Assembly: GCF_003206715.1 (NCBI RefSeq)
Contig: NZ_PZJU01000052.1
Coordinates: 1-53,734 of the forward strand
Direction of reading: 5' to 3'
DNA: 53,734 nt
From: Salinicola peritrichatus
Lineage (GTDB): Bacteria > Pseudomonadota > Gammaproteobacteria > Pseudomonadales > Halomonadaceae
The number at the start of each line of letters is the position of its first letter. Positions within the stretch are counted from its first letter, which is position 1. The translations under genes were made by a program, and so were the position numbers. The notes beneath the pieces are model-generated. The model worked only from the letters and a program-made list of their open reading frames with translations. It was not told where the DNA came from and made no database searches. Of this stretch, positions 1 to 53,734 are shown one piece after another.

Positions 1-53
1 CTGAATAGTTACGATTTAATTTACTTTTCATTAATTTAAGAGGCGGCTGATTT

Positions 54-653
54 ATGGAGAGCATTGGCGTAGGGCCCTGGATCGCCATCGTGGTGGCGGT
101 GGGCGCCGTCGGCGTACTGGTCGGTTACTGGCTGGGCACCCGGTTGGGCGGGCACAACACCGAACCGATGCGCGAACTCACGCGTGAGCACAAAGCCTAC
201 AAGGACGAAGTGCGCGAGCATTTCCAGCAGGTTTCCGCGACCATGACGCGCATGGTCGAGGATTATCGCGAGATGTATCAGCATGTCGCCAAGGGCGCCG
301 AGAAGCTCGCCGACATGCACCACGAAACCGTGATCGAGCCGCCGCCCAAGCCGGAAGCGATCACCCAGGATGCGCGCGCTTCCAGCGACGAATCCCCCCG
401 GAGCGCTGACCCGGCGAAGCCGGCGGCCAAGACGCCGGATAGCGCCGCCGCATCGTCCAAGAGCGATGAGCCGCGTACGACTGGCGAGGCTTCCCGGGCG
501 CAGCAGACCGACACCGCCGACGAGGCACAGACGACGGCCCCGACGCCCGACTCGACCCGTCAGGCTGCCGGTTCTCAAGCGACATCCGCCAAGCAGCGTC
601 CGCAGGATGCCGCCATCCGCGCTGCCGCCGAGGACGCGGCGACCAGACGATGA
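54..653 (+). CDS. zapG: ZapG/YhcB (DUF1043) inner-membrane cell-envelope protein
   Basis: The 199-residue protein has one N-terminal membrane segment (about residues 7-28, PWIAIVVAVG... to YWLG). A charged helical stretch follows (about 37-85, rich in E/K/R with REHFQQVSATMTRMV) that looks like a coiled coil. The tail is long, low in complexity and rich in A, T, S, P and E. This is the architecture of YhcB/ZapG, which in E. coli links cell-envelope growth and division. E. coli YhcB is about 132 residues, so the extra length is all disordered tail. The start follows an AGAGGCGG-like ribosome site. Family assignment is by recognition of the N-terminal half. The tail has no recognisable function. 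Confidence 0.8.
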   Translation: MESIGVGPWIAIVVAVGAVGVLVGYWLGTRLGGHNTEPMRELTREHKAYKDEVREHFQQVSATMTRMVEDYREMYQHVAKGAEKLADMHHETVIEPPPKPEAITQDARASSDESPRSADPAKPAAKTPDSAAASSKSDEPRTTGEASRAQQTDTADEAQTTAPTPDSTRQAAGSQATSAKQRPQDAAIRAAAEDAATRR

Positions 654-747
654 CCAAGCGGTAACCAGGAACGCCGATCGAAGCGGGGGTTGCCGGCTAT
701 GGTAGACTGCGACGTCACCTTTACTCAGCAGGCCCCGCTCGATCTCC

Positions 748-2979
748 ATGGATGACGTTTCGGCACTAATCGACTCTCTCAACGCCGCCCAGCGGGAAGC
801 CGTTGCCGCGCCTCCCGGCAACATGCTGGTACTGGCCGGCGCCGGTTCGGGCAAGACCCGGGTGCTGGTGCATCGCATCGCCTGGCTGATGCAGGCCGAG
901 GGCGTCTCCCCCTATGCCATTCTGGCGGTGACCTTCACCAACAAGGCCGCCCGCGAGATGCGCACGCGCCTCGAGGCGCTGCAGGGTGTCTCCCTGCGCA
1001 ACATGTGGGTGGGCACCTTTCATTCCATCGCCCACCGCCTGCTGCGTACCCACTGGCACGATGCCCGCCTGCCGCAGCATTTCCAGATCATCGACAGCGA
1101 CGATCAGCTGCGCCTGATCAAGCGCCTGCTGCGCGATCACAACGTCGACGACGAACGCTATCCGCCCAAGCAGGTGCAGTACTTCATCGGCGGCTGCAAG
1201 GAAGAGGGCCTGCGTCCGCAGCAGGTGCCGGCCCACGGCGACGCCTACCTGGCCAGGATGGTCGAGCTCTACGAGCTCTATCAGCTGACCTGCGAGCGCG
1301 GCGGGCTGGTCGATTTCGGCGAGCTGCTGCTGCGCAGCCTGGAGCTGCTGCGCGATACCCCGGCACTGCTCAAGCACTATCGCGAGCGCTTCGGCCATAT
1401 CCTGGTCGACGAGTTCCAGGATACCAATACGCTGCAGTACGCCTGGCTCAAGCTGCTGGCGGGCGCTGATGGCAATGGAAGGAGCGATGACAATCGCGCC
1501 TGCATGACGGTGGTCGGCGACGACGACCAGTCGATCTACGGCTGGCGTGGCGCCCGGGTCGAGAACATCCGCCGCTTCGAGAGCGAGTTCCCGAACACCC
1601 GGACCGTGCGGCTGGAGCAGAACTATCGCTCCACCAGCGCCATTCTGGATGCCGCCAACGCGCTGATCAGCCATAACAGCGGACGCATGGGTAAGGAGCT
1701 GTGGACCGCGGGCGAGGCCGGCGACAAGATTTCGGTCTATGCCGGCTTCAACGATCTCGACGAGGCGCGCTTCATCGTCGACACCATCGGCGAGCAGGTG
1801 CGCAACGGTTTTGCCCGGCGCGAGATGGCGATTCTCTACCGCTCCAACGCCCAGTCGCGGGTGATCGAGGAGGCGCTGATCCGCAGCGGCGTGCCCTATC
1901 GCATCTATGGCGGCCAGCGCTTCTACGAGCGTCTCGAGATCAAGAATGCCCTGGCCTATCTGCGCCTGCTGCTCAATCGCGAGGACGACGCTTCGCTGGA
2001 GCGGGTGATCAACGTGCCGGCGCGTGGAATCGGTACGCGCACGGTGGAGATCCTGCGCGCGCGGGCGCGCGACGCCAGCGTGTCGCTGTGGCAGGCACTG
2101 CACGACAGCATCAGCGACGGCACGCTCAAGGGCCGCGCGGGCAACGCCGTCAACGCCTTCGCCGAGCTGATCGAGCGGCTCGACAACGACACCGCCGGCA
2201 TGGCGCTGCACGAGATCGTCGATCATGTGATCCAGACCTCCGGACTGGTCGAGCATCACCGCAGCGAAAAGGGCGAGAAGGGCCAGGCGCGGGTCGAGAA
2301 CCTCGAGGAGCTGGTCAACGCCGCGCGGGCTTTCCAGCAGGGCGAGCCGTTCGATCTGCAGGAAGCCGGCGAAGGCGCGGCGGCGCTGGAGCCGTTCCTC
2401 GCGGAAGCGGCGCTCAACGCCGGCGATCACGAAGCCGACGAGTTCGAGGACTGCGTGCAGATGATGACGCTGCACTCGGCCAAGGGGCTGGAGTTTCCGG
2501 TGGTGTTCATCGCCGGTGCCGAGGAAGGGCTGTTCCCGCACAAGATGTCGCTGGAAGAGCCCGGTCGCCTCGAGGAGGAGCGCCGGCTGTGTTACGTCGG
2601 CATGACCCGCGCGATGCGCAAGCTCTACCTGACCTACGCCGAGATCCGCCGCCTGCACGGTCGCGAGACGCTGGCGCGGCCGTCGCGTTTCCTGCGCGAG
2701 ATACCCGAGGAGCTGCTCGAGGAGGTGCGCCTGCGCGGCCAGGTCTCGCGACCGCTCACTTCGCGTCCGGAAGTCGGCCTGTCGCACCAGCAGGGCGTGG
2801 CGGCGAGCGGCGACCTGCCGTCGTTGTCGCTGGGCCAGCGGGTCAGTCACCCGATGTTCGGCGAAGGCGTGATTCTCGACGCCGAGGGCGAAGGCGCGCG
2901 GGCGCGCGTCCATGTCAGTTTCGAAGGCGAAGGCGACAAGTGGCTGGTGTTGGGTTTCGCCAAATTGACGCCGCTCTGA
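748..2979 (+). CDS. uvrD: DNA helicase II UvrD (superfamily 1A)
   Basis: This is an ATP-dependent 3'-5' DNA helicase acting in nucleotide excision repair and methyl-directed mismatch repair. The SF1 motifs appear in order: Walker A GAGSGKTRVL near residue 31, motif Ia TFTNKAAREM, motif II DEFQDTN, motif III GDDDQSIYGWRGA, motif IV LEQNYRS, motif V TLHSAKGLEFPVVF and motif VI VGMTRA. At 743 residues it is close to the usual 720. The C-terminal segment (GQRVSHPMFGEGVILDAEG...) is the Tudor-like domain typical of UvrD/PcrA, which favours UvrD over Rep. No LexA box (CTG-N10-CAG) was noticed in the short upstream region. It stands alone between zapG and phoU, all on the same strand. Confidence 0.95.
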   Translation: MDDVSALIDSLNAAQREAVAAPPGNMLVLAGAGSGKTRVLVHRIAWLMQAEGVSPYAILAVTFTNKAAREMRTRLEALQGVSLRNMWVGTFHSIAHRLLRTHWHDARLPQHFQIIDSDDQLRLIKRLLRDHNVDDERYPPKQVQYFIGGCKEEGLRPQQVPAHGDAYLARMVELYELYQLTCERGGLVDFGELLLRSLELLRDTPALLKHYRERFGHILVDEFQDTNTLQYAWLKLLAGADGNGRSDDNRACMTVVGDDDQSIYGWRGARVENIRRFESEFPNTRTVRLEQNYRSTSAILDAANALISHNSGRMGKELWTAGEAGDKISVYAGFNDLDEARFIVDTIGEQVRNGFARREMAILYRSNAQSRVIEEALIRSGVPYRIYGGQRFYERLEIKNALAYLRLLLNREDDASLERVINVPARGIGTRTVEILRARARDASVSLWQALHDSISDGTLKGRAGNAVNAFAELIERLDNDTAGMALHEIVDHVIQTSGLVEHHRSEKGEKGQARVENLEELVNAARAFQQGEPFDLQEAGEGAAALEPFLAEAALNAGDHEADEFEDCVQMMTLHSAKGLEFPVVFIAGAEEGLFPHKMSLEEPGRLEEERRLCYVGMTRAMRKLYLTYAEIRRLHGRETLARPSRFLREIPEELLEEVRLRGQVSRPLTSRPEVGLSHQQGVAASGDLPSLSLGQRVSHPMFGEGVILDAEGEGARARVHVSFEGEGDKWLVLGFAKLTPL

Positions 2980-3104
2980 CGCCACGCTAGAGCGGCTCAC
3001 GATACCGTCATCGAATTGACATACTTTTGTGCCAAGATGATGCGATAGGTCGTAATACGTCCAGTATCCGTCGCGCTGCCGTTTCGCCACCCCTGGAGTC
3101 ATGC

Positions 3105-3839
3105 ATGGATATCACCAGCGATACCCACAGCCAGCACATCTCTCAGCAGTTCAATCAGGATCTCGAGACGCTCAAGACCCAGCTGATGGCCATGGGCGGG
3201 CTGGTCGAGAAGCAGCTGCAGGAAGCCGTGACGGCGCTGCTCGAGGGCGACAGCCAGCTGGCGACCCGGGTGCGAGACAACGACACCAGTGTCAACGACA
3301 TGCAGCTCAAGATCGACGAGGAGTGCACGCGAATCCTGGCGCGTCGCCAGCCGGCGGCCTCCGATCTGCGCCTGGTCATCGCGGTCATCCGCGCCACCAA
3401 CGATCTCGAGCGCATGGGCGACGAGGCCAACAAGATCGCGCGTAACGCCATCGACCTGATCGACGCCGGACGGATACCCCAGGGCAGCATCGAGATTCGC
3501 CACATCAGCGAGCACGTACGCAACATGCTGCGCGATGCGCTGACCGCCTTTGCGCGTTTCGATACCGAACTGGCGCTCAAGGTGGTTCACGAGGATGCCT
3601 CGGTGGACAGCGAATACACCACCGCCATGCGCTCGCTGGCGACCTTCATGATGGAGGATTCGCGCTCGATCGGTAGCGTACTGAACGTGATGACCGTGCT
3701 GCGGGCGCTGGAGCGCATCGGCGATCACGCCGACAACCTGGCCGAACACGTCATCTATCTGGTCAAGGGGCGCGACATTCGCCATACCCCGATCGACGAT
3801 CTCGACCAGGAAGCGCTGGGCAAGTCCGGCAAGCGTTGA
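3105..3839 (+). CDS. phoU: Phosphate signalling protein PhoU
   Basis: PhoU is a cytoplasmic two-domain helical bundle that couples the Pst phosphate transporter to PhoR and keeps the Pho regulon off when phosphate is plentiful. The two PhoU repeats are visible: E/DxxxxD motifs around ATNDLERMGDEANKIARNA and the second copy RALERIGDHADNLAEHVIYL. The ATG at 3105 gives 244 residues, matching the family. An in-frame upstream start (3027) would add 26 residues of non-homologous sequence. A TTGACA lies at 3016-3021, but I could not place a convincing -10. No pstSCAB genes are adjacent, unlike in enterobacteria. phoB/phoR lie about 3-5 kb downstream on the other strand, as in Pseudomonas. Confidence 0.93.
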   Translation: MDITSDTHSQHISQQFNQDLETLKTQLMAMGGLVEKQLQEAVTALLEGDSQLATRVRDNDTSVNDMQLKIDEECTRILARRQPAASDLRLVIAVIRATNDLERMGDEANKIARNAIDLIDAGRIPQGSIEIRHISEHVRNMLRDALTAFARFDTELALKVVHEDASVDSEYTTAMRSLATFMMEDSRSIGSVLNVMTVLRALERIGDHADNLAEHVIYLVKGRDIRHTPIDDLDQEALGKSGKR

Positions 3840-3925
3840 GTTTGGGTCCGTGTTCGCACACGACGCCGGCCAGACTATGGTAGCTTGTTGATCACGCAAC
3901 GCATTGTCTGGTTGACGGAAACTGC

Positions 3926-4654
3926 ATGATCTACTCCCTTCAAGCGATTGGCCGCGGCACGCGGTTGGTTCTCGAGCCCGGATTGCGACGTTTCGTCATC
4001 GGGCCGATCGTGGTCAACCTGCTGCTCTACGGCGGCACCATCTTCTATCTGATCGAGAACTTCGGCGGCTGGCTCGATTACGGCATGCGCCAGATACCCG
4101 ACTGGCTCACCTGGCTGGAGTGGCTGATCTGGCCGCTGCTGGTGATTGCGCTGGTGCTGATCGTGTTCTTCACCTTCACCCTGGTCTCGAATTTGATCGC
4201 GGCACCGTTCTACGGTTTTCTCGCCGAGAAGGTCGAGACCCGGCTCACCGGGCGGCCACCCAGCGATGAGCGTGGCCTGATCAAGGCCGGCATCGATGCA
4301 CTGGGCCGGGAACTGGTCAAGCTGGGCTACCTGCTGCCGCGCATGGCGGTGCTGTTCCTGCTCGGTTTCGTGCCGGGACTGAATCTGGTCACGCCGTTTC
4401 TGTGGGCGGCATTCTCCGCCTGGATGATGGCGATCCAGTATCTCGACTATCCGATGGACAACAACCAGGTCGGCTTCACCGACATGCGCCGCCGCCTGCG
4501 CGCGCGCTGGTGGCCGACGCTGACCTATGGCGCCTGCATGTCGGTGGCAACCTGGGTGCCGCTACTCAATCTGGTATTGTTGCCCGGCGGGGTCGCCGGC
4601 GCGGTCATGCTGTGGGATCGCTATTACCGATCCCTGCCCGTCGTCGCTCGTTGA
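3926..4654 (+). CDS. cysZ: CysZ/EI24-family membrane protein, probable sulfate permease
   Basis: This 242-residue integral membrane protein has about four to six hydrophobic segments (residues about 27-45, 68-97, 141-170 and 196-230). Its pattern matches the CysZ/EI24 family, with the N-terminal GLRRFVIGPIVVNLLLY, central SNLIAAPFYGFLAEKVE and later PFLWAAFSAWMMAIQYLDYPMDN. E. coli CysZ (253 residues) is a sulfate/sulfite uptake channel feeding cysteine synthesis. The family match is strong; the substrate is inferred. No other sulfur-assimilation gene lies nearby. It starts 86 bases after phoU, and no clear promoter or terminator was found between them. Confidence 0.82.
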   Translation: MIYSLQAIGRGTRLVLEPGLRRFVIGPIVVNLLLYGGTIFYLIENFGGWLDYGMRQIPDWLTWLEWLIWPLLVIALVLIVFFTFTLVSNLIAAPFYGFLAEKVETRLTGRPPSDERGLIKAGIDALGRELVKLGYLLPRMAVLFLLGFVPGLNLVTPFLWAAFSAWMMAIQYLDYPMDNNQVGFTDMRRRLRARWWPTLTYGACMSVATWVPLLNLVLLPGGVAGAVMLWDRYYRSLPVVAR

Positions 4655-4971
4655 GGATCATCCATGCGTAGCGATCACCACGGATTTCTGGTCTGGTGGT
4701 TGGCAGCCAGGGGTTGAAAGCCAAGCCGTAACACGCCATATAATGAAAATAATGACGACGAGGTTTATCGAAGCCGCCGGATGCAACGAAAGCCTTCGAA
4801 CCGGAATGCAAGTCTTCGAAAAACCTCTTCGATTTCAGGGCGATGAGTTGTACCGGCAACGCCATGCAGGGTTGAGGCCCGCTTGACACAGCAACGCGTT
4901 GATCACTATTTTTAATCACCTGCGAGGCGCCCACATCGGGTAACGCCTCCCCACGAAAGGGAGTTTTGATC
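4655..4971. other. Intergenic region between cysZ and sodA
   Basis: This 317-bp stretch has no convincing gene. It holds a perfect TATAAT (4739-4744) preceded at a loose 19-nt spacing by TTGAAA (4714-4719). The -10 runs into an A/T-rich ATAATGAAAATAATGA that weakly resembles a Fur box. A 47-codon ORF starting just after it (4744-4886) has no recognisable product. The sodA promoter is at its right end. Confidence 0.4.
4883..4912 (+). promoter_or_regulatory. Probable sigma-70 promoter of sodA
   Basis: A perfect -35 TTGACA (4883-4888) is followed after 17-18 nt by CTATTT/TATTTT (4906-4912), an acceptable -10. The sodA ATG lies about 60 nt downstream behind a GAAAGGGA ribosome site. Confidence 0.6.
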
Positions 4972-5583
4972 ATGGCTCATAGCTTACCGTCGCTACCGTA
5001 CGCCTACGACGCGCTGGAACCCAAAATCGATGCAATGACGATGGAGATTCACCACACGCGTCACCATCAGACTTACGTCAACAACCTCAACGCCGCGCTG
5101 GAAGGGACCGGTCTCGAGGACGTGCCGGTCGACAAGCTGATGGCCGATATCGAAAAAGTCCCGCAGGACAAGCGCCAGGCCGTCATCAACAACGGCGGCG
5201 GTCATGCCAACCACTCACTGTTCTGGACCGTGCTGTCCAAGGACGGCGGCGGTGCGCCGACCGGCAAGGTGGCCGAGGCGATCGACAGCGAGCTGGGTGG
5301 CTACGAGAACTTCAAGGAGGAGTTCAAGAAAGCCGCCGCCGGCCGTTTCGGCAGTGGCTGGGCCTGGCTGGTGGTGACTCCCGAGAAGAAGCTCAAGATC
5401 ACCAGCACGCTGAACCAGGATAGCCCGCTGATGGATGGCCTGACGCCGATCCTCGGCCTGGACGTGTGGGAACACGCCTACTACCTGAAGTATCAGAACA
5501 AGCGTCCGGATTACATCGCGGCCTTCTTCGACGTGATCAACTGGGACGAAGTCAACCGTCGCTACGCCGAAGCCACCGCCTAA
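4972..5583 (+). CDS. sodA: Superoxide dismutase, manganese type
   Basis: It converts superoxide to oxygen and hydrogen peroxide in the cytoplasm. Metal ligands are visible: His27 in [12 protein letters not shown], His81 in [11 protein letters not shown], and Asp/His in [13 protein letters not shown] near residues 166-170. The glycine at position 77 before HANH and the Q in LNQDSPL are signatures of the Mn enzyme rather than the Fe enzyme. The length of 203 residues is typical. The ATG at 4972 sits behind GAAAGGGAGTTTTGATC; an in-frame TTG two codons earlier (4966) is less likely. The gene has its own promoter and terminator, so it is probably monocistronic. Confidence 0.95.
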
Positions 5584-5602
5584 ACGGCAACCGCGGCTTC
5601 GG

Positions 5603-5630
5603 GATGCCTCCGCCCCTCGGCGGGGGCATC
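5603..5630 (+). terminator. Intrinsic terminator of sodA
   Basis: A 12-bp GC-rich stem, GATGCCTCCGCC (5603-5614) with GGCGGGGGCATC (5619-5630) and one G-T pair, has a 4-nt loop and is followed by TTGCGTT. It lies 20 nt after the sodA stop. The T-tract is short. Confidence 0.7.
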
Positions 5631-5723
5631 TTGCGTTACCTTCCCTCCACCGGCTTTTCTGTTAGGCTGGCGCTCTCGGCGACTCGCCGTTCTCCGGTCC
5701 ATCCCGCAAGACGATTCGACATC

Positions 5724-6782
5724 ATGACTGCACTTCGCTGCGACGCCACATTGACGTTCACCGATGCAAATAATTTTCAATCGCGCCTGAAAGCGTTTCT
5801 GGATGAGTACGATGTGGCCTATCGATGCGACGACCGCCAAGTCGCCGTCGAATTGCCGGGCGGCGAAGCACGCTTTTCGGTCGTCCGGGCCGGCTTGCAT
5901 CTCGAGGCCGAGGCCGGCGCCCGTGACGGTCTCGAGACGTTGCGTAGCATCATCGAGCACTACGTGGCGCTGTTCGCCGGAGACAATGCGCTGCCGCTGC
6001 ATTGGCATGGCGACGTCGTCGCGGCGCCGACCTTCGCCAATTTTCGCGAGATGCGGGTGACGCAGGTCGAGGATCTCACGCCGAGCATGCGCCGGCTGAC
6101 GCTTGCCGGCGAAGACCTGGCCCGCTTCGACCATGCCGAGGAGTGGCACGTGAGGCTGCACTTCCCGCCCGAGGGCATCGCGCGGCCCCAATGGCCGCGT
6201 CCCACGGCGGAAGGCGGCATCCAGTGGCCGCCGGAAGATCAGCGTGCCGAGATCCGCTACTACACCATTCGCCGGCTGGACGTCGCCAAGGGCGAAGTCG
6301 AGATCGACTTCCTGCTGCATGCCGCACCCGGCCCGGGTGGCGATTTCGCCCGCCGCGCCAGACCCGGCGACGTCTGCGGCATGGCGGGCCCCTACGGACG
6401 CGGCGTGGCCGAGGCCTCCCACTATCTGCTGGCCGGCGATGAAACCGCGCTGCCGGCCATCTCGCGGCTGCTGGAGACGCTGCCGGCCAGTGCCCGGGTC
6501 GAGGCCTGGCTGGAGGTGGAATCACCGCTCGACGAGCTGGCACTGCCGCTACCCGATCACTGCCATGTCAGTTGGCGCCACCGCTGCCGCGGCCGTGCGC
6601 CCAGCGAGCAACTGGCCACGGCGATCGTCGAGGCGATGCCGGACGAACGCGACGACCTGTTCGTGTGGTTCGCCGGCGAAGCGGAGGTCAGCCAGCGCCT
6701 GCGCAAACGGCTCAAGCAGGAGTTCGGGCTGAGGAAGGGACAGCATCTGGTGACGGGCTACTGGAAGCGTGAAGCTCACTGA
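5724..6782 (+). CDS. Siderophore-interacting protein (SIP family ferric reductase) with N-terminal DUF2218
   Basis: The protein is probably an FAD- and NAD(P)H-dependent reductase that releases iron from imported ferric-siderophores in the cytoplasm. Residues 1-90 resemble DUF2218 (LTFTDANNFQSRLKAFLDEYDV... ending LHWHGD). The rest is the SIP FAD-binding barrel, with FREMRVTQVEDLTPSMRRLTLAGEDL and YYTIRRLD (FAD site), then HAAPGPGGDFARRARPGD. The C-terminal NAD-binding part has LLAGDETALPAISRLLETLP and LFVWFAGEAEVSQRLRKRL. The ATG at 5724 gives 352 residues; an open frame from 5466 overlaps sodA and its terminator and is rejected. No siderophore transport genes are adjacent and no clear Fur box was seen. 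It ends 75 bp from the convergent phoR. Confidence 0.88.
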   Translation: MTALRCDATLTFTDANNFQSRLKAFLDEYDVAYRCDDRQVAVELPGGEARFSVVRAGLHLEAEAGARDGLETLRSIIEHYVALFAGDNALPLHWHGDVVAAPTFANFREMRVTQVEDLTPSMRRLTLAGEDLARFDHAEEWHVRLHFPPEGIARPQWPRPTAEGGIQWPPEDQRAEIRYYTIRRLDVAKGEVEIDFLLHAAPGPGGDFARRARPGDVCGMAGPYGRGVAEASHYLLAGDETALPAISRLLETLPASARVEAWLEVESPLDELALPLPDHCHVSWRHRCRGRAPSEQLATAIVEAMPDERDDLFVWFAGEAEVSQRLRKRLKQEFGLRKGQHLVTGYWKREAH

Positions 6783-6857
6783 GTCCGCTCCAGTGTGATG
6801 CCGAACCGATATTGCATCTTGAATCGGTTGCGTACCGTCGCAGTGCAGCCGCTGCCT

Positions 6858-8180
6858 TCACGATGCCGATGCCGCGACCAGGCGCGAGGCGGGGAAGACG
6901 CAGCGAAAGCGAGCGCCCTTGCCTGGGCGGCTGACGATATCGAGGCGGGCATCGTGGCGCAGCAGCACGTGCTTGACGATCGCCAGGCCCAGGCCGGTTC
7001 CGCCGGTGGCGGCGCTACGGCCCTTGTCGATGCGATAGAAGCGTTCGGTGAGGCGTGGGATGTGTACCGGGTCGAAGCCCTCGCCATTGTCCTCGACCTC
7101 GACCGCGGCACCGTCGTGCCATGGCTTCCAGCGCAGAATGATGGTGCTGCCTTCCGGCGTGTAGCGCACGGCGTTGAATACCAGATTGGAGACCGCGCTG
7201 CGCAGCTCCTGGGCATTGCCGAGCAGCCGGCGTGGCTCGCCCACTTGCAGTTCGAGAGTCTGGCGACCGCCGCTGAGCCCGCGGGCGTCCTCGATGATGC
7301 TGGTGAGCAGGGCCGCGACATCGAGTGTGCCGCGATCGTCATCGGGGCTGTCGATCTCCAGACGCGACAGCAGCAGCAGATCCTCGACCAGATTCTGCAT
7401 GCGCGTGGTTTGGCTCTGCATCTGGTTGAAGCCGCGCTGCCAGCGAGCCGGCAGCTGGTCGGCATGGTCGGCATAGGTTTCCAGATAGCCGGCCAGTACC
7501 GTCAGCGGTGTGCGCAGCTCATGCGAGACGTTGGCGACGAAGTCGCGGCGCATCATTTCCAGCTGATGCAGGCGCGTGACGTCGCGCACCATCAGCAGCC
7601 GCTCATCGTCGCCAAATAGCGTGATATGAAACTGCAGCGTGCGGTTGTCGTGGATCGGCGACGGCATCAGCAGCGGTTCGCGGTAGTCGCGGCCATTGAA
7701 GTAGTCGATGAAGCGCGGGTCGCGTATCAGGTTGGTGACCGGTTGGCCGCGATCGTGATCGGGTTTCAGGCCGAGCATTTGGGAGGCGGCACTGTTCCAC
7801 CACTCCAGATCGCCGTGGGGATCGAGCATCACTACGCTGTCGCGCATCGCCTCGCAGGAATCCTGGATGCGGCGGAGGATGTCGCGCAGCCGTTGCTGTA
7901 GCTGACTCTGCGCCTTCTGATAGGTATACAGCCGGTCGAACAGATCGCCCCATACGCCGGTGCCGGGCGGGGGTTCCTCGCGCGGATGGCGCAACAGCCA
8001 GACATAGAGCAGACGCACGTGGCGCAGATGCAAAAAGACGTAGAGTCCGAGCCCGGCGGCCAAGCCCCAACCCAGGCCGGCGGCCAGATTGCCACCCAGT
8101 TCGCCGAACAACAGGCCCAGCGCACCGAGCCCGAAGAGCATGTAGCCGAGGCGCCACAGTTCGTTGATCCAGTAGCGCAC
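6858..8180 (-). CDS. phoR: Phosphate-regulon sensor histidine kinase PhoR
   Basis: This 440-residue membrane kinase phosphorylates PhoB when phosphate is scarce. In order: two hydrophobic N-terminal segments with almost no periplasmic loop (about residues 11-50), a linker, a PAS domain (about 105-200), the HisKA box with His220 in VANVSHELRTPL, and a HATPase domain with N box NLVFNAVRYTPEGS, G1 DNGEGFDP and G2 GGTGLGLAIVKHVL. The compact membrane anchor is the PhoR/DUF3329 arrangement, which senses through PstB/PhoU rather than an external domain. It lies 8 bp downstream of phoB in one operon. Confidence 0.93.
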   Translation of the reverse strand: MRYWINELWRLGYMLFGLGALGLLFGELGGNLAAGLGWGLAAGLGLYVFLHLRHVRLLYVWLLRHPREEPPPGTGVWGDLFDRLYTYQKAQSQLQQRLRDILRRIQDSCEAMRDSVVMLDPHGDLEWWNSAASQMLGLKPDHDRGQPVTNLIRDPRFIDYFNGRDYREPLLMPSPIHDNRTLQFHITLFGDDERLLMVRDVTRLHQLEMMRRDFVANVSHELRTPLTVLAGYLETYADHADQLPARWQRGFNQMQSQTTRMQNLVEDLLLLSRLEIDSPDDDRGTLDVAALLTSIIEDARGLSGGRQTLELQVGEPRRLLGNAQELRSAVSNLVFNAVRYTPEGSTIILRWKPWHDGAAVEVEDNGEGFDPVHIPRLTERFYRIDKGRSAATGGTGLGLAIVKHVLLRHDARLDIVSRPGKGARFRCVFPASRLVAASAS

Positions 8181-8188
8181 GCCGTGAC

Positions 8189-8878
8189 TTACTCCCTGGT
8201 CGAAAAGCGGTAGCCGGTGCCGCGTACGGTCTGGATCAGGTGCTGATGCGCCTCACCCAGGGACTTGCGCAGCCGGCGGATATGCACGTCGACGGTGCGT
8301 TCCTCCACGTACACATTGCCGCCCCAGACCTGATCGAGCAACTGGCTGCGCGTATAGGCGCGTTCCTGGTGCGTCATGAAGAACTGCAGCAAACGGTATT
8401 CGGTGGGACCGATTTCCAGCGCGCCGCCGTTCGAGGTCACCCGATGGCTGGTGGGGTCGAGTCGCAGGCCGTCGACTTCGACCGCCTCTTCGATGCCGGG
8501 CGGCGTGGCGCGGCGTAGCACGGCCTTGAGCCGTGCCACCAGCTCACGCGGCGAGAACGGCTTGGTGATGTAATCATCGGCGCCGGCTTCCAGACCTTGG
8601 ACCTTGTTGTCCTCCTCGCCCTTGGCGGTGAGCAGGATGATCGGCATCTCGGCGGTGGCTTCCTCGCGCTTCAGACGGCGGGCCAGCTCGATGCCGCTGG
8701 TGCCGGGCATCATCCAGTCGAGCAGGATCAGGTCGGGCTTGTGATCCAGCGCCATGGCGTGAGCGGTCTGGGCGTCTTCCGCTTCGATGACACGGTAGTC
8801 GGCCATCTCCAGCGCCACGGCGATCATCTCGCGGATGGCGTCTTCGTCGTCAACGATGAGTACGGTCTTGGAGCTCAT
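8189..8878 (-). CDS. phoB: Phosphate-regulon response regulator PhoB
   Basis: This is a two-domain OmpR/PhoB-type transcription factor. The receiver domain has acidic residues DDEDA near position 10, phospho-acceptor Asp54 in LLDWMMPG, and Lys106 in [11 protein letters not shown]. The winged-helix domain has [21 protein letters not shown] and [19 protein letters not shown] chose the ATG at 8878 (229 residues, the normal length) because [12 protein letters not shown] is the family N-terminus; an open frame extending to 8989 adds unrelated residues and would run into the Pho box region. phoB is first in the phoBR operon and probably autoregulated through the upstream Pho box. Confidence 0.95.
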
Positions 8879-8982
8879 GCACATGCCTCGAGTGAGCCGC
8901 CGGTTGGCTTCCCGCATGGCGCGAATAGCGCAATGGGGTGCCTCCGGCCGTGACAGAACGGTGACGATTACATCGTGAAAAG

Positions 8983-9000
8983 ATGACAATCATATGACAG
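8983..9000 (-). promoter_or_regulatory. Pho box upstream of phoBR
   Basis: Read on the minus strand the site is CTGTCATATGATTGTCAT: two 7-mers (CTGTCAT, TTGTCAT) with 11-bp periodicity, very close to the consensus CTGTCAT-A/T4-CTGTCAY. Weaker repeats continue toward phoB (TCACGAT, TCGTCAC). It lies about 105 bp upstream of the phoB start and between phoB and the end of ubiA. Confidence 0.85.
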
Positions 9001-9017
9001 GCGTGCCAGCGAACCGC

Positions 9018-9893
9018 CTAAACGACCGGCCAGAGGGTCAGCACCAGGCCGGTAAACAGCAGTAGCCCCGACCAGAAATTGTTGAGAAAGGCGCGGAAGC
9101 AGAGTTCGCGCTCGCGCTCACGGATCAACCACTGCTGGTAGACGAAGGTTGCCGCCATCGCCGCCAGGCCGAGCCAGAAGAAGCCGCCCAGCCCCATCCG
9201 GCCGCCGACCCAGGCAAGCAGCGCCAGGGTGGCGAGCTGCAGCAGGCCGATGATCGTTTTGTCCCAGCGTCCGAATAGCCGGGCGGTGGACTTGACTCCG
9301 ATCTTGATGTCGTCGTCGCGGTCGACCATGGCGTATTGGGTATCGTAGGCGACCGTCCAGGCGACGTTGGCGATCAGCAGCAGCCAGGCCTCCAGCGGCA
9401 CCTGGCGCGCGACCGCCATGAACGCCATCGGAATGCCCCACGAGAACGCCATGCCCAGCACCACCTGGGGCAGATGCGTGTAGCGCTTCATGAACGGATA
9501 GATCGCCGCCAGCGCCGCTCCGGCGAAGGAGAGCAGCACGGTAGGCAGATTGGTGAAGCAGACCAGCACGAAGGCCAGGATCACCAGGCCGACGAACAGG
9601 ATCTTGGCCTCGCGCTCGCTGATGCGCCCGGTGGCCAGTGGGCGTTCGCGGGTACGTTTGACGTGGCCGTCGAAGTGGCGATCGGCATAGTCGTTGACCA
9701 CGCAGCCGGCGGCGCGCATCAGATAGACCCCGAGCACGAAGATGATCAGGATACGCCGCTCGGGCAGGCCTCCGGCCGCCAGCCACAATGCCCACAGCGT
9801 CGGCCACATCAACAGCCAGGTGCCGATCGGCTTGTCCAGCCGGGTCAGTCGCAGAAAATCGGGCAGGCGGGCGAGGCCGCGAGGGCTGGGCAT
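9018..9893 (-). CDS. ubiA: 4-hydroxybenzoate polyprenyltransferase UbiA
   Basis: This inner-membrane prenyltransferase attaches the polyprenyl tail to 4-hydroxybenzoate in ubiquinone synthesis. The two Asp-rich Mg-diphosphate motifs are [11 protein letters not shown] (about residue 70) and [13 protein letters not shown] (about residue 195), with about eight hydrophobic helices. The ATG at 9893 has a GGAG six nt upstream and gives 291 residues, as in E. coli. An in-frame ATG at 9953 would add 20 residues encoded partly by the dispersed repeat at 9925-10057 and is rejected. Its partner ubiC lies upstream on the same strand; the repeat lies between them. Confidence 0.93.
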
Positions 9894-9924
9894 GGCATTC
9901 TCCGAAACGGCAGGGCCTGAGAAC

Positions 9925-10057
9925 CTGTCTACGATCTGCTGCGCGTCGGCCAAACATTGTTGAAAACACTTTCGGAATGCTCATTTAGCCCCATGTAAAC
10001 TCTGCTTCCTCAAGTGTTTTCGCCTCGTTTGGCTCTAGCTCGCGAGATCGTAAACAG
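9925..10057 (+). repeat. Structured dispersed repeat, copy A (between ubiC and ubiA)
   Basis: Outer arms are CTGTCTACGATCT (9925-9937) and AGATCGTAAACAG (10045-10057), complementary with one mismatch. Inner arms are GAAAACACTT (9962-9971) and AAGTGTTTTC (10012-10021), a perfect match. The core GGAATGCTCATTTAG...ATGTAAACTCTGC lies between them. The copy lies in the ubiC-ubiA spacer with the core on the plus strand. See copies B-E. Confidence 0.7.
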
Positions 10058-10117
10058 ATCCTGAAATCAGTCACTGACTGTACTGCAGACTGATTTTGCT
10101 GCAAATAACAGGGACAG

Positions 10118-10687
10118 TTAAGGAAGCGCTGAATAAAGTGGCAACCCCAGATCCTCGGCCATCTCGCGCCGGAAGCACTCCTGCACCAGCAAGCGGACGT
10201 CGCCGTGGCGAAAACGCGAACGACGCAGCCAGAGTCCGTCGGCAGCCGGCGAGACCCGGGCCAGCTCGATCGGGCCGCGTTCGAGATCGGGCTGGGCGAA
10301 CAGCCAACTGCCCAGGGAGCGCTCGCCCAGCGTGCGCAGTCGTCGGCAGCCGGCGCGATCCAGCGGCGCGATCGAACGCGCGGCGACCCAGGCGCGGTCC
10401 CCGCTCATCAGCATCACTTCGCGAATCCAGGCGACGCGGCCGGGCGCCAGGCCCAACGCCCGCGCCTCGTCATGGCGTGGCGCCTCGACGCCCTGGTGCA
10501 GCAGCTTGACCCGGAACGGTCGCCGCGAGGCGGCGATCAGGCGCGCGGTCAGCGAATCGGTCGAAGCGATCCAGCGCCACCAGGCAGCTTCCATGCGCGG
10601 GCGCTGCACGGCGGCGGGTGTCCAGCGCATCCAGCGCCAGGACTGCTCGGAGGGTGAAAAGGGATGACAATGGCAGGCTGGGGGCAC
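10118..10687 (-). CDS. ubiC: Chorismate-pyruvate lyase UbiC
   Basis: This cytoplasmic enzyme makes 4-hydroxybenzoate and pyruvate from chorismate, the first committed step of ubiquinone synthesis. Family landmarks are WIASTDSLTARL near the N-terminus, WIREVMLMSGDRAWVAARSI in the centre, TLGERSLGSWLF, and GLWLRRSRFRHGDVRLLVQECF at the C-terminus. I chose the GTG at 10687 (189 residues) because a GGAG sits 6 nt upstream. Open frame continues to 10906, but that part overlaps the divergent rubredoxin reductase gene. ubiC-ubiA order on the minus strand is conserved in Pseudomonas. Confidence 0.85.
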   Translation of the reverse strand: MPPACHCHPFSPSEQSWRWMRWTPAAVQRPRMEAAWWRWIASTDSLTARLIAASRRPFRVKLLHQGVEAPRHDEARALGLAPGRVAWIREVMLMSGDRAWVAARSIAPLDRAGCRRLRTLGERSLGSWLFAQPDLERGPIELARVSPAADGLWLRRSRFRHGDVRLLVQECFRREMAEDLGLPLYSALP

Positions 10688-10787
10688 GCGAGACTCCAAA
10701 ACCGAACAACGCCGTCGCGCCGCGGGGAACGATGGATGGCACGCCCTAGTGTACCATGGGTGCCTGTCTTGACCGACCGATCCCGCT

Positions 10788-11990
10788 ATGAACGCTCGAA
10801 CCCGCACACCCGAATCACTAACGATCATCGGCACCGGCATGGCCGGCCTGGGACTGGCCCGTGCGGTGCGAAGCCGCGACGCCGAATGCCCGATCACGTT
10901 GATCACCGCCGACAGCGGCGACGACTATGCCAAGCCGCTGCTCTCCAGCGCCTTCGCCAAGCGGCAGACGCCGGATGCGCTGGTGATGCGCGATGCGGTG
11001 GGCGTTGCCGAAGCGCTGCGGGCCCAGGTTCGCATACACACCCCGGTGGAGGCGATCGACACGCTCAACCGCCGGCTCAGGATCGGCGCCGAGCAGTTGC
11101 CTTATGACCAGCTGGTGCTGGCGACCGGCGCGGCCCCGTGGCAGCCGTTCGCCATCGATTCTCTCCTGCGGGACCGGGTATTCCAGATCAACGATCTCGA
11201 CGATTACCGCCGTTTTCGGGCCACGCTGGATCGTCATCCCGGGCAACAGGCCCGCATCGCCATCATCGGCGCCGGCCTGGTGGGTTGCGAGTTCGCCAAC
11301 GATCTGCACAGCGGCGGCCACCGGATCGCGCTCATTGCCCCGGAGGCAACACCGTTGCCGCGGCTGTTGCCGCCCCCGCTGGGACAGGCGCTGGCCGAGG
11401 CCTTCGACGGCGCCGGCATTCGCGGTTACTTCGAGCGCAGCGTGGCAGCGCTCGGCGACAACGACGGAGAGGTGGTTATCACCCTCGACGACGGTGATCG
11501 GCTCGAGGCCGATCTGGTATTGATCGCCACGGGGCTGCAGCCGCGCACGGCGCTGGCGGAAGCGGCAGGGCTGGCGGTGTCGCCGGCCGGCATTCTCACC
11601 GACCGTTATCTTGCCACCAGCGAGGCGAATATCCACGCGCTCGGGGACGTTGCCTGTGTCGACGGGCTCAATGCTCCGGGCAACGGCCTGAGTGCGATGT
11701 ACGTGCAGCCGCTGCAGGCGAGCGCCAAGGCGCTGGCGGCCACGCTCACCGGCACGCCGACTCCGGTGCGTTACGGCGCCTGGCCGGTCATGGTCAAGAC
11801 ACCGCTGTTGCCGGTCGCCGCACTGCCGCCGCGTCAGACGCCGGCACGCTGGCGCATCGAGGGAGAAGCGGGTGATTTCAGCGCTTTCGCCGAGGACGAA
11901 ACGGGGCGCCTGCTCGGATTTGCACTGACTGGGCGCTGCGTTCGGCGTAAAGTCGAACTGGCGCGAGCGGCCCCCCCATTGCTAGGCTAG
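10788..11990 (+). CDS. rubB: Rubredoxin-NAD(+) reductase-like FAD oxidoreductase
   Basis: This is a pyridine nucleotide-disulfide oxidoreductase family flavoprotein of 400 residues. The FAD-binding GxGxxG is IIGTGMAGLGLARAVR (residues 13-28). The NAD-binding motif is IAIIGAGLVGCEFANDL (about 158), and the second FAD motif is ALGDVACVDG (about 285). The length and the C-terminal domain (WPVMVKTPLLPVAALPP) match RubB/AlkT, which passes electrons from NADH to rubredoxin for alkane hydroxylases or oxidative-stress enzymes. In Pseudomonas this gene follows rubredoxin genes and lies near ubiC and hup. Here the context is the same but no rubredoxin ORF is present, so the electron acceptor must be encoded elsewhere. 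Confidence 0.85.
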   Translation: MNARTRTPESLTIIGTGMAGLGLARAVRSRDAECPITLITADSGDDYAKPLLSSAFAKRQTPDALVMRDAVGVAEALRAQVRIHTPVEAIDTLNRRLRIGAEQLPYDQLVLATGAAPWQPFAIDSLLRDRVFQINDLDDYRRFRATLDRHPGQQARIAIIGAGLVGCEFANDLHSGGHRIALIAPEATPLPRLLPPPLGQALAEAFDGAGIRGYFERSVAALGDNDGEVVITLDDGDRLEADLVLIATGLQPRTALAEAAGLAVSPAGILTDRYLATSEANIHALGDVACVDGLNAPGNGLSAMYVQPLQASAKALAATLTGTPTPVRYGAWPVMVKTPLLPVAALPPRQTPARWRIEGEAGDFSAFAEDETGRLLGFALTGRCVRRKVELARAAPPLLG

Positions 11991-12145
11991 CCACGGTGGC
12001 TGCCGGGCGCATGAGTCATGAATCGTTACATAAGGCTGGACAAACCGCGCCCCGGACGGCCTATTATGCGCTCGGAGGGCATCTTCCCTCATCGAGAACA
12101 ACAATGCGTGTCAGGTGACGCCATTGCCAAACCAGGAGGGGCTTT

Positions 12146-12421
12146 ATGCGTAAGCCAGAACTCGCTGCGGCGATTGCCGAGCGTGCGGATCTTTCGAAGG
12201 ACAAGGCCAGTCAGGTGCTCAATGTCATCATCGACGAGATCACCGAGACAGTTTCCAAGGGTAACGATGTGACATTGATCGGCTTCGGCTCGTTCACGGT
12301 TCGTGAGCGTGCCGCGCGTACGGGCAAGAACCCGCAGACCGGCAAGCCACTGGATATTCCCGCCAGCAAGACCGTGGCCTTCAAGCCCGGCAAGGCACTC
12401 AAGGACGCCGTCAGCAAGTAA
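12146..12421 (+). CDS. hupA: Nucleoid-associated DNA-binding protein HU
   Basis: This 91-residue histone-like protein has the full HU pattern: N-terminal helices MRKPELAAAIAERADLSKDKA, the GFGSFTVRERAARTGKNPQTGK beta arm with the conserved NPQTG, and a C-terminal FKPGKALKDAV. It compacts and bends DNA as a homo- or heterodimer. An AGGAGG ribosome site precedes the ATG at ideal spacing, and a TATTAT lies about 80 nt upstream. HU rather than IHF is supported by length and by lack of the IHF-specific C-terminal helix extension. Whether it is the alpha or beta type cannot be told from sequence alone. The position after rubredoxin reductase matches Pseudomonas hupA. Confidence 0.93.
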   Translation: MRKPELAAAIAERADLSKDKASQVLNVIIDEITETVSKGNDVTLIGFGSFTVRERAARTGKNPQTGKPLDIPASKTVAFKPGKALKDAVSK

Positions 12422-12529
12422 AGGCAGCTTTGGTTCCTGTCACTCATTCGATAGTGAGTGAAACCATCGCCGATCCGCCCGCCGGCGGGTCGGCATTCTC
12501 CGATTCCGATAGGGTTCGCGCAAAATAGC

Positions 12530-12886
12530 ATGAAGCTCAAGTTGATGCTGTGGTGGCTCGGCGTGATGCTCAAGCGAGCCCGCTCCCGCAAGGCGGCGTT
12601 CCGCGAAGCGCTCGAACGCCTGCAGCGTTTCGATTGGGGCGTGGCAACAGAAGATCTGTCGATCGCACGCCACTACCGCATGACCCCGCAGACGATCGAA
12701 AGCCACAAAGGCTTACCGCTGGATCTGGCCCTCGAACTGCGCTTTCGCGACGCCGATAGCGCCGTGCAGTTCCTGCGCAAGCCGTCCCAGCGCGCCTTCC
12801 GTGAAGGCCTGTTCGACGGCCGCTTGCGGTTGGTCGGCGACTCCCGCGATCTGGAGCGACTGCAAGGTTTGCTCAAGCATTTGTAA
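12530..12886 (+). CDS. Small uncharacterised protein, possibly SCP2-like fold
   Basis: The protein has 118 residues. It begins with a hydrophobic and basic helix (MKLKLMLWWLGVMLKRARSR), then RFDWGVATEDLSIARHYRM..., and a segment with alternating strands LALELRFRDADSAVQFLRK followed by a helix and GRLRLVGDSRDLERL. The pattern of strand, strand, helix, strand near the end is reminiscent of small SCP2-type sterol-carrier domains, but I do not recognise a specific motif and the match is tentative. It lies 108 bp after hup on the same strand and is followed by a strong hairpin. The start is the first ATG with homologous-looking sequence; an in-frame GTG or ATG upstream to 12458 has no support. Confidence 0.55.
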   Translation: MKLKLMLWWLGVMLKRARSRKAAFREALERLQRFDWGVATEDLSIARHYRMTPQTIESHKGLPLDLALELRFRDADSAVQFLRKPSQRAFREGLFDGRLRLVGDSRDLERLQGLLKHL

Positions 12887-12917
12887 ACCTCCTCCCAAGC
12901 GGTACCGAAAGAGATGA

Positions 12918-12960
12918 CGAAAACCGCCCATCGAAACCGGAACGGTCTCGATGGGCGGTT
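12918..12960 (-). terminator. Intrinsic terminator for yceI (minus strand)
   Basis: A perfect 13-bp stem, AACCGCCCATCGA (12922-12934) with TCGATGGGCGGTT (12948-12960), holds a loop that itself can pair (ACCG-GAA-CGGT). On the minus strand it is followed by TTCGTC after the two terminal Ts of the stem (TTTTCG in total), so it fits termination of yceI. It lies 33 nt past the plus-strand gene at 12886 and may also serve that gene. Confidence 0.78.
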
Positions 12961-13003
12961 CTGCATGGTCGAGCCGAGAGCCGGCCCGGCTCGGATGGCG
13001 TCG

Positions 13004-13588
13004 TTATTCTGCCGCTTCGGCCTCGCTCGAAATCTCGATACGGACATCGTCACCGACGTTGGGGACATACTGGTCCAGGCCGAAATCGCTGCGCTGAATG
13101 ACCGTTTCGGCATCGAAGCCGATGGCCGGTACCTTGGCCATGGGATGCGTGCCCGCCTTGTTCAGGGTGGCGTGCAGTACCACGGGCTTGGTAATGCCCT
13201 TGATGGTCAGGTCGCCATGGACGTCATACTGCTGATCGCCTGTCGCTTCGATCCGCGTGCTCTTGAAGGTGGCCTCGGGGAATTTCTCGACATCGAAGTA
13301 GGACGCCTCGAGGAACTCCTCGGTCAGCGCCGGGACGCGGGTATCCACCGTTTTCACCGGGATACTGACCTCGACGCTGGATTGTTCCACGTTCTGGTCA
13401 TCGAACTGGATGGTGCCCTTCACGTCGCTAAAGCTTGCGGTCGGGTTGGAAAACCCGAAGTGGTTCCAGGACACCACCACACTGGTATGGGCGGGGTCCA
13501 TCTGATAGGTCGTGGTATCGGCCATGGCGTTGGCACTCAGGGTGCCGGTGAGCAGGGCCAGGGTCAAAGCCGCCTTTTTCAACATCAT
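13004..13588 (-). CDS. yceI: YceI-family periplasmic lipocalin-like protein
   Basis: The protein has 194 residues with a Sec signal peptide (MMLKKAALTLALLTGTLSANAMA, cut near ADTTT). The mature YceI beta-barrel has YQMDPAHTSVVVSWNHFGFSN, the VDTRVPALTEEFLEASYFDVEKFPEATFKST block, DLTIKGITKPVVLHATLNKAG and RSDFGLDQYVPNVGDDVRIEI. YceI proteins bind polyisoprenoids in the periplasm; the physiological role is not settled. I used the first of two tandem ATGs (13588), which has an AGGA 8 nt upstream, and reject an open frame to 13681. Upstream on the same strand is a pirin gene 108 bp away. Termination is at 12918-12960. Confidence 0.9.
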   Translation of the reverse strand: MMLKKAALTLALLTGTLSANAMADTTTYQMDPAHTSVVVSWNHFGFSNPTASFSDVKGTIQFDDQNVEQSSVEVSIPVKTVDTRVPALTEEFLEASYFDVEKFPEATFKSTRIEATGDQQYDVHGDLTIKGITKPVVLHATLNKAGTHPMAKVPAIGFDAETVIQRSDFGLDQYVPNVGDDVRIEISSEAEAAE

Positions 13589-13696
13589 CGATCGCTTCCT
13601 CAAGGGTTGTCTTGATATCACGTACGGGTTTGCTTGCAACAGTCGTGGCCGCCCCGCTGCCGGGGCAGCCACGATAGACATGACGGTCCTTACCGC

Positions 13697-14410
13697 CTAT
13701 TGAATAGTGACCGTCGGCAGATCGAACACCAGCACTTCCGCGTCCTCGCCTTTTTCCAGCGTCACGCCGGGCTCGTTGTCGAGCATCAGCGCATCGCCGC
13801 CTTCGAGCGCCTGGCCATTGACCGTGAGCTTGCCGCGCACCACATGCACGTAGGATTGACGGCCGGAGGCCAGCGGCAGCTCGGCGCGTTCATCGCCGTC
13901 GATCAGCGACGCATAGATGAAGGCGTCCTGCTGCAACTGGAGCGAGCCGTCGCGGCCGTCCGGCGACAGGATCAGACACAGGCGGCCGCGTTTGTCCGCT
14001 TCGCTGAAGTCCTTCTCGTCATAGCGTGGCGTGAGATTGGCTTCCCGCGGGAACAGCCAGATCTGCAGGAAGTGCACCGGCTCGCTCGCCGAGTGGTTGA
14101 ACTCGCTGTGCTGGACGCCGCTGCCCGTGGTCATGATCTGCACCCGGCCCGGCCCGATCGACGACCCGTTGCCGAGGGTGTCTCGGTGTGCCAGTTCGCC
14201 GCTCAGCACGTAGGAGAAGATCTCCATGTCGCGATGACCGTGCTGGCCGAAGCCCTGACCGGGGGCGACGCGATCCTCGTTGATCACCCGCAGTACGCTG
14301 AAGTGCACGTGCTTGGGGTCGTGGTAACCGGCAAACGAGAACGAGTGATAGCTCTTGAGCCAGCCGTGATCAGCGTAGCCGCGTTCCCCGCCGGGGCGAA
14401 TCGTCAACAT
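13697..14410 (-). CDS. Pirin family protein (bicupin, possible quercetinase)
   Basis: This 237-residue bicupin is of the pirin/YhaK class. Metal ligands are seen in the N-terminal cupin: GFGQHGHRDMEIFSYVLSGEL (two His and a Glu) and VQHSEFNHS (His/Glu). The family opening is MLTIRPGGERGYADHGWLKSYHSFSFAGYHDP. Some members cleave quercetin in vitro; the cellular role is unknown and often tied to stress response. An 11-bp-arm palindrome about 95 nt upstream could be its operator. It follows trpA on the same strand after 188 bp, but the palindrome suggests separate control. Confidence 0.87.
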   Translation of the reverse strand: MLTIRPGGERGYADHGWLKSYHSFSFAGYHDPKHVHFSVLRVINEDRVAPGQGFGQHGHRDMEIFSYVLSGELAHRDTLGNGSSIGPGRVQIMTTGSGVQHSEFNHSASEPVHFLQIWLFPREANLTPRYDEKDFSEADKRGRLCLILSPDGRDGSLQLQQDAFIYASLIDGDERAELPLASGRQSYVHVVRGKLTVNGQALEGGDALMLDNEPGVTLEKGEDAEVLVFDLPTVTIQ

Positions 14411-14504
14411 GGCATGTCTCCTTTCGGTGGCGCCGGGAAACCAACATCGGGTTGGTGGCGCGATGGAGATAGCTTATGCATCGAAATAATCGCATACCAT
14501 CGCC

Positions 14505-14532
14505 TTTTTACGCATGAATCAATGCATAAAAA
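14505..14532. promoter_or_regulatory. 28-bp palindrome upstream of pirin gene
   Basis: Arms TTTTTACGCAT (14505-14515) and ATGCATAAAAA (14522-14532) are complementary at 10 of 11 positions with a 6-nt spacer. It is A/T-rich at both ends, so it looks more like a dimeric regulator site than a terminator. The regulator is unknown. Confidence 0.5.
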
Positions 14533-14598
14533 CGAAAGGTCGAGAAAGCCCCAAGCGTCACGGCGCAGTCGTTTGTCGGTCTCCTCGAGATATCTCGG

Positions 14599-15417
14599 TC
14601 AACGCACTATCGTGATAGCTTCGGCCAGTTCACGCGTCAGCGCCAATGCTGCCTCGGTGCCCTGCGTAGCGAGCGTTTCGACCAGCGCGCTGCCGACGAC
14701 CACCGCATCCGCCGTTCTGGCTACCGCTGCCGCCGTTTGTCCATCGCGAATCCCGAAGCCGACGGCGATGGGCAGGGTCGTGTGGCGCTTGAGTTCGCCG
14801 ACTGCGGTCTCCAGTCGATCTTCCATGGCCATATGTCGGCCGCCGGTGATGCCGTTGTAGGCGATGCGGTAGACGAAGCCGTCGCCCTGGGCGAGAAGTC
14901 CTGGCAGCCGTTCGGCGGGAGTCGTCGGCGCCACCAGCGGAATACGCGCCAGGCCCAGATCCCGCGCCTTGGCCGTCAGGGCGGCACCATGTTCTGGTGG
15001 CAGGTCGACCAGAATCAGGCCGTCCACGCCGGCATCGGCGGCCGCTTGCAGAAAGCGGGATTCGCCGAAGCGTTGGATTGGGTTGAGGTAGCCCATCAGC
15101 ACGATTGGCGTATCGTCATCTACCTGGCGAAAATCGCGCACCATCTCCAGTGTGCGAATCAGGGTATGGCCGTTCGCCAGCGCCCGCTGACCGGCACGCT
15201 GGATCGCCACGCCGTCGGCCATCGGATCGCTGAACGGCATGCCCAGTTCGATGATGTCGGCACCCGCCGCTGGCAGGCGTTCGAGCAGGCGGCGGCTGGT
15301 GTCGGCATCGGGATCGCCGGCCATGACATAGGTCACCAGCGCGGCGCGATCGACTTCGCGCAACGTCGCGAAGCAGCGCGCCAGGCGGGTATTCGAAAGC
15401 GCTGAAGCCGTATTCAT
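14599..15417 (-). CDS. trpA: Tryptophan synthase alpha subunit
   Basis: TrpA cleaves indole-3-glycerol phosphate to indole and glyceraldehyde 3-phosphate, channelling indole to TrpB. The TIM barrel is clear: [14 protein letters not shown], catalytic Glu and Asp in [65 protein letters not shown] and [11 protein letters not shown]. The 272-residue length is typical. The ATG at 15417 overlaps the trpB stop (ATGA), showing translational coupling. Only trpBA are here, as in Pseudomonas; the remaining trp genes must be elsewhere. Confidence 0.96.
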
Positions 15418-16634
15418 TGCGGATTCTCCCCGAGATGGCGAGTGATGGTTTCCATGTCCTTGTCGCCGCGACCGCTCAGGCAGACCACGACGATCTGGTC
15501 CGGGCCCTGCGTCGCCGCCAGGCGCCCGGCGTGGTACAGCGCGTGCGCCGATTCCAGCGCCGGCAGAATGCCCTCCAGGCGGCAACAGAGACCGACGGCT
15601 TCCAGCGCCTCGTCGTCGGTCACCGCCACGTAGCTCGCCCGGCCGCTATCGTGCAGCCAGGCGTGCTCGGGGCCGATGCCGGGATAGTCGAGCCCGGCCG
15701 AGATCGAGTGGGCGTCACGGATCTGGCCGTCGTCGTCCTGCAGCAGATAGGTGCGATTGCCGTGCAGGATGCCGGGCGCACCGCCGTTGAGACTGGCAGC
15801 GTGGCGACCGCTCTCCAGTCCTTCTCCGGCCGCTTCGACGCCGACCATGGCGACCGTCTCGTCATCGAGGAAGGCGTGAAACAGCCCCATGGCGTTGGAG
15901 CCGCCACCGACGCAGGCGATGAGCGTGTCCGGCAGGCGGCCCTGCGTCGCCAGCAGTTGCTCGCGGGTCTCGCGGCCGATCACCGCCTGGAAATCCCGCA
16001 CCATGCGCGGGTAGGGCGCCGGCCCGGCCACCGTGCCGATGATGTAGAAGGTGTCGTCGACGTTGGCGACCCAGTCGCGCAGGGCCTCGTTCATGGCGTC
16101 CTTGAGCGTCGCCGTACCGGCATGGACGGGCACGATCTCGGCGCCCAGCAGGCGCATGCGCTGCACGTTGGGCTGCTGGCGCTCGATATCGGTGGCGCCC
16201 ATGTAGATCACGCAGGTCATGCCGAGACGTGCCGCCACCGTGGCCACCGCGACGCCGTGCATGCCGGCGCCGGTCTCGGCGATCAGCCGCCGGCGCCCCA
16301 TGCGTTGCGCCAGCAGCGCCTGGCCCAGGGCGTTGTTGATCTTGTGCGCGCCGGTGTGATTGAGATCCTCGCGCTTGAGATAGATTCGGGCGCCGCCGAA
16401 GTGTTCGCTCAGGCGCTCGGCAAAATAGAGCGGCGTGGCACGCCCGACATAGTCGCGTCCGAGTTCGGCCAGTCGGGACTGAAATTCGGGGTCGGCACGG
16501 GCCGTGTCATAGGCGGCCTCGATCTCACCGATCAGCGGCATCAGGGTCTCGGCGACGTAGCGCCCGCCATAGCCCTTGATGTCGCCGCCGAAAAAGCCGT
16601 CGGCGTCGGGAAATGCGTCTGTGTACGTTGTCAT
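15414..16634 (-). CDS. trpB: Tryptophan synthase beta subunit
   Basis: This PLP enzyme condenses indole and serine to tryptophan. The PLP lysine is Lys98 in [15 protein letters not shown]; the phosphate-binding loop is [12 protein letters not shown]; the C-terminal motif is [13 protein letters not shown]. With the ATG at 16634 the product is 406 residues, the usual length. An open frame runs upstream to 17006, but that part is low-complexity leucine-rich sequence from a purine heptamer repeat and overlaps trpI. It is the first gene of trpBA, divergent from trpI, with a probable TrpI site in between. Confidence 0.96.
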
Positions 16635-16711
16635 GGCGGTTTCCGGTCGATGCGATGATGACAGCCTAGGCTGGCCGCGCGCCGGAAAAAATCGATAAAC
16701 TCTCCCTGATC

Positions 16712-16728
16712 TGTGAGAAAAATTCACA
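16712..16728. promoter_or_regulatory. Probable TrpI operator (LysR-type T-N11-A palindrome)
   Basis: TGTGA-GAAAAAT-TCACA is a perfect 5-bp inverted repeat with a 7-nt spacer. It contains the LysR T-N11-A signature and lies in the trpI-trpBA divergent spacer, 78 bp before trpB. In Pseudomonas, TrpI with indoleglycerol phosphate activates trpBA from such a site. Confidence 0.62.
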
Positions 16729-16760
16729 TGAAAGAGAAGTGTTAAGAGGAAAGTAGTAAA

Positions 16761-16802
16761 AAGAAGTAAGAAGTAAGAAGTAAGAAGTAAGAGGTAAGGA
16801 GT
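16761..16802 (+). repeat. Heptanucleotide tandem repeat (AAGAAGT)n in the trpI leader
   Basis: Four perfect copies of AAGAAGT (16761-16788) are followed by variants AAGAGGT and AAGGAGT, ending 43 nt before the trpI start. The strand is pure purine apart from the Ts, unlike the surrounding GC-rich DNA. A unit not divisible by three outside coding sequence could alter leader length without harming a protein. Confidence 0.85.
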
Positions 16803-16845
16803 AAGTAAGAGACGGGAAAGACAGAAAACAGGGAGATTCATCGGT

Positions 16846-17790
16846 ATGCCGACACTGCCTTCGCTCAATGCGTTGCGCGCCTTTGAAGCGGTCGCCCGTC
16901 TCGGTAGCGTCACCGCCGCCGCCCGGGAGCTGCACGTCACCCACGGCGCGGTCAGCCGCCAACTGCGTTCATTGGAGTGCCACTTCGACACCGCGCTGTT
17001 CGACAAGGCCGGTCGTGGACTGGCATTGACCGCTCATGGTCGCGAACTGCAGCGCACCGTGGGCGAAGCCTTCCTGCGTCTGAACGAAGGCTGCGCGGCG
17101 CTCAAGCGGCGTCTCGACGAGGCGCCGTTCACCCTGGCCTGCCCCGGCAGCCTGCTGGCGCGCTGGTTGATCCCGCGCCTCGATCGGCTCAATGCCGACC
17201 TGCCCGAGCTGCGCCTGCGGGTGGTTTCCAGCGAGAACGAGCTCGATCCGCGTCGCGAAGATGTGGATGCCACGCTGCGCTTCGCCGCCCCGCCCTGGCC
17301 CGATGACATGGTGGTGATTCCGCTGATCCCGGAACGCATCGTCGCCGTGGCGGCGCCGGCGGTCTGGACGACGGCCTCGAAGGGTTCGGCCAGGGCGATG
17401 CTCGAACGGCTCACGCTGCTGGATACGGCCTCGCGCCCAGAAGCCTGGCCCGAATGGGCGGCGGCCATGGGCGTCGATGACGAGGCGCTGGCCGCGGCCC
17501 GATCGGGGGGACGCACGTTCGAACATCTCTACTATCTGCTGGAAGCGGCATTGGCGGGGTTGGGCGTGGCGATCGCTCCGGAGCTGCTGGTGGCGACGGA
17601 GATCGAACAGGGACGGTTGGTCGCGCCCTGGCCGGCGGTGGAGACCGCCGCCTCGCTGGGGCTGTGGCTGGCGCCCGGCGTCGATGGTCGGCGTAGCGAG
17701 CGGCTTGCCGAATGGCTGCGACGCGAGCTTGCACTCACCTGGATGGGGAGTGACTCGGTGGAGAGTGAGCAGCCGTCGAACGCTCAGTGA
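16846..17790 (+). CDS. trpI: LysR-family activator of trpBA (TrpI)
   Basis: This 314-residue LysR-type regulator has an N-terminal winged helix-turn-helix, [38 protein letters not shown], followed by the periplasmic-binding-protein-like effector domain. It is the GcvA/TrpI subgroup by sequence ([24 protein letters not shown]). The divergent position against trpBA is the classic arrangement for TrpI, which responds to indole-3-glycerol phosphate in Pseudomonas. Its stop overlaps that of the convergent GntR gene by 7 bp. The start is preceded by CAGGGAGA at good spacing. Function is inferred mainly from context. Confidence 0.85.
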
Positions 17791-18521
17791 CCGTCGCTCT
17801 CATCGAGAGAGGCGGCGCGCTGACGGTAGAGCTCGCTGGCGCGGGTGAGATGATCGTGCATCGCCTGCTCCGCGGCGTCGGGATCGTTATCGGCGAGACA
17901 GTCGACGATTCGACAGTGCTCGCGGACGGAGACGTCCTCCGCCCCGCGGAAGCTGACGATGCCCAGATGGTAGTCCTTGAGCCAGTGCAGCATGGCGCGC
18001 GCCGTCGCCGAAAAGATCGGGTTGCCGGTCATGTCGGCGATGGCGCAATGAAACGCCATGTCACGTTCGATGAAGGCGTCGCCGTGCTGGCTCTGCTGCA
18101 TTTCGTCGATCAACTTGCGCAGTTCGTCGATATCCTCGGGCATTGCCCGTTCCGCGGCCATGCGGACCATGCCGGCTTCGAAGAACACGCGGGCCTGCTT
18201 GAGGTGGTCGATATTCTCGGCATCGTCGTCTAGCAGAAAGCGGGCGGTGGTATCGAACTGGGAGATCATCGAGTGCACGGTGACTTCGCTGACCCTGGCA
18301 CGCTCACCGTGATTGATGGTGATCCTGCCCATCGAGGCCAGTTGCTGCATGGCTTCACGAATCGCCGGCCGACCCACGCCGTAGAGGGCCATCAGTTCCC
18401 GTTCGGGGGGCAACTGATCGCCGGGTTGCAGCTTCTGTGTACGAATCAGCGTCAGCAGGCGTTCCAGGACTTCATCCGATAGCTTGCGTCGGCGGATCGG
18501 TCCCGTCGCGGTGTCGTTCAT
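17784..18521 (-). CDS. GntR/FadR-family repressor, NanR-like; probable regulator of the apiose cluster
   Basis: The 245-residue protein has an N-terminal winged HTH (LQPGDQLPPERELMALYGVGRPAIREAMQQL, then INHGERARVS) and a C-terminal FCD ligand domain with metal-type His residues (DMAFHCAIADMTGNPIF, VREHCRIVDCL, MHDHL). The HTH and the sequence after it closely resemble E. coli NanR, the sialic acid repressor, but no sialic acid genes are present. Its neighbours encode apiose/apionate catabolism, so a pathway sugar acid is the likely inducer. The ATG at 18521 is chosen by homology. It lies 86 bp downstream of apsD on the same strand and may be cotranscribed. Confidence 0.85.
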   Translation of the reverse strand: MNDTATGPIRRRKLSDEVLERLLTLIRTQKLQPGDQLPPERELMALYGVGRPAIREAMQQLASMGRITINHGERARVSEVTVHSMISQFDTTARFLLDDDAENIDHLKQARVFFEAGMVRMAAERAMPEDIDELRKLIDEMQQSQHGDAFIERDMAFHCAIADMTGNPIFSATARAMLHWLKDYHLGIVSFRGAEDVSVREHCRIVDCLADNDPDAAEQAMHDHLTRASELYRQRAASLDESDGH

Positions 18522-18607
18522 GAAATATCCTATCTTCGAAGGCAAATGGCCGTCGGTCGAGCCAATATCGGGAGCCAAGGATAGCCGCTTCGACGATCGG
18601 GATCATC

Positions 18608-19669
18608 TCAGCGACCCCAGCGTTCGGGAACGACGATCTGATGTGTCGCCGCCGCACGATAGGCCGCGTCGACCAGCGCCAGGGTATTGAAATTGTCATC
18701 GCCCCGGGTCTCGACCGAACGCCCCAGTCGCTGCGCCTCGAGCCAGTCGGCCTGAAAGGCGAGAACGCTCTGCTGGATCGGAAACCACGGCGATTCGCTC
18801 CACGCGGGCGGCTCGGGCCGAACGTCCCGTACCGCGCATCGACCCTCGGCGTCGTGAATTTCCAGCTTGAAGTCCTGACGCAATCGCAGCGAGCCGCGAT
18901 CGCCGTCGACCTCGATCAGACTCTGAGGGAAGGGATCGTCGGCAAGCCGGGTAGCGTAGCTGCAGTCTACCACGGCGGTCACGCCATCTTCGTGGCGCAA
19001 CATCAGCGTGGCGACGTCCTCGCCGTTGATCTCGGGATTGACCCGCGTGGTCTCGCAGCCGAGCCGTTCTACCTCGCCGAAAAGCGCGCGAGCGATATCC
19101 AGCACGTGAATGCCCAGGTCCTCGATGATGAAGCGCTCTACCTCGGCCAGATAGGGCTGGGCTCGGTAGACGTCGAAACCGCTGCGGTAGCTGATTCGGC
19201 CAAAGAACGGGCGGCCGATTTCACCGCTGCGCAGAGCCTCGATCGTCTGACGAATCGCCCGTTGCCAGCGGAAGTTCTCGTGAATACCGAGGCTTACGCC
19301 GCGATCGGCGCATAGCTCGATCAGCCGACGTGCCGTCTCCAGCGAGCCGGCAAAGGGTTTCTGGCAGATGATGGCGGCGCCGTGACGGGCCGCCAGCGGC
19401 ACCAGCGTTGCATGGGCCTGCGTGGTCGTCGCGATATCCACGAAATCCAGCGTTCCGCTGAGCGCCGCGAACATCGTCTCGGCGTCGGTGAACGTATCTT
19501 CGATACCGAACAGCGCCTGAAAGCGGGCCAGCCGCTGCGGATCGCGGTCGCACAGCGCCACGATCTCCACGCCGGCGAGATCCTGCCATGCGCGCATCTG
19601 ATTCTCGGCGAAGAAGCCGCAGCCGATCAGCGCACCTTGAAGCGTCTTCCCTGGCTGTTCATTGCTCAT
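18608..19669 (-). CDS. apsD: Gfo/Idh/MocA-family dehydrogenase, probable D-apiose dehydrogenase
   Basis: This NAD(P)-dependent sugar oxidoreductase has 353 residues. The N-terminal Rossmann motif is GALIGCGFFAENQMRAW, the lysine motif is AIICQKPFAGS, and the catalytic block is EDLGIHVLDIARALFGEVE (Asp and His). Family membership is certain. The D-apiose dehydrogenase role (D-apiose to apionolactone) is inferred from neighbours: divergent apionate lactonase genes and downstream ApnO- and OiaC-like genes. The ATG at 19669 has GGAG 8 nt upstream; an ATG two codons earlier is too close to that site. A 16-bp putative operator lies in the divergent spacer. Other Gfo/Idh substrates cannot be excluded. 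Confidence 0.72.
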   Translation of the reverse strand: MSNEQPGKTLQGALIGCGFFAENQMRAWQDLAGVEIVALCDRDPQRLARFQALFGIEDTFTDAETMFAALSGTLDFVDIATTTQAHATLVPLAARHGAAIICQKPFAGSLETARRLIELCADRGVSLGIHENFRWQRAIRQTIEALRSGEIGRPFFGRISYRSGFDVYRAQPYLAEVERFIIEDLGIHVLDIARALFGEVERLGCETTRVNPEINGEDVATLMLRHEDGVTAVVDCSYATRLADDPFPQSLIEVDGDRGSLRLRQDFKLEIHDAEGRCAVRDVRPEPPAWSESPWFPIQQSVLAFQADWLEAQRLGRSVETRGDDNFNTLALVDAAYRAAATHQIVVPERWGR

Positions 19670-19764
19670 TCGCATGGCTCCGCTGAACGTGTCGCTTTAT
19701 GCCGGTATCGAGCAAGCGAATTGCTCGGATGAGTGACAGAGGGTATTTAATCGCTCTGATGTGG

Positions 19765-19780
19765 TCATGTCATCATACCA
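19765..19780 (-). promoter_or_regulatory. Putative apiose-cluster operator, copy 1
   Basis: TCATGTCATCATACCA on the plus strand is the exact reverse complement of 21950-21965. It lies between the divergent apsD and apnL genes. Reading toward apsD it contains TATGAT, a possible -10, and GT-N6-AC half-sites as bound by FadR-type GntR proteins. Confidence 0.6.
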
Positions 19781-19859
19781 AAGGTCGAATGACGCTCCGC
19801 GCGAAACCCGCCATCATCGCTTCAGGAAGCCCCAGCGGCGGGCCGACGGGAGCGGGCGA

Positions 19860-20597
19860 ATGACGATGAGCGATCCACTGGCGACAGGCCGTTACGGCAC
19901 GGCGACCGTCGAACCGGCCTTGCAGCCTATCGCGCTGGGCGAGCTGTCGTTTGCCTGGCAGGCCGGGGCGCTGCGCTGGCTGCGCTATGGAGATGTCGAG
20001 CTCGTCCGCGGTATTGCGGCGGTGCTGCGGGATCCGCAGTGGGGTACGTTCACACCGCTCGTCGATGATGAGCGGATGGTGCTTTCCGATAACGTCGCTA
20101 CGCTGATCCAGGCATTCCATCTGCCGCGGGAGGGCGGCGGCGATCCGCCGCTTCACGGACGGCTGAAGGTCGCGGCCACCCGGCGTCGGATCGCGGTCAC
20201 GCTGGCACTCGAAGCGTGCGCCGCGTTCACCACCGCGCGCAGCGGCCTGAGCGTGCTGTTGCCGCTGCAGGGCTTTGCCGGCGCGCCGGTCGAGGTCACG
20301 CACGCCGATGGCCATTGCGAAGCGGCCAGACTACCTCGCCTGATCAGCCCATCGCAGCCGCTGTTCGATATTCGCCGGCTGCGTCTGGCGCCGGCTCCTG
20401 GGCTCGAGGTGCAGCTCGATTTCGAGGGCGACGTTTTCGAGATGGAGGATCAGCGCAACTGGTCGGACGCCTCGTTCAAGATCTACAACCGGCCGCTGGC
20501 CTGGCCGACCCCCTACGTGCTGGAAGCGGGGGCCGAGGTCACGCAGACGGTTACGGTCTCTCTGATCGATCCCGAGGAGTCGGGCCATGAGCGATGA
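19860..20597 (+). CDS. apnL: Probable D-apionate lactonase, N-terminal beta-domain subunit
   Basis: The 245-residue protein has no signal peptide or membrane segment. It is strand-rich: LGELSFAWQAGALRWLRYGDVELVRGIAAVLRD, then WGTFTPL, LKVAATRRRIAVTLALEA, and QLDFEGDVFEMEDQRNWSDASFKIYNRPLAWPTPYVL. That last block is typical of the beta-sandwich at the N-terminus of ApnL. Canonical ApnL is one chain of over 600 residues; here the two parts (245 and 415 residues) are separate overlapping genes. I chose the ATG at 19860, after GGGAGCGGGCGA; the open frame starts at 19761 but would run over the operator. Assignment is from memory of the family and context, not a search. Confidence 0.62.
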   Translation: MTMSDPLATGRYGTATVEPALQPIALGELSFAWQAGALRWLRYGDVELVRGIAAVLRDPQWGTFTPLVDDERMVLSDNVATLIQAFHLPREGGGDPPLHGRLKVAATRRRIAVTLALEACAAFTTARSGLSVLLPLQGFAGAPVEVTHADGHCEAARLPRLISPSQPLFDIRRLRLAPAPGLEVQLDFEGDVFEMEDQRNWSDASFKIYNRPLAWPTPYVLEAGAEVTQTVTVSLIDPEESGHER

Positions 20598-21834
20598 CTG
20601 CCAGACGATCCGGCTCGGCGATCCTCTGGCGCTGACTCTACCCTCGATCGGCTGCGGCGTATGGCTTAATCGTCTTCTCGACCTGGAACCGGACCTCGCA
20701 CGCCTGGCGTGGCAGCTCGATAGCGTGGCACCACGCCATCTGGACGTGCTGCTCGACCTGCGCGATTCACAGGCGCTGGAGAGACTGCCCGGTGTGATGG
20801 CTCTCGCCGCCGAGCGGGGCGTGGCGGTTTGGCTCTACGTGGTCTGCGAGGATCGGGATCCCGCGCGGTCGCTCTCATCGTTGGCCAGGCGGCTGGAGAG
20901 CGTGCCAGGCGTCCCGGCGGGCATGCTGGTGACGCCGGCGGCGTATCTGAAGAGTTACCAACCGGATGGCGTCTGGCCATCGGGGGCGTCGCCACGCGAG
21001 GCGCTGGCCGCGGCGCGCACGCTCTGGCCGGGGCTGGCGCTGGGCGGCGGCGTGCCGACCTACTTCACCGAACTCAACCGCTGCCGCCCGGACCCGGCGG
21101 CGATCGATTTCATTACCCATGCCGTCTCGCCCATCGTGCACGCCGCGGATGATCGCTCGGTGATGGAAACCCTGGAGAGCGTGCCGGATATCGTCGCGTC
21201 CTGTCGTGCGCTGGCGCCAGCGGCGACCTATCGCATCACCACCACCGCCATCGGCGCCTGGACCAACCCCTACGGCGAGCGGCTCACGCCCAACGACGGC
21301 ACGCAACGCGTGACACTCAGCGACAACGATCCTCGACAACGAGGGCAGTTCGCCGCCGCCTGGAGCCTCGGTTTCCTGGCTCGAGCGGCGCTTGCCGGCG
21401 TCGATTCGCTCACGCTGTCATCGCTCGGCCCGCCGTTCGATATCGGCGACTCACCGCTGCATCCGGTGGGACACGTGATCACGGGGCTGGCCCGGATGTC
21501 TGGCCAGACGCTATGCGAAAGCCCTTTCGAGATTGGTCCTCTCGAGATTGACCCTGTCGAAATTAGCAAGGTCAGAAAGCGCAGCGAAATCAGCGCATTG
21601 GCGACGTTGGCCTGGCAGACCGCGTTGCCGGCGATCAATGAAGCCTGGATCACGAATTTGACTGCTGAACCATTGGCGCTGGGCCTGAAGCGCATCGAAA
21701 TCGTCGACGTCACGCTGCTCGAGTCGGAGCGCGACGGATTTCAGCCGACCCCCGAGTTGCGGCGCCGGCTGGAGGAGGGCTGCAGGATCGCCCTGCCGCC
21801 GTTGGCGATTCTCAGCGTCCGCTGGCGGGAGTGA
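20587..21834 (+). CDS. apnL: Probable D-apionate lactonase, TIM-barrel subunit
   Basis: The protein has 415 residues. Barrel-like strands recur (HLDVLLDLRDSQ, GVAVWLYVVCED, GMLVTPAAYLKSY), with the family block LGGGVPTYFTELNRCRPD, then ITHAVSPIVHAADD and TTAIGAWTNPYGE. A C-terminal beta region ends ALPPLAILSVRWRE. It should hydrolyse D-apionolactone to D-apionate together with the upstream beta-domain protein. The ATG overlaps the upstream stop by 11 nt in another frame and has its own GAGGAG site 7 nt upstream, so the split looks like a real two-gene arrangement rather than a sequencing frameshift. Residues 314-328 are a small tandem repeat (FEIGP, LEIDP, VEISK). Confidence 0.65.
   Translation: MSDDCQTIRLGDPLALTLPSIGCGVWLNRLLDLEPDLARLAWQLDSVAPRHLDVLLDLRDSQALERLPGVMALAAERGVAVWLYVVCEDRDPARSLSSLARRLESVPGVPAGMLVTPAAYLKSYQPDGVWPSGASPREALAAARTLWPGLALGGGVPTYFTELNRCRPDPAAIDFITHAVSPIVHAADDRSVMETLESVPDIVASCRALAPAATYRITTTAIGAWTNPYGERLTPNDGTQRVTLSDNDPRQRGQFAAAWSLGFLARAALAGVDSLTLSSLGPPFDIGDSPLHPVGHVITGLARMSGQTLCESPFEIGPLEIDPVEISKVRKRSEISALATLAWQTALPAINEAWITNLTAEPLALGLKRIEIVDVTLLESERDGFQPTPELRRRLEEGCRIALPPLAILSVRWRE
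21526..21570 (+). repeat. 15-bp degenerate tandem repeat inside the lactonase TIM-barrel gene
   Basis: Three units, TTCGAGATTGGTCCT, CTCGAGATTGACCCT and GTCGAAATTAGCAAG, encode FEIGP-LEIDP-VEISK in frame. The local base use is more A/T-rich than the flanks. It lies between the barrel end and the C-terminal beta domain, a place where a linker could tolerate expansion. Confidence 0.7.
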
Positions 21835-21949
21835 CCGCAGGCGGACCGCCGCCGGCCGAAGCGATCGCTTTAGACATGCTTCCAGATCTATCCGTCGTGT
21901 TCGAGTCGCCAATGTCACCGGCTCTACGACGTTTGCCGTATTGTCGCAG

Positions 21950-21965
21950 TGGTATGATGACATGA
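21950..21965 (+). promoter_or_regulatory. Putative apiose-cluster operator, copy 2
   Basis: TGGTATGATGACATGA lies 41 bp upstream of the MFS start and is identical to the reverse complement of 19765-19780. It overlaps a possible -10 (TATGAT, 21953-21958). Confidence 0.6.
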
Positions 21966-22006
21966 TGATCGCATGACGACGCTAACGAACAGCGAGGGAA
22001 GCGATC

Positions 22007-23359
22007 ATGAATCAAACAACAGTATCGGCGGTGGAGTCGTCGGCCATACGTAAGGTCGCGTGGCGCCTCGTGCCTTTCGTGGCACTGATGTTCTTCGTCA
22101 ACTATCTCGATCGTACGGCGATCTCTTTCGCCGCGCCCAACGGTATGAATGTCGACTTGGCCTTGAGTGCGGCGCAATTCGGTTTCGCTTCGGGAATCTT
22201 CTTCCTTGGCTACATTCTGCTGGAAGTGCCCAGCAACCTGGCTTTGCACCGCTTCGGCGCGCGCAAATGGCTGGCCCGCATCATGGTTAGCTGGGGTGTG
22301 GTGGCGCTGTTGTTCACCTGGGTGGATAGCGCCGGTGGCCTTTACTTTCTGCGCTTCATGCTTGGTGTGGCCGAGGCGGGTTTCTTCCCCGGAGCCATCC
22401 TGTTTCTGAGCCTATGGGTACCGGCTCGCTACCGCAGCCGGATTCTAGCGCTGTTCTATCTGGCCCAGCCCTTGACCACGGTGATCGGTGCGCCGCTGGC
22501 GGCGGCATTGATTCAGCATGACGGCGCTTTCTTCGGATTGGCGGGGTGGCGCTTCATGTTCTTCGGTGTGGCGGTGCCGGCTATCGTGCTTGGCGTTATC
22601 GCTTGGTTCTATCTGGTCGATCGCCCGGCGGATGCGCGTTGGCTGGCGGCCGAGGAAAAGGCCTGGCTGACCGCCGAACTCGAAGGGGAATCCCGCAAGA
22701 AGATTGGCGCCAGTCATGAGAAGAAAGGTCTAAAACAGGCATTCTTTAGCGGTCGAGTATGGGCGCTATGCCTGATCTATTTCGGCTTCATCTACGGGCT
22801 CTACGCGCTGGCGTTCTTTCTGCCTACGATTATCGGCGGCTTCGAAGCGCAGTTCGGTACTTCGTTCGACCTGATGCAGAAGGGGCTGATCACGGCCATT
22901 CCCTACCTGCCGGCCGCCATCGTGCTCTATTTCTGGTCCCGCGATGCCACGCGCCGTGGGGTTCGCCGCTGGCATATCGCCCTGCCTGCCTTCACCGGTG
23001 CTGTCAGTGTGCCGCTAGCGCTTTTCATGGACTCGCCGGCCGCCACGGTGGCGATGATCACTATCACGGCGTGTTCGATCTTCGCCGCGCTACCCAACTT
23101 CTGGACGTTGCCTACTCGTTTTCTCGACGGTGCCGCGGCGGCAGCGGGCGTGGCACTGATCAACACCATCGGCAATATCGCGGGTTTTTCGTCCGGCTAT
23201 CTGACCGGTGCGCTGCATGATCTGACCGGGAGCTACACGCTGCCGATGTTCGTGGTCGGCGGCTTCATGGCGATGGCGGGGGTATTGATGTTGCTGATCA
23301 GCCGTCAGCCGCGATCCGATATCTCGGCGGTTCGACAGACGGCGGCGACTCGGCATTGA
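22007..23359 (+). CDS. MFS transporter, anion:cation symporter type (probable apionate or apiose uptake)
   Basis: This 450-residue carrier has twelve predicted membrane helices. The ACS-family signatures are present: FVNYLDRTAISFAAP in helix 1, FASGIFFLGYILLEVPSNLALHRFGARKWLARIM between helices 2 and 3, and FLRFMLGVAEAGFFPGAILFLSLWVPARYRSR. ACS carriers move organic anions such as galactonate, glucarate and tartrate with protons. A role in importing apionate or a related aldonate is inferred from position after the lactonase genes. It starts 172 bp after them with the second operator copy in that spacer, and leads the oiaC-apnO pair. Confidence 0.83.
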   Translation: MNQTTVSAVESSAIRKVAWRLVPFVALMFFVNYLDRTAISFAAPNGMNVDLALSAAQFGFASGIFFLGYILLEVPSNLALHRFGARKWLARIMVSWGVVALLFTWVDSAGGLYFLRFMLGVAEAGFFPGAILFLSLWVPARYRSRILALFYLAQPLTTVIGAPLAAALIQHDGAFFGLAGWRFMFFGVAVPAIVLGVIAWFYLVDRPADARWLAAEEKAWLTAELEGESRKKIGASHEKKGLKQAFFSGRVWALCLIYFGFIYGLYALAFFLPTIIGGFEAQFGTSFDLMQKGLITAIPYLPAAIVLYFWSRDATRRGVRRWHIALPAFTGAVSVPLALFMDSPAATVAMITITACSIFAALPNFWTLPTRFLDGAAAAAGVALINTIGNIAGFSSGYLTGALHDLTGSYTLPMFVVGGFMAMAGVLMLLISRQPRSDISAVRQTAATRH

Positions 23360-23393
23360 TGCACTTCAACCGACTGATCAGCAGGTGGCCAAT

Positions 23394-24194
23394 ATGACAC
23401 TGGGACTGAGCACCTACGCATTCTTCTGGCGCGGATCGGACCGAGTCGAGGCGCCGATGTCGCTGGAAGCGATGCTCGAGGAGACGGCGGCACTGGGTGG
23501 AGACGTCTTCCAGATCTGCGACTATCCGGCGATCGAGACCTTCGACGAGGTGCGCCTGGCACAGCTGCGCGCGCAGGCCGAGCGTCTCGGTATCCGGCTT
23601 GAGCTCGGTACCAGGGGGATCGCGGCCGATTATCTCGGGCGCTATCTCGATATCGCCGAGTATCTCGATGTCTCGCTGCTGCGCAGCATGCTCTACGCGG
23701 GCGATGATCGACCGACCCTCGAGGGAGCGATTCGGCGGCTGGAATCGATTCTGCCGCGACTTCGCCGACAGTCGGTGACGCTGGCACTGGAAACCTATGA
23801 GCAAGTCGCCGTCGCCGAGCTGATGGGCGTGATCGAGCGCTTCGACGATCCGCTCGTCGGCGTCTGTCTCGACCCGGCCAACTGCGTCGCCGCGCTGGAG
23901 AGCCCCGAATCGGTGATTGCACGTACCGCCGAGCGAGTCGTCAACCTTCACGTCAAGGACTTCCATTTTACCCGCGCGGCCGGCTGGGTCGGCTTTCAGC
24001 TCACCGGCTGCCCGCTGGGAGAAGGACAACTGCCGTTCGACGCCATGATTCAGCAAGTCGACCCGGTGCCCCGCGGTATTTCTCAGGTCATCGAGCACTG
24101 GCTGCCCTGGCAGTCGGATGCGGCGACGACCTGCCGTCTGGAGTCCGAATGGACCCGGCATAACCTAGACTTTCTAAGGAGCTACACAGCATGA
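23394..24194 (+). CDS. oiaC: Xylose-isomerase-like TIM barrel, probable 3-oxo-isoapionate decarboxylase
   Basis: The 266-residue protein is of the AP-endonuclease-2/sugar isomerase family: LGLSTYAFFWRGSD at the start, ETAALGGDVFQICDYPAIE, VTLALETYEQ (metal Glu), VGVCLDPANCVA (metal Asp), VVNLHVKDFHF (His) and SQVIEHWLPW (Glu). These four are the usual divalent-metal ligands. OiaC in D-apionate pathways belongs to this family and yields L-erythrulose and CO2; that role is inferred from the neighbouring ApnO- and ApnL-like genes. The ATG at 23394 has AGG 8 nt upstream; an in-frame GTG at 23385 is the alternative. It overlaps the next gene by ATGA. Confidence 0.68.
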   Translation: MTLGLSTYAFFWRGSDRVEAPMSLEAMLEETAALGGDVFQICDYPAIETFDEVRLAQLRAQAERLGIRLELGTRGIAADYLGRYLDIAEYLDVSLLRSMLYAGDDRPTLEGAIRRLESILPRLRRQSVTLALETYEQVAVAELMGVIERFDDPLVGVCLDPANCVAALESPESVIARTAERVVNLHVKDFHFTRAAGWVGFQLTGCPLGEGQLPFDAMIQQVDPVPRGISQVIEHWLPWQSDAATTCRLESEWTRHNLDFLRSYTA

Positions 24195-25075
24195 CGCAGA
24201 CATATCGATCGATCGCGCTAGTCGGCGCCGGCGGCAAAATGGGTATGCGCATTTCCGAGAACCTGCAGCGCAGCGATTTCAACGTGTACTACTGCGAGAA
24301 CGCCCCGGAGGGCCAGCAGCGCGTGCGCGACGCGGGGAGAAACTTGTCGACCATCGATGACGTCATCGCCGACTGCGATCTGCTGATCCTGGCGGTGCCG
24401 GACATCGTGCTCGGCAAGGTCTCCGAGGCGCTGGTACCCAGGATGAAAGCCGGCGCGACGCTGCTGACGCTGGACCCGGCCGCGGCCTACGCCAACCTGC
24501 TTCACCAACGGGATGACGTTCGCTACGCGGTGGCGCATCCCTGTCATCCGTCGGTCTTCCTCGAGCGTTACACGCAGGAAGAGCATGCCGATGCTTTCGG
24601 TGGCGTCGCCGCGACCCAGTCGGTGGCGGCGGCCTTCGAAAGCGGCAGCGATGGGGAAAGGGCGGCGTTGGAGGCGGTGATCCGGGTGATGTACGCCCCG
24701 GTCGACGACGTGCACTGGATCACCGTCACCCAGCTGGCCTATCTCGAGCCGACGCTGGTGGAAACGGTGACCTGCATGCTCGGCACCTTCATGAAGGAGG
24801 CGCTGGACGAGACCGTCGCGCGTACCGGCGTGCCGCAGAAAGCCGCCGAGGCGATGCTCTTCGGCCATATCCAGATCGCGCTGGCGGTGGCGTTTCGCAG
24901 TACCAATCCGTTTTCGGACGCCTGCATGATCGCCATCGACTACGGACGGGAAAATATTCTGCGCGACGACTGGAAGAAGATCTTCGATCAAGCGGAACTC
25001 GACAAGGTGATCGCCCGCATGCTCAAGATCGACCGCGTCCGGCGCGACGAGGTGGCGCCGGAGACAAGTTCATGA
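24191..25075 (+). CDS. apnO: Probable D-apionate oxidoisomerase (6-phosphogluconate-dehydrogenase-like)
   Basis: The 294-residue protein has an N-terminal Rossmann domain, IALVGAGGKMGMRISENL, and then NLSTIDDVIADCDLLILAVPDIVL. A His-rich AVAHPCHPSVF segment follows, then a helical C-terminal domain like the phosphogluconate-dehydrogenase C-terminal family (LEPTLVETVTCMLGTFMKEALDETVARTGVPQKAAEAMLFGHIQIALAVAF). ApnO enzymes oxidise D-apionate with NAD+ and move the carboxyl-bearing carbon to give 3-oxo-isoapionate. The ATG overlaps the oiaC stop (ATGA), so the two are translationally coupled. It is the last gene of the cluster, 9 bp from the convergent mpaB-like gene. Assignment is by family recall plus context. 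Confidence 0.68.
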   Translation: MTQTYRSIALVGAGGKMGMRISENLQRSDFNVYYCENAPEGQQRVRDAGRNLSTIDDVIADCDLLILAVPDIVLGKVSEALVPRMKAGATLLTLDPAAAYANLLHQRDDVRYAVAHPCHPSVFLERYTQEEHADAFGGVAATQSVAAAFESGSDGERAALEAVIRVMYAPVDDVHWITVTQLAYLEPTLVETVTCMLGTFMKEALDETVARTGVPQKAAEAMLFGHIQIALAVAFRSTNPFSDACMIAIDYGRENILRDDWKKIFDQAELDKVIARMLKIDRVRRDEVAPETSS

Positions 25076-25084
25076 CATGAGGCT

Positions 25085-25978
25085 TCACGGCTGATTCGCC
25101 TGCTCCCGGGCCTGCATGCGCTCCATGGCGCGCCGATAGGAGCCGTTGCGCACCGACCAGCGCACCACCGGAGCGATGGTGCGAATGCCACTGCGCACGG
25201 CGTGACGCTCGAGTTGCGACATCTCCAGGCTCAGCAGCGTCGCCGCCCAGGGCGGTAGCAGATCGATGCCGGCACGCATGAACAGCGCGCCGACCGGGCG
25301 GATGACCGGACTCGGCGGCAGCGCATGCAGCAGCACGTCGATGACGTCGCGGGTGCGGGCGTCGCAGACCAGGTATCGCCGCTGACGTTCCAGATAGGCA
25401 TCGATCGCCGCCCGCTTACGCGGAACGTCGCGTGCGCCCAGCGCCTCGGCCACGCGGGCGGTCTCGTCGAAGTAGCGGTCCTGCGCCTCGAGGCTCAACC
25501 GAGGGTTGCGGTAGCGCAGATGCGCGGCCAGGAAGCGGCTCATTTCGGCGACATGAACCCACACCAGCAGTTCAGGGTCGCTGGCCGCGTAGGGCGTGCC
25601 GTCGGCGGCGTGGCCGTGGACGCTGTCGTGAACCCGGCGCACCCGCTCGAGGATGCGTTCGGCGTCGTCGCGGGAGCCGAAAGTCGTCACGGCGATGAAC
25701 TGACTGGTGCGGCGCAGGCGGCCGATCATGTCCTGGCGGAAATTGGAGTGATCCCACACCCCGGCCAACGCCAACGGATGCAGCATCTGCAATAGCAGCG
25801 CGCTGATGCCGCCGCACATCATCGAGGTGAAGTCGCCATGGACACGCCAGGCCACCGTGTCCGGCCCGAACAGGCCGGGATCGCCCTTGGGCTGGGTATA
25901 GTCGACGCCGCCGAGCGTGCGCCCGGTCAGATGGCTGATGCGATTCTCGATGGCGTCGCGCAGAGAGGTCAGGGGCAT
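25085..25978 (-). CDS. MpaB/Lcp-type DUF2236 protein (oxygenase-like)
   Basis: The 297-residue protein has the DUF2236 pattern: GDPGLFGPDTVAWRVHGDFTSMMCGGISALLLQMLHPLALAGVWDHSNFR, then FIAVTTFGSRDDAERILERVRRVHDSVHG and LLVWVHVAEMSRFLAAH. The conserved His residues in these blocks are haem or metal candidates by analogy with latex-clearing protein and fungal MpaB, which oxidatively cleave prenyl chains. The substrate here is unknown. It is largely helical with no signal peptide. It follows the DUF4105 gene by 6 bp on the minus strand, so they form an operon. Confidence 0.82.
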   Translation of the reverse strand: MPLTSLRDAIENRISHLTGRTLGGVDYTQPKGDPGLFGPDTVAWRVHGDFTSMMCGGISALLLQMLHPLALAGVWDHSNFRQDMIGRLRRTSQFIAVTTFGSRDDAERILERVRRVHDSVHGHAADGTPYAASDPELLVWVHVAEMSRFLAAHLRYRNPRLSLEAQDRYFDETARVAEALGARDVPRKRAAIDAYLERQRRYLVCDARTRDVIDVLLHALPPSPVIRPVGALFMRAGIDLLPPWAATLLSLEMSQLERHAVRSGIRTIAPVVRWSVRNGSYRRAMERMQAREQANQP

Positions 25979-25984
25979 GGAGCG

Positions 25985-27055
25985 TCAGGAGGCATCGGGG
26001 TGGAGGATCTCGCCATCCGCGGCGGGCACGCCTTCACGGATGGCGCGGGAAAACGCCTGGCTACCCGCATTGTACGGCACCGCCTGGGCGCGTGGGTTGA
26101 TATAGCCGCGCTGGCGCAGGAAATCGAGCGGATGGCTGGTGTCCAGGCCGCCCACGTCGTAGACGTATTCCGGCAGGTAGCCGGAGAGGATCAGGCGGAT
26201 GTCCTTGGGCAGCCCCGGCACGATCTTGTCGACCATGTCGAACACGATGGTGGTGCAGTTGCTGGTCAGGGTGTTGTAGAACGCGGGCTCGCGGCGCAAC
26301 CGCTCGGCCTCGTCCAGATAGGCCAGGAACAGCTCGCGGCGTGCCGCTGGCGTCAGCCCCACGCGATAGAGATAGACGTCCTCGCCTCTGATATTGCTGC
26401 GCAGGCGCAGGATGTCGTTCTCGTCGGCGGCGATCAGGTTGATCTCGAACTGCTTGAAGAAACCGCCGCTGATCGAGAACGCCTCGTTGCGTTCGCGCCG
26501 GATCTCCACCGAAAAGGTCAAATGATCGCCATCGTCAAAGCCGAAGCTGACCAGGGTGTGGGCGATCGCCGGGCCCATCCAGTAGGAAACCACCATGTCC
26601 ACCGAATCGAGCCGCGCCAGATCGTATTCGCGAGTCTCCCAATGCGGCGTGGCGGTGTCGGGCGTTCGCCATTCGAAGTCGCGCACGTTGTGCAGCCGGA
26701 TGCGGTCGCCGTCACGTTCGTAAGCAAGCTGGCGCGCCACGTCCGGCGCCCAGTTACGGTCGTTGCTGGGTTCGAGGCTCTGCCACCAGCTCACGGCCGC
26801 GATCAGTGCCAGCACGAAGACGAAGCGTGTCGCTACCGAGGCACGATGTCGCCACCAGGGCGCAACCAGCGCCGCTAGGCCAAGCAATGTCCAGAAGATA
26901 ATTGCGGCGATGATCAGCGCCTGCGGGCCGGGCAGCTGGAAATGCAGCGCCAGCACGCCCCAGGCAGTGACCGCCAACAGCGACAAGGCTCGCACGACAT
27001 GGCCCAGCACGCGAAGCGGCTGGCGCCAGCGAGGTCGAAGCGTGGAAGCAGTCAT
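25985..27055 (-). CDS. DUF4105 membrane-anchored periplasmic protein
   Basis: The 356-residue protein has two or three hydrophobic N-terminal segments (VVRALSLLAVTAWGVLALHF, ALIIAAIIFWTLLGLAALVA and FVFVLALIAAVSWW, within residues 18-92). A soluble domain follows with YDLARLDSVDMVVSYWM, HTLVSFGF and the diagnostic YNTLTSNCTTIVFDMV. The Asn-Cys-Thr-Thr block suggests a papain-like or NlpC-like cysteine nucleophile, and the preceding HTLVSFGF could supply the His; the true enzyme activity is not known. DUF4105 is the N-terminal domain of Lnb-type lacto-N-biosidases. It is cotranscribed with the MpaB-like gene. Confidence 0.8.
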   Translation of the reverse strand: MTASTLRPRWRQPLRVLGHVVRALSLLAVTAWGVLALHFQLPGPQALIIAAIIFWTLLGLAALVAPWWRHRASVATRFVFVLALIAAVSWWQSLEPSNDRNWAPDVARQLAYERDGDRIRLHNVRDFEWRTPDTATPHWETREYDLARLDSVDMVVSYWMGPAIAHTLVSFGFDDGDHLTFSVEIRRERNEAFSISGGFFKQFEINLIAADENDILRLRSNIRGEDVYLYRVGLTPAARRELFLAYLDEAERLRREPAFYNTLTSNCTTIVFDMVDKIVPGLPKDIRLILSGYLPEYVYDVGGLDTSHPLDFLRQRGYINPRAQAVPYNAGSQAFSRAIREGVPAADGEILHPDAS

Positions 27056-27183
27056 GGCGATCCTTTGCCCGAAAATCGTCGATGGCCCGATGTTGCCGGA
27101 GTCGGGGTGGGGAATAAAGGCGCGGGCGTTGCGGTCGATAACGGCAATGGCGTTATACTAAAGTCTAATGCGCCTGGACCGAC

Positions 27184-29520
27184 GTGGTGGCGACTCGGGG
27201 ATGTTGGGGTGCTGTCGCCGCCCGCGCCGACGGGCTATCGTGTGATCAGTGTCGCGACCCTGGAGAAACCGAGATTTCCGCTTCGCTTTCCCACTCCCTG
27301 CGCCGTCTGTGGACGCTCGACAAGTTCGCCTACAGCTTTCGTGTCTTTGTGGCGTTCAGCGGTGCCATCGCGCTGAGCTGGTATCAGGACCAGATCGCGC
27401 TGGCCATACCGCTGTTTCTGGGCATCATCGCCAGTGCGCTCTCCGAGACCGACGACAACTGGGAAGGACGCGTGCGGGCGCTGCTGGTCACGCTGATCTG
27501 TTTTGCCGTCGCCTCCCTCTCGGTGGAGTTGCTGTTTCCCTGGCCCTGGCTGTTCGCGCCCGGCCTTGCGCTTTCTGCCTTCACTTTCATCATGCTCGGC
27601 GCGGTCGAGCAGCGTTATGCCACCATCGCCTCGGCCACCCTGATCCTGTCGGTCTATTCGATGATCAACATCGAACAGCACGGCGGCACGACGGACGGGG
27701 ATTTCTGGCACCAACCGCTGCTGCTGGTCGGCGGCGCGGCCTGGTACGGCGCGATCTCGGTGATCTGGTGCGCGCTGTTTTCGCGCCAGCCGGTCAAGCA
27801 GAGCATGGCGCAGCTCTACCGGGAGCTGGGTGAGTATCTGATCATCAAGGCGACGCTGTTCGAGCCGCTCAGAGGTGTCGACGTCGAAAGTCGTCGAGTG
27901 GCGCTGGCGCGTCAGAACGGGCGTGTAGTCACCGCGCTCAACCAGGCCAAGGAGATGATCTTCCGACGTCTGGAAGGGCAGCGTGGTAGCCGCAAGCTCA
28001 ATCGCTATCTGCGCCTCTACTTCATCGCTCAGGACATTCACGAGCGGGTCAGCGCCTCGCACTATCCCTACTCGGCGCTGGCGGAAACCTTCTTCCATCA
28101 TGACGTGCTGTTCCGCTGTCAGCGCCTGCTCGACCAGCAGGGCCGCGCCTGCAAGCGGTTGGCCAAGGCGCTGTTGCTGCGCCAGCCGTTCGAACACGGC
28201 CAGAGCGAACAGGCGCTGGAGGATCTACGCGCCTCGATCGTCTACCTGCGTGCTCAGCGCAACCCGGAATGGACGCCGTTGCTGCGCTCGCTGCAGGCGC
28301 TGGGGCGCAATCTGGCGACGCTGGAGGACCAGCTTTCCAGCGCCCACAATCCGGATGCGGTCGCCGACCAGAAGGACGCTAGCCTGTTCGATCGCTCACC
28401 GCGCAGCTTCAAGGACGCCTGGGAGCGGGTCCGGCTCAATCTGACACCGGGCTCGCCGACCTTTCGCCATGCGCTGCGCCTGTCGACGGCGTTGCTGGTC
28501 GGCTACGGCGTGCTGCACCTGGTACATCCGACGCAAGGTTACTGGATCCTGCTGACCACGCTGTTCGTCTGTCGGCCCAACTTCGGCGCCACCCGCCGCT
28601 TCCTGTATCAGCGTATCGTCGGCACGGTGCTCGGACTGGTGCTGGGCTGGGCGCTGATCAGCCTGTTTCCCGATCCGCTGGTCCAGTCGCTGATCTCCGT
28701 GGTGGCGGGCGTCATCTTCTTCGCCAATCGCGAAAAGCACTACGTCATCGCCACCGCGGCGATCACCACGCTGGTGCTGACCAGTTTCAATCAGGTCGGC
28801 GACGGCTTCGACCTGATCCTGCCGCGCCTGATCGATACCCTGATCGGGGCGCTGATCGCGGGCCTGGCGGTGTTCTTCATCCTGCCCGACTGGCAGGGGC
28901 GGCGGCTGCATCGCGTCGCCGCGTCGGCACTGGCCAACAGCAGCCGCTACCTGCGCGAGATCGTTCATCAGTACGAGACCGGCAAGCAGGACGATCTGGC
29001 CTACCGGCTGGCGCGGCGCAACGCGCATAATGCCGATGCCGCGCTTTCCACCGTGCTCGCCAACATGCTTCAGGAGCCGGGCCACTACCGCAAGAAGGAT
29101 GCCGACGAGGGGTTCCGTTTCCTGGTCGTCTCGCACACCCTGCTGGGCTATCTCTCCGCCCTGGGTGCCCAGCGCGGCACCCTGACCGCCAGCGAAGCCG
29201 ATGCCGAGCTCTATGCCGCTGCCCGGCGCATCGCCGATCGCTTCGACGAACTGGCGGACCATCTCGCCACGCGCCAACCGATCGCCGACCTCAAGGCCGA
29301 ACAGAGCGCGCTGATGGCGATCTTCGAGCAGGAACCGACCAGCGCGCAGGATGACGCCGACGACGAACGGCGCCTGGTCCAGACCCAGCTGCTGCATATC
29401 AGCCGTCAGTTGGTGCCGATCAGCGAGGCCGCCGCGCGGTTGGCGGCGCGGCCGGTGGAGGCGCCGGGCGAGGGGAAGGGTAGCGAGGAGGTTGATGGAA
29501 TAGCCGCCAAGAGCGCTTGA
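27184..29520 (+). CDS. yccS: FUSC/YccS-family inner-membrane protein
   Basis: The large protein (778 residues from the GTG at 27184) has two FUSC-type membrane modules. The first begins FRVFVAFSGAIALSWYQDQIALAIPLFLGIIASAL; the second begins FRHALRLSTALLVGYGVLHLVHPTQGYWILLTTLFVCRPNFGATRRF. A cytoplasmic helical domain separates them. This is the YccS/YhfK arrangement, related to aromatic-acid efflux proteins (AaeB); the substrate is unknown. The start is uncertain: homology begins around HSLRRLWTLDKFAYSF, and the 30 codons before 27274 look non-coding. An ATT at 27274 with GGAG upstream is a possible rare start. It is convergent with recG. Confidence 0.85.
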   Translation: MVATRGCWGAVAARADGLSCDQCRDPGETEISASLSHSLRRLWTLDKFAYSFRVFVAFSGAIALSWYQDQIALAIPLFLGIIASALSETDDNWEGRVRALLVTLICFAVASLSVELLFPWPWLFAPGLALSAFTFIMLGAVEQRYATIASATLILSVYSMINIEQHGGTTDGDFWHQPLLLVGGAAWYGAISVIWCALFSRQPVKQSMAQLYRELGEYLIIKATLFEPLRGVDVESRRVALARQNGRVVTALNQAKEMIFRRLEGQRGSRKLNRYLRLYFIAQDIHERVSASHYPYSALAETFFHHDVLFRCQRLLDQQGRACKRLAKALLLRQPFEHGQSEQALEDLRASIVYLRAQRNPEWTPLLRSLQALGRNLATLEDQLSSAHNPDAVADQKDASLFDRSPRSFKDAWERVRLNLTPGSPTFRHALRLSTALLVGYGVLHLVHPTQGYWILLTTLFVCRPNFGATRRFLYQRIVGTVLGLVLGWALISLFPDPLVQSLISVVAGVIFFANREKHYVIATAAITTLVLTSFNQVGDGFDLILPRLIDTLIGALIAGLAVFFILPDWQGRRLHRVAASALANSSRYLREIVHQYETGKQDDLAYRLARRNAHNADAALSTVLANMLQEPGHYRKKDADEGFRFLVVSHTLLGYLSALGAQRGTLTASEADAELYAAARRIADRFDELADHLATRQPIADLKAEQSALMAIFEQEPTSAQDDADDERRLVQTQLLHISRQLVPISEAAARLAARPVEAPGEGKGSEEVDGIAAKSA

Positions 29521-29544
29521 AACATCGGGCGCTGCGGCCAGGCC

Positions 29545-31623
29545 TCAAACCTGCCCGTAGCGCCCCGCCTCATCCCCCAGCCAACGCTGGATCAGCGGGT
29601 CGGCGGCGTCCGGGGCTTCCTCGAGCAGCGCCTGGGCCAGTGCGGTGACGGTGTCGAGCAGGTCGCGGTCGCGTTCGAGATCGGCGATCTTCATCTGCGC
29701 CAGGCCGGTCTGGCGAGTGCCGAGCACTTCGCCGGGACCGCGCAGTTCGAGGTCCTTTTCCGCCACCTTGAAGCCGTCGGTGGTGTCGCGCAGGATGCCG
29801 AGGCGCTGTCGCGAGTGATTCGACAGCGGCGGGTGATAGAGCAGCACGCAGTAGCTGTCGACGCGTCCGCGCCCGACCCGGCCGCGTAGCTGGTGCAGTT
29901 GGGAGAGCCCCAGGCGCTCCGGATTCTCGATGATCATCAGGCTGGCGTTGGGCACGTCGACGCCGACCTCGATCACCGTGGTCGCCACCAGCAGGTCCAG
30001 TTCGCCGCGCTTGAACGCGTCCATGACGTCGGCTTTTTCCTGGGCCTTCATGCGCCCGTGGACCAGCCCGACATTGAGTTCGGGTAGCGCTTCCACAAGC
30101 GTATCGCGAGTCACTTCCGCTGCCTGGCAGGTGAGCGCTTCCGACTCCTCGATCAGGGTACAGACCCAATAGGCCTGGCGGCCTTCGGCACAGGCGTTGC
30201 GGATGCGCTGGATCACCTCCGGGCGGCGCTCGTCGGGCACCGCGACGGTGTGTACCGGCGTGCGCCCCGGAGGGAGTTCGTCGATCACCGACAGGTCGAG
30301 GTCGGCGTAAGCACTCATTGCCAGCGTGCGCGGAATCGGCGTGGCGGTCATGATCAGCTGGTGCGGGGTCAGCCCGCCGGCTTCGCCTTTCTGGCGCAGG
30401 GCGAGGCGCTGGTGGACGCCGAAGCGGTGCTGCTCGTCGATCACCGCCAGGCCCAGGCGCTGGAAATGCACGTCGTCCTGAAACAACGCATGAGTACCGA
30501 CGACCACCTGCGCGCGACCATCGGCGATCGCCGCCTTGGTGTCCAGCCGCGCCTTGCCCTTGAGCTTGCCGGCCAGCCAGCCGACCTCGATGCCGAGCGG
30601 TTCGAGCCAGGTGCGGAACTGGCGGAAGTGCTGTTCGGCCAGAATCTCGGTGGGTGCCATCACCGCCGCCTGGCAACCGCCGGCGATGGCGGAGAGCACC
30701 GCCATCGCCGCGACCACTGTCTTGCCTGAGCCGACATCGCCCTGTACCAGCCGCAGCATCGGCACTTCGCGCTCGAGATCGCGACCGATCTCGTCGAGCA
30801 CGCGCTGCTGGGCCCGGGTCAGCGAGAAGGGCAGTTGCGTCAGGAAGCGAGCCCGCAGATGGCCGCCGCCGGTGAGCGCGGGGGCACCATCGGTCTGAAT
30901 GCGCAGGCGTACCTGGCGCAGGCTCAACTGATGCGCCAGCAGCTCTTCCAGCGCCAGGCGGCGTTGCGCGGGATGGCGGCCCTCGCTCAGGCGCTCCTGC
31001 GGTGCGTCCGGCGGCGGCTCGTGGAGATAACGCAGCGATTCGACCAGCCCCGGCAGGCGGAAACGTTCGCGCAGCGTCGGCGGCAACCAGTCGGGCAACT
31101 CCTCGGGGGCGGCGGTCAGCCGCTTCAGCGCCTGCTGGATCAGCGCGCGCAGACGCGGCTGGGCAAGGCCCTCGGTGGCCGGATAGATCGGCGTCAGATG
31201 CTCGTCGACCGGTGCCGAATCGGCCTGGATCAGGCGGTATTCCGGATGATAGATCTCCAGCCCGGTGCTGCCGGCGCGGGCCTCGCCGAAGCAGCGCACC
31301 TTGGCGCCCCTGACGAACTGCTGCTGCTGGGCCGGCGAGAAATGGAAAAAACGCAGGCTGAGAATGCCGGAGCCATCCTTGAGCCTGACCAGCAGGCTGC
31401 GCCGGCGGCCGCGAACCACCTCGGCGGCGCCGACCTCGCCCTCGACCACTGCCTCGGTGCCGGCGCGCAGGGTGCCGATCGGCGTGATGCGGGTGCGATC
31501 CTGATAGCGCAGCGGAAGATGAAACAGCAGGTCGACGACACGTTCGATGCCCAGTCGCGACAGTTTCCCGGCCAGGGCTTCGCCGACGCCGGCGAGCGTG
31601 GTGACAGCGGCATCGAGGCTCAT
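29545..31623 (-). CDS. recG: ATP-dependent DNA helicase RecG
   Basis: The 692-residue branch-migration helicase rescues stalled replication forks and processes Holliday junctions. The N-terminal wedge/OB domain starts with LFHLPLRYQDRTRI; helicase motifs follow: Walker A VQGDVGSGKTVVA, APTEILAEQHF, DEQH-type VIDEQHRFGV, TATPIPRTLAM, VATTVIEVGVDVPNASLMIIE and QLRGRVGRG. The C-terminal region is KVAEKDLELRGPGEVLGTRQTG. The length matches the family (693 in E. coli). The ATG overlaps the oxyR stop (ATGA), giving an oxyR-recG operon as in Pseudomonas. Confidence 0.96.
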   Translation of the reverse strand: MSLDAAVTTLAGVGEALAGKLSRLGIERVVDLLFHLPLRYQDRTRITPIGTLRAGTEAVVEGEVGAAEVVRGRRRSLLVRLKDGSGILSLRFFHFSPAQQQQFVRGAKVRCFGEARAGSTGLEIYHPEYRLIQADSAPVDEHLTPIYPATEGLAQPRLRALIQQALKRLTAAPEELPDWLPPTLRERFRLPGLVESLRYLHEPPPDAPQERLSEGRHPAQRRLALEELLAHQLSLRQVRLRIQTDGAPALTGGGHLRARFLTQLPFSLTRAQQRVLDEIGRDLEREVPMLRLVQGDVGSGKTVVAAMAVLSAIAGGCQAAVMAPTEILAEQHFRQFRTWLEPLGIEVGWLAGKLKGKARLDTKAAIADGRAQVVVGTHALFQDDVHFQRLGLAVIDEQHRFGVHQRLALRQKGEAGGLTPHQLIMTATPIPRTLAMSAYADLDLSVIDELPPGRTPVHTVAVPDERRPEVIQRIRNACAEGRQAYWVCTLIEESEALTCQAAEVTRDTLVEALPELNVGLVHGRMKAQEKADVMDAFKRGELDLLVATTVIEVGVDVPNASLMIIENPERLGLSQLHQLRGRVGRGRVDSYCVLLYHPPLSNHSRQRLGILRDTTDGFKVAEKDLELRGPGEVLGTRQTGLAQMKIADLERDRDLLDTVTALAQALLEEAPDAADPLIQRWLGDEAGRYGQV

Positions 31624-32540
31624 GCAGCCTCGACGTCGCTACCTTGGACCCGGTCGATCGCCTCGATCAACGCATCGATCGCCTTGGGACGCGGAAAGCT
31701 GGCGCGCCAGGCCAGCGCAACGCTGCGTGTCGGCGCATCGCCCTTGAACGGGCGGCTCTCCAGCAGGCCGCCTTCGTAGTGGTTTGTGCCGATCGCCAGC
31801 TTGGGCAGCACCGTGATGCCCAGTCCGGAGGCGACCATATGGCGAATGGTCTCCAGCGAGCCGCCTTCGGCGATCAGCGTGTTGGAAGGGTTGTTGAGCT
31901 GCGCGCTGATCGCGGGGCAGGCTTCCAGAATCTGGTCGCGGAAGCAGTGGCCCTCGCCGAGCAACAGCAAACGCTCCTTGAGCAGATCTTCCTTGTCGAT
32001 CGCCGCCCTTCCGGTCCATGGATGCCCGGCCGGCAACAGCACCTCGAATGGCTCCTTGTAGAGCGTCTTGGTGACCACGTCGGGCTCGTTGAACGGCAGC
32101 GCGACGAAGATGGCGTCGAGTTCGCCGCCGCGCAGCTTGCGCCGCAGCACGCCGGTGAGATTCTCTTCGATGTAGAGCGGCATCTGCGGCGCGATGCGTG
32201 ACAGCGCCGGGACCAGGTGCGGAAAAAGATAAGGGCCGATGGTATAGATGGCGCCGATGCGCAGCGGACTGATCAACTGGTCCTTGCCTTCGCTGGCCAT
32301 TTCCCGGATCAGCGTGGCCTGTTCCAATACGCGATGTGCCTGCTCGACGATGCGCTCGCCCAGCGGCGTGACCTGGACGGTGGACTTGGAGCGCTCGAAC
32401 AGGGCGATGCCGAGCTCTTCTTCCAGCTTCTTGACCGCCACCGAGAGCGTCGGCTGTGACACGAAGCAGCGCTCGGCGGCACGCCCGAAATGGCGCTCCT
32501 GAGCCAAGGTTACGATATAACGGAGTTCTGTTAGAGTCAT
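31620..32540 (-). CDS. oxyR: Hydrogen peroxide sensor and regulator OxyR
   Basis: The 306-residue LysR-type activator is oxidised by peroxide. The N-terminal HTH is MTLTELRYIVTLAQERHFGRAAERCFVSQPTLSVAVKKLE. The redox pair falls at the same numbers as in E. coli, Cys199 in LGEGHCFRDQ and Cys208 in ILEACPAI. The effector domain ends ALIEAIDRV. The ATG at 32540 gives the standard N-terminus. It heads oxyR-recG and is divergent from the yeeZ-like gene with 113 bp between, where an autoregulatory site is expected; I did not identify one with confidence. Confidence 0.96.
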   Translation of the reverse strand: MTLTELRYIVTLAQERHFGRAAERCFVSQPTLSVAVKKLEEELGIALFERSKSTVQVTPLGERIVEQAHRVLEQATLIREMASEGKDQLISPLRIGAIYTIGPYLFPHLVPALSRIAPQMPLYIEENLTGVLRRKLRGGELDAIFVALPFNEPDVVTKTLYKEPFEVLLPAGHPWTGRAAIDKEDLLKERLLLLGEGHCFRDQILEACPAISAQLNNPSNTLIAEGGSLETIRHMVASGLGITVLPKLAIGTNHYEGGLLESRPFKGDAPTRSVALAWRASFPRPKAIDALIEAIDRVQGSDVEAA

Positions 32541-32653
32541 GAGGTGGGACCGAAAGGCTCCCTGTCGCACGAAATTGGGTACGTAATACTCGTGGTTATT
32601 CGCGTCTTCACGGACGAGTCAACAAGGACGTTTTACCAAGAGGCTAGGGAAAG

Positions 32654-33532
32654 GTGAAGAAAACAACGTTAATTCTTGGCTGCGGCGATATCGGCACCCA
32701 GCTCGGGAAGCAATTGATCGAGGCCGGTCACCGTGTCGTCGGCGCGCGTCGCCATGCCGACGCGCTCGACGGCACCGGGATCGAGCCGGTGGCGCTGGAC
32801 GTGACCGACGAAGCCGCACTGGCGGCGTTGCCCGATGCCGATATCGTAGTCTATGCGGTGACCGCCGACCGTTTCGAGGAGTCCGCCTACGAGGCGGCCT
32901 ATCCGCAAGGCCTGAAGGCGATACTTCGGGAGTTCGCCGGGCGCGACAGGACACCGCAACGGCTGTTCTTCGTCTCTTCCACCAGCGTCTATGCCCAGCA
33001 CGAAGGCGAAGAAGTCGACGAAGCTTCGCCCACCGAGCCCAGCGGCTTCTCCGGTAGCTTGATGCGCGAGGCCGAGCAGATACTGCTCGAGCACGAGCTG
33101 CCGGGTACCGTGGTGCGCTTCTCCGGCATCTACGGCCCGGGCCGCGACCGGCTGATTCGCCAGGTCGGCGAAGGCCGTATCGCCGCCGCCAATCCGCCGC
33201 TGTACTCCAATCGCATCCACCGCGACGACTGCGCCGGCGTTCTGGCCCATCTGATCCAGATGGCGCTGGAGGGCAAGCCGCTGGAGCCGATCTACCTCGC
33301 CAGCGACTGCGATTCCGCGCCGTTGCACGAGGTGATGGCCTGGATCGCCAAGCGTCTCAAGGTGGAAACGCCCGATGTCATTCAGTCGCCGCTGCGCCGT
33401 CGCTCGAGCAAGCGTTGCAACAATCGGCGCCTGCTCGACACCGGCTACACCTTTCGCTACCCCTCCTTTCGTGAAGGCTACGCCGACGTGCTCAAGCGGG
33501 GGGGTTACCTGCCGGAGGCCGAGAAGGCCTGA
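32654..33532 (+). CDS. yeeZ: YeeZ-like SDR family NAD(P)-dependent epimerase/dehydratase
   Basis: The 292-residue protein has an N-terminal Rossmann motif ILGCGDIGTQLGKQLIEAGHRVVGARR, DADIVVYAVTADRF, and the atypical SDR active site FFVSSTSVYAQHEG. That site has Ser-Thr-Ser followed by Tyr, but no clear YxxxK Lys. VVRFSGIYGPGRDRLI follows. This matches the YeeZ/YbjT-type extended SDR proteins of unknown substrate. The start is GTG (32654) behind AGGGA. It is divergent from oxyR, which could mean redox-linked control. Six bp after its stop begins repeat copy B. Confidence 0.8.
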   Translation: MKKTTLILGCGDIGTQLGKQLIEAGHRVVGARRHADALDGTGIEPVALDVTDEAALAALPDADIVVYAVTADRFEESAYEAAYPQGLKAILREFAGRDRTPQRLFFVSSTSVYAQHEGEEVDEASPTEPSGFSGSLMREAEQILLEHELPGTVVRFSGIYGPGRDRLIRQVGEGRIAAANPPLYSNRIHRDDCAGVLAHLIQMALEGKPLEPIYLASDCDSAPLHEVMAWIAKRLKVETPDVIQSPLRRRSSKRCNNRRLLDTGYTFRYPSFREGYADVLKRGGYLPEAEKA

Positions 33533-33537
33533 GAATT

Positions 33538-33792
33538 TGACAAACTACTGCGCTCGCCCATGCGGCGTTGAGTCGGAGCGCAGCGGAGACAACAGCCAAA
33601 GGCTGGCCCGAAGGGCGAGCGAAGCGAGTCAATCCGCCTCAGAATGCTCATTTACTACTTGTAAACTGCGCTTGTTTGACGCGCGACATCCTTGTCGCTC
33701 GCTCTGCGAGCAGCGGAGCTGCCCAAATCGTCAATCCTGACGATTTGTCGGCGGATTTCGCCTTGCCTGACCATCGCTCGTGACGTTTGTCA
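33538..33792 (+). repeat. Structured dispersed repeat, copy B (after yeeZ)
   Basis: Terminal arms are TGACAAAC (33538-33545) and GTTTGTCA (33785-33792), a perfect match. It contains the two-hairpin module CAGCC-AAA-GGCTG (33593-33605) and GCCC-GAA-GGGC (33606-33616). The core AGAATGCTCATTTACTACTTGTAAACTGCGC starts near 33641, and a further hairpin AAATCGTCA-ATCC-TGACGATTT lies around 33726-33747. It starts 6 bp after the yeeZ stop. The core is in the plus orientation. Confidence 0.72.
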
Positions 33793-33848
33793 GCATCCTC
33801 GTCTGATTCGCACCGGCAACGGCCGTGCCGAAGATGACGGATCGATGG

Positions 33849-33878
33849 CAAAGCGATGTCATGAAAATGACGGCTTTG
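33849..33878 (+). other. Compound hairpin before the phn promoter, small-RNA candidate
   Basis: CAAAGC (33849-33854) pairs with GCTTTG (33873-33878) around an inner GTCAT (33858-33862) and ATGAC (33867-33871) pair. A perfect intrinsic terminator follows 21 nt later. The segment 33793-33927 has no convincing gene (only a 12-codon ORF at 33845), so a short structured RNA is possible. No promoter was identified. Confidence 0.35.
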
Positions 33879-33898
33879 GCTAACTGCCTGATGTCGTG

Positions 33899-33927
33899 AA
33901 GAAAGCGCCCGAGAGCGCTTTCTTTGC
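33899..33927 (+). terminator. Intrinsic terminator upstream of phnC
   Basis: AAGAAAGCGC (33899-33908) and GCGCTTTCTT (33915-33924) form a perfect 10-bp stem with a 6-nt loop, followed by TGCG after the T-rich arm. It insulates the phn operon from upstream transcription, and could act in both directions. Confidence 0.75.
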
Positions 33928-33964
33928 GTCGGGGCCCGCGCCCGATCCTGTCATCAATTCTTAA

Positions 33965-33976
33965 TTGTCTAGATAA
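33965..33976. promoter_or_regulatory. Putative PhnF operator upstream of phnC
   Basis: TTGTCTAGATAA carries GTCTAGAT, one mismatch from the HutC/PhnF-type GT-N-TA-N-AC signature, and matches the perfect palindrome at the phnF start (37032-37041). It lies about 57 bp upstream of phnC. A lone CTGTCAT half-site at 33948-33954 could be part of a weak Pho box. Confidence 0.6.
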
Positions 33977-34032
33977 ATAACCGTCATCCGACGTCGCCAG
34001 ACTGTGTCCAACACTTTCTGGGGACGATTCGT

Positions 34033-34857
34033 ATGACCGCCATCATTCGCGTCGAACGACTCGACAAATCCTTCGGCTTCCACGCCGCGCTGAGACAGGT
34101 CGATTTCGCCATCGAGGCCGGCGAGATGGTCACGCTGATCGGTCCCTCCGGTTCCGGCAAGTCGACCCTGCTGCGCCATCTCGTCGGTCTGACCCGCGCC
34201 GACCGCCACTCGCACAGCCGCGTCGAGGTGTTGGGCCGCGACGTGCAGCGACAGGGGCGCCTGGTTGGCGCCGGTCGCGATCAGCGTCGGCGCACCGGCT
34301 ACATCTTCCAGCAGTTCAATCTGGTCGGGCGCCTGAGCGTATTGACCAACGTGCTGATCGGCCGTCTCGGCGCGATGCCGCGCTGGCGCGCCCTCATCGG
34401 GCGTTTCATCCAGCACGAGCGCGACCTGGCGCTGCGGGCATTGGAGCGCGTGGGCATCGTCGGCCTGGCACATCAGCGCGCCAACACGCTTTCCGGCGGG
34501 CAGATGCAGCGCGTCGCCATTGCCCGCGCGCTGGTGCAGGACGCCGAAGTCATTCTCGCCGACGAGCCGATCGCTTCGCTCGACCCGCGCAGTGCCCGCG
34601 AGGTGATGGAGATCCTCCAGCGCATCAATCGCGAGGACGGACGCACCGTGGTCGTCACCTTGCACCAGGTCGAGATCGCGCGCCGCTATTGCCGCCGTGC
34701 CATCGCCCTCAAGCAGGGCCGGCTCTATTACGACGGCCCCATCGAGGGGCTGACCGATGCCCGCCTTCAGGCGCTTTACGAGAACGCCGGCCTCGATGAA
34801 CTCGCCGCGCGGCCCGCCGACACACGAATCGCGCCACCGCTGCACGCGGTCGGGTGA
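34033..34857 (+). CDS. phnC: Phosphonate ABC transporter ATP-binding protein PhnC
   Basis: The 274-residue ATPase has Walker [19 protein letters not shown]-loop [21 protein letters not shown], signature [14 protein letters not shown], Walker [13 protein letters not shown] and switch His [11 protein letters not shown]. The [14 protein letters not shown](I/L)GRLG block is specific to PhnC. It powers phosphonate import with PhnD and PhnE. It is the first gene of the phn region, behind a terminator and the PhnF-like site; 54 bp separate it from phnD. Confidence 0.95.
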
Positions 34858-34911
34858 AGCGAGCGACCGAATGACCCATGACACAACCACCGATCCTTCG
34901 AGGAATCCGAC

Positions 34912-35943
34912 ATGATCGCATCACGTCTTCGCCGTGCGGCCCTGCCGCTGATCGCCGGTCTCGGCCTGCTCGGTAGCGGGTTGACCCAGGCCGACGACGC
35001 CCTGCGCTTCGGCATCATCTCCACCGAATCGAGCCAGAACCAGGCTGGCCAGTGGCAACCGTTCCTCGACGACATGTCCCAGGAACTGGGTGTCAAGGTC
35101 GAGCCGTTCTTCGCCACCGACTATGCCGCAGTGATCCAGGCGATGCGCTTCGACAAGATCGATCTCGCCTGGTACGGCAACAAGTCGGCGATGGAAGCGG
35201 TGGATCGCGCCGGCGGCGAGATCTTCGCCCAGACCGTTGCCGCCAACGGCGCGCCGGGCTACTGGAGCCTGATGATCGTCAACAAGAATAGCCCCTACGA
35301 TTCGGTCGACGACGTCCTCGCCCACGCCAGCGAGCTGACCTTCGGCAACGGCGATCCCAACTCCACCTCGGGTTACCTGGTGCCGGGCTACTACGTCTTC
35401 GCCAAGAATCATGTCGATCCGAACACCGCGTTCAAGCGCACGCTGAACGCCAATCACGAAACCAACGCGCTGACCGTGGCCAACGGCCAGGTCGATGTCG
35501 CCACCTTCAACACCGAGAGCATGGAGCGCCTGGAAGTCACCCATCCGGACAAGGCCAAGCAGCTCAAGGTGATCTGGAAGTCGCCGCTGATTCCGTCCGA
35601 TCCGCTGGTCTGGCGCACCAACCTGCCCCAGCAGACCAAGGACAAGCTGCGCCAGTTCTTCCTCAGCTACGGCGACACGTCGGCGCAGAAGCAGATTCTG
35701 GAACCGCTGCAGTGGTCCGGCTTCGCCGCCTCGGACAACGATCAACTGCTGCCGATCCGCCAGCTCGAACTGTTCAAGCAGCGCGCCCAGGTTGCCGCCG
35801 ACGATTCGCTGGATGCCGCCGACAAGCAGCAGAAGCTGGCCGATTTCGACGCCAAGCTCGAAGCGCTGAACCAGCGCATGGAAGCGCGTGAAGCGGCGCA
35901 GAGCCAGCAGGCCGACAACACCACCGCCATGGCGACACCGTAA
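34912..35943 (+). CDS. phnD: Phosphonate ABC transporter periplasmic binding protein PhnD
   Basis: The 343-residue secreted binding protein has a signal peptide (residues 1-26, [21 protein letters not shown]). The PhnD core follows: [69 protein letters not shown] and [15 protein letters not shown]. The C-terminal 60 residues are a charged helical extension ([22 protein letters not shown]), as is common in gammaproteobacterial PhnD. It captures phosphonates for PhnCE. Confidence 0.94.
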
Positions 35944-36001
35944 GCGACATGACGATCCGGGGGCGCGCTGTCGCCCCCATCGATCTACCCGGAGTCCCTG
36001 C

Positions 36002-36796
36002 ATGATCCCGACCTCCACTCTCGATTCTCGCGCCCAAGCCGGCAAGCGCAGCTGGCGCCAGTTGCTCGGCTGGGCGATTGCCTTGGCCGTCCTGGCCTGG
36101 GCCTGGCAGGGCGCCGAAATGGCGCCAAGCCTGCTCATCGCCAACGCCGGCAACATGGCCACGCTGGCGGCCGACTTCGTGCCGCCGACCTTCGGCAATC
36201 TGCAGCACTACATCGATCAGATGCTGGTGACTATCCAGATCGCTATCTGGGGCACGCTGCTGGCGGTGCTGTTCGCGATCCCGTTCGGGCTGCTCTCCTC
36301 CGACAACCTGGCGCCGTGGTGGATCAACCAGCCGGTGCGAAGGCTGATGGACGCCTGTCGGGCGATCAACGAGCTGGTGTTCGCGATGCTGTTCGTGGTC
36401 GCCGTCGGCCTGGGGCCGTTCGCCGGGACCCTGGCACTGTTCGTCCACACCACCGGCGTGCTCGCCAAGCTGTTCTCGGAAGCGGTGGAAGCCACCGACG
36501 CCGGGCCGATGGAGGGCGTTCGCGTCACCGGCGCCGGACGACTGGAAGAGGTCATCTTCGGCCTGATCCCGCAGGTTCTGCCGCTGTGGATCTCGGTCAG
36601 CCTCTATCGCTTCGAGTCCAACATCCGCTCGGCCACGGTGCTCGGCATGGTCGGCGGCGGCGGCATTGGCGTCTCGCTGTGGGAGACCATGCGCGGATTT
36701 CAGTACACCGAAACCGCCACGATCATGCTGGTGATCATCGTCGCGGTGACGCTGCTGGATATGGCGTCGCAGCGTGTGCGCAAACGCTTCATCTAG
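36002..36796 (+). CDS. phnE: Phosphonate ABC transporter permease PhnE
   Basis: The 264-residue permease has about six membrane helices: an N-terminal one ([15 protein letters not shown]), a central TM core ([25 protein letters not shown]), the EAA-type loop [35 protein letters not shown], and the terminal [21 protein letters not shown]. Only one phnE gene is present; some bacteria have two. The ATG at 36002 is chosen because the frame upstream overlaps phnD. Its TAG stop is followed at the very next base by repeat copy C. Confidence 0.93.
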
Positions 36797-36991
36797 GCCG
36801 TGACGAAAACTGCCTGCGCTCGCCCATACCGCGTTAAAAATCGGCTCACTGAACGTCAGTTCAGAACGTCCGAAGGACGGCCCAGAGGGTGAACGAAGTG
36901 AATCAAATGCTCATTTACACATACGTAAACTCCGCTTTTTCGCCAATTTTTGCCTTGTCTGGGCTTCGCTCGGCGACTTTTCGTAGACGGC
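36797..36991 (+). repeat. Structured dispersed repeat, copy C (between phnE and phnF)
   Basis: The outer arms are GCCGTGACGAAAACT (36797-36811) and ACTTTTCGTAGACGGC (36976-36991); the inner arms are AAAAATCGGC (36836-36845) and GCCAATTTTT (36942-36951). The two-hairpin module is CGTCC-GAA-GGACG (36867-36879) and GCCC-AGA-GGGT (36880-36890). The core AAATGCTCATTTACACATACGTAAACTCCGC follows. It begins at the first base after the phnE stop and separates phnCDE from phnF onward. Confidence 0.75.
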
Positions 36992-37030
36992 CTAAGGGAT
37001 CTTTCAATCCAGGTTTTAGCGGATCCGATG

Positions 37031-37789
37031 ATGTCTAGACAAATTTCGACGATACCGCGCTACCGCGAGCTGGCCGAAGTGCTGGTGCGCGAAGTGCGCA
37101 CCGGTTACGCCCCCGGCGATCTGCTGCCGACCGAGGCGCAGCTGGCCAAGCGCTTCGCGGTCAATCGCCACACCGTGCGCCGGGCGCTGGACGAACTGGT
37201 CGCCGCCGGCATGGTCACTCGCCATCAGGGGCGCGGTACCCAGGTCGTCGACCGCCGGCTCGACTACGCCGTCAGCGCCGGCAGCAAGGTGACCCAGAAC
37301 CTGGCCGGGCTGGGCCTGCCGTCGACCACCTGCTGTCTCGATCAGGGACTCGAGCGCCCGCCGGAAGCGATCGCCCAGCGTTTCGGGCTACACGACGAGC
37401 AGTCACGACTGCTACGGGTCGATACCGTGCGCCACGTCGACGATGCGCCGCTGATGCGCCTGCGCCACTGGTTCGATCCCGAGCGCGTGCCGGGCTGGCT
37501 GGAGCGCTATCGCGGCGGCTCCACCCGTGCGCTGCTCGATCAGCACTACGGCCTGCGCCTGCACCGTCGCCGCGTGCGCATCGACGCCGTCAATGCCGAC
37601 CGCGACGACACCCGCTGGCTGCAGTGTCGGCTCAACGCGCCGTTGCTGCTGCTGACCAGCGACAACACCGACGCCGCGGGCACGCTGGTCGAGGTCTCGA
37701 TCGGCCGGTCGCGCGCCGATCGGCTCTCCTACCACATCGATTTCGACAACGACCCCATGGATTTCGACACCGACGAGGCTGCGTCATGA
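37031..37789 (+). CDS. phnF: GntR/HutC-family repressor PhnF
   Basis: The 252-residue regulator has an N-terminal winged HTH (YAPGDLLPTEAQLAKRFAVNRHTVRRALDELVAAGMVTRHQGRGTQV) and a UTRA ligand domain (LRVDTVRHVDDAPLMRLRHWFDPERVPGW, ending VEVSIGRSRADRLSYHIDF). It should repress the phn genes until phosphonate or phosphate signals change. Two tandem ATGs (37028, 37031) are possible; the second has GGA at better spacing. A perfect operator-like palindrome TGTCTAGACA overlaps the start codon, implying autoregulation. Its stop overlaps phnG (ATGA). Confidence 0.93.
   Translation: MSRQISTIPRYRELAEVLVREVRTGYAPGDLLPTEAQLAKRFAVNRHTVRRALDELVAAGMVTRHQGRGTQVVDRRLDYAVSAGSKVTQNLAGLGLPSTTCCLDQGLERPPEAIAQRFGLHDEQSRLLRVDTVRHVDDAPLMRLRHWFDPERVPGWLERYRGGSTRALLDQHYGLRLHRRRVRIDAVNADRDDTRWLQCRLNAPLLLLTSDNTDAAGTLVEVSIGRSRADRLSYHIDFDNDPMDFDTDEAAS
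37032..37041. promoter_or_regulatory. Putative PhnF operator overlapping the phnF start
   Basis: TGTCTAGACA is a perfect palindrome matching the GT-N-TA-N-AC signature of HutC-type GntR repressors. It begins at the second base of the phnF ATG at 37031, so bound PhnF would sit over its own start region. Confidence 0.62.
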
Positions 37790-38226
37790 GCGACACATCA
37801 CGAGGCGCGCGTCAGCGATTGCTGGCGCTCTCCACTCGCGAGCGAATCGAGGCGTGCTGGAGCACGCTCGGTGAACTGCCCCGGCATCGCTGCGTCCGCG
37901 GCCCCGAAACCGGCATGGCAATGCTGCGCGGGCGCATGGGCGGCACCGGCCGCGCCTTCCATCTCGGCGAAATGACGCTGACCCGCGCCAGCGTGGCGCT
38001 CGACGACGGCACCCTCGGCCACGGCTGGGTGCGCGGACGCGATCACCGTCACGCCGAACTGATCGCGCTCTGCGACGCGCTGGCCCAGCACACCGAGTGG
38101 CAGCCGCGGCTGGAGCGGGACGTACTCGCGCCACTGGCCGAGGAACTCACCGCGCGCCAGCGCCGTGACGCCGCCACCGCCGCCGCCACCCGCGTCGACT
38201 TCTTCACCCTGGTACGTGGCGAATGA
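37786..38226 (+). CDS. phnG: C-P lyase subunit PhnG
   Basis: The 146-residue protein is a core part of the PhnGHIJ complex that joins methylphosphonate to ATP-derived ribose. The family pattern is LAxSTRERIEACW, then LRGRMGGTGRAFHLGEMTLTRASVAL, GTLGHGWVRGRDHRHAELIALCDAL. The ATG overlaps the phnF stop (ATGA), and its own stop overlaps phnH (ATGA). Length equals the E. coli protein within a few residues. Confidence 0.94.
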   Translation: MSDTSRGARQRLLALSTRERIEACWSTLGELPRHRCVRGPETGMAMLRGRMGGTGRAFHLGEMTLTRASVALDDGTLGHGWVRGRDHRHAELIALCDALAQHTEWQPRLERDVLAPLAEELTARQRRDAATAAATRVDFFTLVRGE

Positions 38227-38900
38227 GCACGAGGGGAATGACGATGGAGAGAGGAATGACAGTAAAGCCTGAAATGACGACGGGCCTCGTCTGGTCGGCG
38301 CTGGCCGACCCCGCCCACGACAGCCAGCGTCTGTTCCGCCAGATTCTCGCCGCGCTGTCCGAGCCCGGCACGCTGCACGCGATCGCCGTGGCCGAACCGC
38401 CGCAGGCGCGGTTGGGTGCAGCGCTGTGGGGTGCGCTGCTGACGCTCTGCGACCTGGAGACCAAAATCTGGATCGCCGCCGATCTCGACTCGCCGCCACT
38501 GCGCGAGGCGTTGACGTTCCACACCGGCGCGCGAATCACCAATGACCCGGCAAACGCCGATTTCGCGCTGCTGACGCCCGAATCGTTCGACCCGGATATC
38601 CCCTTCGCCCTGGGCAGCGACAGCTATCCGGACCGCAGCACCACGCTGCTGGTCGCCGTCGAGCGGCTGGAAAACATCGAAGGCTGGCGGCTGAGTGGCC
38701 CCGGTATCGCCGAATCGCGGATGCTCGATATCGGTGATGGAAGCCGGGCGCTGATGACTCGGCTGGCGGCCAACCGCGCGAGTTTTCCCTGCGGTCTCGA
38801 TGCCATCTTCGGCTGCGGCGGGCAGCTGGCGGCGATTCCCCGCAGTACCCGTATCGATAGCACCCGGATCGACGGCGCGAACGCCGGGGAGGTGAACTGA
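38223..38900 (+). CDS. phnH: C-P lyase subunit PhnH
   Basis: The 225-residue subunit belongs to the PhnGHIJ core complex. Family features: LVWSALADPAHDSQRLFRQILAALSEPG near the N-terminus, ITNDPANADFALLTPE, and the C-terminal GGWR-like ENIEGWRLSGPGI and NRASFPCGLDAIFGCGGQLAAIPRST. The first 15-20 residues (MSTRGMTMERGMTVKPE) are extra and could reflect a downstream start at the second or third Met, but the ATGA overlap with phnG favours 38223. The next gene starts on the last base of its stop (TGATG). Confidence 0.93.
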   Translation: MSTRGMTMERGMTVKPEMTTGLVWSALADPAHDSQRLFRQILAALSEPGTLHAIAVAEPPQARLGAALWGALLTLCDLETKIWIAADLDSPPLREALTFHTGARITNDPANADFALLTPESFDPDIPFALGSDSYPDRSTTLLVAVERLENIEGWRLSGPGIAESRMLDIGDGSRALMTRLAANRASFPCGLDAIFGCGGQLAAIPRSTRIDSTRIDGANAGEVN

Positions 38901-40081
38901 TGTACGTTGCCGTCAAAGGGGGCGAGCAGGCGATCGCCAACGCCCATCGCTGGCTCGCCGACCGCCGGCGGGGCAATCGCGAGCGTGCCGAGCTGGAAGT
39001 CGAGCAGATCGGCGACCAGCTGCGCCTGGCCGTCGACCGGGTGATGAGCGAGGCCTCGCTGTATGACCCCGAACTCGCCGCGCTGGCGTTCAAGCAGGCC
39101 AGCGGCGATCTCACCGAAGCCGTGTTCCTGCTGCGCGCCTACCGCACCACGCTGCCGCGCCTGGCGGTCAGCGAGCCGCTCGACACCGCCAACATGCGCA
39201 TCGAGCGGCGCATCAGCGCCACCTACAAAGACATCCCCGGCGGCCAGATTCTAGGGCCGACCTACGACTACACCCACCGCCTGCTCGATTTCCTGCAACT
39301 GGCCGGTGCCGAAGTGCCGCCCGCCGAGAGTCGCGACGACGTGACCGAGGCCGAGCCATGCCCGCAGATTCTCGAACTGCTCAACGACGAAGGACTGGTC
39401 GAGCAGGAACTCGACGATGGCAGTGAGCCGGCCGACATCACCCGCGATCCGCCCGACTACCCGATGGATCGTGCCGCCCGGCTGCAGATGCTGGCGCGTG
39501 GCGACGAGGGCTACCTGCTGGCATTGGGTTACTCCACCCAGCGCGGCTACGGCCGCAACCATCCCTTCGCCGGCGAGATCCGCCTCGGTCAGGTGGAAGT
39601 GGAGATCCACGTCGACGAGTGGGACGAGACGATCTGCGTCGGCGAGATCGCGCTCAGCGAGTGCCAGTTGATCAACCAGTTCGGCGGCAGCCGAGAAGCC
39701 GCGCCGCAGTTCACCCGTGGCTACGGCCTGGCCTTCGGCCACAACGAGCGCAAGACCATGGCGATGGCGCTGGTCGACCGCGCGCTGCGCGCCGAGGAGC
39801 TGGGCGAGCCGATCGTCGGCCCGGCGCAGCAGGCGGAGTTCGTGCTGGCGCACGCCGACAGCGTCGACGCCTCGGGTTTCGTCTCCCACCTCAAGCTGCC
39901 GCACTACGTCGACTTCCAGTCCGAGCTCGATCTGCTCAGGCGCCTGCGCCGCGAGCATGCCCAGAACACCTCTTTTGGACAGTCCGAATCGCACGGCAAT
40001 CCAGCCACAGAGGAAGAAACGTCAGCGAGGAAGTCGGGACAAGGCAAACACGACCGAGAAGGCGGAGTTCATGGGTTATGA
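38900..40081 (+). CDS. phnI: C-P lyase subunit PhnI, with repeat-encoded C-terminal tail
   Basis: PhnI with PhnG, H and L replaces the adenine of ATP by the phosphonate, giving ribose 1-phosphonate 5-triphosphate. Conserved blocks are MYVAVKGGEQAIANAHRWLADRRRG, ERRISATYKDIPGGQILGPTYDYTHRLLDFLQLAG, SQRGYGRNHPFAGEIRLG and SGFVSHLKLPHYVDFQSELDLLRRLRREHAQ. The family normally ends at about this point (about 354 residues in E. coli), but here 393 residues are read. The last 21 or so residues (RKSGQGKHDREGG...) come from repeat copy D, which overlaps the 3' end. The tail is probably dispensable. Confidence 0.93.
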   Translation: MYVAVKGGEQAIANAHRWLADRRRGNRERAELEVEQIGDQLRLAVDRVMSEASLYDPELAALAFKQASGDLTEAVFLLRAYRTTLPRLAVSEPLDTANMRIERRISATYKDIPGGQILGPTYDYTHRLLDFLQLAGAEVPPAESRDDVTEAEPCPQILELLNDEGLVEQELDDGSEPADITRDPPDYPMDRAARLQMLARGDEGYLLALGYSTQRGYGRNHPFAGEIRLGQVEVEIHVDEWDETICVGEIALSECQLINQFGGSREAAPQFTRGYGLAFGHNERKTMAMALVDRALRAEELGEPIVGPAQQAEFVLAHADSVDASGFVSHLKLPHYVDFQSELDLLRRLRREHAQNTSFGQSESHGNPATEEETSARKSGQGKHDREGGVHGL

Positions 40082-40134
40082 ATGAGCATTTTGAGGGCGT
40101 GTTTAACGCCGTATCCGACGACGCAGCTAGTTTC
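40016..40134 (-). repeat. Structured dispersed repeat, copy D (phnI 3' end to phnJ)
   Basis: The outer arms are GAAACGTCAGCG (40016-40027) and CGCAGCTAGTTTC (40122-40134), similar but imperfect. The inner arms are AAACACG (40046-40052) and CGTGTTT (40098-40104). The reversed core is GGCGGAGTTC...GAATGAGCATTTT (40061-40092). It covers the last 22 codons of phnI and ends 11 bp before phnJ. It is the most diverged copy. Confidence 0.6.
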
Positions 40135-40145
40135 GGGAGCCCAAT

Positions 40146-40979
40146 ATGAACGGATATAACTTCGCCTATCTCGACGAACAGACGAAAAGGATGATCCGCC
40201 GCGCGCTGCTCAAGGCGGTGGCGATCCCCGGTTATCAGGTGCCTTTCGGCGGTCGCGAGATGCCGATGCCCTACGGCTGGGGCACCGGCGGCGTGCAGGT
40301 GACGGCGAGCATTCTCGGCGCCGACGACATTCTCAAGGTGATCGACCAGGGCGCCGACGACACCACCAACGCGGTCAGCATCCGACACTTCTTCCAGCGC
40401 GTGGCCGGCGTCGAGACCACCACCTCGACGGCGACCGCCGACGTCATCCAGACCCGCCACCGAATTCCCGAGACGCCGCTGCGAAACGGCCAGATCCTGG
40501 TGTTCCAGGTGCCGATTCCCGAGCCGCTGCGCTTCATCGAGCCCAGCGAGCAGGAGACACGCATGATGCACGCGCTGGAGGAGTACGGCGTGATGCACGT
40601 CAAACTCTACGAGGACATCGCCCGCTACGGCCATATCGCCACCACCTACGCCTATCCGGTCAAGGTCGACGGCCGCTACGTGATGGACCCCTCGCCGATC
40701 CCCAAGTTCGACAACCCCAAGCTCGACGGCAATCCGGCGCTGATGCTGTTCGGCGCCGGGCGCGAGAAACGCCTCTACGCGATCCCGCCCTACACCCGCG
40801 TCGAGAGTCTCGACTTCGAGGACCACCCGTTCGAGGTCCAGACCTGGGAGCACACCTGCGCGCTGTGCGGCAGCGATCACAGCTATCTCGACGAGGTGAT
40901 CACCGACGACAAGGGCGGGCGCATGTTCGTCTGCTCCGATACCGACTACTGCCAGACAAGACGCGGAGAGGTGGCATGA
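40146..40979 (+). CDS. phnJ: Alpha-D-ribose 1-methylphosphonate 5-phosphate C-P lyase PhnJ
   Basis: This radical S-adenosylmethionine enzyme breaks the carbon-phosphorus bond, releasing methane from methylphosphonate. The 277-residue product has the family N-terminus YNFAYLDEQTKRMIRRALLKAVAIPGYQVPFGGREMPMPYGWGTGG. The four cysteines are Cys238 and Cys241 (CALCGSDHSY), Cys263 and Cys269 (FVCSDTDYC). They correspond to the [4Fe-4S] ligands C241/C244/C266 and catalytic C272 of E. coli. The gene starts 64 bp after phnI, a gap filled by repeat D, rather than coupled as in the rest of the operon. Its stop overlaps phnK (ATGA). Confidence 0.96.
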   Translation: MNGYNFAYLDEQTKRMIRRALLKAVAIPGYQVPFGGREMPMPYGWGTGGVQVTASILGADDILKVIDQGADDTTNAVSIRHFFQRVAGVETTTSTATADVIQTRHRIPETPLRNGQILVFQVPIPEPLRFIEPSEQETRMMHALEEYGVMHVKLYEDIARYGHIATTYAYPVKVDGRYVMDPSPIPKFDNPKLDGNPALMLFGAGREKRLYAIPPYTRVESLDFEDHPFEVQTWEHTCALCGSDHSYLDEVITDDKGGRMFVCSDTDYCQTRRGEVA

Positions 40980-41908
40980 AGAAGCCGGCATTGGAGCGTC
41001 CGGTGCTGCTGGACGTACAAGACATCACTCGCCTCTACGGCCCCGGCAAGGGCTGCGAGGAGATCGACTTTCGACTGCATGCCGGCGAGGTGCTGGGCAT
41101 CGTCGGCGAGTCCGGTTCGGGCAAGTCGACGCTGTTGCGGGTGCTCTCCGGCCTCGAGGCGCCGGATGCGGGGCGGGTGATCTACCGTCGTCTCTCTAAC
41201 GAGCCCGAAGCCGCTCGGCAGGTTAACGAGCCCGAAGCCGCTCGGCAGGTTAACGAGCCCGAAGCCGCTCGACAGGTTAACGAGCCCGAAGCCGCTCGGT
41301 CCGGTCAGCACGTGGTCGATGACGATGAGGCCACTTCCGATTTCGATCTTGATCTCTATGCCATCGGCGAGGCGCGGCGCCGGGCGCTGCTGCGTCTCGA
41401 ATGGGGCCTGGTGCATCAGAACCCCCGCGATGGCCTGCGCATGGGCGTTTCCGCCGGCGCCAACATTGGCGAGCGGCTGATGGCCCAGGGGCAGCGCCAT
41501 TATGGCCGCTTGAGGGAGACCGGCCAGGAGTGGATGCGCCAGGTCGAGCTCGATCCCGGCCGTATCGACGATGCACCGCGCACCTTCTCCGGCGGCATGC
41601 AGCAGCGGCTGCAGATCGCCCGCACCCTGGTCACCCGGCCCCGGCTGGTGTTCATGGACGAGCCCACCGGTGGGCTCGACGTCTCGGTCCAGGCGCGCCT
41701 GCTCGACATGCTGCGCACCCTGGTGCGCCAGCTCGGCCTCTCGGTGGTGCTGGTGACCCACGATCTCGCCGTGGCCCGCCTGCTCGCTCACCGCCTGCTG
41801 GTGATGCGGCGTGGCCGGGTGGTGGAAACCGGGCTGACCGATCAAATCCTCGACGACCCGCAGCACGCCTATACGCAGTTGCTGGTCTCTTCTGTCCTGA
41901 CACCTTGA
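40976..41908 (+). CDS. phnK: C-P lyase ATPase PhnK with in-frame repeat insertion
   Basis: PhnK is an ABC-type ATPase that docks on the PhnGHIJ core. Visible are Walker [36 protein letters not shown] (Q-loop), signature TFSGGMQQRLQIARTL, Walker B LVFMDEPTGGLDVSVQARLL and switch VVLVTHDLAVARLL. The product is 310 residues against 252 in E. coli. The excess lies between the first beta sheet and LDLYAIGEARRRALL: four copies of NEPEAAR(QV) at residues 75-105 and an acidic stretch SGQHVVDDDEATSDFD. This is a surface position, so function is probably kept. ATGA overlap with phnJ. Confidence 0.93.
   Translation: MKKPALERPVLLDVQDITRLYGPGKGCEEIDFRLHAGEVLGIVGESGSGKSTLLRVLSGLEAPDAGRVIYRRLSNEPEAARQVNEPEAARQVNEPEAARQVNEPEAARSGQHVVDDDEATSDFDLDLYAIGEARRRALLRLEWGLVHQNPRDGLRMGVSAGANIGERLMAQGQRHYGRLRETGQEWMRQVELDPGRIDDAPRTFSGGMQQRLQIARTLVTRPRLVFMDEPTGGLDVSVQARLLDMLRTLVRQLGLSVVLVTHDLAVARLLAHRLLVMRRGRVVETGLTDQILDDPQHAYTQLLVSSVLTP
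41198..41299 (+). repeat. 27-bp in-frame tandem repeat in phnK
   Basis: Units of AACGAGCCCGAAGCCGCTCG plus GCAGGTT run at 41198-41224, 41225-41251 and 41252-41278 (one G-to-A change), then a partial fourth copy to 41299. They encode NEPEAARQV. Near-identical units imply recent expansion, and copy number is likely to vary between strains. Confidence 0.92.
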
Positions 41909-41921
41909 GGGAGGGATCTTG

Positions 41922-42665
41922 ATGCATTCCACGACAAACGCCCAACCCCGCCTCACGGTGGAAGCGTTACAGAAAAGCTTTCTCCTGCACGGCCAGGGCG
42001 GCATCGAGATCGACGTGATGCGCGACCTGTCGCTCACGCTGCATGCCGGCGAATGCCTGGTGCTGGCCGGTCGCAGCGGCATCGGCAAGAGCACGCTGCT
42101 GAAGATGCTCTACGGTGACTACCGCATCCATCAGGGCCGGATTCGGCTCCACTTCGACGACGGCGAACTCGAACTCGAAAGCCTGCCGGCCTATGCCTGG
42201 CACGGCCTGCGCCGCGACGTGATCGGCTACGTCAGCCAGTTTTTGCGCGTCGTGCCGCGAGTCGCCACGGTGGATGTGGTGATGGAGCCGCTGCTGGCAC
42301 GCGGCGCCGACGAGCACCAATCCCGCCAGCGCGCCGAAACCCTGCTGGCGCGGCTCAACCTGCCCGAGCGGCTGTGGCAACTGCCGCCGGGCACCTTCTC
42401 CGGCGGCGAACAGCAACGGGTCAATATCGCCCGTGGCTTCATCGGCGAGCATCCGCTTTTGCTGCTGGACGAACCCACCGCCTCGCTGGATGCCGCCAAC
42501 CGTGACGTGGTGGTGGCTCTGATCAGTGAAGCCAAGGCACGCGGAAGCGCGCTGCTCGGCATCTTCCACGACGAAGAGGTGCGCAACCGGGTCGCCGACC
42601 GCCTGTTGCCGCTGGATGGCAGCCTCGGCGCTTGTGCTGCCGATACTCAGGAGAACTTGTCATGA
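41922..42665 (+). CDS. phnL: C-P lyase ATPase PhnL
   Basis: The 247-residue second ABC-type ATPase of the pathway has Walker A LAGRSGIGKSTLLKMLYGDY, Q-loop GYVSQFLRVVPRVATVDVVMEPLL, signature TFSGGEQQRVNIARGF and Walker B LLLLDEPTASLDAANRDVV. It is required with PhnGHI for the first step. The ATG at 41922 has a GGAGGGATCTTG site; the TTG at 41919 is an alternative. The end overlaps phnM by ATGA. Confidence 0.94.
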   Translation: MHSTTNAQPRLTVEALQKSFLLHGQGGIEIDVMRDLSLTLHAGECLVLAGRSGIGKSTLLKMLYGDYRIHQGRIRLHFDDGELELESLPAYAWHGLRRDVIGYVSQFLRVVPRVATVDVVMEPLLARGADEHQSRQRAETLLARLNLPERLWQLPPGTFSGGEQQRVNIARGFIGEHPLLLLDEPTASLDAANRDVVVALISEAKARGSALLGIFHDEEVRNRVADRLLPLDGSLGACAADTQENLS

Positions 42666-43810
42666 CCGCACGGGAACAGATTCTGACCGGAGCCAGGTTG
42701 GTTCTCGACGACGAGGTGATCGACGGCACGCTGGTGATTCGCGACGGCCGGATCGCCGCCGTGGACAGCGGCGCGAGCCAAGTGCCGAGCGCGACCGACT
42801 GTGATGGCGACACCCTGCTGCCGGGACTGATCGAGCTGCATACCGACAACATGGAGAAGTACTTCCAGCCGCGGCCCAAGGTGGAGTGGCCGGGGCGCCA
42901 GGCGGCGCTGGCCCACGATGCCCAGATGGCGGCCAGCGGCATCACCACGGTGTTCGACGCGGTCTCGGTGGGCGACGTCGACGAGCAGAGCATGCGCCAC
43001 GGGGCGCTCGACGAGATGTGCCGGGCGCTGTCGCGGATCATGCATGACGGCCTGGCGCGGGTCGATCATCGCCTTCACCTGCGCTGCGAGGTGAGCCATC
43101 CGAACACGCTGGCGCGCTTCAACGAGTTGTCGTCGTCGCCGCTGCTGGGGCTGGTGTCGCTGATGGACCACGCCCCCGGCCAGCGCCAGTTCGTCAGCCT
43201 CGATGCCTACCGCATCTATTACCAGGGCAAGTACGGTCTCGACGACGCGGCGATGGAAGCCTTCATGGCGACCCAGATCGGCAACAGCGAGCGCTACAGC
43301 GCCGGGCATCGGCGCGCCATCGCCGCGACCTGCCGCGAGCGCGGTCTGGCGCTGGCCAGCCACGACGACGCCACGCTCGAGCACGTCGCCGAAAGCTTTG
43401 AGTACGGCACCCGGGTGGCGGAGTTCCCCACCACCCGCGAGGCCGCCGAAGCCTCCCACCGCGCCGGCATGGCGGTGATGATGGGCGCGCCCAACGTGGT
43501 TCGCGGCGGTTCCCACTCCGGCAATATCGCCGCCGCCGAGCTGGTCGAACTCGGCGTGCTCGACATTCTTTCCTCCGACTACTATCCGGCGGCGCTGCTC
43601 GACGCGGTGTTCAAGGTCGCGGCGATGGAGAACGGCTACGCCTTGCCGCATGCCGTCGCCACCGCCAGCCGTCATCCCGCGGCGGCGGTGGGGCTCGACG
43701 ACCGTGGGCGGCTGGCCGCCGGGCTGCGCGCCGACCTGCTGCGGGTGCGTGTGATCGACGATCATCCGGTGGTGCAGCGGGTGTGGTGCGCCGGCCAGCA
43801 AGTTCATTGA
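42662..43810 (+). CDS. phnM: RPnTP diphosphohydrolase PhnM
   Basis: This amidohydrolase-fold enzyme cleaves pyrophosphate from alpha-D-ribose 1-methylphosphonate 5-triphosphate. Metal motifs are LLPGLIELHTDNMEKYFQPRPKVEW (His), DHAPGQRQFVSLDAYRIYY and LALASHDDATLEHVAES (His-Asp), plus VVRGGSHSGNIAAAEL. The 382-residue length is normal for PhnM (378 in E. coli). ATGA overlap with phnL; 10 bp before phnN. Confidence 0.95.
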   Translation: MTAREQILTGARLVLDDEVIDGTLVIRDGRIAAVDSGASQVPSATDCDGDTLLPGLIELHTDNMEKYFQPRPKVEWPGRQAALAHDAQMAASGITTVFDAVSVGDVDEQSMRHGALDEMCRALSRIMHDGLARVDHRLHLRCEVSHPNTLARFNELSSSPLLGLVSLMDHAPGQRQFVSLDAYRIYYQGKYGLDDAAMEAFMATQIGNSERYSAGHRRAIAATCRERGLALASHDDATLEHVAESFEYGTRVAEFPTTREAAEASHRAGMAVMMGAPNVVRGGSHSGNIAAAELVELGVLDILSSDYYPAALLDAVFKVAAMENGYALPHAVATASRHPAAAVGLDDRGRLAAGLRADLLRVRVIDDHPVVQRVWCAGQQVH

Positions 43811-43820
43811 GAGGCCTGGA

Positions 43821-44360
43821 ATGACGCGTCTGCTCTACGTGATGGGCGCCAGCGGCGTCGGCAAGGACAGCCTGCTGCGCGAACTGCGCCGCCGTCGCCC
43901 CGATGCCCTGGTGGCGCATCGCTATATCACCCGGGCCAGCGGTGATGGGGAGAATTGCATCGAGCTGACGCCGGCCGCGTTCGCCTGGCGGCGAGAACGC
44001 GGCCTGTTCTGTCTCGACTGGCAGGCCCACGGCCTGTGTTACGGCGCGGGCATCGAGATCGAGACCTGGCTGGCGGCCGGCCACAACGTGATTCTCAACG
44101 GCAGCCGCCGCGCGCTGACCGCCGCCCGGGCCCGCTTCGGCGATGCCCTGGTGCCGCTGTTGGTCGTGGCCGAGCGCGACGTGCTGCGCCGCCGCTTGAT
44201 CGCCCGGGGTCGCGAGACGACCGACGAGATCGAGGCGCGTCTGGCGCGTATCTGCGAAGACGAGGCATTGGCCGAGGTGCCGCGAATCGACAATAGCGGA
44301 GAACTGGCGCGTGGCGTGGATGCGCTCGAGCGCTGGCTCGACCGGGGGCAGGTGCGATGA
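43821..44360 (+). CDS. phnN: Ribose 1,5-bisphosphate phosphokinase PhnN
   Basis: The 179-residue P-loop kinase phosphorylates ribose 1,5-bisphosphate to PRPP, returning the ribose to metabolism. Walker A is MGASGVGKDSLLRELR and the guanylate-kinase-like substrate region is AHRYITRASGDGENCIELT, then FCLDWQAHGLCYGAG. Length equals that of E. coli PhnN within a few residues. Its stop overlaps phnP (ATGA). Confidence 0.93.
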   Translation: MTRLLYVMGASGVGKDSLLRELRRRRPDALVAHRYITRASGDGENCIELTPAAFAWRRERGLFCLDWQAHGLCYGAGIEIETWLAAGHNVILNGSRRALTAARARFGDALVPLLVVAERDVLRRRLIARGRETTDEIEARLARICEDEALAEVPRIDNSGELARGVDALERWLDRGQVR

Positions 44361-45112
44361 GGCTGCGCTTTGCCGGTACCGGCGACAGCGCACAGGTTCC
44401 CTGCTTCGGTTGCGACTGCCCGGCCTGCCAGCGCGGGCGGTTGTTGCGCTCCCATCGTCGTGAGCCCTGCTGCGGAGAGCTGGTCGTCGACGATTGCCTG
44501 GTGCTGATCGATGCCGGGCGCACGGACCTCGCCGAACGCTGCGAACGTCAGCGCCCGGCGGCGATTCTGCTGACGCACTATCACGCCGATCACGTACAGG
44601 GCTTGCTGCACTTGCGCTGGGGCTGTGGCGAGCCGATTCCGGTCTACGGTCCCAAGGACCCGCAGGGCTGTGCCGATCTTCACAAGAATCCGGGCATTCT
44701 CGACTTCCAGCCCGGTCTCAAACCGTTCCGTCCGCTGGCGCTCGGGCGGCTCACGGCGACACCGCTGCCGCTCAATCACAGCAAGCCGACCCTCGGCTAT
44801 GCGCTGAGCGATGGCGCCAGCCGGATCGCCTGGCTGACCGACACCGTCGGCCTGCCCGGCGCTACCGAGCGGTTCCTGTGCGAGTGGCGTCCGGATGCGC
44901 TGGTGATCGATGCCACCCATCCCGATTCGCACCGTATACCGCGCAATCACAACAACCTCTCCATGGCGCTGGAGATCATCGAGCGACTGTCGCCTTCCCG
45001 TGCCTGGTTGACCCATATCAGCCACGAGCTCGATGCCGAGGCGATGCGCGCCCCGCTCGCCTTGCCCGAGGGCGTCGAACTGGCGGCGGACGGGTTGGAA
45101 ATCCTGTTTTGA
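44357..45112 (+). CDS. phnP: 5-phospho-alpha-D-ribosyl 1,2-cyclic phosphate phosphodiesterase PhnP
   Basis: The 251-residue metallo-beta-lactamase-fold phosphodiesterase acts on the cyclic phosphate released by PhnJ, giving ribose 1,5-bisphosphate for PhnN. The N-terminal Cys cluster [13 protein letters not shown] holds the structural zinc; the active-site metals bind [15 protein letters not shown], the later HSKPTLGY His, WLTDTVG, and DATHPDSH with [12 protein letters not shown] overlap with phnN. Eleven nt (45113-45122) separate it from the transferase gene. Confidence 0.94.
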
Positions 45113-45122
45113 GGAGATATTC

Positions 45123-45782
45123 ATGTCACGACAGCCGGATTCGCGGCGTCTGAGCGATAACCCTACCTGTGCCGACAGCGCCCGCGTGCATGCCAGCGAG
45201 CTGGGGCCCTGGACCGAGGTCGGCGATCGCTGCGTGTTCAATCATGTCACGCTCGGCGCCTACAGCTATGTCGAGCGCGACTGCGACCTGATGTACACGC
45301 ACATCGGCAGATTCACCTCGATTGCTGCCAGCGTGCGTATCAATCCCAGCAACCACCCCTGGTGGCGGCCCACGCTGCACCACTTCAGCTACCGGCCCGG
45401 CAAGTTCGGCTTCGTCGGCAGCGACCAGGGCATCGACGAGCGGATCTTCGACTGGCGCGCCGAGGATCGTGTCGATATCGGCCACGATGTGTGGATCGGT
45501 CACGGCGCGATTGTGCTGCCCGGCGTCACCATCGGCAATGGCGCCATCGTCGGTGCCGGTAGCGTGGTGACCAAGGATGTCGCGCCCTACACCATCGTGG
45601 TCGGCAACCCGGCCCGGCCGCTGCGCCCCCGCTTCGACGACCCGGTGATCGCCGCACGCCTGGAAGCGTTGGCATGGTGGCATTGGCCGCATGAACGCCT
45701 GGCGCGGATGATGCCGCTGTTTCAGGGCGAGACGAGTGTCTTTCTGGACGTGGCCGAGCGCGAGGAAGGCGCAGGCAGTTAG
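45123..45782 (+). CDS. Phosphonate-cluster hexapeptide-repeat (LbetaH) acetyltransferase
   Basis: The 219-residue left-handed beta-helix transferase shows hexapeptide repeats ([35 protein letters not shown]) ending in [14 protein letters not shown], as in chloramphenicol/virginiamycin-type acetyltransferases. A transferase of this type is frequently the last gene of C-P lyase operons, where it may acetylate aminoalkylphosphonates in the way PhnO does; the substrate here is unproven. It has its own GAGGAGA site 11 nt after phnP. It is the last gene of the phn operon. Confidence 0.87.
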
Positions 45783-45925
45783 TGTGGCGAGGGGCTAGGC
45801 AAGGTGACCTGAAAGAGGCGGGGCGTTGCAACTGGGCGACTTCATGCGGCTGTCATACGTTTGCCATAGCCTGCGTTGCGTTCGCTGGGATGCTCGAGCA
45901 GGCGGGTATTGGGCGGAAACCTGAG

Positions 45926-45952
45926 ATGACCATCCGTCATGGTCATTATGCT
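45926..45952. promoter_or_regulatory. Probable autoregulatory operator of the toxin-antitoxin operon
   Basis: ATGACCAT (45926-45933) and ATGGTCAT (45939-45946) form a perfect 8-bp inverted repeat with a 5-nt spacer. It overlaps a TATGCT -10 (45947-45952), 36 bp before the antitoxin start. This is the expected layout for a Phd-type repressor site. Confidence 0.68.
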
Positions 45953-45988
45953 AGGCTAGTGACCAGCCTTCATGACCAGGACATCACC

Positions 45989-46225
45989 ATGCATTCCGAG
46001 GAAGTCTCAAAATCACAGTTCAAGGCAAAGGCGCTGGAATATTTTCGCCAGGTCGAAGCCTCGGGCGAGGCGGTCGTGGTAACCGACAAGGGGCGTCCCA
46101 CTATCGAAGTGCGTCGGTATAAGGCAGATCGGCGTTCCCCGCTGGAGCGCCTGCGTGGCAGCGTTATCGAGCTGGCCGATCCCTTCGAGCCGGTAGGCGA
46201 AGACGACTGGGAGGCGCTGCGTTGA
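45989..46225 (+). CDS. Phd/YefM-type antitoxin
   Basis: The 78-residue protein has the Phd fold: SKSQFKAKALEYFRQVEASGEAVVVTDKGRPTIEVRRYK, followed by a C-terminal acidic tail IELADPFEPVGEDDWEAL that would wrap the toxin. This pairs with the downstream PIN toxin through a 4-nt overlap. The ATG at 45989 is chosen because the preceding region holds the operator. It should repress its own promoter. Confidence 0.87.
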   Translation: MHSEEVSKSQFKAKALEYFRQVEASGEAVVVTDKGRPTIEVRRYKADRRSPLERLRGSVIELADPFEPVGEDDWEALR

Positions 46226-46623
46226 TCGTCCTGGATACTCACGCCCTGCTGTGGTGGGTCAACGGTGATTCCCAGCTCTCGCAAAGCGCCCTTGAGGCCA
46301 TCGAGCATGAATTGCAGGCAGATGATGGCGAAATTCTGATTTCGGCCATCTCGGCGTGGGAGATTGCGCTTCTGGTCGAGAAGGGGCGTCTCACGTTGAC
46401 GATGACCACCGACGACTGGCTGGATACCGTCGAGGAGATCGACGGGGTTCGCTTTGTCGCCGTCGATACCGCGACGGCGGTCGAGTCTACCCGTCTTCCC
46501 GGAGAGCTCCACAAGGACCCGGCTGATCGAATGATCGTAGCGCTGGCTAGACACACCAACGCCGAGTTGGTCACAGCGGACGAAAAGATCACTGCCTATC
46601 GGTACGTCAGGACGATCTGGTAG
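46222..46623 (+). CDS. vapC: VapC-type PIN-domain toxin
   Basis: The 133-residue PIN ribonuclease has the acidic active site: Asp5 in IVLDTHALLWW, Glu47 in ISAWEIALLV, Asp102 in KDPADRMIVALA and Asp120 in VTADEKI. Such toxins cut specific RNAs (often initiator tRNA or rRNA). The start is TTG (46222), overlapping the antitoxin stop as TTGA, a weak start that would keep toxin below antitoxin. It lies immediately after the phn operon and before thpR. Confidence 0.88.
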   Translation: MIVLDTHALLWWVNGDSQLSQSALEAIEHELQADDGEILISAISAWEIALLVEKGRLTLTMTTDDWLDTVEEIDGVRFVAVDTATAVESTRLPGELHKDPADRMIVALARHTNAELVTADEKITAYRYVRTIW

Positions 46624-46655
46624 GCCGGCCTCGCGAGTCGCTCGTGGTGCCAGGG

Positions 46656-47180
46656 TCAGCCGGCACTGCGGGCCAGGGTGTGATAACGCGGGCCGCCGGC
46701 TTCGGGCAGTGATTCGACCAGCGCCAGATGGTCGTAGTGCCACGTGATCGGTGGCGTGAGCGACGCCTGCGCCGCCGGTCGTTCGGCCTGGCGCAGCAGG
46801 CTGACATGCGGCGTGAATTCGCGGCTCGGCGGCGTGAAGCCATGATTGGCCAGCGCCCGCCACAGCCGGCTGTTGAGCGCGACGAGTTCTGGGCTCGGCA
46901 TTCGGCTGCCGGCCCAGACGATGCGCGGCTTGGGGAAGTGACCGAGCCGGTCGAGCCGCCACTGGCCGCCGAGCGGCGGCCAGTTCTGTGCCAACGAAAC
47001 GAGGGCGTCGAGGCGTGCCTCGCCAACGTTGCCGAGAAAGGCGAGCGTGACATGCATGTTCCCGGCGGGCAGGGGATGCCCACCGCATTCGGACACCAGG
47101 GCCTGTGCCTGAGCGGCGAGGGCTCGGCGGCTGGTCTCGTCGGGCCACAAGGCGAAGAAGAGTCGATGATGCTGTGTCAC
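46656..47180 (-). CDS. thpR: RNA 2',3'-cyclic 3'-phosphodiesterase (LigT/ThpR)
   Basis: The 174-residue 2H-phosphoesterase has both HxT/S motifs, AGNMHVTLAFLGN and FTPHVSLLRQA, with the RLFFALWPD opening typical of the family. It hydrolyses RNA 2',3'-cyclic phosphates and ligates 2'-5' bonds in vitro. I chose the GTG at 47180, which has GGAG upstream and yields the E. coli length. An ATG at 47225 adds 15 residues with no homology. Confidence 0.88.
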   Translation of the reverse strand: MTQHHRLFFALWPDETSRRALAAQAQALVSECGGHPLPAGNMHVTLAFLGNVGEARLDALVSLAQNWPPLGGQWRLDRLGHFPKPRIVWAGSRMPSPELVALNSRLWRALANHGFTPPSREFTPHVSLLRQAERPAAQASLTPPITWHYDHLALVESLPEAGGPRYHTLARSAG

Positions 47181-47249
47181 GCGATGCCGTCTCCGCTGTG
47201 TCTTCCGTGGCGCGCCGGTAGCCACGCAATGGCTACCGGCACGGGCCCG

Positions 47250-50200
47250 TCATGAATGACTATCCCCCGGCGAGGTGTCACCTTCACCCTCCAGCGTGGA
47301 TGCGTGGCCGCGCTTGAGTGGTCCGGCCAGTTTGCGCAGTGCCACATAGAATACCGGCGTCAGCAACAGGCCGAACAGGGTGACGCCGAGCATGCCGGCG
47401 AATACGGCAATCCCCAACGCCTGGCGAACCTCGGCGCCGGCGCCGTGACCCAGCGCGAGCGGTATGACCGCGGCGGTGAAGGTGATCGAGGTCATGACGA
47501 TCGGGCGCAAACGCAGCCGGCAGGCTTCCAGTGCGGCTTCCACCACGCCACGGCCCTGCAGCTCCAGTTCGCGGGCGAATTCGACGATCAGGATGGCGTT
47601 CTTGCATGCCAGCCCGATCAGGACCACCAGGCCCACCTGTACGAAGATGTTGGTGTCGCCACCGGCGATCCGGACGCCAACCAGCGCCGAGAGTACGCAC
47701 ATCGGCACGATCAGGATTACCGCCAGCGGCAGCGTCCAGCTCTCGTAGAGTGCCGCCAGCACCAGAAACACCAGCAGTACCGCCAGCGGGAACACCACCA
47801 GCGCGGCGTGGCCCTGGGTGGCTTGCTGGTAGCTCAGGTCAGTCCACTCGAAGCCGATGCCTTCGGGGAGCACCCGTTCGCCGATCGCGGTGAGCGCGGC
47901 CATCGCCTGGGGCGAGGAGAGTACGCGGGGATCCGCCTCGCCGGCCAGATCCGCCGCCGGATAGCCGTTGAAGCGCAGCACCGGGTCCGGCCCGAAGCTC
48001 TGGTGAATGTCCACCATGGAACCGATCGGCACCATCTCGCCCTGGGCGTTGCGGGTGCGCAGACGGGCGATATCCTCGACGCTGTCGCGGTAGGGGGCGT
48101 CCGCCTGGGCGATCACCTGCCAGGTACGGCCGAACTGGTTGAAGTCATTGACGTAGGTCGAGCCCAGATAGGTCTGCAGGGTGTCGAACAGATCGGTCAC
48201 CGCGACGCCCTGCGCCTTGGCCTTGAGTCGGTCGACGTCGGCATCGAGCTGGGGCACGTTGGCCTGGTAGCTGGTGATCGGATAGCTCATCCCCGGCGTC
48301 TGTACCACCGCGCCCTGGAAGGCGGTCACCGCATCCTGCAGCGGGCCGTAGCCGAGCCCGGCGCGGTCCTCAATGAACATCTGGTAGCCGGAACCGTTGC
48401 CCAGGCCGAGGATCGGCGGCGGCATGAACGAGAAGGCGATGCCATCCTTTAGCCCGGCGATCTTGCCGGCGATCTCGGCATTGATCTCCGCCGCCGTGCG
48501 CGTGCGCGCCTCGAAGGGCTCCAGCGTCAAGAACGCCAGCCCGGTATTGGCGGTGTTGGTGAACTGCAGGGCATTGAGGCCCGGGAAGGAGATGGCGTGG
48601 GACACGCCGTCGGTCTGCATGGCGATGTCCACCACCTGGCGCAGCAGATCGTCGGTGCGGTTGAGCGACGACCCTTCCGGCAGCTTCACGCCAGCGATCA
48701 GGTACATCTTGTCCTGCACCGGAATGAATCCCGGCGGCACGATCTTGAACAGGTAGCCGGTGGCGCCGAGCAGGATCAGGTAGACCACGAACACCGCGCC
48801 ACGGCGGCGCAGGCTGCGCGAGACCACGCCCTGATACCGCTTCGAACCGGCATTGAAGAAGCGGTTGAACGGGCGAAACAGCCAGCCGAACAGAAAGTCG
48901 ATCACCCGGGTCAAACGATCCTTCGGCGCGTCGTGGGGCTTGAGCAGCATGGCCGCCAGCGCCGGCGACAGCGTCAGCGAGTTGATGGTCGAAATCACGG
49001 TGGAGATGGCGATGGTCACCGCGAACTGGCGATAGAACTGGCCGGTGACGCCGGACAGGAACGCCATCGGCACGAACACCGCGCACAGCACCAGGCCGAT
49101 GGCGACGATGGGGCCGGAAACCTCGCGCATCGCCTGATGGGCGGCGGCTCTTGGTGCCAAGCCCTGCTCGATGTTGCGCTCGACGTTTTCCACCACCACG
49201 ATGGCGTCGTCGACCACGATGCCGATCGCCAGCACCAGCCCGAACAGCGTCAGGGTGTTGATCGAATATCCCAGCAGCAACAGCACCGCGAAGGTGCCCA
49301 CCACCGAGACCGGCACCGCCAGCAGCGGAATCAGCGAGGCGCGCCAGGTCTGCAGGAACAGCGTCACCACCAGCACCACCAGCAGCACGGCTTCGAGCAG
49401 CGTCTGGATGACCGAATGGATCGAGTCGTTGACGAACAGGGTGGTGTCGTAGACGGTGCTGTACTCCAGGCCTTGCGGGAACTGGGTCGCCAGTTCGTCC
49501 ATGGTCCGGATCACCTGGTCGCGGATCTGCAACGCGTTGGCGCCGGGGGACTGGAAAATGCCGATCGCCACGGCGTCCTTGCCGTCCAGCCGCGCGCGCA
49601 GGGTGTAGTCGCCCGCGCCGAGTTCGAGGCGCGCCACGTCGCGCAGGCGCAGAATCTCCCCGTCCTCGCCGGCCTTGAGCACGATGTCGCCGAACTCCTG
49701 CTCGGTGGTCAGGCGGCCCTTGGCGTTGATCAGGGTGAGAAAATCGCTGTCCGGCATCGGCTCGCCACCGATCTGGCCGGCGGAGACCTGCACGTTCTGC
49801 TCGCGCATGGCCTCGACCACGTCGCCGGCGGTCAGGCCGTGGGCGGCGATGCGGTCCGGGTCGAGCCAGGCGCGCATGGCGTAATCGCCGCCACCGAATA
49901 TCTGCGCCTCGCCGACGCCGGGGATGCGCGCCAGCTGGTCGCGCACGTGCAGGCGGGCATAGTTGCGTAGATAGAGCGTGTCGTAACGGGCGTCCGGCGA
50001 CACCAGGTGCACCACCATCAGAAAGGTGGGGGACTGTTTCTGCGTGGTCACGCCCTGGCGGCGTACCGCCTCCGGCAGTCGTGCCAGCGCCTGGCTGACC
50101 CGGTTCTGTACCCGCACGGTGGCCTGCTCGGGGTCGGTGCCGGGGCGGAACGTGACGGTCATCTGCAACACGCCATCGGAGCCGGCCACGGACTTGAAGT

Positions 50201-50435
50201 ACATCATGTCCTCGACGCCGGTGATCGCCTCTTCCAGTGGCGTGGCCACGGTTTCGGCGATCTCCTTGGGGTTGGCGCCCGGGTAGGTGGTGCGCACCAG
50301 TACCGACGGCGGCACCACTTCCGGATACTCGCCGATCGGCAGGTTGGGGATCGAAATCGCCCCCACCGCGAAGATGATGATCGACAGCACGGCGGCAAAG
50401 ATCGGCCGATCCACGAAAAAGCGCGAGAAATTCAT
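47250..50435 (-). CDS. RND-family multidrug efflux transporter (AcrB/MexB type)
   Basis: The 1061-residue inner-membrane pump has the HAE1 pattern: MNFSRFFVDRPIFAAVLSII start, RTTYPGANPKEIAETVATPLEEAI, the proton-relay helix LVLAIGIVVDDAIVVVENVERNIE with two Asp, the second repeat LVVFPLAVLLVFLVLAALYESW, and VLIGLACKNAILIVEFARE. It extrudes drugs or toxic compounds by proton exchange. No outer-membrane factor gene is next to it, so it must use a TolC-like protein encoded elsewhere. It is downstream of its adaptor in one operon. Confidence 0.93.
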   Translation of the reverse strand: MNFSRFFVDRPIFAAVLSIIIFAVGAISIPNLPIGEYPEVVPPSVLVRTTYPGANPKEIAETVATPLEEAITGVEDMMYFKSVAGSDGVLQMTVTFRPGTDPEQATVRVQNRVSQALARLPEAVRRQGVTTQKQSPTFLMVVHLVSPDARYDTLYLRNYARLHVRDQLARIPGVGEAQIFGGGDYAMRAWLDPDRIAAHGLTAGDVVEAMREQNVQVSAGQIGGEPMPDSDFLTLINAKGRLTTEQEFGDIVLKAGEDGEILRLRDVARLELGAGDYTLRARLDGKDAVAIGIFQSPGANALQIRDQVIRTMDELATQFPQGLEYSTVYDTTLFVNDSIHSVIQTLLEAVLLVVLVVTLFLQTWRASLIPLLAVPVSVVGTFAVLLLLGYSINTLTLFGLVLAIGIVVDDAIVVVENVERNIEQGLAPRAAAHQAMREVSGPIVAIGLVLCAVFVPMAFLSGVTGQFYRQFAVTIAISTVISTINSLTLSPALAAMLLKPHDAPKDRLTRVIDFLFGWLFRPFNRFFNAGSKRYQGVVSRSLRRRGAVFVVYLILLGATGYLFKIVPPGFIPVQDKMYLIAGVKLPEGSSLNRTDDLLRQVVDIAMQTDGVSHAISFPGLNALQFTNTANTGLAFLTLEPFEARTRTAAEINAEIAGKIAGLKDGIAFSFMPPPILGLGNGSGYQMFIEDRAGLGYGPLQDAVTAFQGAVVQTPGMSYPITSYQANVPQLDADVDRLKAKAQGVAVTDLFDTLQTYLGSTYVNDFNQFGRTWQVIAQADAPYRDSVEDIARLRTRNAQGEMVPIGSMVDIHQSFGPDPVLRFNGYPAADLAGEADPRVLSSPQAMAALTAIGERVLPEGIGFEWTDLSYQQATQGHAALVVFPLAVLLVFLVLAALYESWTLPLAVILIVPMCVLSALVGVRIAGGDTNIFVQVGLVVLIGLACKNAILIVEFARELELQGRGVVEAALEACRLRLRPIVMTSITFTAAVIPLALGHGAGAEVRQALGIAVFAGMLGVTLFGLLLTPVFYVALRKLAGPLKRGHASTLEGEGDTSPGDSHS

Positions 50436-50450
50436 GCAATGGGCTCCTGC

Positions 50451-50478
50451 GCGGCGGGTACGGTGCCCGCCGCTTTTT
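50451..50478. other. Strong intercistronic hairpin between adaptor and RND genes
   Basis: GCGGCGGG (50451-50458) and CCCGCCGC (50466-50473) form a perfect 8-bp GC-rich stem with a 7-nt loop. On the plus strand TTTTT follows, giving a good intrinsic terminator against antisense transcription. On the minus strand (operon direction) it sits about 5-15 nt before the RND gene's ribosome site and could act as an mRNA-stability or processing element. Confidence 0.65.
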
Positions 50479-50501
50479 CGTCGTCGTTCCCTTGGGAAGG
50501 C

Positions 50502-51689
50502 TCAGCGCCGTGAGGCGATCTCGGCCTCCGGAGCTTGCGTACGCATGGCGACCGGGTGAGGCGTTACCGGCATGCCCGGGGCGAAGATCTTCTGGGTGCC
50601 GTTGACGACGATCCTGTCGCCGGCTTCGAGGCCGTCGCGAATCACGATCAGCTCCCCGACTTCGCGGCCGGTCTGGACCTGGCGCATGGTGACGGTGTCG
50701 TCGTCGCCGACCACATAGACGAAGCGTCGATCCTGGTTGGCGAGCACCGCCTTGCGGCTCACCAGCACCGCCGCGTCCAGGCTGGCCACGGGCATCTCCA
50801 CCCGGGCGAACTGCCCCGGTCTGAAGACGTCGTCGGGATTGGGCAGCACCGCCCGATAACGCAAAGTGCCGGTATCCGGGTTGATGCGGTTGTCGACGAA
50901 GTCCAACCGGCCCTGGTGAGGGAAGCCCGATTCGCCGGTCAGGCCGATGCGCACCGTAGTCGCTTCCCCCTGGCTCGACAGCAGTCGCGCGCTCGGTACT
51001 TCGGCTTCGTTGCTGTCGAAATAGACATAGAGCGGATCGACCGATACCAGCGTCGTCAGCACCGTCTGATCGGCGCTGGCTAGGTTGCCCTTGGTCACCA
51101 TGGCGCGTCCGGTGCGGCCCGTTACCGGGGCGGTGACGCGGGTGTACTGCAGGTCCAGTTCGGCGCTGGCCAGTGTCGCCTCGGCTTCCGCTTCCTGCGC
51201 CCGGGCGTTGAGCGCGGCCGCCTGGCGCTGATCGTGCTGCTCCTGGGAGATCATCTGTTTCTGGATCAGCTGGCGGGATCGACCGGCCTCGATCTCGGCG
51301 AGCCGGCGCTGGCTTTGTGCCTGCGCCAACGCCGCCTTCGCCGCCTGCACGCGGGCCTCGTAAGGGCGCGGGTCGATCCGAAACAGCACGTCGCCGGCGT
51401 TGACCAGCTCGCCCTCCTCGAAGTCGATCTCGTCGACATAGCCACTCACTCGGGGCCGCAATTCCACGGTCTGTGGCGCGGCGACGCGACCGGTAAAGGT
51501 TTCCCGCAATGTCACCGGCTCCACCAGCACCGTGGCCACATCCACTTCCGGCGGCGGCGGCGCGCTGGCGCTTTCCGCCTCGCCGCGCGCGTCGCAGCCG
51601 GCGGCGAGAAACGCGGTGACGATCAACACGGCCAGACCGTGGGATGAGCTCGCGCTCGAAACAGGCATTCCGATGCTTTTCCTTTTCAT
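50502..51689 (-). CDS. RND efflux periplasmic adaptor (membrane fusion protein)
   Basis: The 395-residue lipoprotein has a signal sequence with lipobox FLAAGC. The adaptor arrangement follows: ELRPRVSGYVDEIDFEEGELVNAGDVLFRID, a hairpin YEARVQAAKAALAQAQSQRRLAEIE, VTAPVTGRTGRAMVTKGNLASADQT, then PGQFARVEMPV and the C-terminal GLEAGDRIVVNGTQKIFAPGMPV. This matches AcrA/MexA. The ATG at 51689 has GGAG six nt upstream; an ATG at 51758 lacks a signal peptide. It precedes the pump gene, and its divergent neighbour is an AraC regulator. Confidence 0.92.
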   Translation of the reverse strand: MKRKSIGMPVSSASSSHGLAVLIVTAFLAAGCDARGEAESASAPPPPEVDVATVLVEPVTLRETFTGRVAAPQTVELRPRVSGYVDEIDFEEGELVNAGDVLFRIDPRPYEARVQAAKAALAQAQSQRRLAEIEAGRSRQLIQKQMISQEQHDQRQAAALNARAQEAEAEATLASAELDLQYTRVTAPVTGRTGRAMVTKGNLASADQTVLTTLVSVDPLYVYFDSNEAEVPSARLLSSQGEATTVRIGLTGESGFPHQGRLDFVDNRINPDTGTLRYRAVLPNPDDVFRPGQFARVEMPVASLDAAVLVSRKAVLANQDRRFVYVVGDDDTVTMRQVQTGREVGELIVIRDGLEAGDRIVVNGTQKIFAPGMPVTPHPVAMRTQAPEAEIASRR

Positions 51690-52004
51690 GTGTCGCTCCG
51701 CGTTTCGTTGCCACGGCGGGATGGCGGGTATGGAGGAAAACTCTAGAGGCTGGTGCACAGAGGGCGTTATCGGATTTCTCCCGTTTGATTGCCCAATCCA
51801 GTTTATTCATGCACGCGGACGACACTGGTCATGGCACTGCGCGGCGGCATTCGCAGCCGGTTGCCGAGTCGCTTGCCCGATCCTTCAAAGTGCTTGCCCA
51901 ATTCTGCAAGTGTTGGCTTTTTGCAGCCAAAGTCTGGAAACGCGAGCTTATACTCGCCTTTCATCGATGAATGCGTACCGACTTGCCAGCGAGAGAGCGA
52001 ATTC
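51690..52004. other. Divergent promoter region between adaptor and araC genes
   Basis: This 315-bp spacer holds no gene. It contains 21-bp direct repeats (51871-51912), a hairpin TTGGCT (51913-51918) with AGCCAA (51925-51930), and a TATACT (51949-51954) suited to be the -10 of the araC gene. The part next to the adaptor (51690-51870) shows nothing I can name. Confidence 0.5.
51871..51912 (+). promoter_or_regulatory. 21-bp direct repeats, probable AraC-family operator
   Basis: GCTTGCCCGATCCTTCAAAGT (51871-51891) and GCTTGCCCAATTCTGCAAGTG (51892-51912) share GCTTGCCC and CAA near position 16 in a head-to-tail arrangement of exactly two helical turns. This is the layout preferred by AraC-type activators. 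It is about 93 bp before the araC start and 182 bp before the adaptor start. Confidence 0.55.
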
Positions 52005-52970
52005 ATGATTGCCACGCAGCCCGTTCCCGAAGATCTGGAAGACCCCCTCGAAGACTTGGCGAATACTCTGGCGCGCCAGATTCAGCTGTGGGCGCCGGAC
52101 GAAGGCATCACATCCACGGCGATTCCCGGCCTGGAGCTGATGCGTGCCAATGCCGCCAATAGTTGCATGGGATCGACGGTATACGATCCAGCCCTGTGCC
52201 TGATCGCCCAGGGCGGCAAGACCGTATGGCTCGGCGATCGGCAGATCGAGTACGGTCCGCTGAGCTGCATGGTGTCGACGGTCCACCTGCCGGTGCTGGG
52301 CAAGGTGATCGACGCCTCGCCGGAGAAGCCCTATCTGGGAGTCAAGATCACCGTCGAGCCCCAGGAAGTGACGGATCTGGTCCTGGCGATGGGTGAGTCG
52401 TTGAGCGCGGGGATTGACGAGGAGTGCCCCGACGGCGCCTGTGGCCTGAGTCGCGTGCGGGCGGAAAAAGGCATGGTGGAAGCCGTGTTGCGGCTGGTGA
52501 GTCTGCTGGAATCGCCCCGGGACTCCGTGATCCTTGCGCCGCTGATTCGGCGCGAGATTCTCTATCGGGCGCTGGTGGGCGAGCTCGGCGTGCACATGCG
52601 CAAGTTCGCGGTAGCGGACACCCAGACGCATCGTATGGCCAAGGTCATCGCGGTGCTCAAGGACCGCTTCGCGGAGCCGCTGCGCGTTCGCGATCTCGCC
52701 GACATGGTCAACATGAGCGAGTCATCGCTGTTCCATAGCTTCAAGCAGGTGACGCGAATGTCGCCGCTGCAGTTCCAGAAGCGGCTGCGTTTGCACGAGG
52801 CGCGGCGGCTGATGCTCTCCGAGGGAATGGAGGCGGCCACCGCCAGCTTCCGGGTGGGGTACGGCAGCCCTTCTCATTTCAGCCGCGAATACAGCCGCAT
52901 GTTTGGCGTGCCGCCTCGGGCGGACGTGGTCAAGCTGCGCGGAGAATTGCCGCAAACCGCGCGCGCTTGA
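52005..52970 (+). CDS. AraC-family transcriptional regulator (AraC_N type)
   Basis: The 321-residue regulator has an N-terminal AraC_N domain (STVYDPALCLIAQGGKTVWLGDRQIEYGPLSCMVSTVHLPV) and two C-terminal HTHs: FAEPLRVRDLADMVNMSESSLFHSFKQVTRMSPLQFQKRLRLHEARRLM and AATASFRVGYGSPSHFSREYSRMFGVPP. The divergent placement against the RND adaptor suggests it controls the pump and itself. The ligand is unknown. The ATG at 52005 is preceded by GAGAGAGCGAATTC. Repeat copy E follows its stop by about 58 bp. Confidence 0.9.
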   Translation: MIATQPVPEDLEDPLEDLANTLARQIQLWAPDEGITSTAIPGLELMRANAANSCMGSTVYDPALCLIAQGGKTVWLGDRQIEYGPLSCMVSTVHLPVLGKVIDASPEKPYLGVKITVEPQEVTDLVLAMGESLSAGIDEECPDGACGLSRVRAEKGMVEAVLRLVSLLESPRDSVILAPLIRREILYRALVGELGVHMRKFAVADTQTHRMAKVIAVLKDRFAEPLRVRDLADMVNMSESSLFHSFKQVTRMSPLQFQKRLRLHEARRLMLSEGMEAATASFRVGYGSPSHFSREYSRMFGVPPRADVVKLRGELPQTARA

Positions 52971-53028
52971 ACGCTCCGCCCAAGCAGCGGCACGGGCCTC
53001 GGGCATTGGTCGTACGGACCGGCCTGAG

Positions 53029-53166
53029 GTGCTGTCTGAAAAGTCGACGAGCGAAGGCCAGGCAAGGCAAAAATCGGCGAAAACGCGGAGTTTACGGGGT
53101 GTAAATGAGCATTTTGGGCCGATTTTTAACGCCGCATGGGCGAGCACAGTACTTTTCAGACAGTGC
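53029..53166 (-). repeat. Structured dispersed repeat, copy E (between araC and ridA)
   Basis: The outer arms are GTGCTGTCTGAAAAGT (53029-53044) and ACTTTTCAGACAGTGC (53151-53166), near-perfect. The inner arms are AAAAATCGGC (53069-53078) and GCCGATTTTT (53118-53127), perfect. The core in reverse orientation is GCGGAGTTTACGGGGTGTAAATGAGCATTTT. It ends at the base just before the ridA stop codon (minus strand) and has no two-hairpin module. It is the simplest copy. Confidence 0.8.
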
Positions 53167-53556
53167 CTAGTCGCCGATCACCATCACCGCTTCGGCTTCC
53201 ACCTGACTGCCCTTGGGCAGCTGCTTGACGCCGACCGCGGCGCGGGCCGGGAAGGGGGCGGAAAAGAACTCTTCCATCACCTTGTTGACCACCGCGAAGT
53301 TGTCGAGATCGACCAGGTAGAGGTTGAGCTTGACGATGTCCTGCAGCGAGCCCGCGGCTTCCTGGCAGACGGCGGCAAGGTTGGTGAAGACCTGGCGCGC
53401 CTGGGTTTCGAACTCGTCGGAGACCAGCTCCATGGTGGCCGGGTCGAGCGGAATCTGCCCCGAGAGATAGACGGTGTTGCCCGACTTGATGGCTTGCGAA
53501 TAGGGGCCGATGGCGGCCGGGGCGTTGTCGGTGTTGATCACGGCTTTGTTGCTCAT
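53167..53556 (-). CDS. ridA: Reactive intermediate/imine deaminase RidA
   Basis: The 129-residue enzyme hydrolyses enamine/imine intermediates from PLP enzymes such as threonine dehydratase. Key residues fall at the canonical numbers: Arg105 in FPARAAVGV and Glu120 in KGSQVEAEAVMVI, with the N-terminal INTDNAPAAIGPYSQAI and VYLSGQIPLDP. In many gammaproteobacteria ridA lies near spoT and recG; here recG and oxyR lie 21 kb away on the same strand, separated by phn and pump genes. Its stop codon abuts repeat copy E. Confidence 0.95.
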   Translation of the reverse strand: MSNKAVINTDNAPAAIGPYSQAIKSGNTVYLSGQIPLDPATMELVSDEFETQARQVFTNLAAVCQEAAGSLQDIVKLNLYLVDLDNFAVVNKVMEEFFSAPFPARAAVGVKQLPKGSQVEAEAVMVIGD

Positions 53557-53649
53557 GGCGTACCCTCCAGCGTTGTATAAATGTCTGCGCGGGCGAATCG
53601 CTGCGTTGCGCGGTGCGCGGAATCCTCACCTATACCCATAGGCTCCGGT

Positions 53650-53734
53650 TGACTCCAAGCCTGCGGCTTCTCGCCCCTTCGGGGCCGTCCTCCGGACGTT
53701 CTCTCCGCTTCGCTTCGAGTCTGTGCTCCGTGCG
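53650..53734 (-). repeat. Partial structured dispersed repeat, copy F (window edge)
   Basis: It holds only the two-hairpin module in reverse orientation: GCCCC-TTC-GGGGC (53673-53685) and CGTCC-TCC-GGACG (53686-53698), then CTCTCCGCTTCGCTTCGAGTC. This corresponds to the insert in copies B and C. The element continues beyond the window, so its ends and core are not seen. Confidence 0.55.

Follow-up and report, generated by a model that had tools for sequence, protein, structure and literature searches.

A palindromic repeat family of Salinicola peritrichatus with IS5-family-like ends: probable MITEs of an ERIC branch that exchange ends around a hairpin core

We analysed a stretch of 53,734 nucleotides from Salinicola peritrichatus (the window), in which a first-pass annotation had marked five copies, A to E, of a dispersed structured repeat and a partial sixth, F. 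Copies A to E were found close to where they had been placed and form a single palindromic family of about 140 bp, their homology being supported by nhmmer comparisons within the window (C against E, 2.5e-15; D against E, 9.2e-10; E against A, 2.8e-6). Copy A (9921–10061, + strand) is a T3-type element without insert; its core spans 9976–10005 (+; AATGCTCATTTA..TGTAAACTCTGC) and it is bordered by TGA on the left (9918–9920) and on the right (10062–10064), a 3-bp TNA repeat. Copy B (33531–33800, +) has T2-type ends, placed by eye against T2 copies, a double-hairpin insert on its 5′ arm and a second insert region on its 3′ arm. Copy C (36796–36992, +) lies between phnE and phnF, has T4-like ends and is flanked by TA on either side (36794–36795 and 36993–36994). 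Copy D (40016–40134, −) overlaps the 3′ end of phnI, while copy E (53028–53167, −), with T1/T4-like ends, begins at the stop codon of a RidA-family gene.

The core that the copies were thought to share is homologous in A to E but not literally the same throughout: A has TTTAG, and in D both strands of the apical stem are altered (TTCAT/ATGAA). The supposed partial copy F (53640–53734, −) proved to be only a double-hairpin module that resembles the inserts and runs to the contig end, with neither core nor outer arm or TIR ahead of that end. Double-hairpin inserts are present in B and C; the likeness of F to them is weak (nhmmer E-values of 0.037 and 0.047). Four congeners (G006, G011, G013 and G015) have copy C without its insert (36849–36904, +, 56 nt), which shows for this copy that an insert can be acquired after the element has landed. 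Copy D is present at the same place in four congeners and missing in seven, and copy A is absent, leaving an empty site, in all 12 readable congeners.

After removal of duplicates, at least 76 copies were counted in the own genome. Blastn gave at least 56 matches with A and at least 45 with E, each set drawn from the best 40 scored candidates; a 96% match of copy B on contig C33 falls outside these matches, so that 76 is a lower bound. Covariation was assessed in 44 insert-free own-genome copies and compared with 500 shuffles. Pairing was seen in 88.0% of the cells, against 73.3% in the shuffles and 31.6–47.1% when the partner was slid. Cells changed on both sides numbered 270 against 89.8 in the shuffles, a value reached by none of the 500; as the copies share ancestry, this cannot be read as a probability. 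In the same copies, the number of further pair types did not exceed that of the shuffles (62 against 60.2; reached by 172 of 500). The claim that the arms covary is thereby upheld for the family, but the outer arms of D pair poorly. The inner arms and the core covary without being TIRs.

Such a pattern could arise from mutational bias alone, if fold-back template switching homogenised palindromes and let the arms covary without selection for the fold. The rarity of one-side-changed pairs relative to both-side-changed ones fits this explanation. However, the unpaired CGTT, TCA, CTCC and GCCT stay non-complementary (in alignment A2 partly through the selection of rows), which homogenisation would remove, and we regard mutational bias alone as rather unlikely.

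A second explanation is a structured RNA, in which the hairpin would work in mRNA as a terminator, RNase III/E site or stabiliser and selection would keep the arms paired. The strong covariation together with the conserved unpaired motifs speaks for it, as do a terminator-like hairpin at the site after phnE in six of the seven congeners that lack C and an influence of ERIC RNA on mRNA decay described for Yersinia (PMC2229807). Orientation relative to genes, on the other hand, showed no clear bias. Two near neighbours were present for 74 named copies, of which 24 were sense, 19 antisense, 20 convergent and 11 divergent; 23 own-genome copies gave 6, 3, 8 and 6, respectively. These counts come from a crude ORF caller that dropped 14 of 88 named sites (8 inside an ORF, 5 far, 1 at an edge) and 18 of 41 own sites (10 at an edge, 4 inside, 4 far). 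The wobble test was mixed. Among variable pairs read on the core strand, G-T was rarer than A-C both in alignment A1 (33 against 59), which excludes L070, L008 and 30 insert-bearing copies, and in A2 (15 against 55), which has 58 rows, 12 of them from class genomes, and whose required letters exclude canonical ERIC. Contrary to this A-C excess, one T-G pair is constant, and ungroomed pairing of 114 named copies, in which the script over-extended many arms, gave 360 G-T against 274 A-C. An excess of A-C on the core strand would be wobble on the opposite strand, but a few columns contribute much to it. No part of the window reached the gathering score of an Rfam family. With no clear orientation bias, mixed wobble and no Rfam match in the window, we consider an RNA element in mRNA unlikely.

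The outer arms point to mobile ends. The T1 arm equals one end of an own-genome IS5-family element over 20 nt: the left end of the element on contig C23, CTACGCTTTGTCTGAAAAAT, is that of T1 copies such as L016, and its right end as well as both ends of the element on contig C24 (domains PF13340, PF01609 and PF13586) are one letter off, or one letter short of, the same sequence. T4-like TGTACGAAAA ends were found at 5 of 30 PF13340 loci of relatives, and a T3-like end in one IS locus of relatives (L109). Three arm types thus match IS5-family ends exactly or nearly. In the loci inspected, a non-exhaustive search, we found no IS with T2, T5 or the Pseudomonas AGCAGGC ends, and the core was absent between the ends of both own-genome ISs that were read (C23 and C24).

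Flanks were compared for target duplications, as had been proposed. Three-bp TNA duplications border 22 of 34 T3 copies against 7.3 in shuffles, and a 4-bp repeat borders 2 of 8 T2 copies against 0.25, but TA flanks were no better than shuffled for T1 (9 of 11 against 8.2) and T4 (4 of 7 against 4.0). Of the two readings offered in the first-pass annotation, a mobile element is borne out for the outer arms by the IS5-family-like ends of three arm types, the TNA duplications of one type and the empty sites of A, while selection for a fold may act on the inner arms and the core. A described IS-derived element with simple fixed ends, which had been named as the contrary outcome, describes the family by half: the ends look IS-derived, yet they are not fixed.

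Further hosts were inspected for mobilisers. For the Pseudomonas TIR, no partner end at IS distance was seen within 1.5 kb in 30 loci taken from 124 matches in six genomes; in 48 site views, which include overlapping loci and repeat views, 41 led to the core and 7 elsewhere. PF01609 had no match in four of nine host genomes, including both Alistipes. In a Mariprofundales MAG, 409 end matches were obtained against none for reversed controls, and 12 of the 46 rows, which include the same copy in nested lengths, had exact 8-bp repeats against 0.3. For IS66 as a putative mobiliser in this MAG, a single partial PF03050 match beside MITE ends was found; PF03050 had no match in two of three genomes searched. 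Recombination of a folded single strand, in which the core hairpin would serve as substrate in the manner of attC sites or of REPs with Y1/RAYT enzymes, would suit an apex conserved on a covarying stem and a core common to elements with different ends, but it is very improbable, as the ends and duplications are DDE-like (TNA, 8 bp) and the TIRs are shared with IS5-family elements.

The same interior is found with different ends. Among 263 own-genome pairs with an interior identity of at least 0.8, 55 have a TIR identity below 0.45. Likewise, in Pseudomonas the interior is retained while the ends of L152 and L181 differ from those of L153, L166 and L199, although the 23 sequences compared were chosen by the letters at the TIR-interior junction, so that their common junction is partly by construction. 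Some apparent swaps may be co-divergence, because IS5 groups have related TIRs in the first place.

As the first-pass annotation had suggested, relatives were searched with a model; that of the core had matches in 45 of 58 relatives and, class-wide, in 89 of 232 genomes, the own genome being counted. Of the class-wide matches, 29 loci (L118–L146) were read with a regular expression, which overlooked part of them. The exact core string was found in at least 119 stretches (titles for 80), among them named Bacteroidota, beta- and zetaproteobacteria, with other TIR-like ends around it; core conservation is forced in this named set. Many of the hosts are MAGs, and some phylum labels may reflect contamination. 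With blastn, copy E had no match in phages and matched 10 plasmid records, eight of them from Pseudomonas, with no feature listed beneath the match in a gene table that is incomplete. Among the papers listed in literature searches, none dealt with these elements, going by titles and the starts of abstracts.

The family left without a name in the first-pass annotation is most probably ERIC, broadly understood. ERIC was described in 1990–91 and is in wide use for strain typing. Like the elements here, ERIC (also IRU or RU-1) is an imperfect palindrome with the centre TCA-CTTAC-N4-GTAAG-CTCC in a paired stem and, by eye, a 5′ shoulder GCGTT and a 3′ shoulder GCCTT; it differs from them in its outer arms and in an inner stem that is shorter on its 5′ side. 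It is described as 127 bp long, with a 7-bp TIR with TA ends, in enterobacteria and with a Vibrio variant (PMC2229807, PMC2759123). Model R2, trained without ERIC, gave three matches at E ≤ 10 in 300 kb of E. coli K-12 MG1655 (31.0, 16.4 and 16.4 bits). The best, between metR and metE, has an ERIC-like centre by eye and is the only one significant alone; the other two (E-value 0.27) are canonical ERICs and the sole fuzzy matches to the ERIC centre in the 300 kb. On ERIC loci, R2 scored four of five at 16.4–19.0 bits and missed L333, a weak signal for each single copy, and the own-genome model R1 scored three of four at 11.6, 8.7 and 8.7 bits (E-values 0.4–3.4), below significance and again without L333. 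In 20,395 E. coli records, blastn with copy E had no match at E 1e-3, and 5375 of 5426 of those genomes hold the ERIC centre.

Other known systems resemble the family in part. IS5-family MITEs (IS427/IS1031-like groups) likewise have outer arms that equal or resemble IS TIRs and TNA repeats or TA flanks; here, however, the ISs read at their ends do not contain the interior, and one interior is found with different ends. RUP of Streptococcus pneumoniae is described as a MITE whose TIRs match the resident IS630-Spn1 (PMC2229807); it is 107 bp long, is tied to one IS and is likened here by description, not by sequence. The GTAG and CGTC REP superfamilies are also small palindromes in several phyla, but they are described as 20–40 bp with a tag, GTAG elements accompanying tyrosine transposases (PMC3733652).

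We propose, with a probability of about 0.75, that the repeats are MITEs, non-autonomous transposons of the DDE type, and represent one branch of an ERIC superfamily, in which ends are exchanged while the hairpin between them is conserved. From these patterns we infer transposition, the route of end exchange and the cause of core conservation. The element would be a palindrome of three layers: outer arms of about 18–20 nt, which would be TIRs of different IS5-family groups and would let an IS transposase move the element in trans, TIR likeness and target duplications being evident for some types; a middle stem whose sequence varies while pairing stays; and the hairpin core CGTT..TCA-stem-N4–6-stem-CTCC..GCCT. 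The modular pattern is evident in the comparisons above, and it suggests that the TIR layer was swapped as a matched pair with the interior retained, which would place one hairpin chassis on several transposases and in several phyla. Most probably, one end would be altered by recombination or one-ended transposition, and fold-back copying within the palindrome (quasi-palindrome correction) would then copy the change to the other arm and yield matched ends.

More tentatively, the hairpin core itself might be the unit of selection, a transposase-agnostic selfish module, of which ERIC would be the best-known branch. It would let a palindrome adopt the ends of any transposon active in its host, since fold-back copying would extend an alteration of one end to the other and keep the two matched, and would in this way have spread through several phyla. 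MITEs are usually pictured as internal deletions of one IS. If the core is common to different phyla and transposase families, a MITE can switch its mobiliser, contrary to that picture. Elements of ERIC build whose TIRs match one end of a resident IS5-family element offer a testable handle on ERIC.

Five of the six repeats named in the first-pass annotation, A (9925-10057), B (33538-33792), C (36797-36991), D (40016-40134) and E (53029-53166), are real and homologous to one another. The sixth, F (53650-53734), did not hold as a copy of the family: just an insert-like double hairpin is present before the contig end. The S. peritrichatus genome (4.62 Mb, 109 contigs) contains at least 76 distinct copies, which we read as a non-autonomous transposon (MITE) with terminal inverted repeats (TIRs) as outer arms. 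These arms include the types T1 (CGCTTTGTCTGAAAAAT), T2 (GAGAATGCTGACAAAC), T3 (GARCCTGTYYACRATCT), T4 (GGCYCTGTACGAAAACT or GGCCATGTACGAAAACT) and T5 (GGAAACCTCTGATTAAC), besides singletons. Because several contigs start or finish at or near copies, the repeats may break the assembly; such copies lie on C38 (23-150), C103 (4474-4605 of 4742), C93 (17775-17911 of 18130), C42 (68040-68170 of 68189) and C55 (224-412), and at the window end.

The proposed covariation of the arms was borne out. In 44 insert-free copies (alignment A1, 38-pair structure), both sides of a pair had changed in 270 cells, compared to 89.8 in shuffles. Both-sided changes affected 28 of the 38 pairs (22.0 shuffled), and 88.0% of cells were able to pair, compared to 73.3% in shuffles and 31.6-47.1% in slid controls. 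The five measures included one with no excess, further pair types (62 versus 60.2 in shuffles). The inner and apical stems likewise covary: pair 65-91 is GC in 31 cases and AU in 10, and in D and L037 both sides of pair 72-83 are altered.

The folded molecule could conceivably be RNA or single-stranded DNA of the strand opposite the core. When pairs whose commonest state is non-Watson-Crick were excluded, A1 had 33 G-T and 59 A-C departures (composition expectation 130 and 161), and 58 core rows (A2) had 15 and 55 (expectation 103 and 128). A-C exceeded G-T in 20 A1 sequences, with the reverse in 6 and ties in 18; for A2 these numbers were 29, 6 and 23. At these variable pairs, the wobble counts gave no support for RNA on the core strand. 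However, the inner pairs of A1, with a constant T-G pair included, gave 63 G-U and 37 A-C, and ungroomed pairing of 114 named copies gave 360 G-T and 274 A-C, so that the wobble test is mixed. Copy orientation showed no clear bias.

Target duplications were found for T3 and for a Mariprofundales type, and empty sites for A. The same TNA flanked both ends in 22 of 34 T3 copies, compared to 7.3 after shuffling, and 4-bp repeats flanked two of eight T2 copies (0.25 shuffled). TA was present on both sides of 9/11 T1 and 4/7 T4 copies; since TA is there in nearly all of them, these counts do not exceed the shuffled ones. At the ubiA/ubiC site, A was absent from all 12 congeners (of 17) that could be read through, although in several of these the junction has drifted too far for alignment by eye. 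Congeners G001 and G009 read GGCCTGAAAATC there, and our genome reads GGCCTGA-element-TGAAATC. The Mariprofundales MAG G293 (2.0 Mb) had 409 matches to the 15-nt MITE end GTAACTRCTCAG (reversed controls 0), and 12 of 46 rows carried exact 8-bp repeats versus 0.3 shuffled. GTAA ends and 8-bp duplications are IS66-like; of an IS66 transposase, just one fragment was found in this MAG. Nested longer forms accompany these MITEs.

The outer arms resemble IS5-family TIRs, and the likeness is exact for T1. Among eight PF01609 matches in the genome, two elements have T1 ends. The left end of the C23 element (L083/L085, containing stops), CTACGCTTTGTCTGAAAAAT, reads as in T1 copies, L016 for example, and its right end is TACGCTCTGTCTGAAAAAT; the C24 element (L080/L092) ends in TACGCTCTGTCTGAAAAAT and ACGCTTTGTCTGAAAAAT. 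PF13340 is present in 16 of 58 genomes, our own included. Among 30 fetched PF13340 loci, T1 ends occurred on L088 and L092. L091 and L098 bear the T4-like TGTACGAAAA at both ends, and L089, L094 and L105 have an exact match to it at one end. The L109 end TCAGAACCTGTTCAAAGTCT matches 18 of 20 letters in the arm of L062, a T3 relative. The genome harbouring L098 (G022) gave no match to R1, the model of own-genome copies. The elements would be moved in trans by an IS transposase.

One interior occurs with several TIRs, and the core is common to them. Interior identity was at least 0.8 in 263 of 946 own-genome pairs, of which 55 (49 + 2 + 4) had a TIR identity below 0.45; many extreme cases come from L076, whose ends do not pair. 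In Pseudomonas, most of the interior of L152 and L181 (GGGGCGCCTCTAAAAAC.., AAGGCCACCTCTAAAAAC..) recurs in L153, L166 and L199 (TAGCAGGCTGTTGAAAAAC.. or close), beginning at the same junction on both arms in rows chosen by junction letters. AGCAGGC ends reached the core in 41 of 48 site views, which come from overlapping loci and include some sites more than once. A 58-bp AGCAGGC form lacks the core (L364), and a 59-bp element in L384 (around 1501) has the same type of TIRs around a different, unrelated hairpin centre. The TIR layer may have been replaced and the interior kept, possibly by fold-back copying.

R1 matched 45 of 58 relatives and 89 of 232 class-drawn genomes (E up to 1e-6), both including our own and with per-genome counts as lower bounds. 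The exact string AAAATGCTCATTTACN(4-6)GTAAACTCCGCTTT occurred in at least 119 stretches and 128 sites, with lineage-dependent outer arms. The 80 titles among the matches listed include Pseudomonas, Halomonas, Vreelandella, Billgrantia, Litchfieldella, Marinospirillum, Nitrosomonadales, Gallionella and Mariprofundales, Oligoflexia, an Acidobacteriota MAG and many Bacteroidota (Alistipes, Tannerellaceae, Prevotellaceae, Rikenellaceae, Lentimicrobiaceae, Chitinophaga). Selection could be acting on the core.

Among the 76 own copies, 46 have none of three insert patterns, 10 have the double hairpin on the 5' arm, 8 the same plus an apex insert and 7 the apex insert alone; in two (L029, L073) the double hairpin is reversed on the 3' arm, and a C-type insert matched on the 5' arm in three. 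Other inserts lie near the apex or at the GCC of the 3' arm in L150 and L158 (Nitrosomonadales) and L173 and L227 (Pseudomonas). At the C site (36796-36992), the element lacks its 56-nt insert in congeners G006, G011, G013 and G015 and carries other inserts in G004; it is missing altogether from G001, G002, G003, G008, G009, G012 and G017, and all of these seven but G017 have a terminator-like hairpin and T run after phnE. Since the C site occurs with and without the insert, a copy can gain or lose inserts after landing, and we read them as gains. Copy D occurs in four congeners (G006, G008, G012 and G017) and is missing from seven (G001, G002, G003, G009, G011, G013 and G015). The Pfam PhnI match stops at residue 352 of 393; PhnI runs about 40 residues beyond (39957-40081), with its stop codon inside D.

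The ERIC centre, TCA-CTTAC-TTAT-GTAAG-CTCC enclosed by a CCCCA/TGGGG stem, was found in 5375 of 5426 E. coli genomes with a query assembled from PCR primers. A model trained on 58 core segments excluding ERIC (R2) scored 16.4-19.0 bits on four of five ERIC loci and missed L333. Three R2 matches at E up to 10 lay within 300 kb of MG1655: metR-metE (31.0 bits, E 2.5e-5), whose centre CACCCCGGTCACTTACTTCAGTAAGCTCCCGGGG is ERIC-like as judged by eye, and cusC-cusF and ybhI-ybhJ (16.4 bits, E 0.27 each), the sole fuzzy ERIC-centre matches in this stretch. As R2 scores on ERIC, R1 scores on ERIC stay below significance and copy E had no blastn match in E. coli, we do not claim identity with ERIC proper, but that the window repeats and ERIC belong to a common superfamily.
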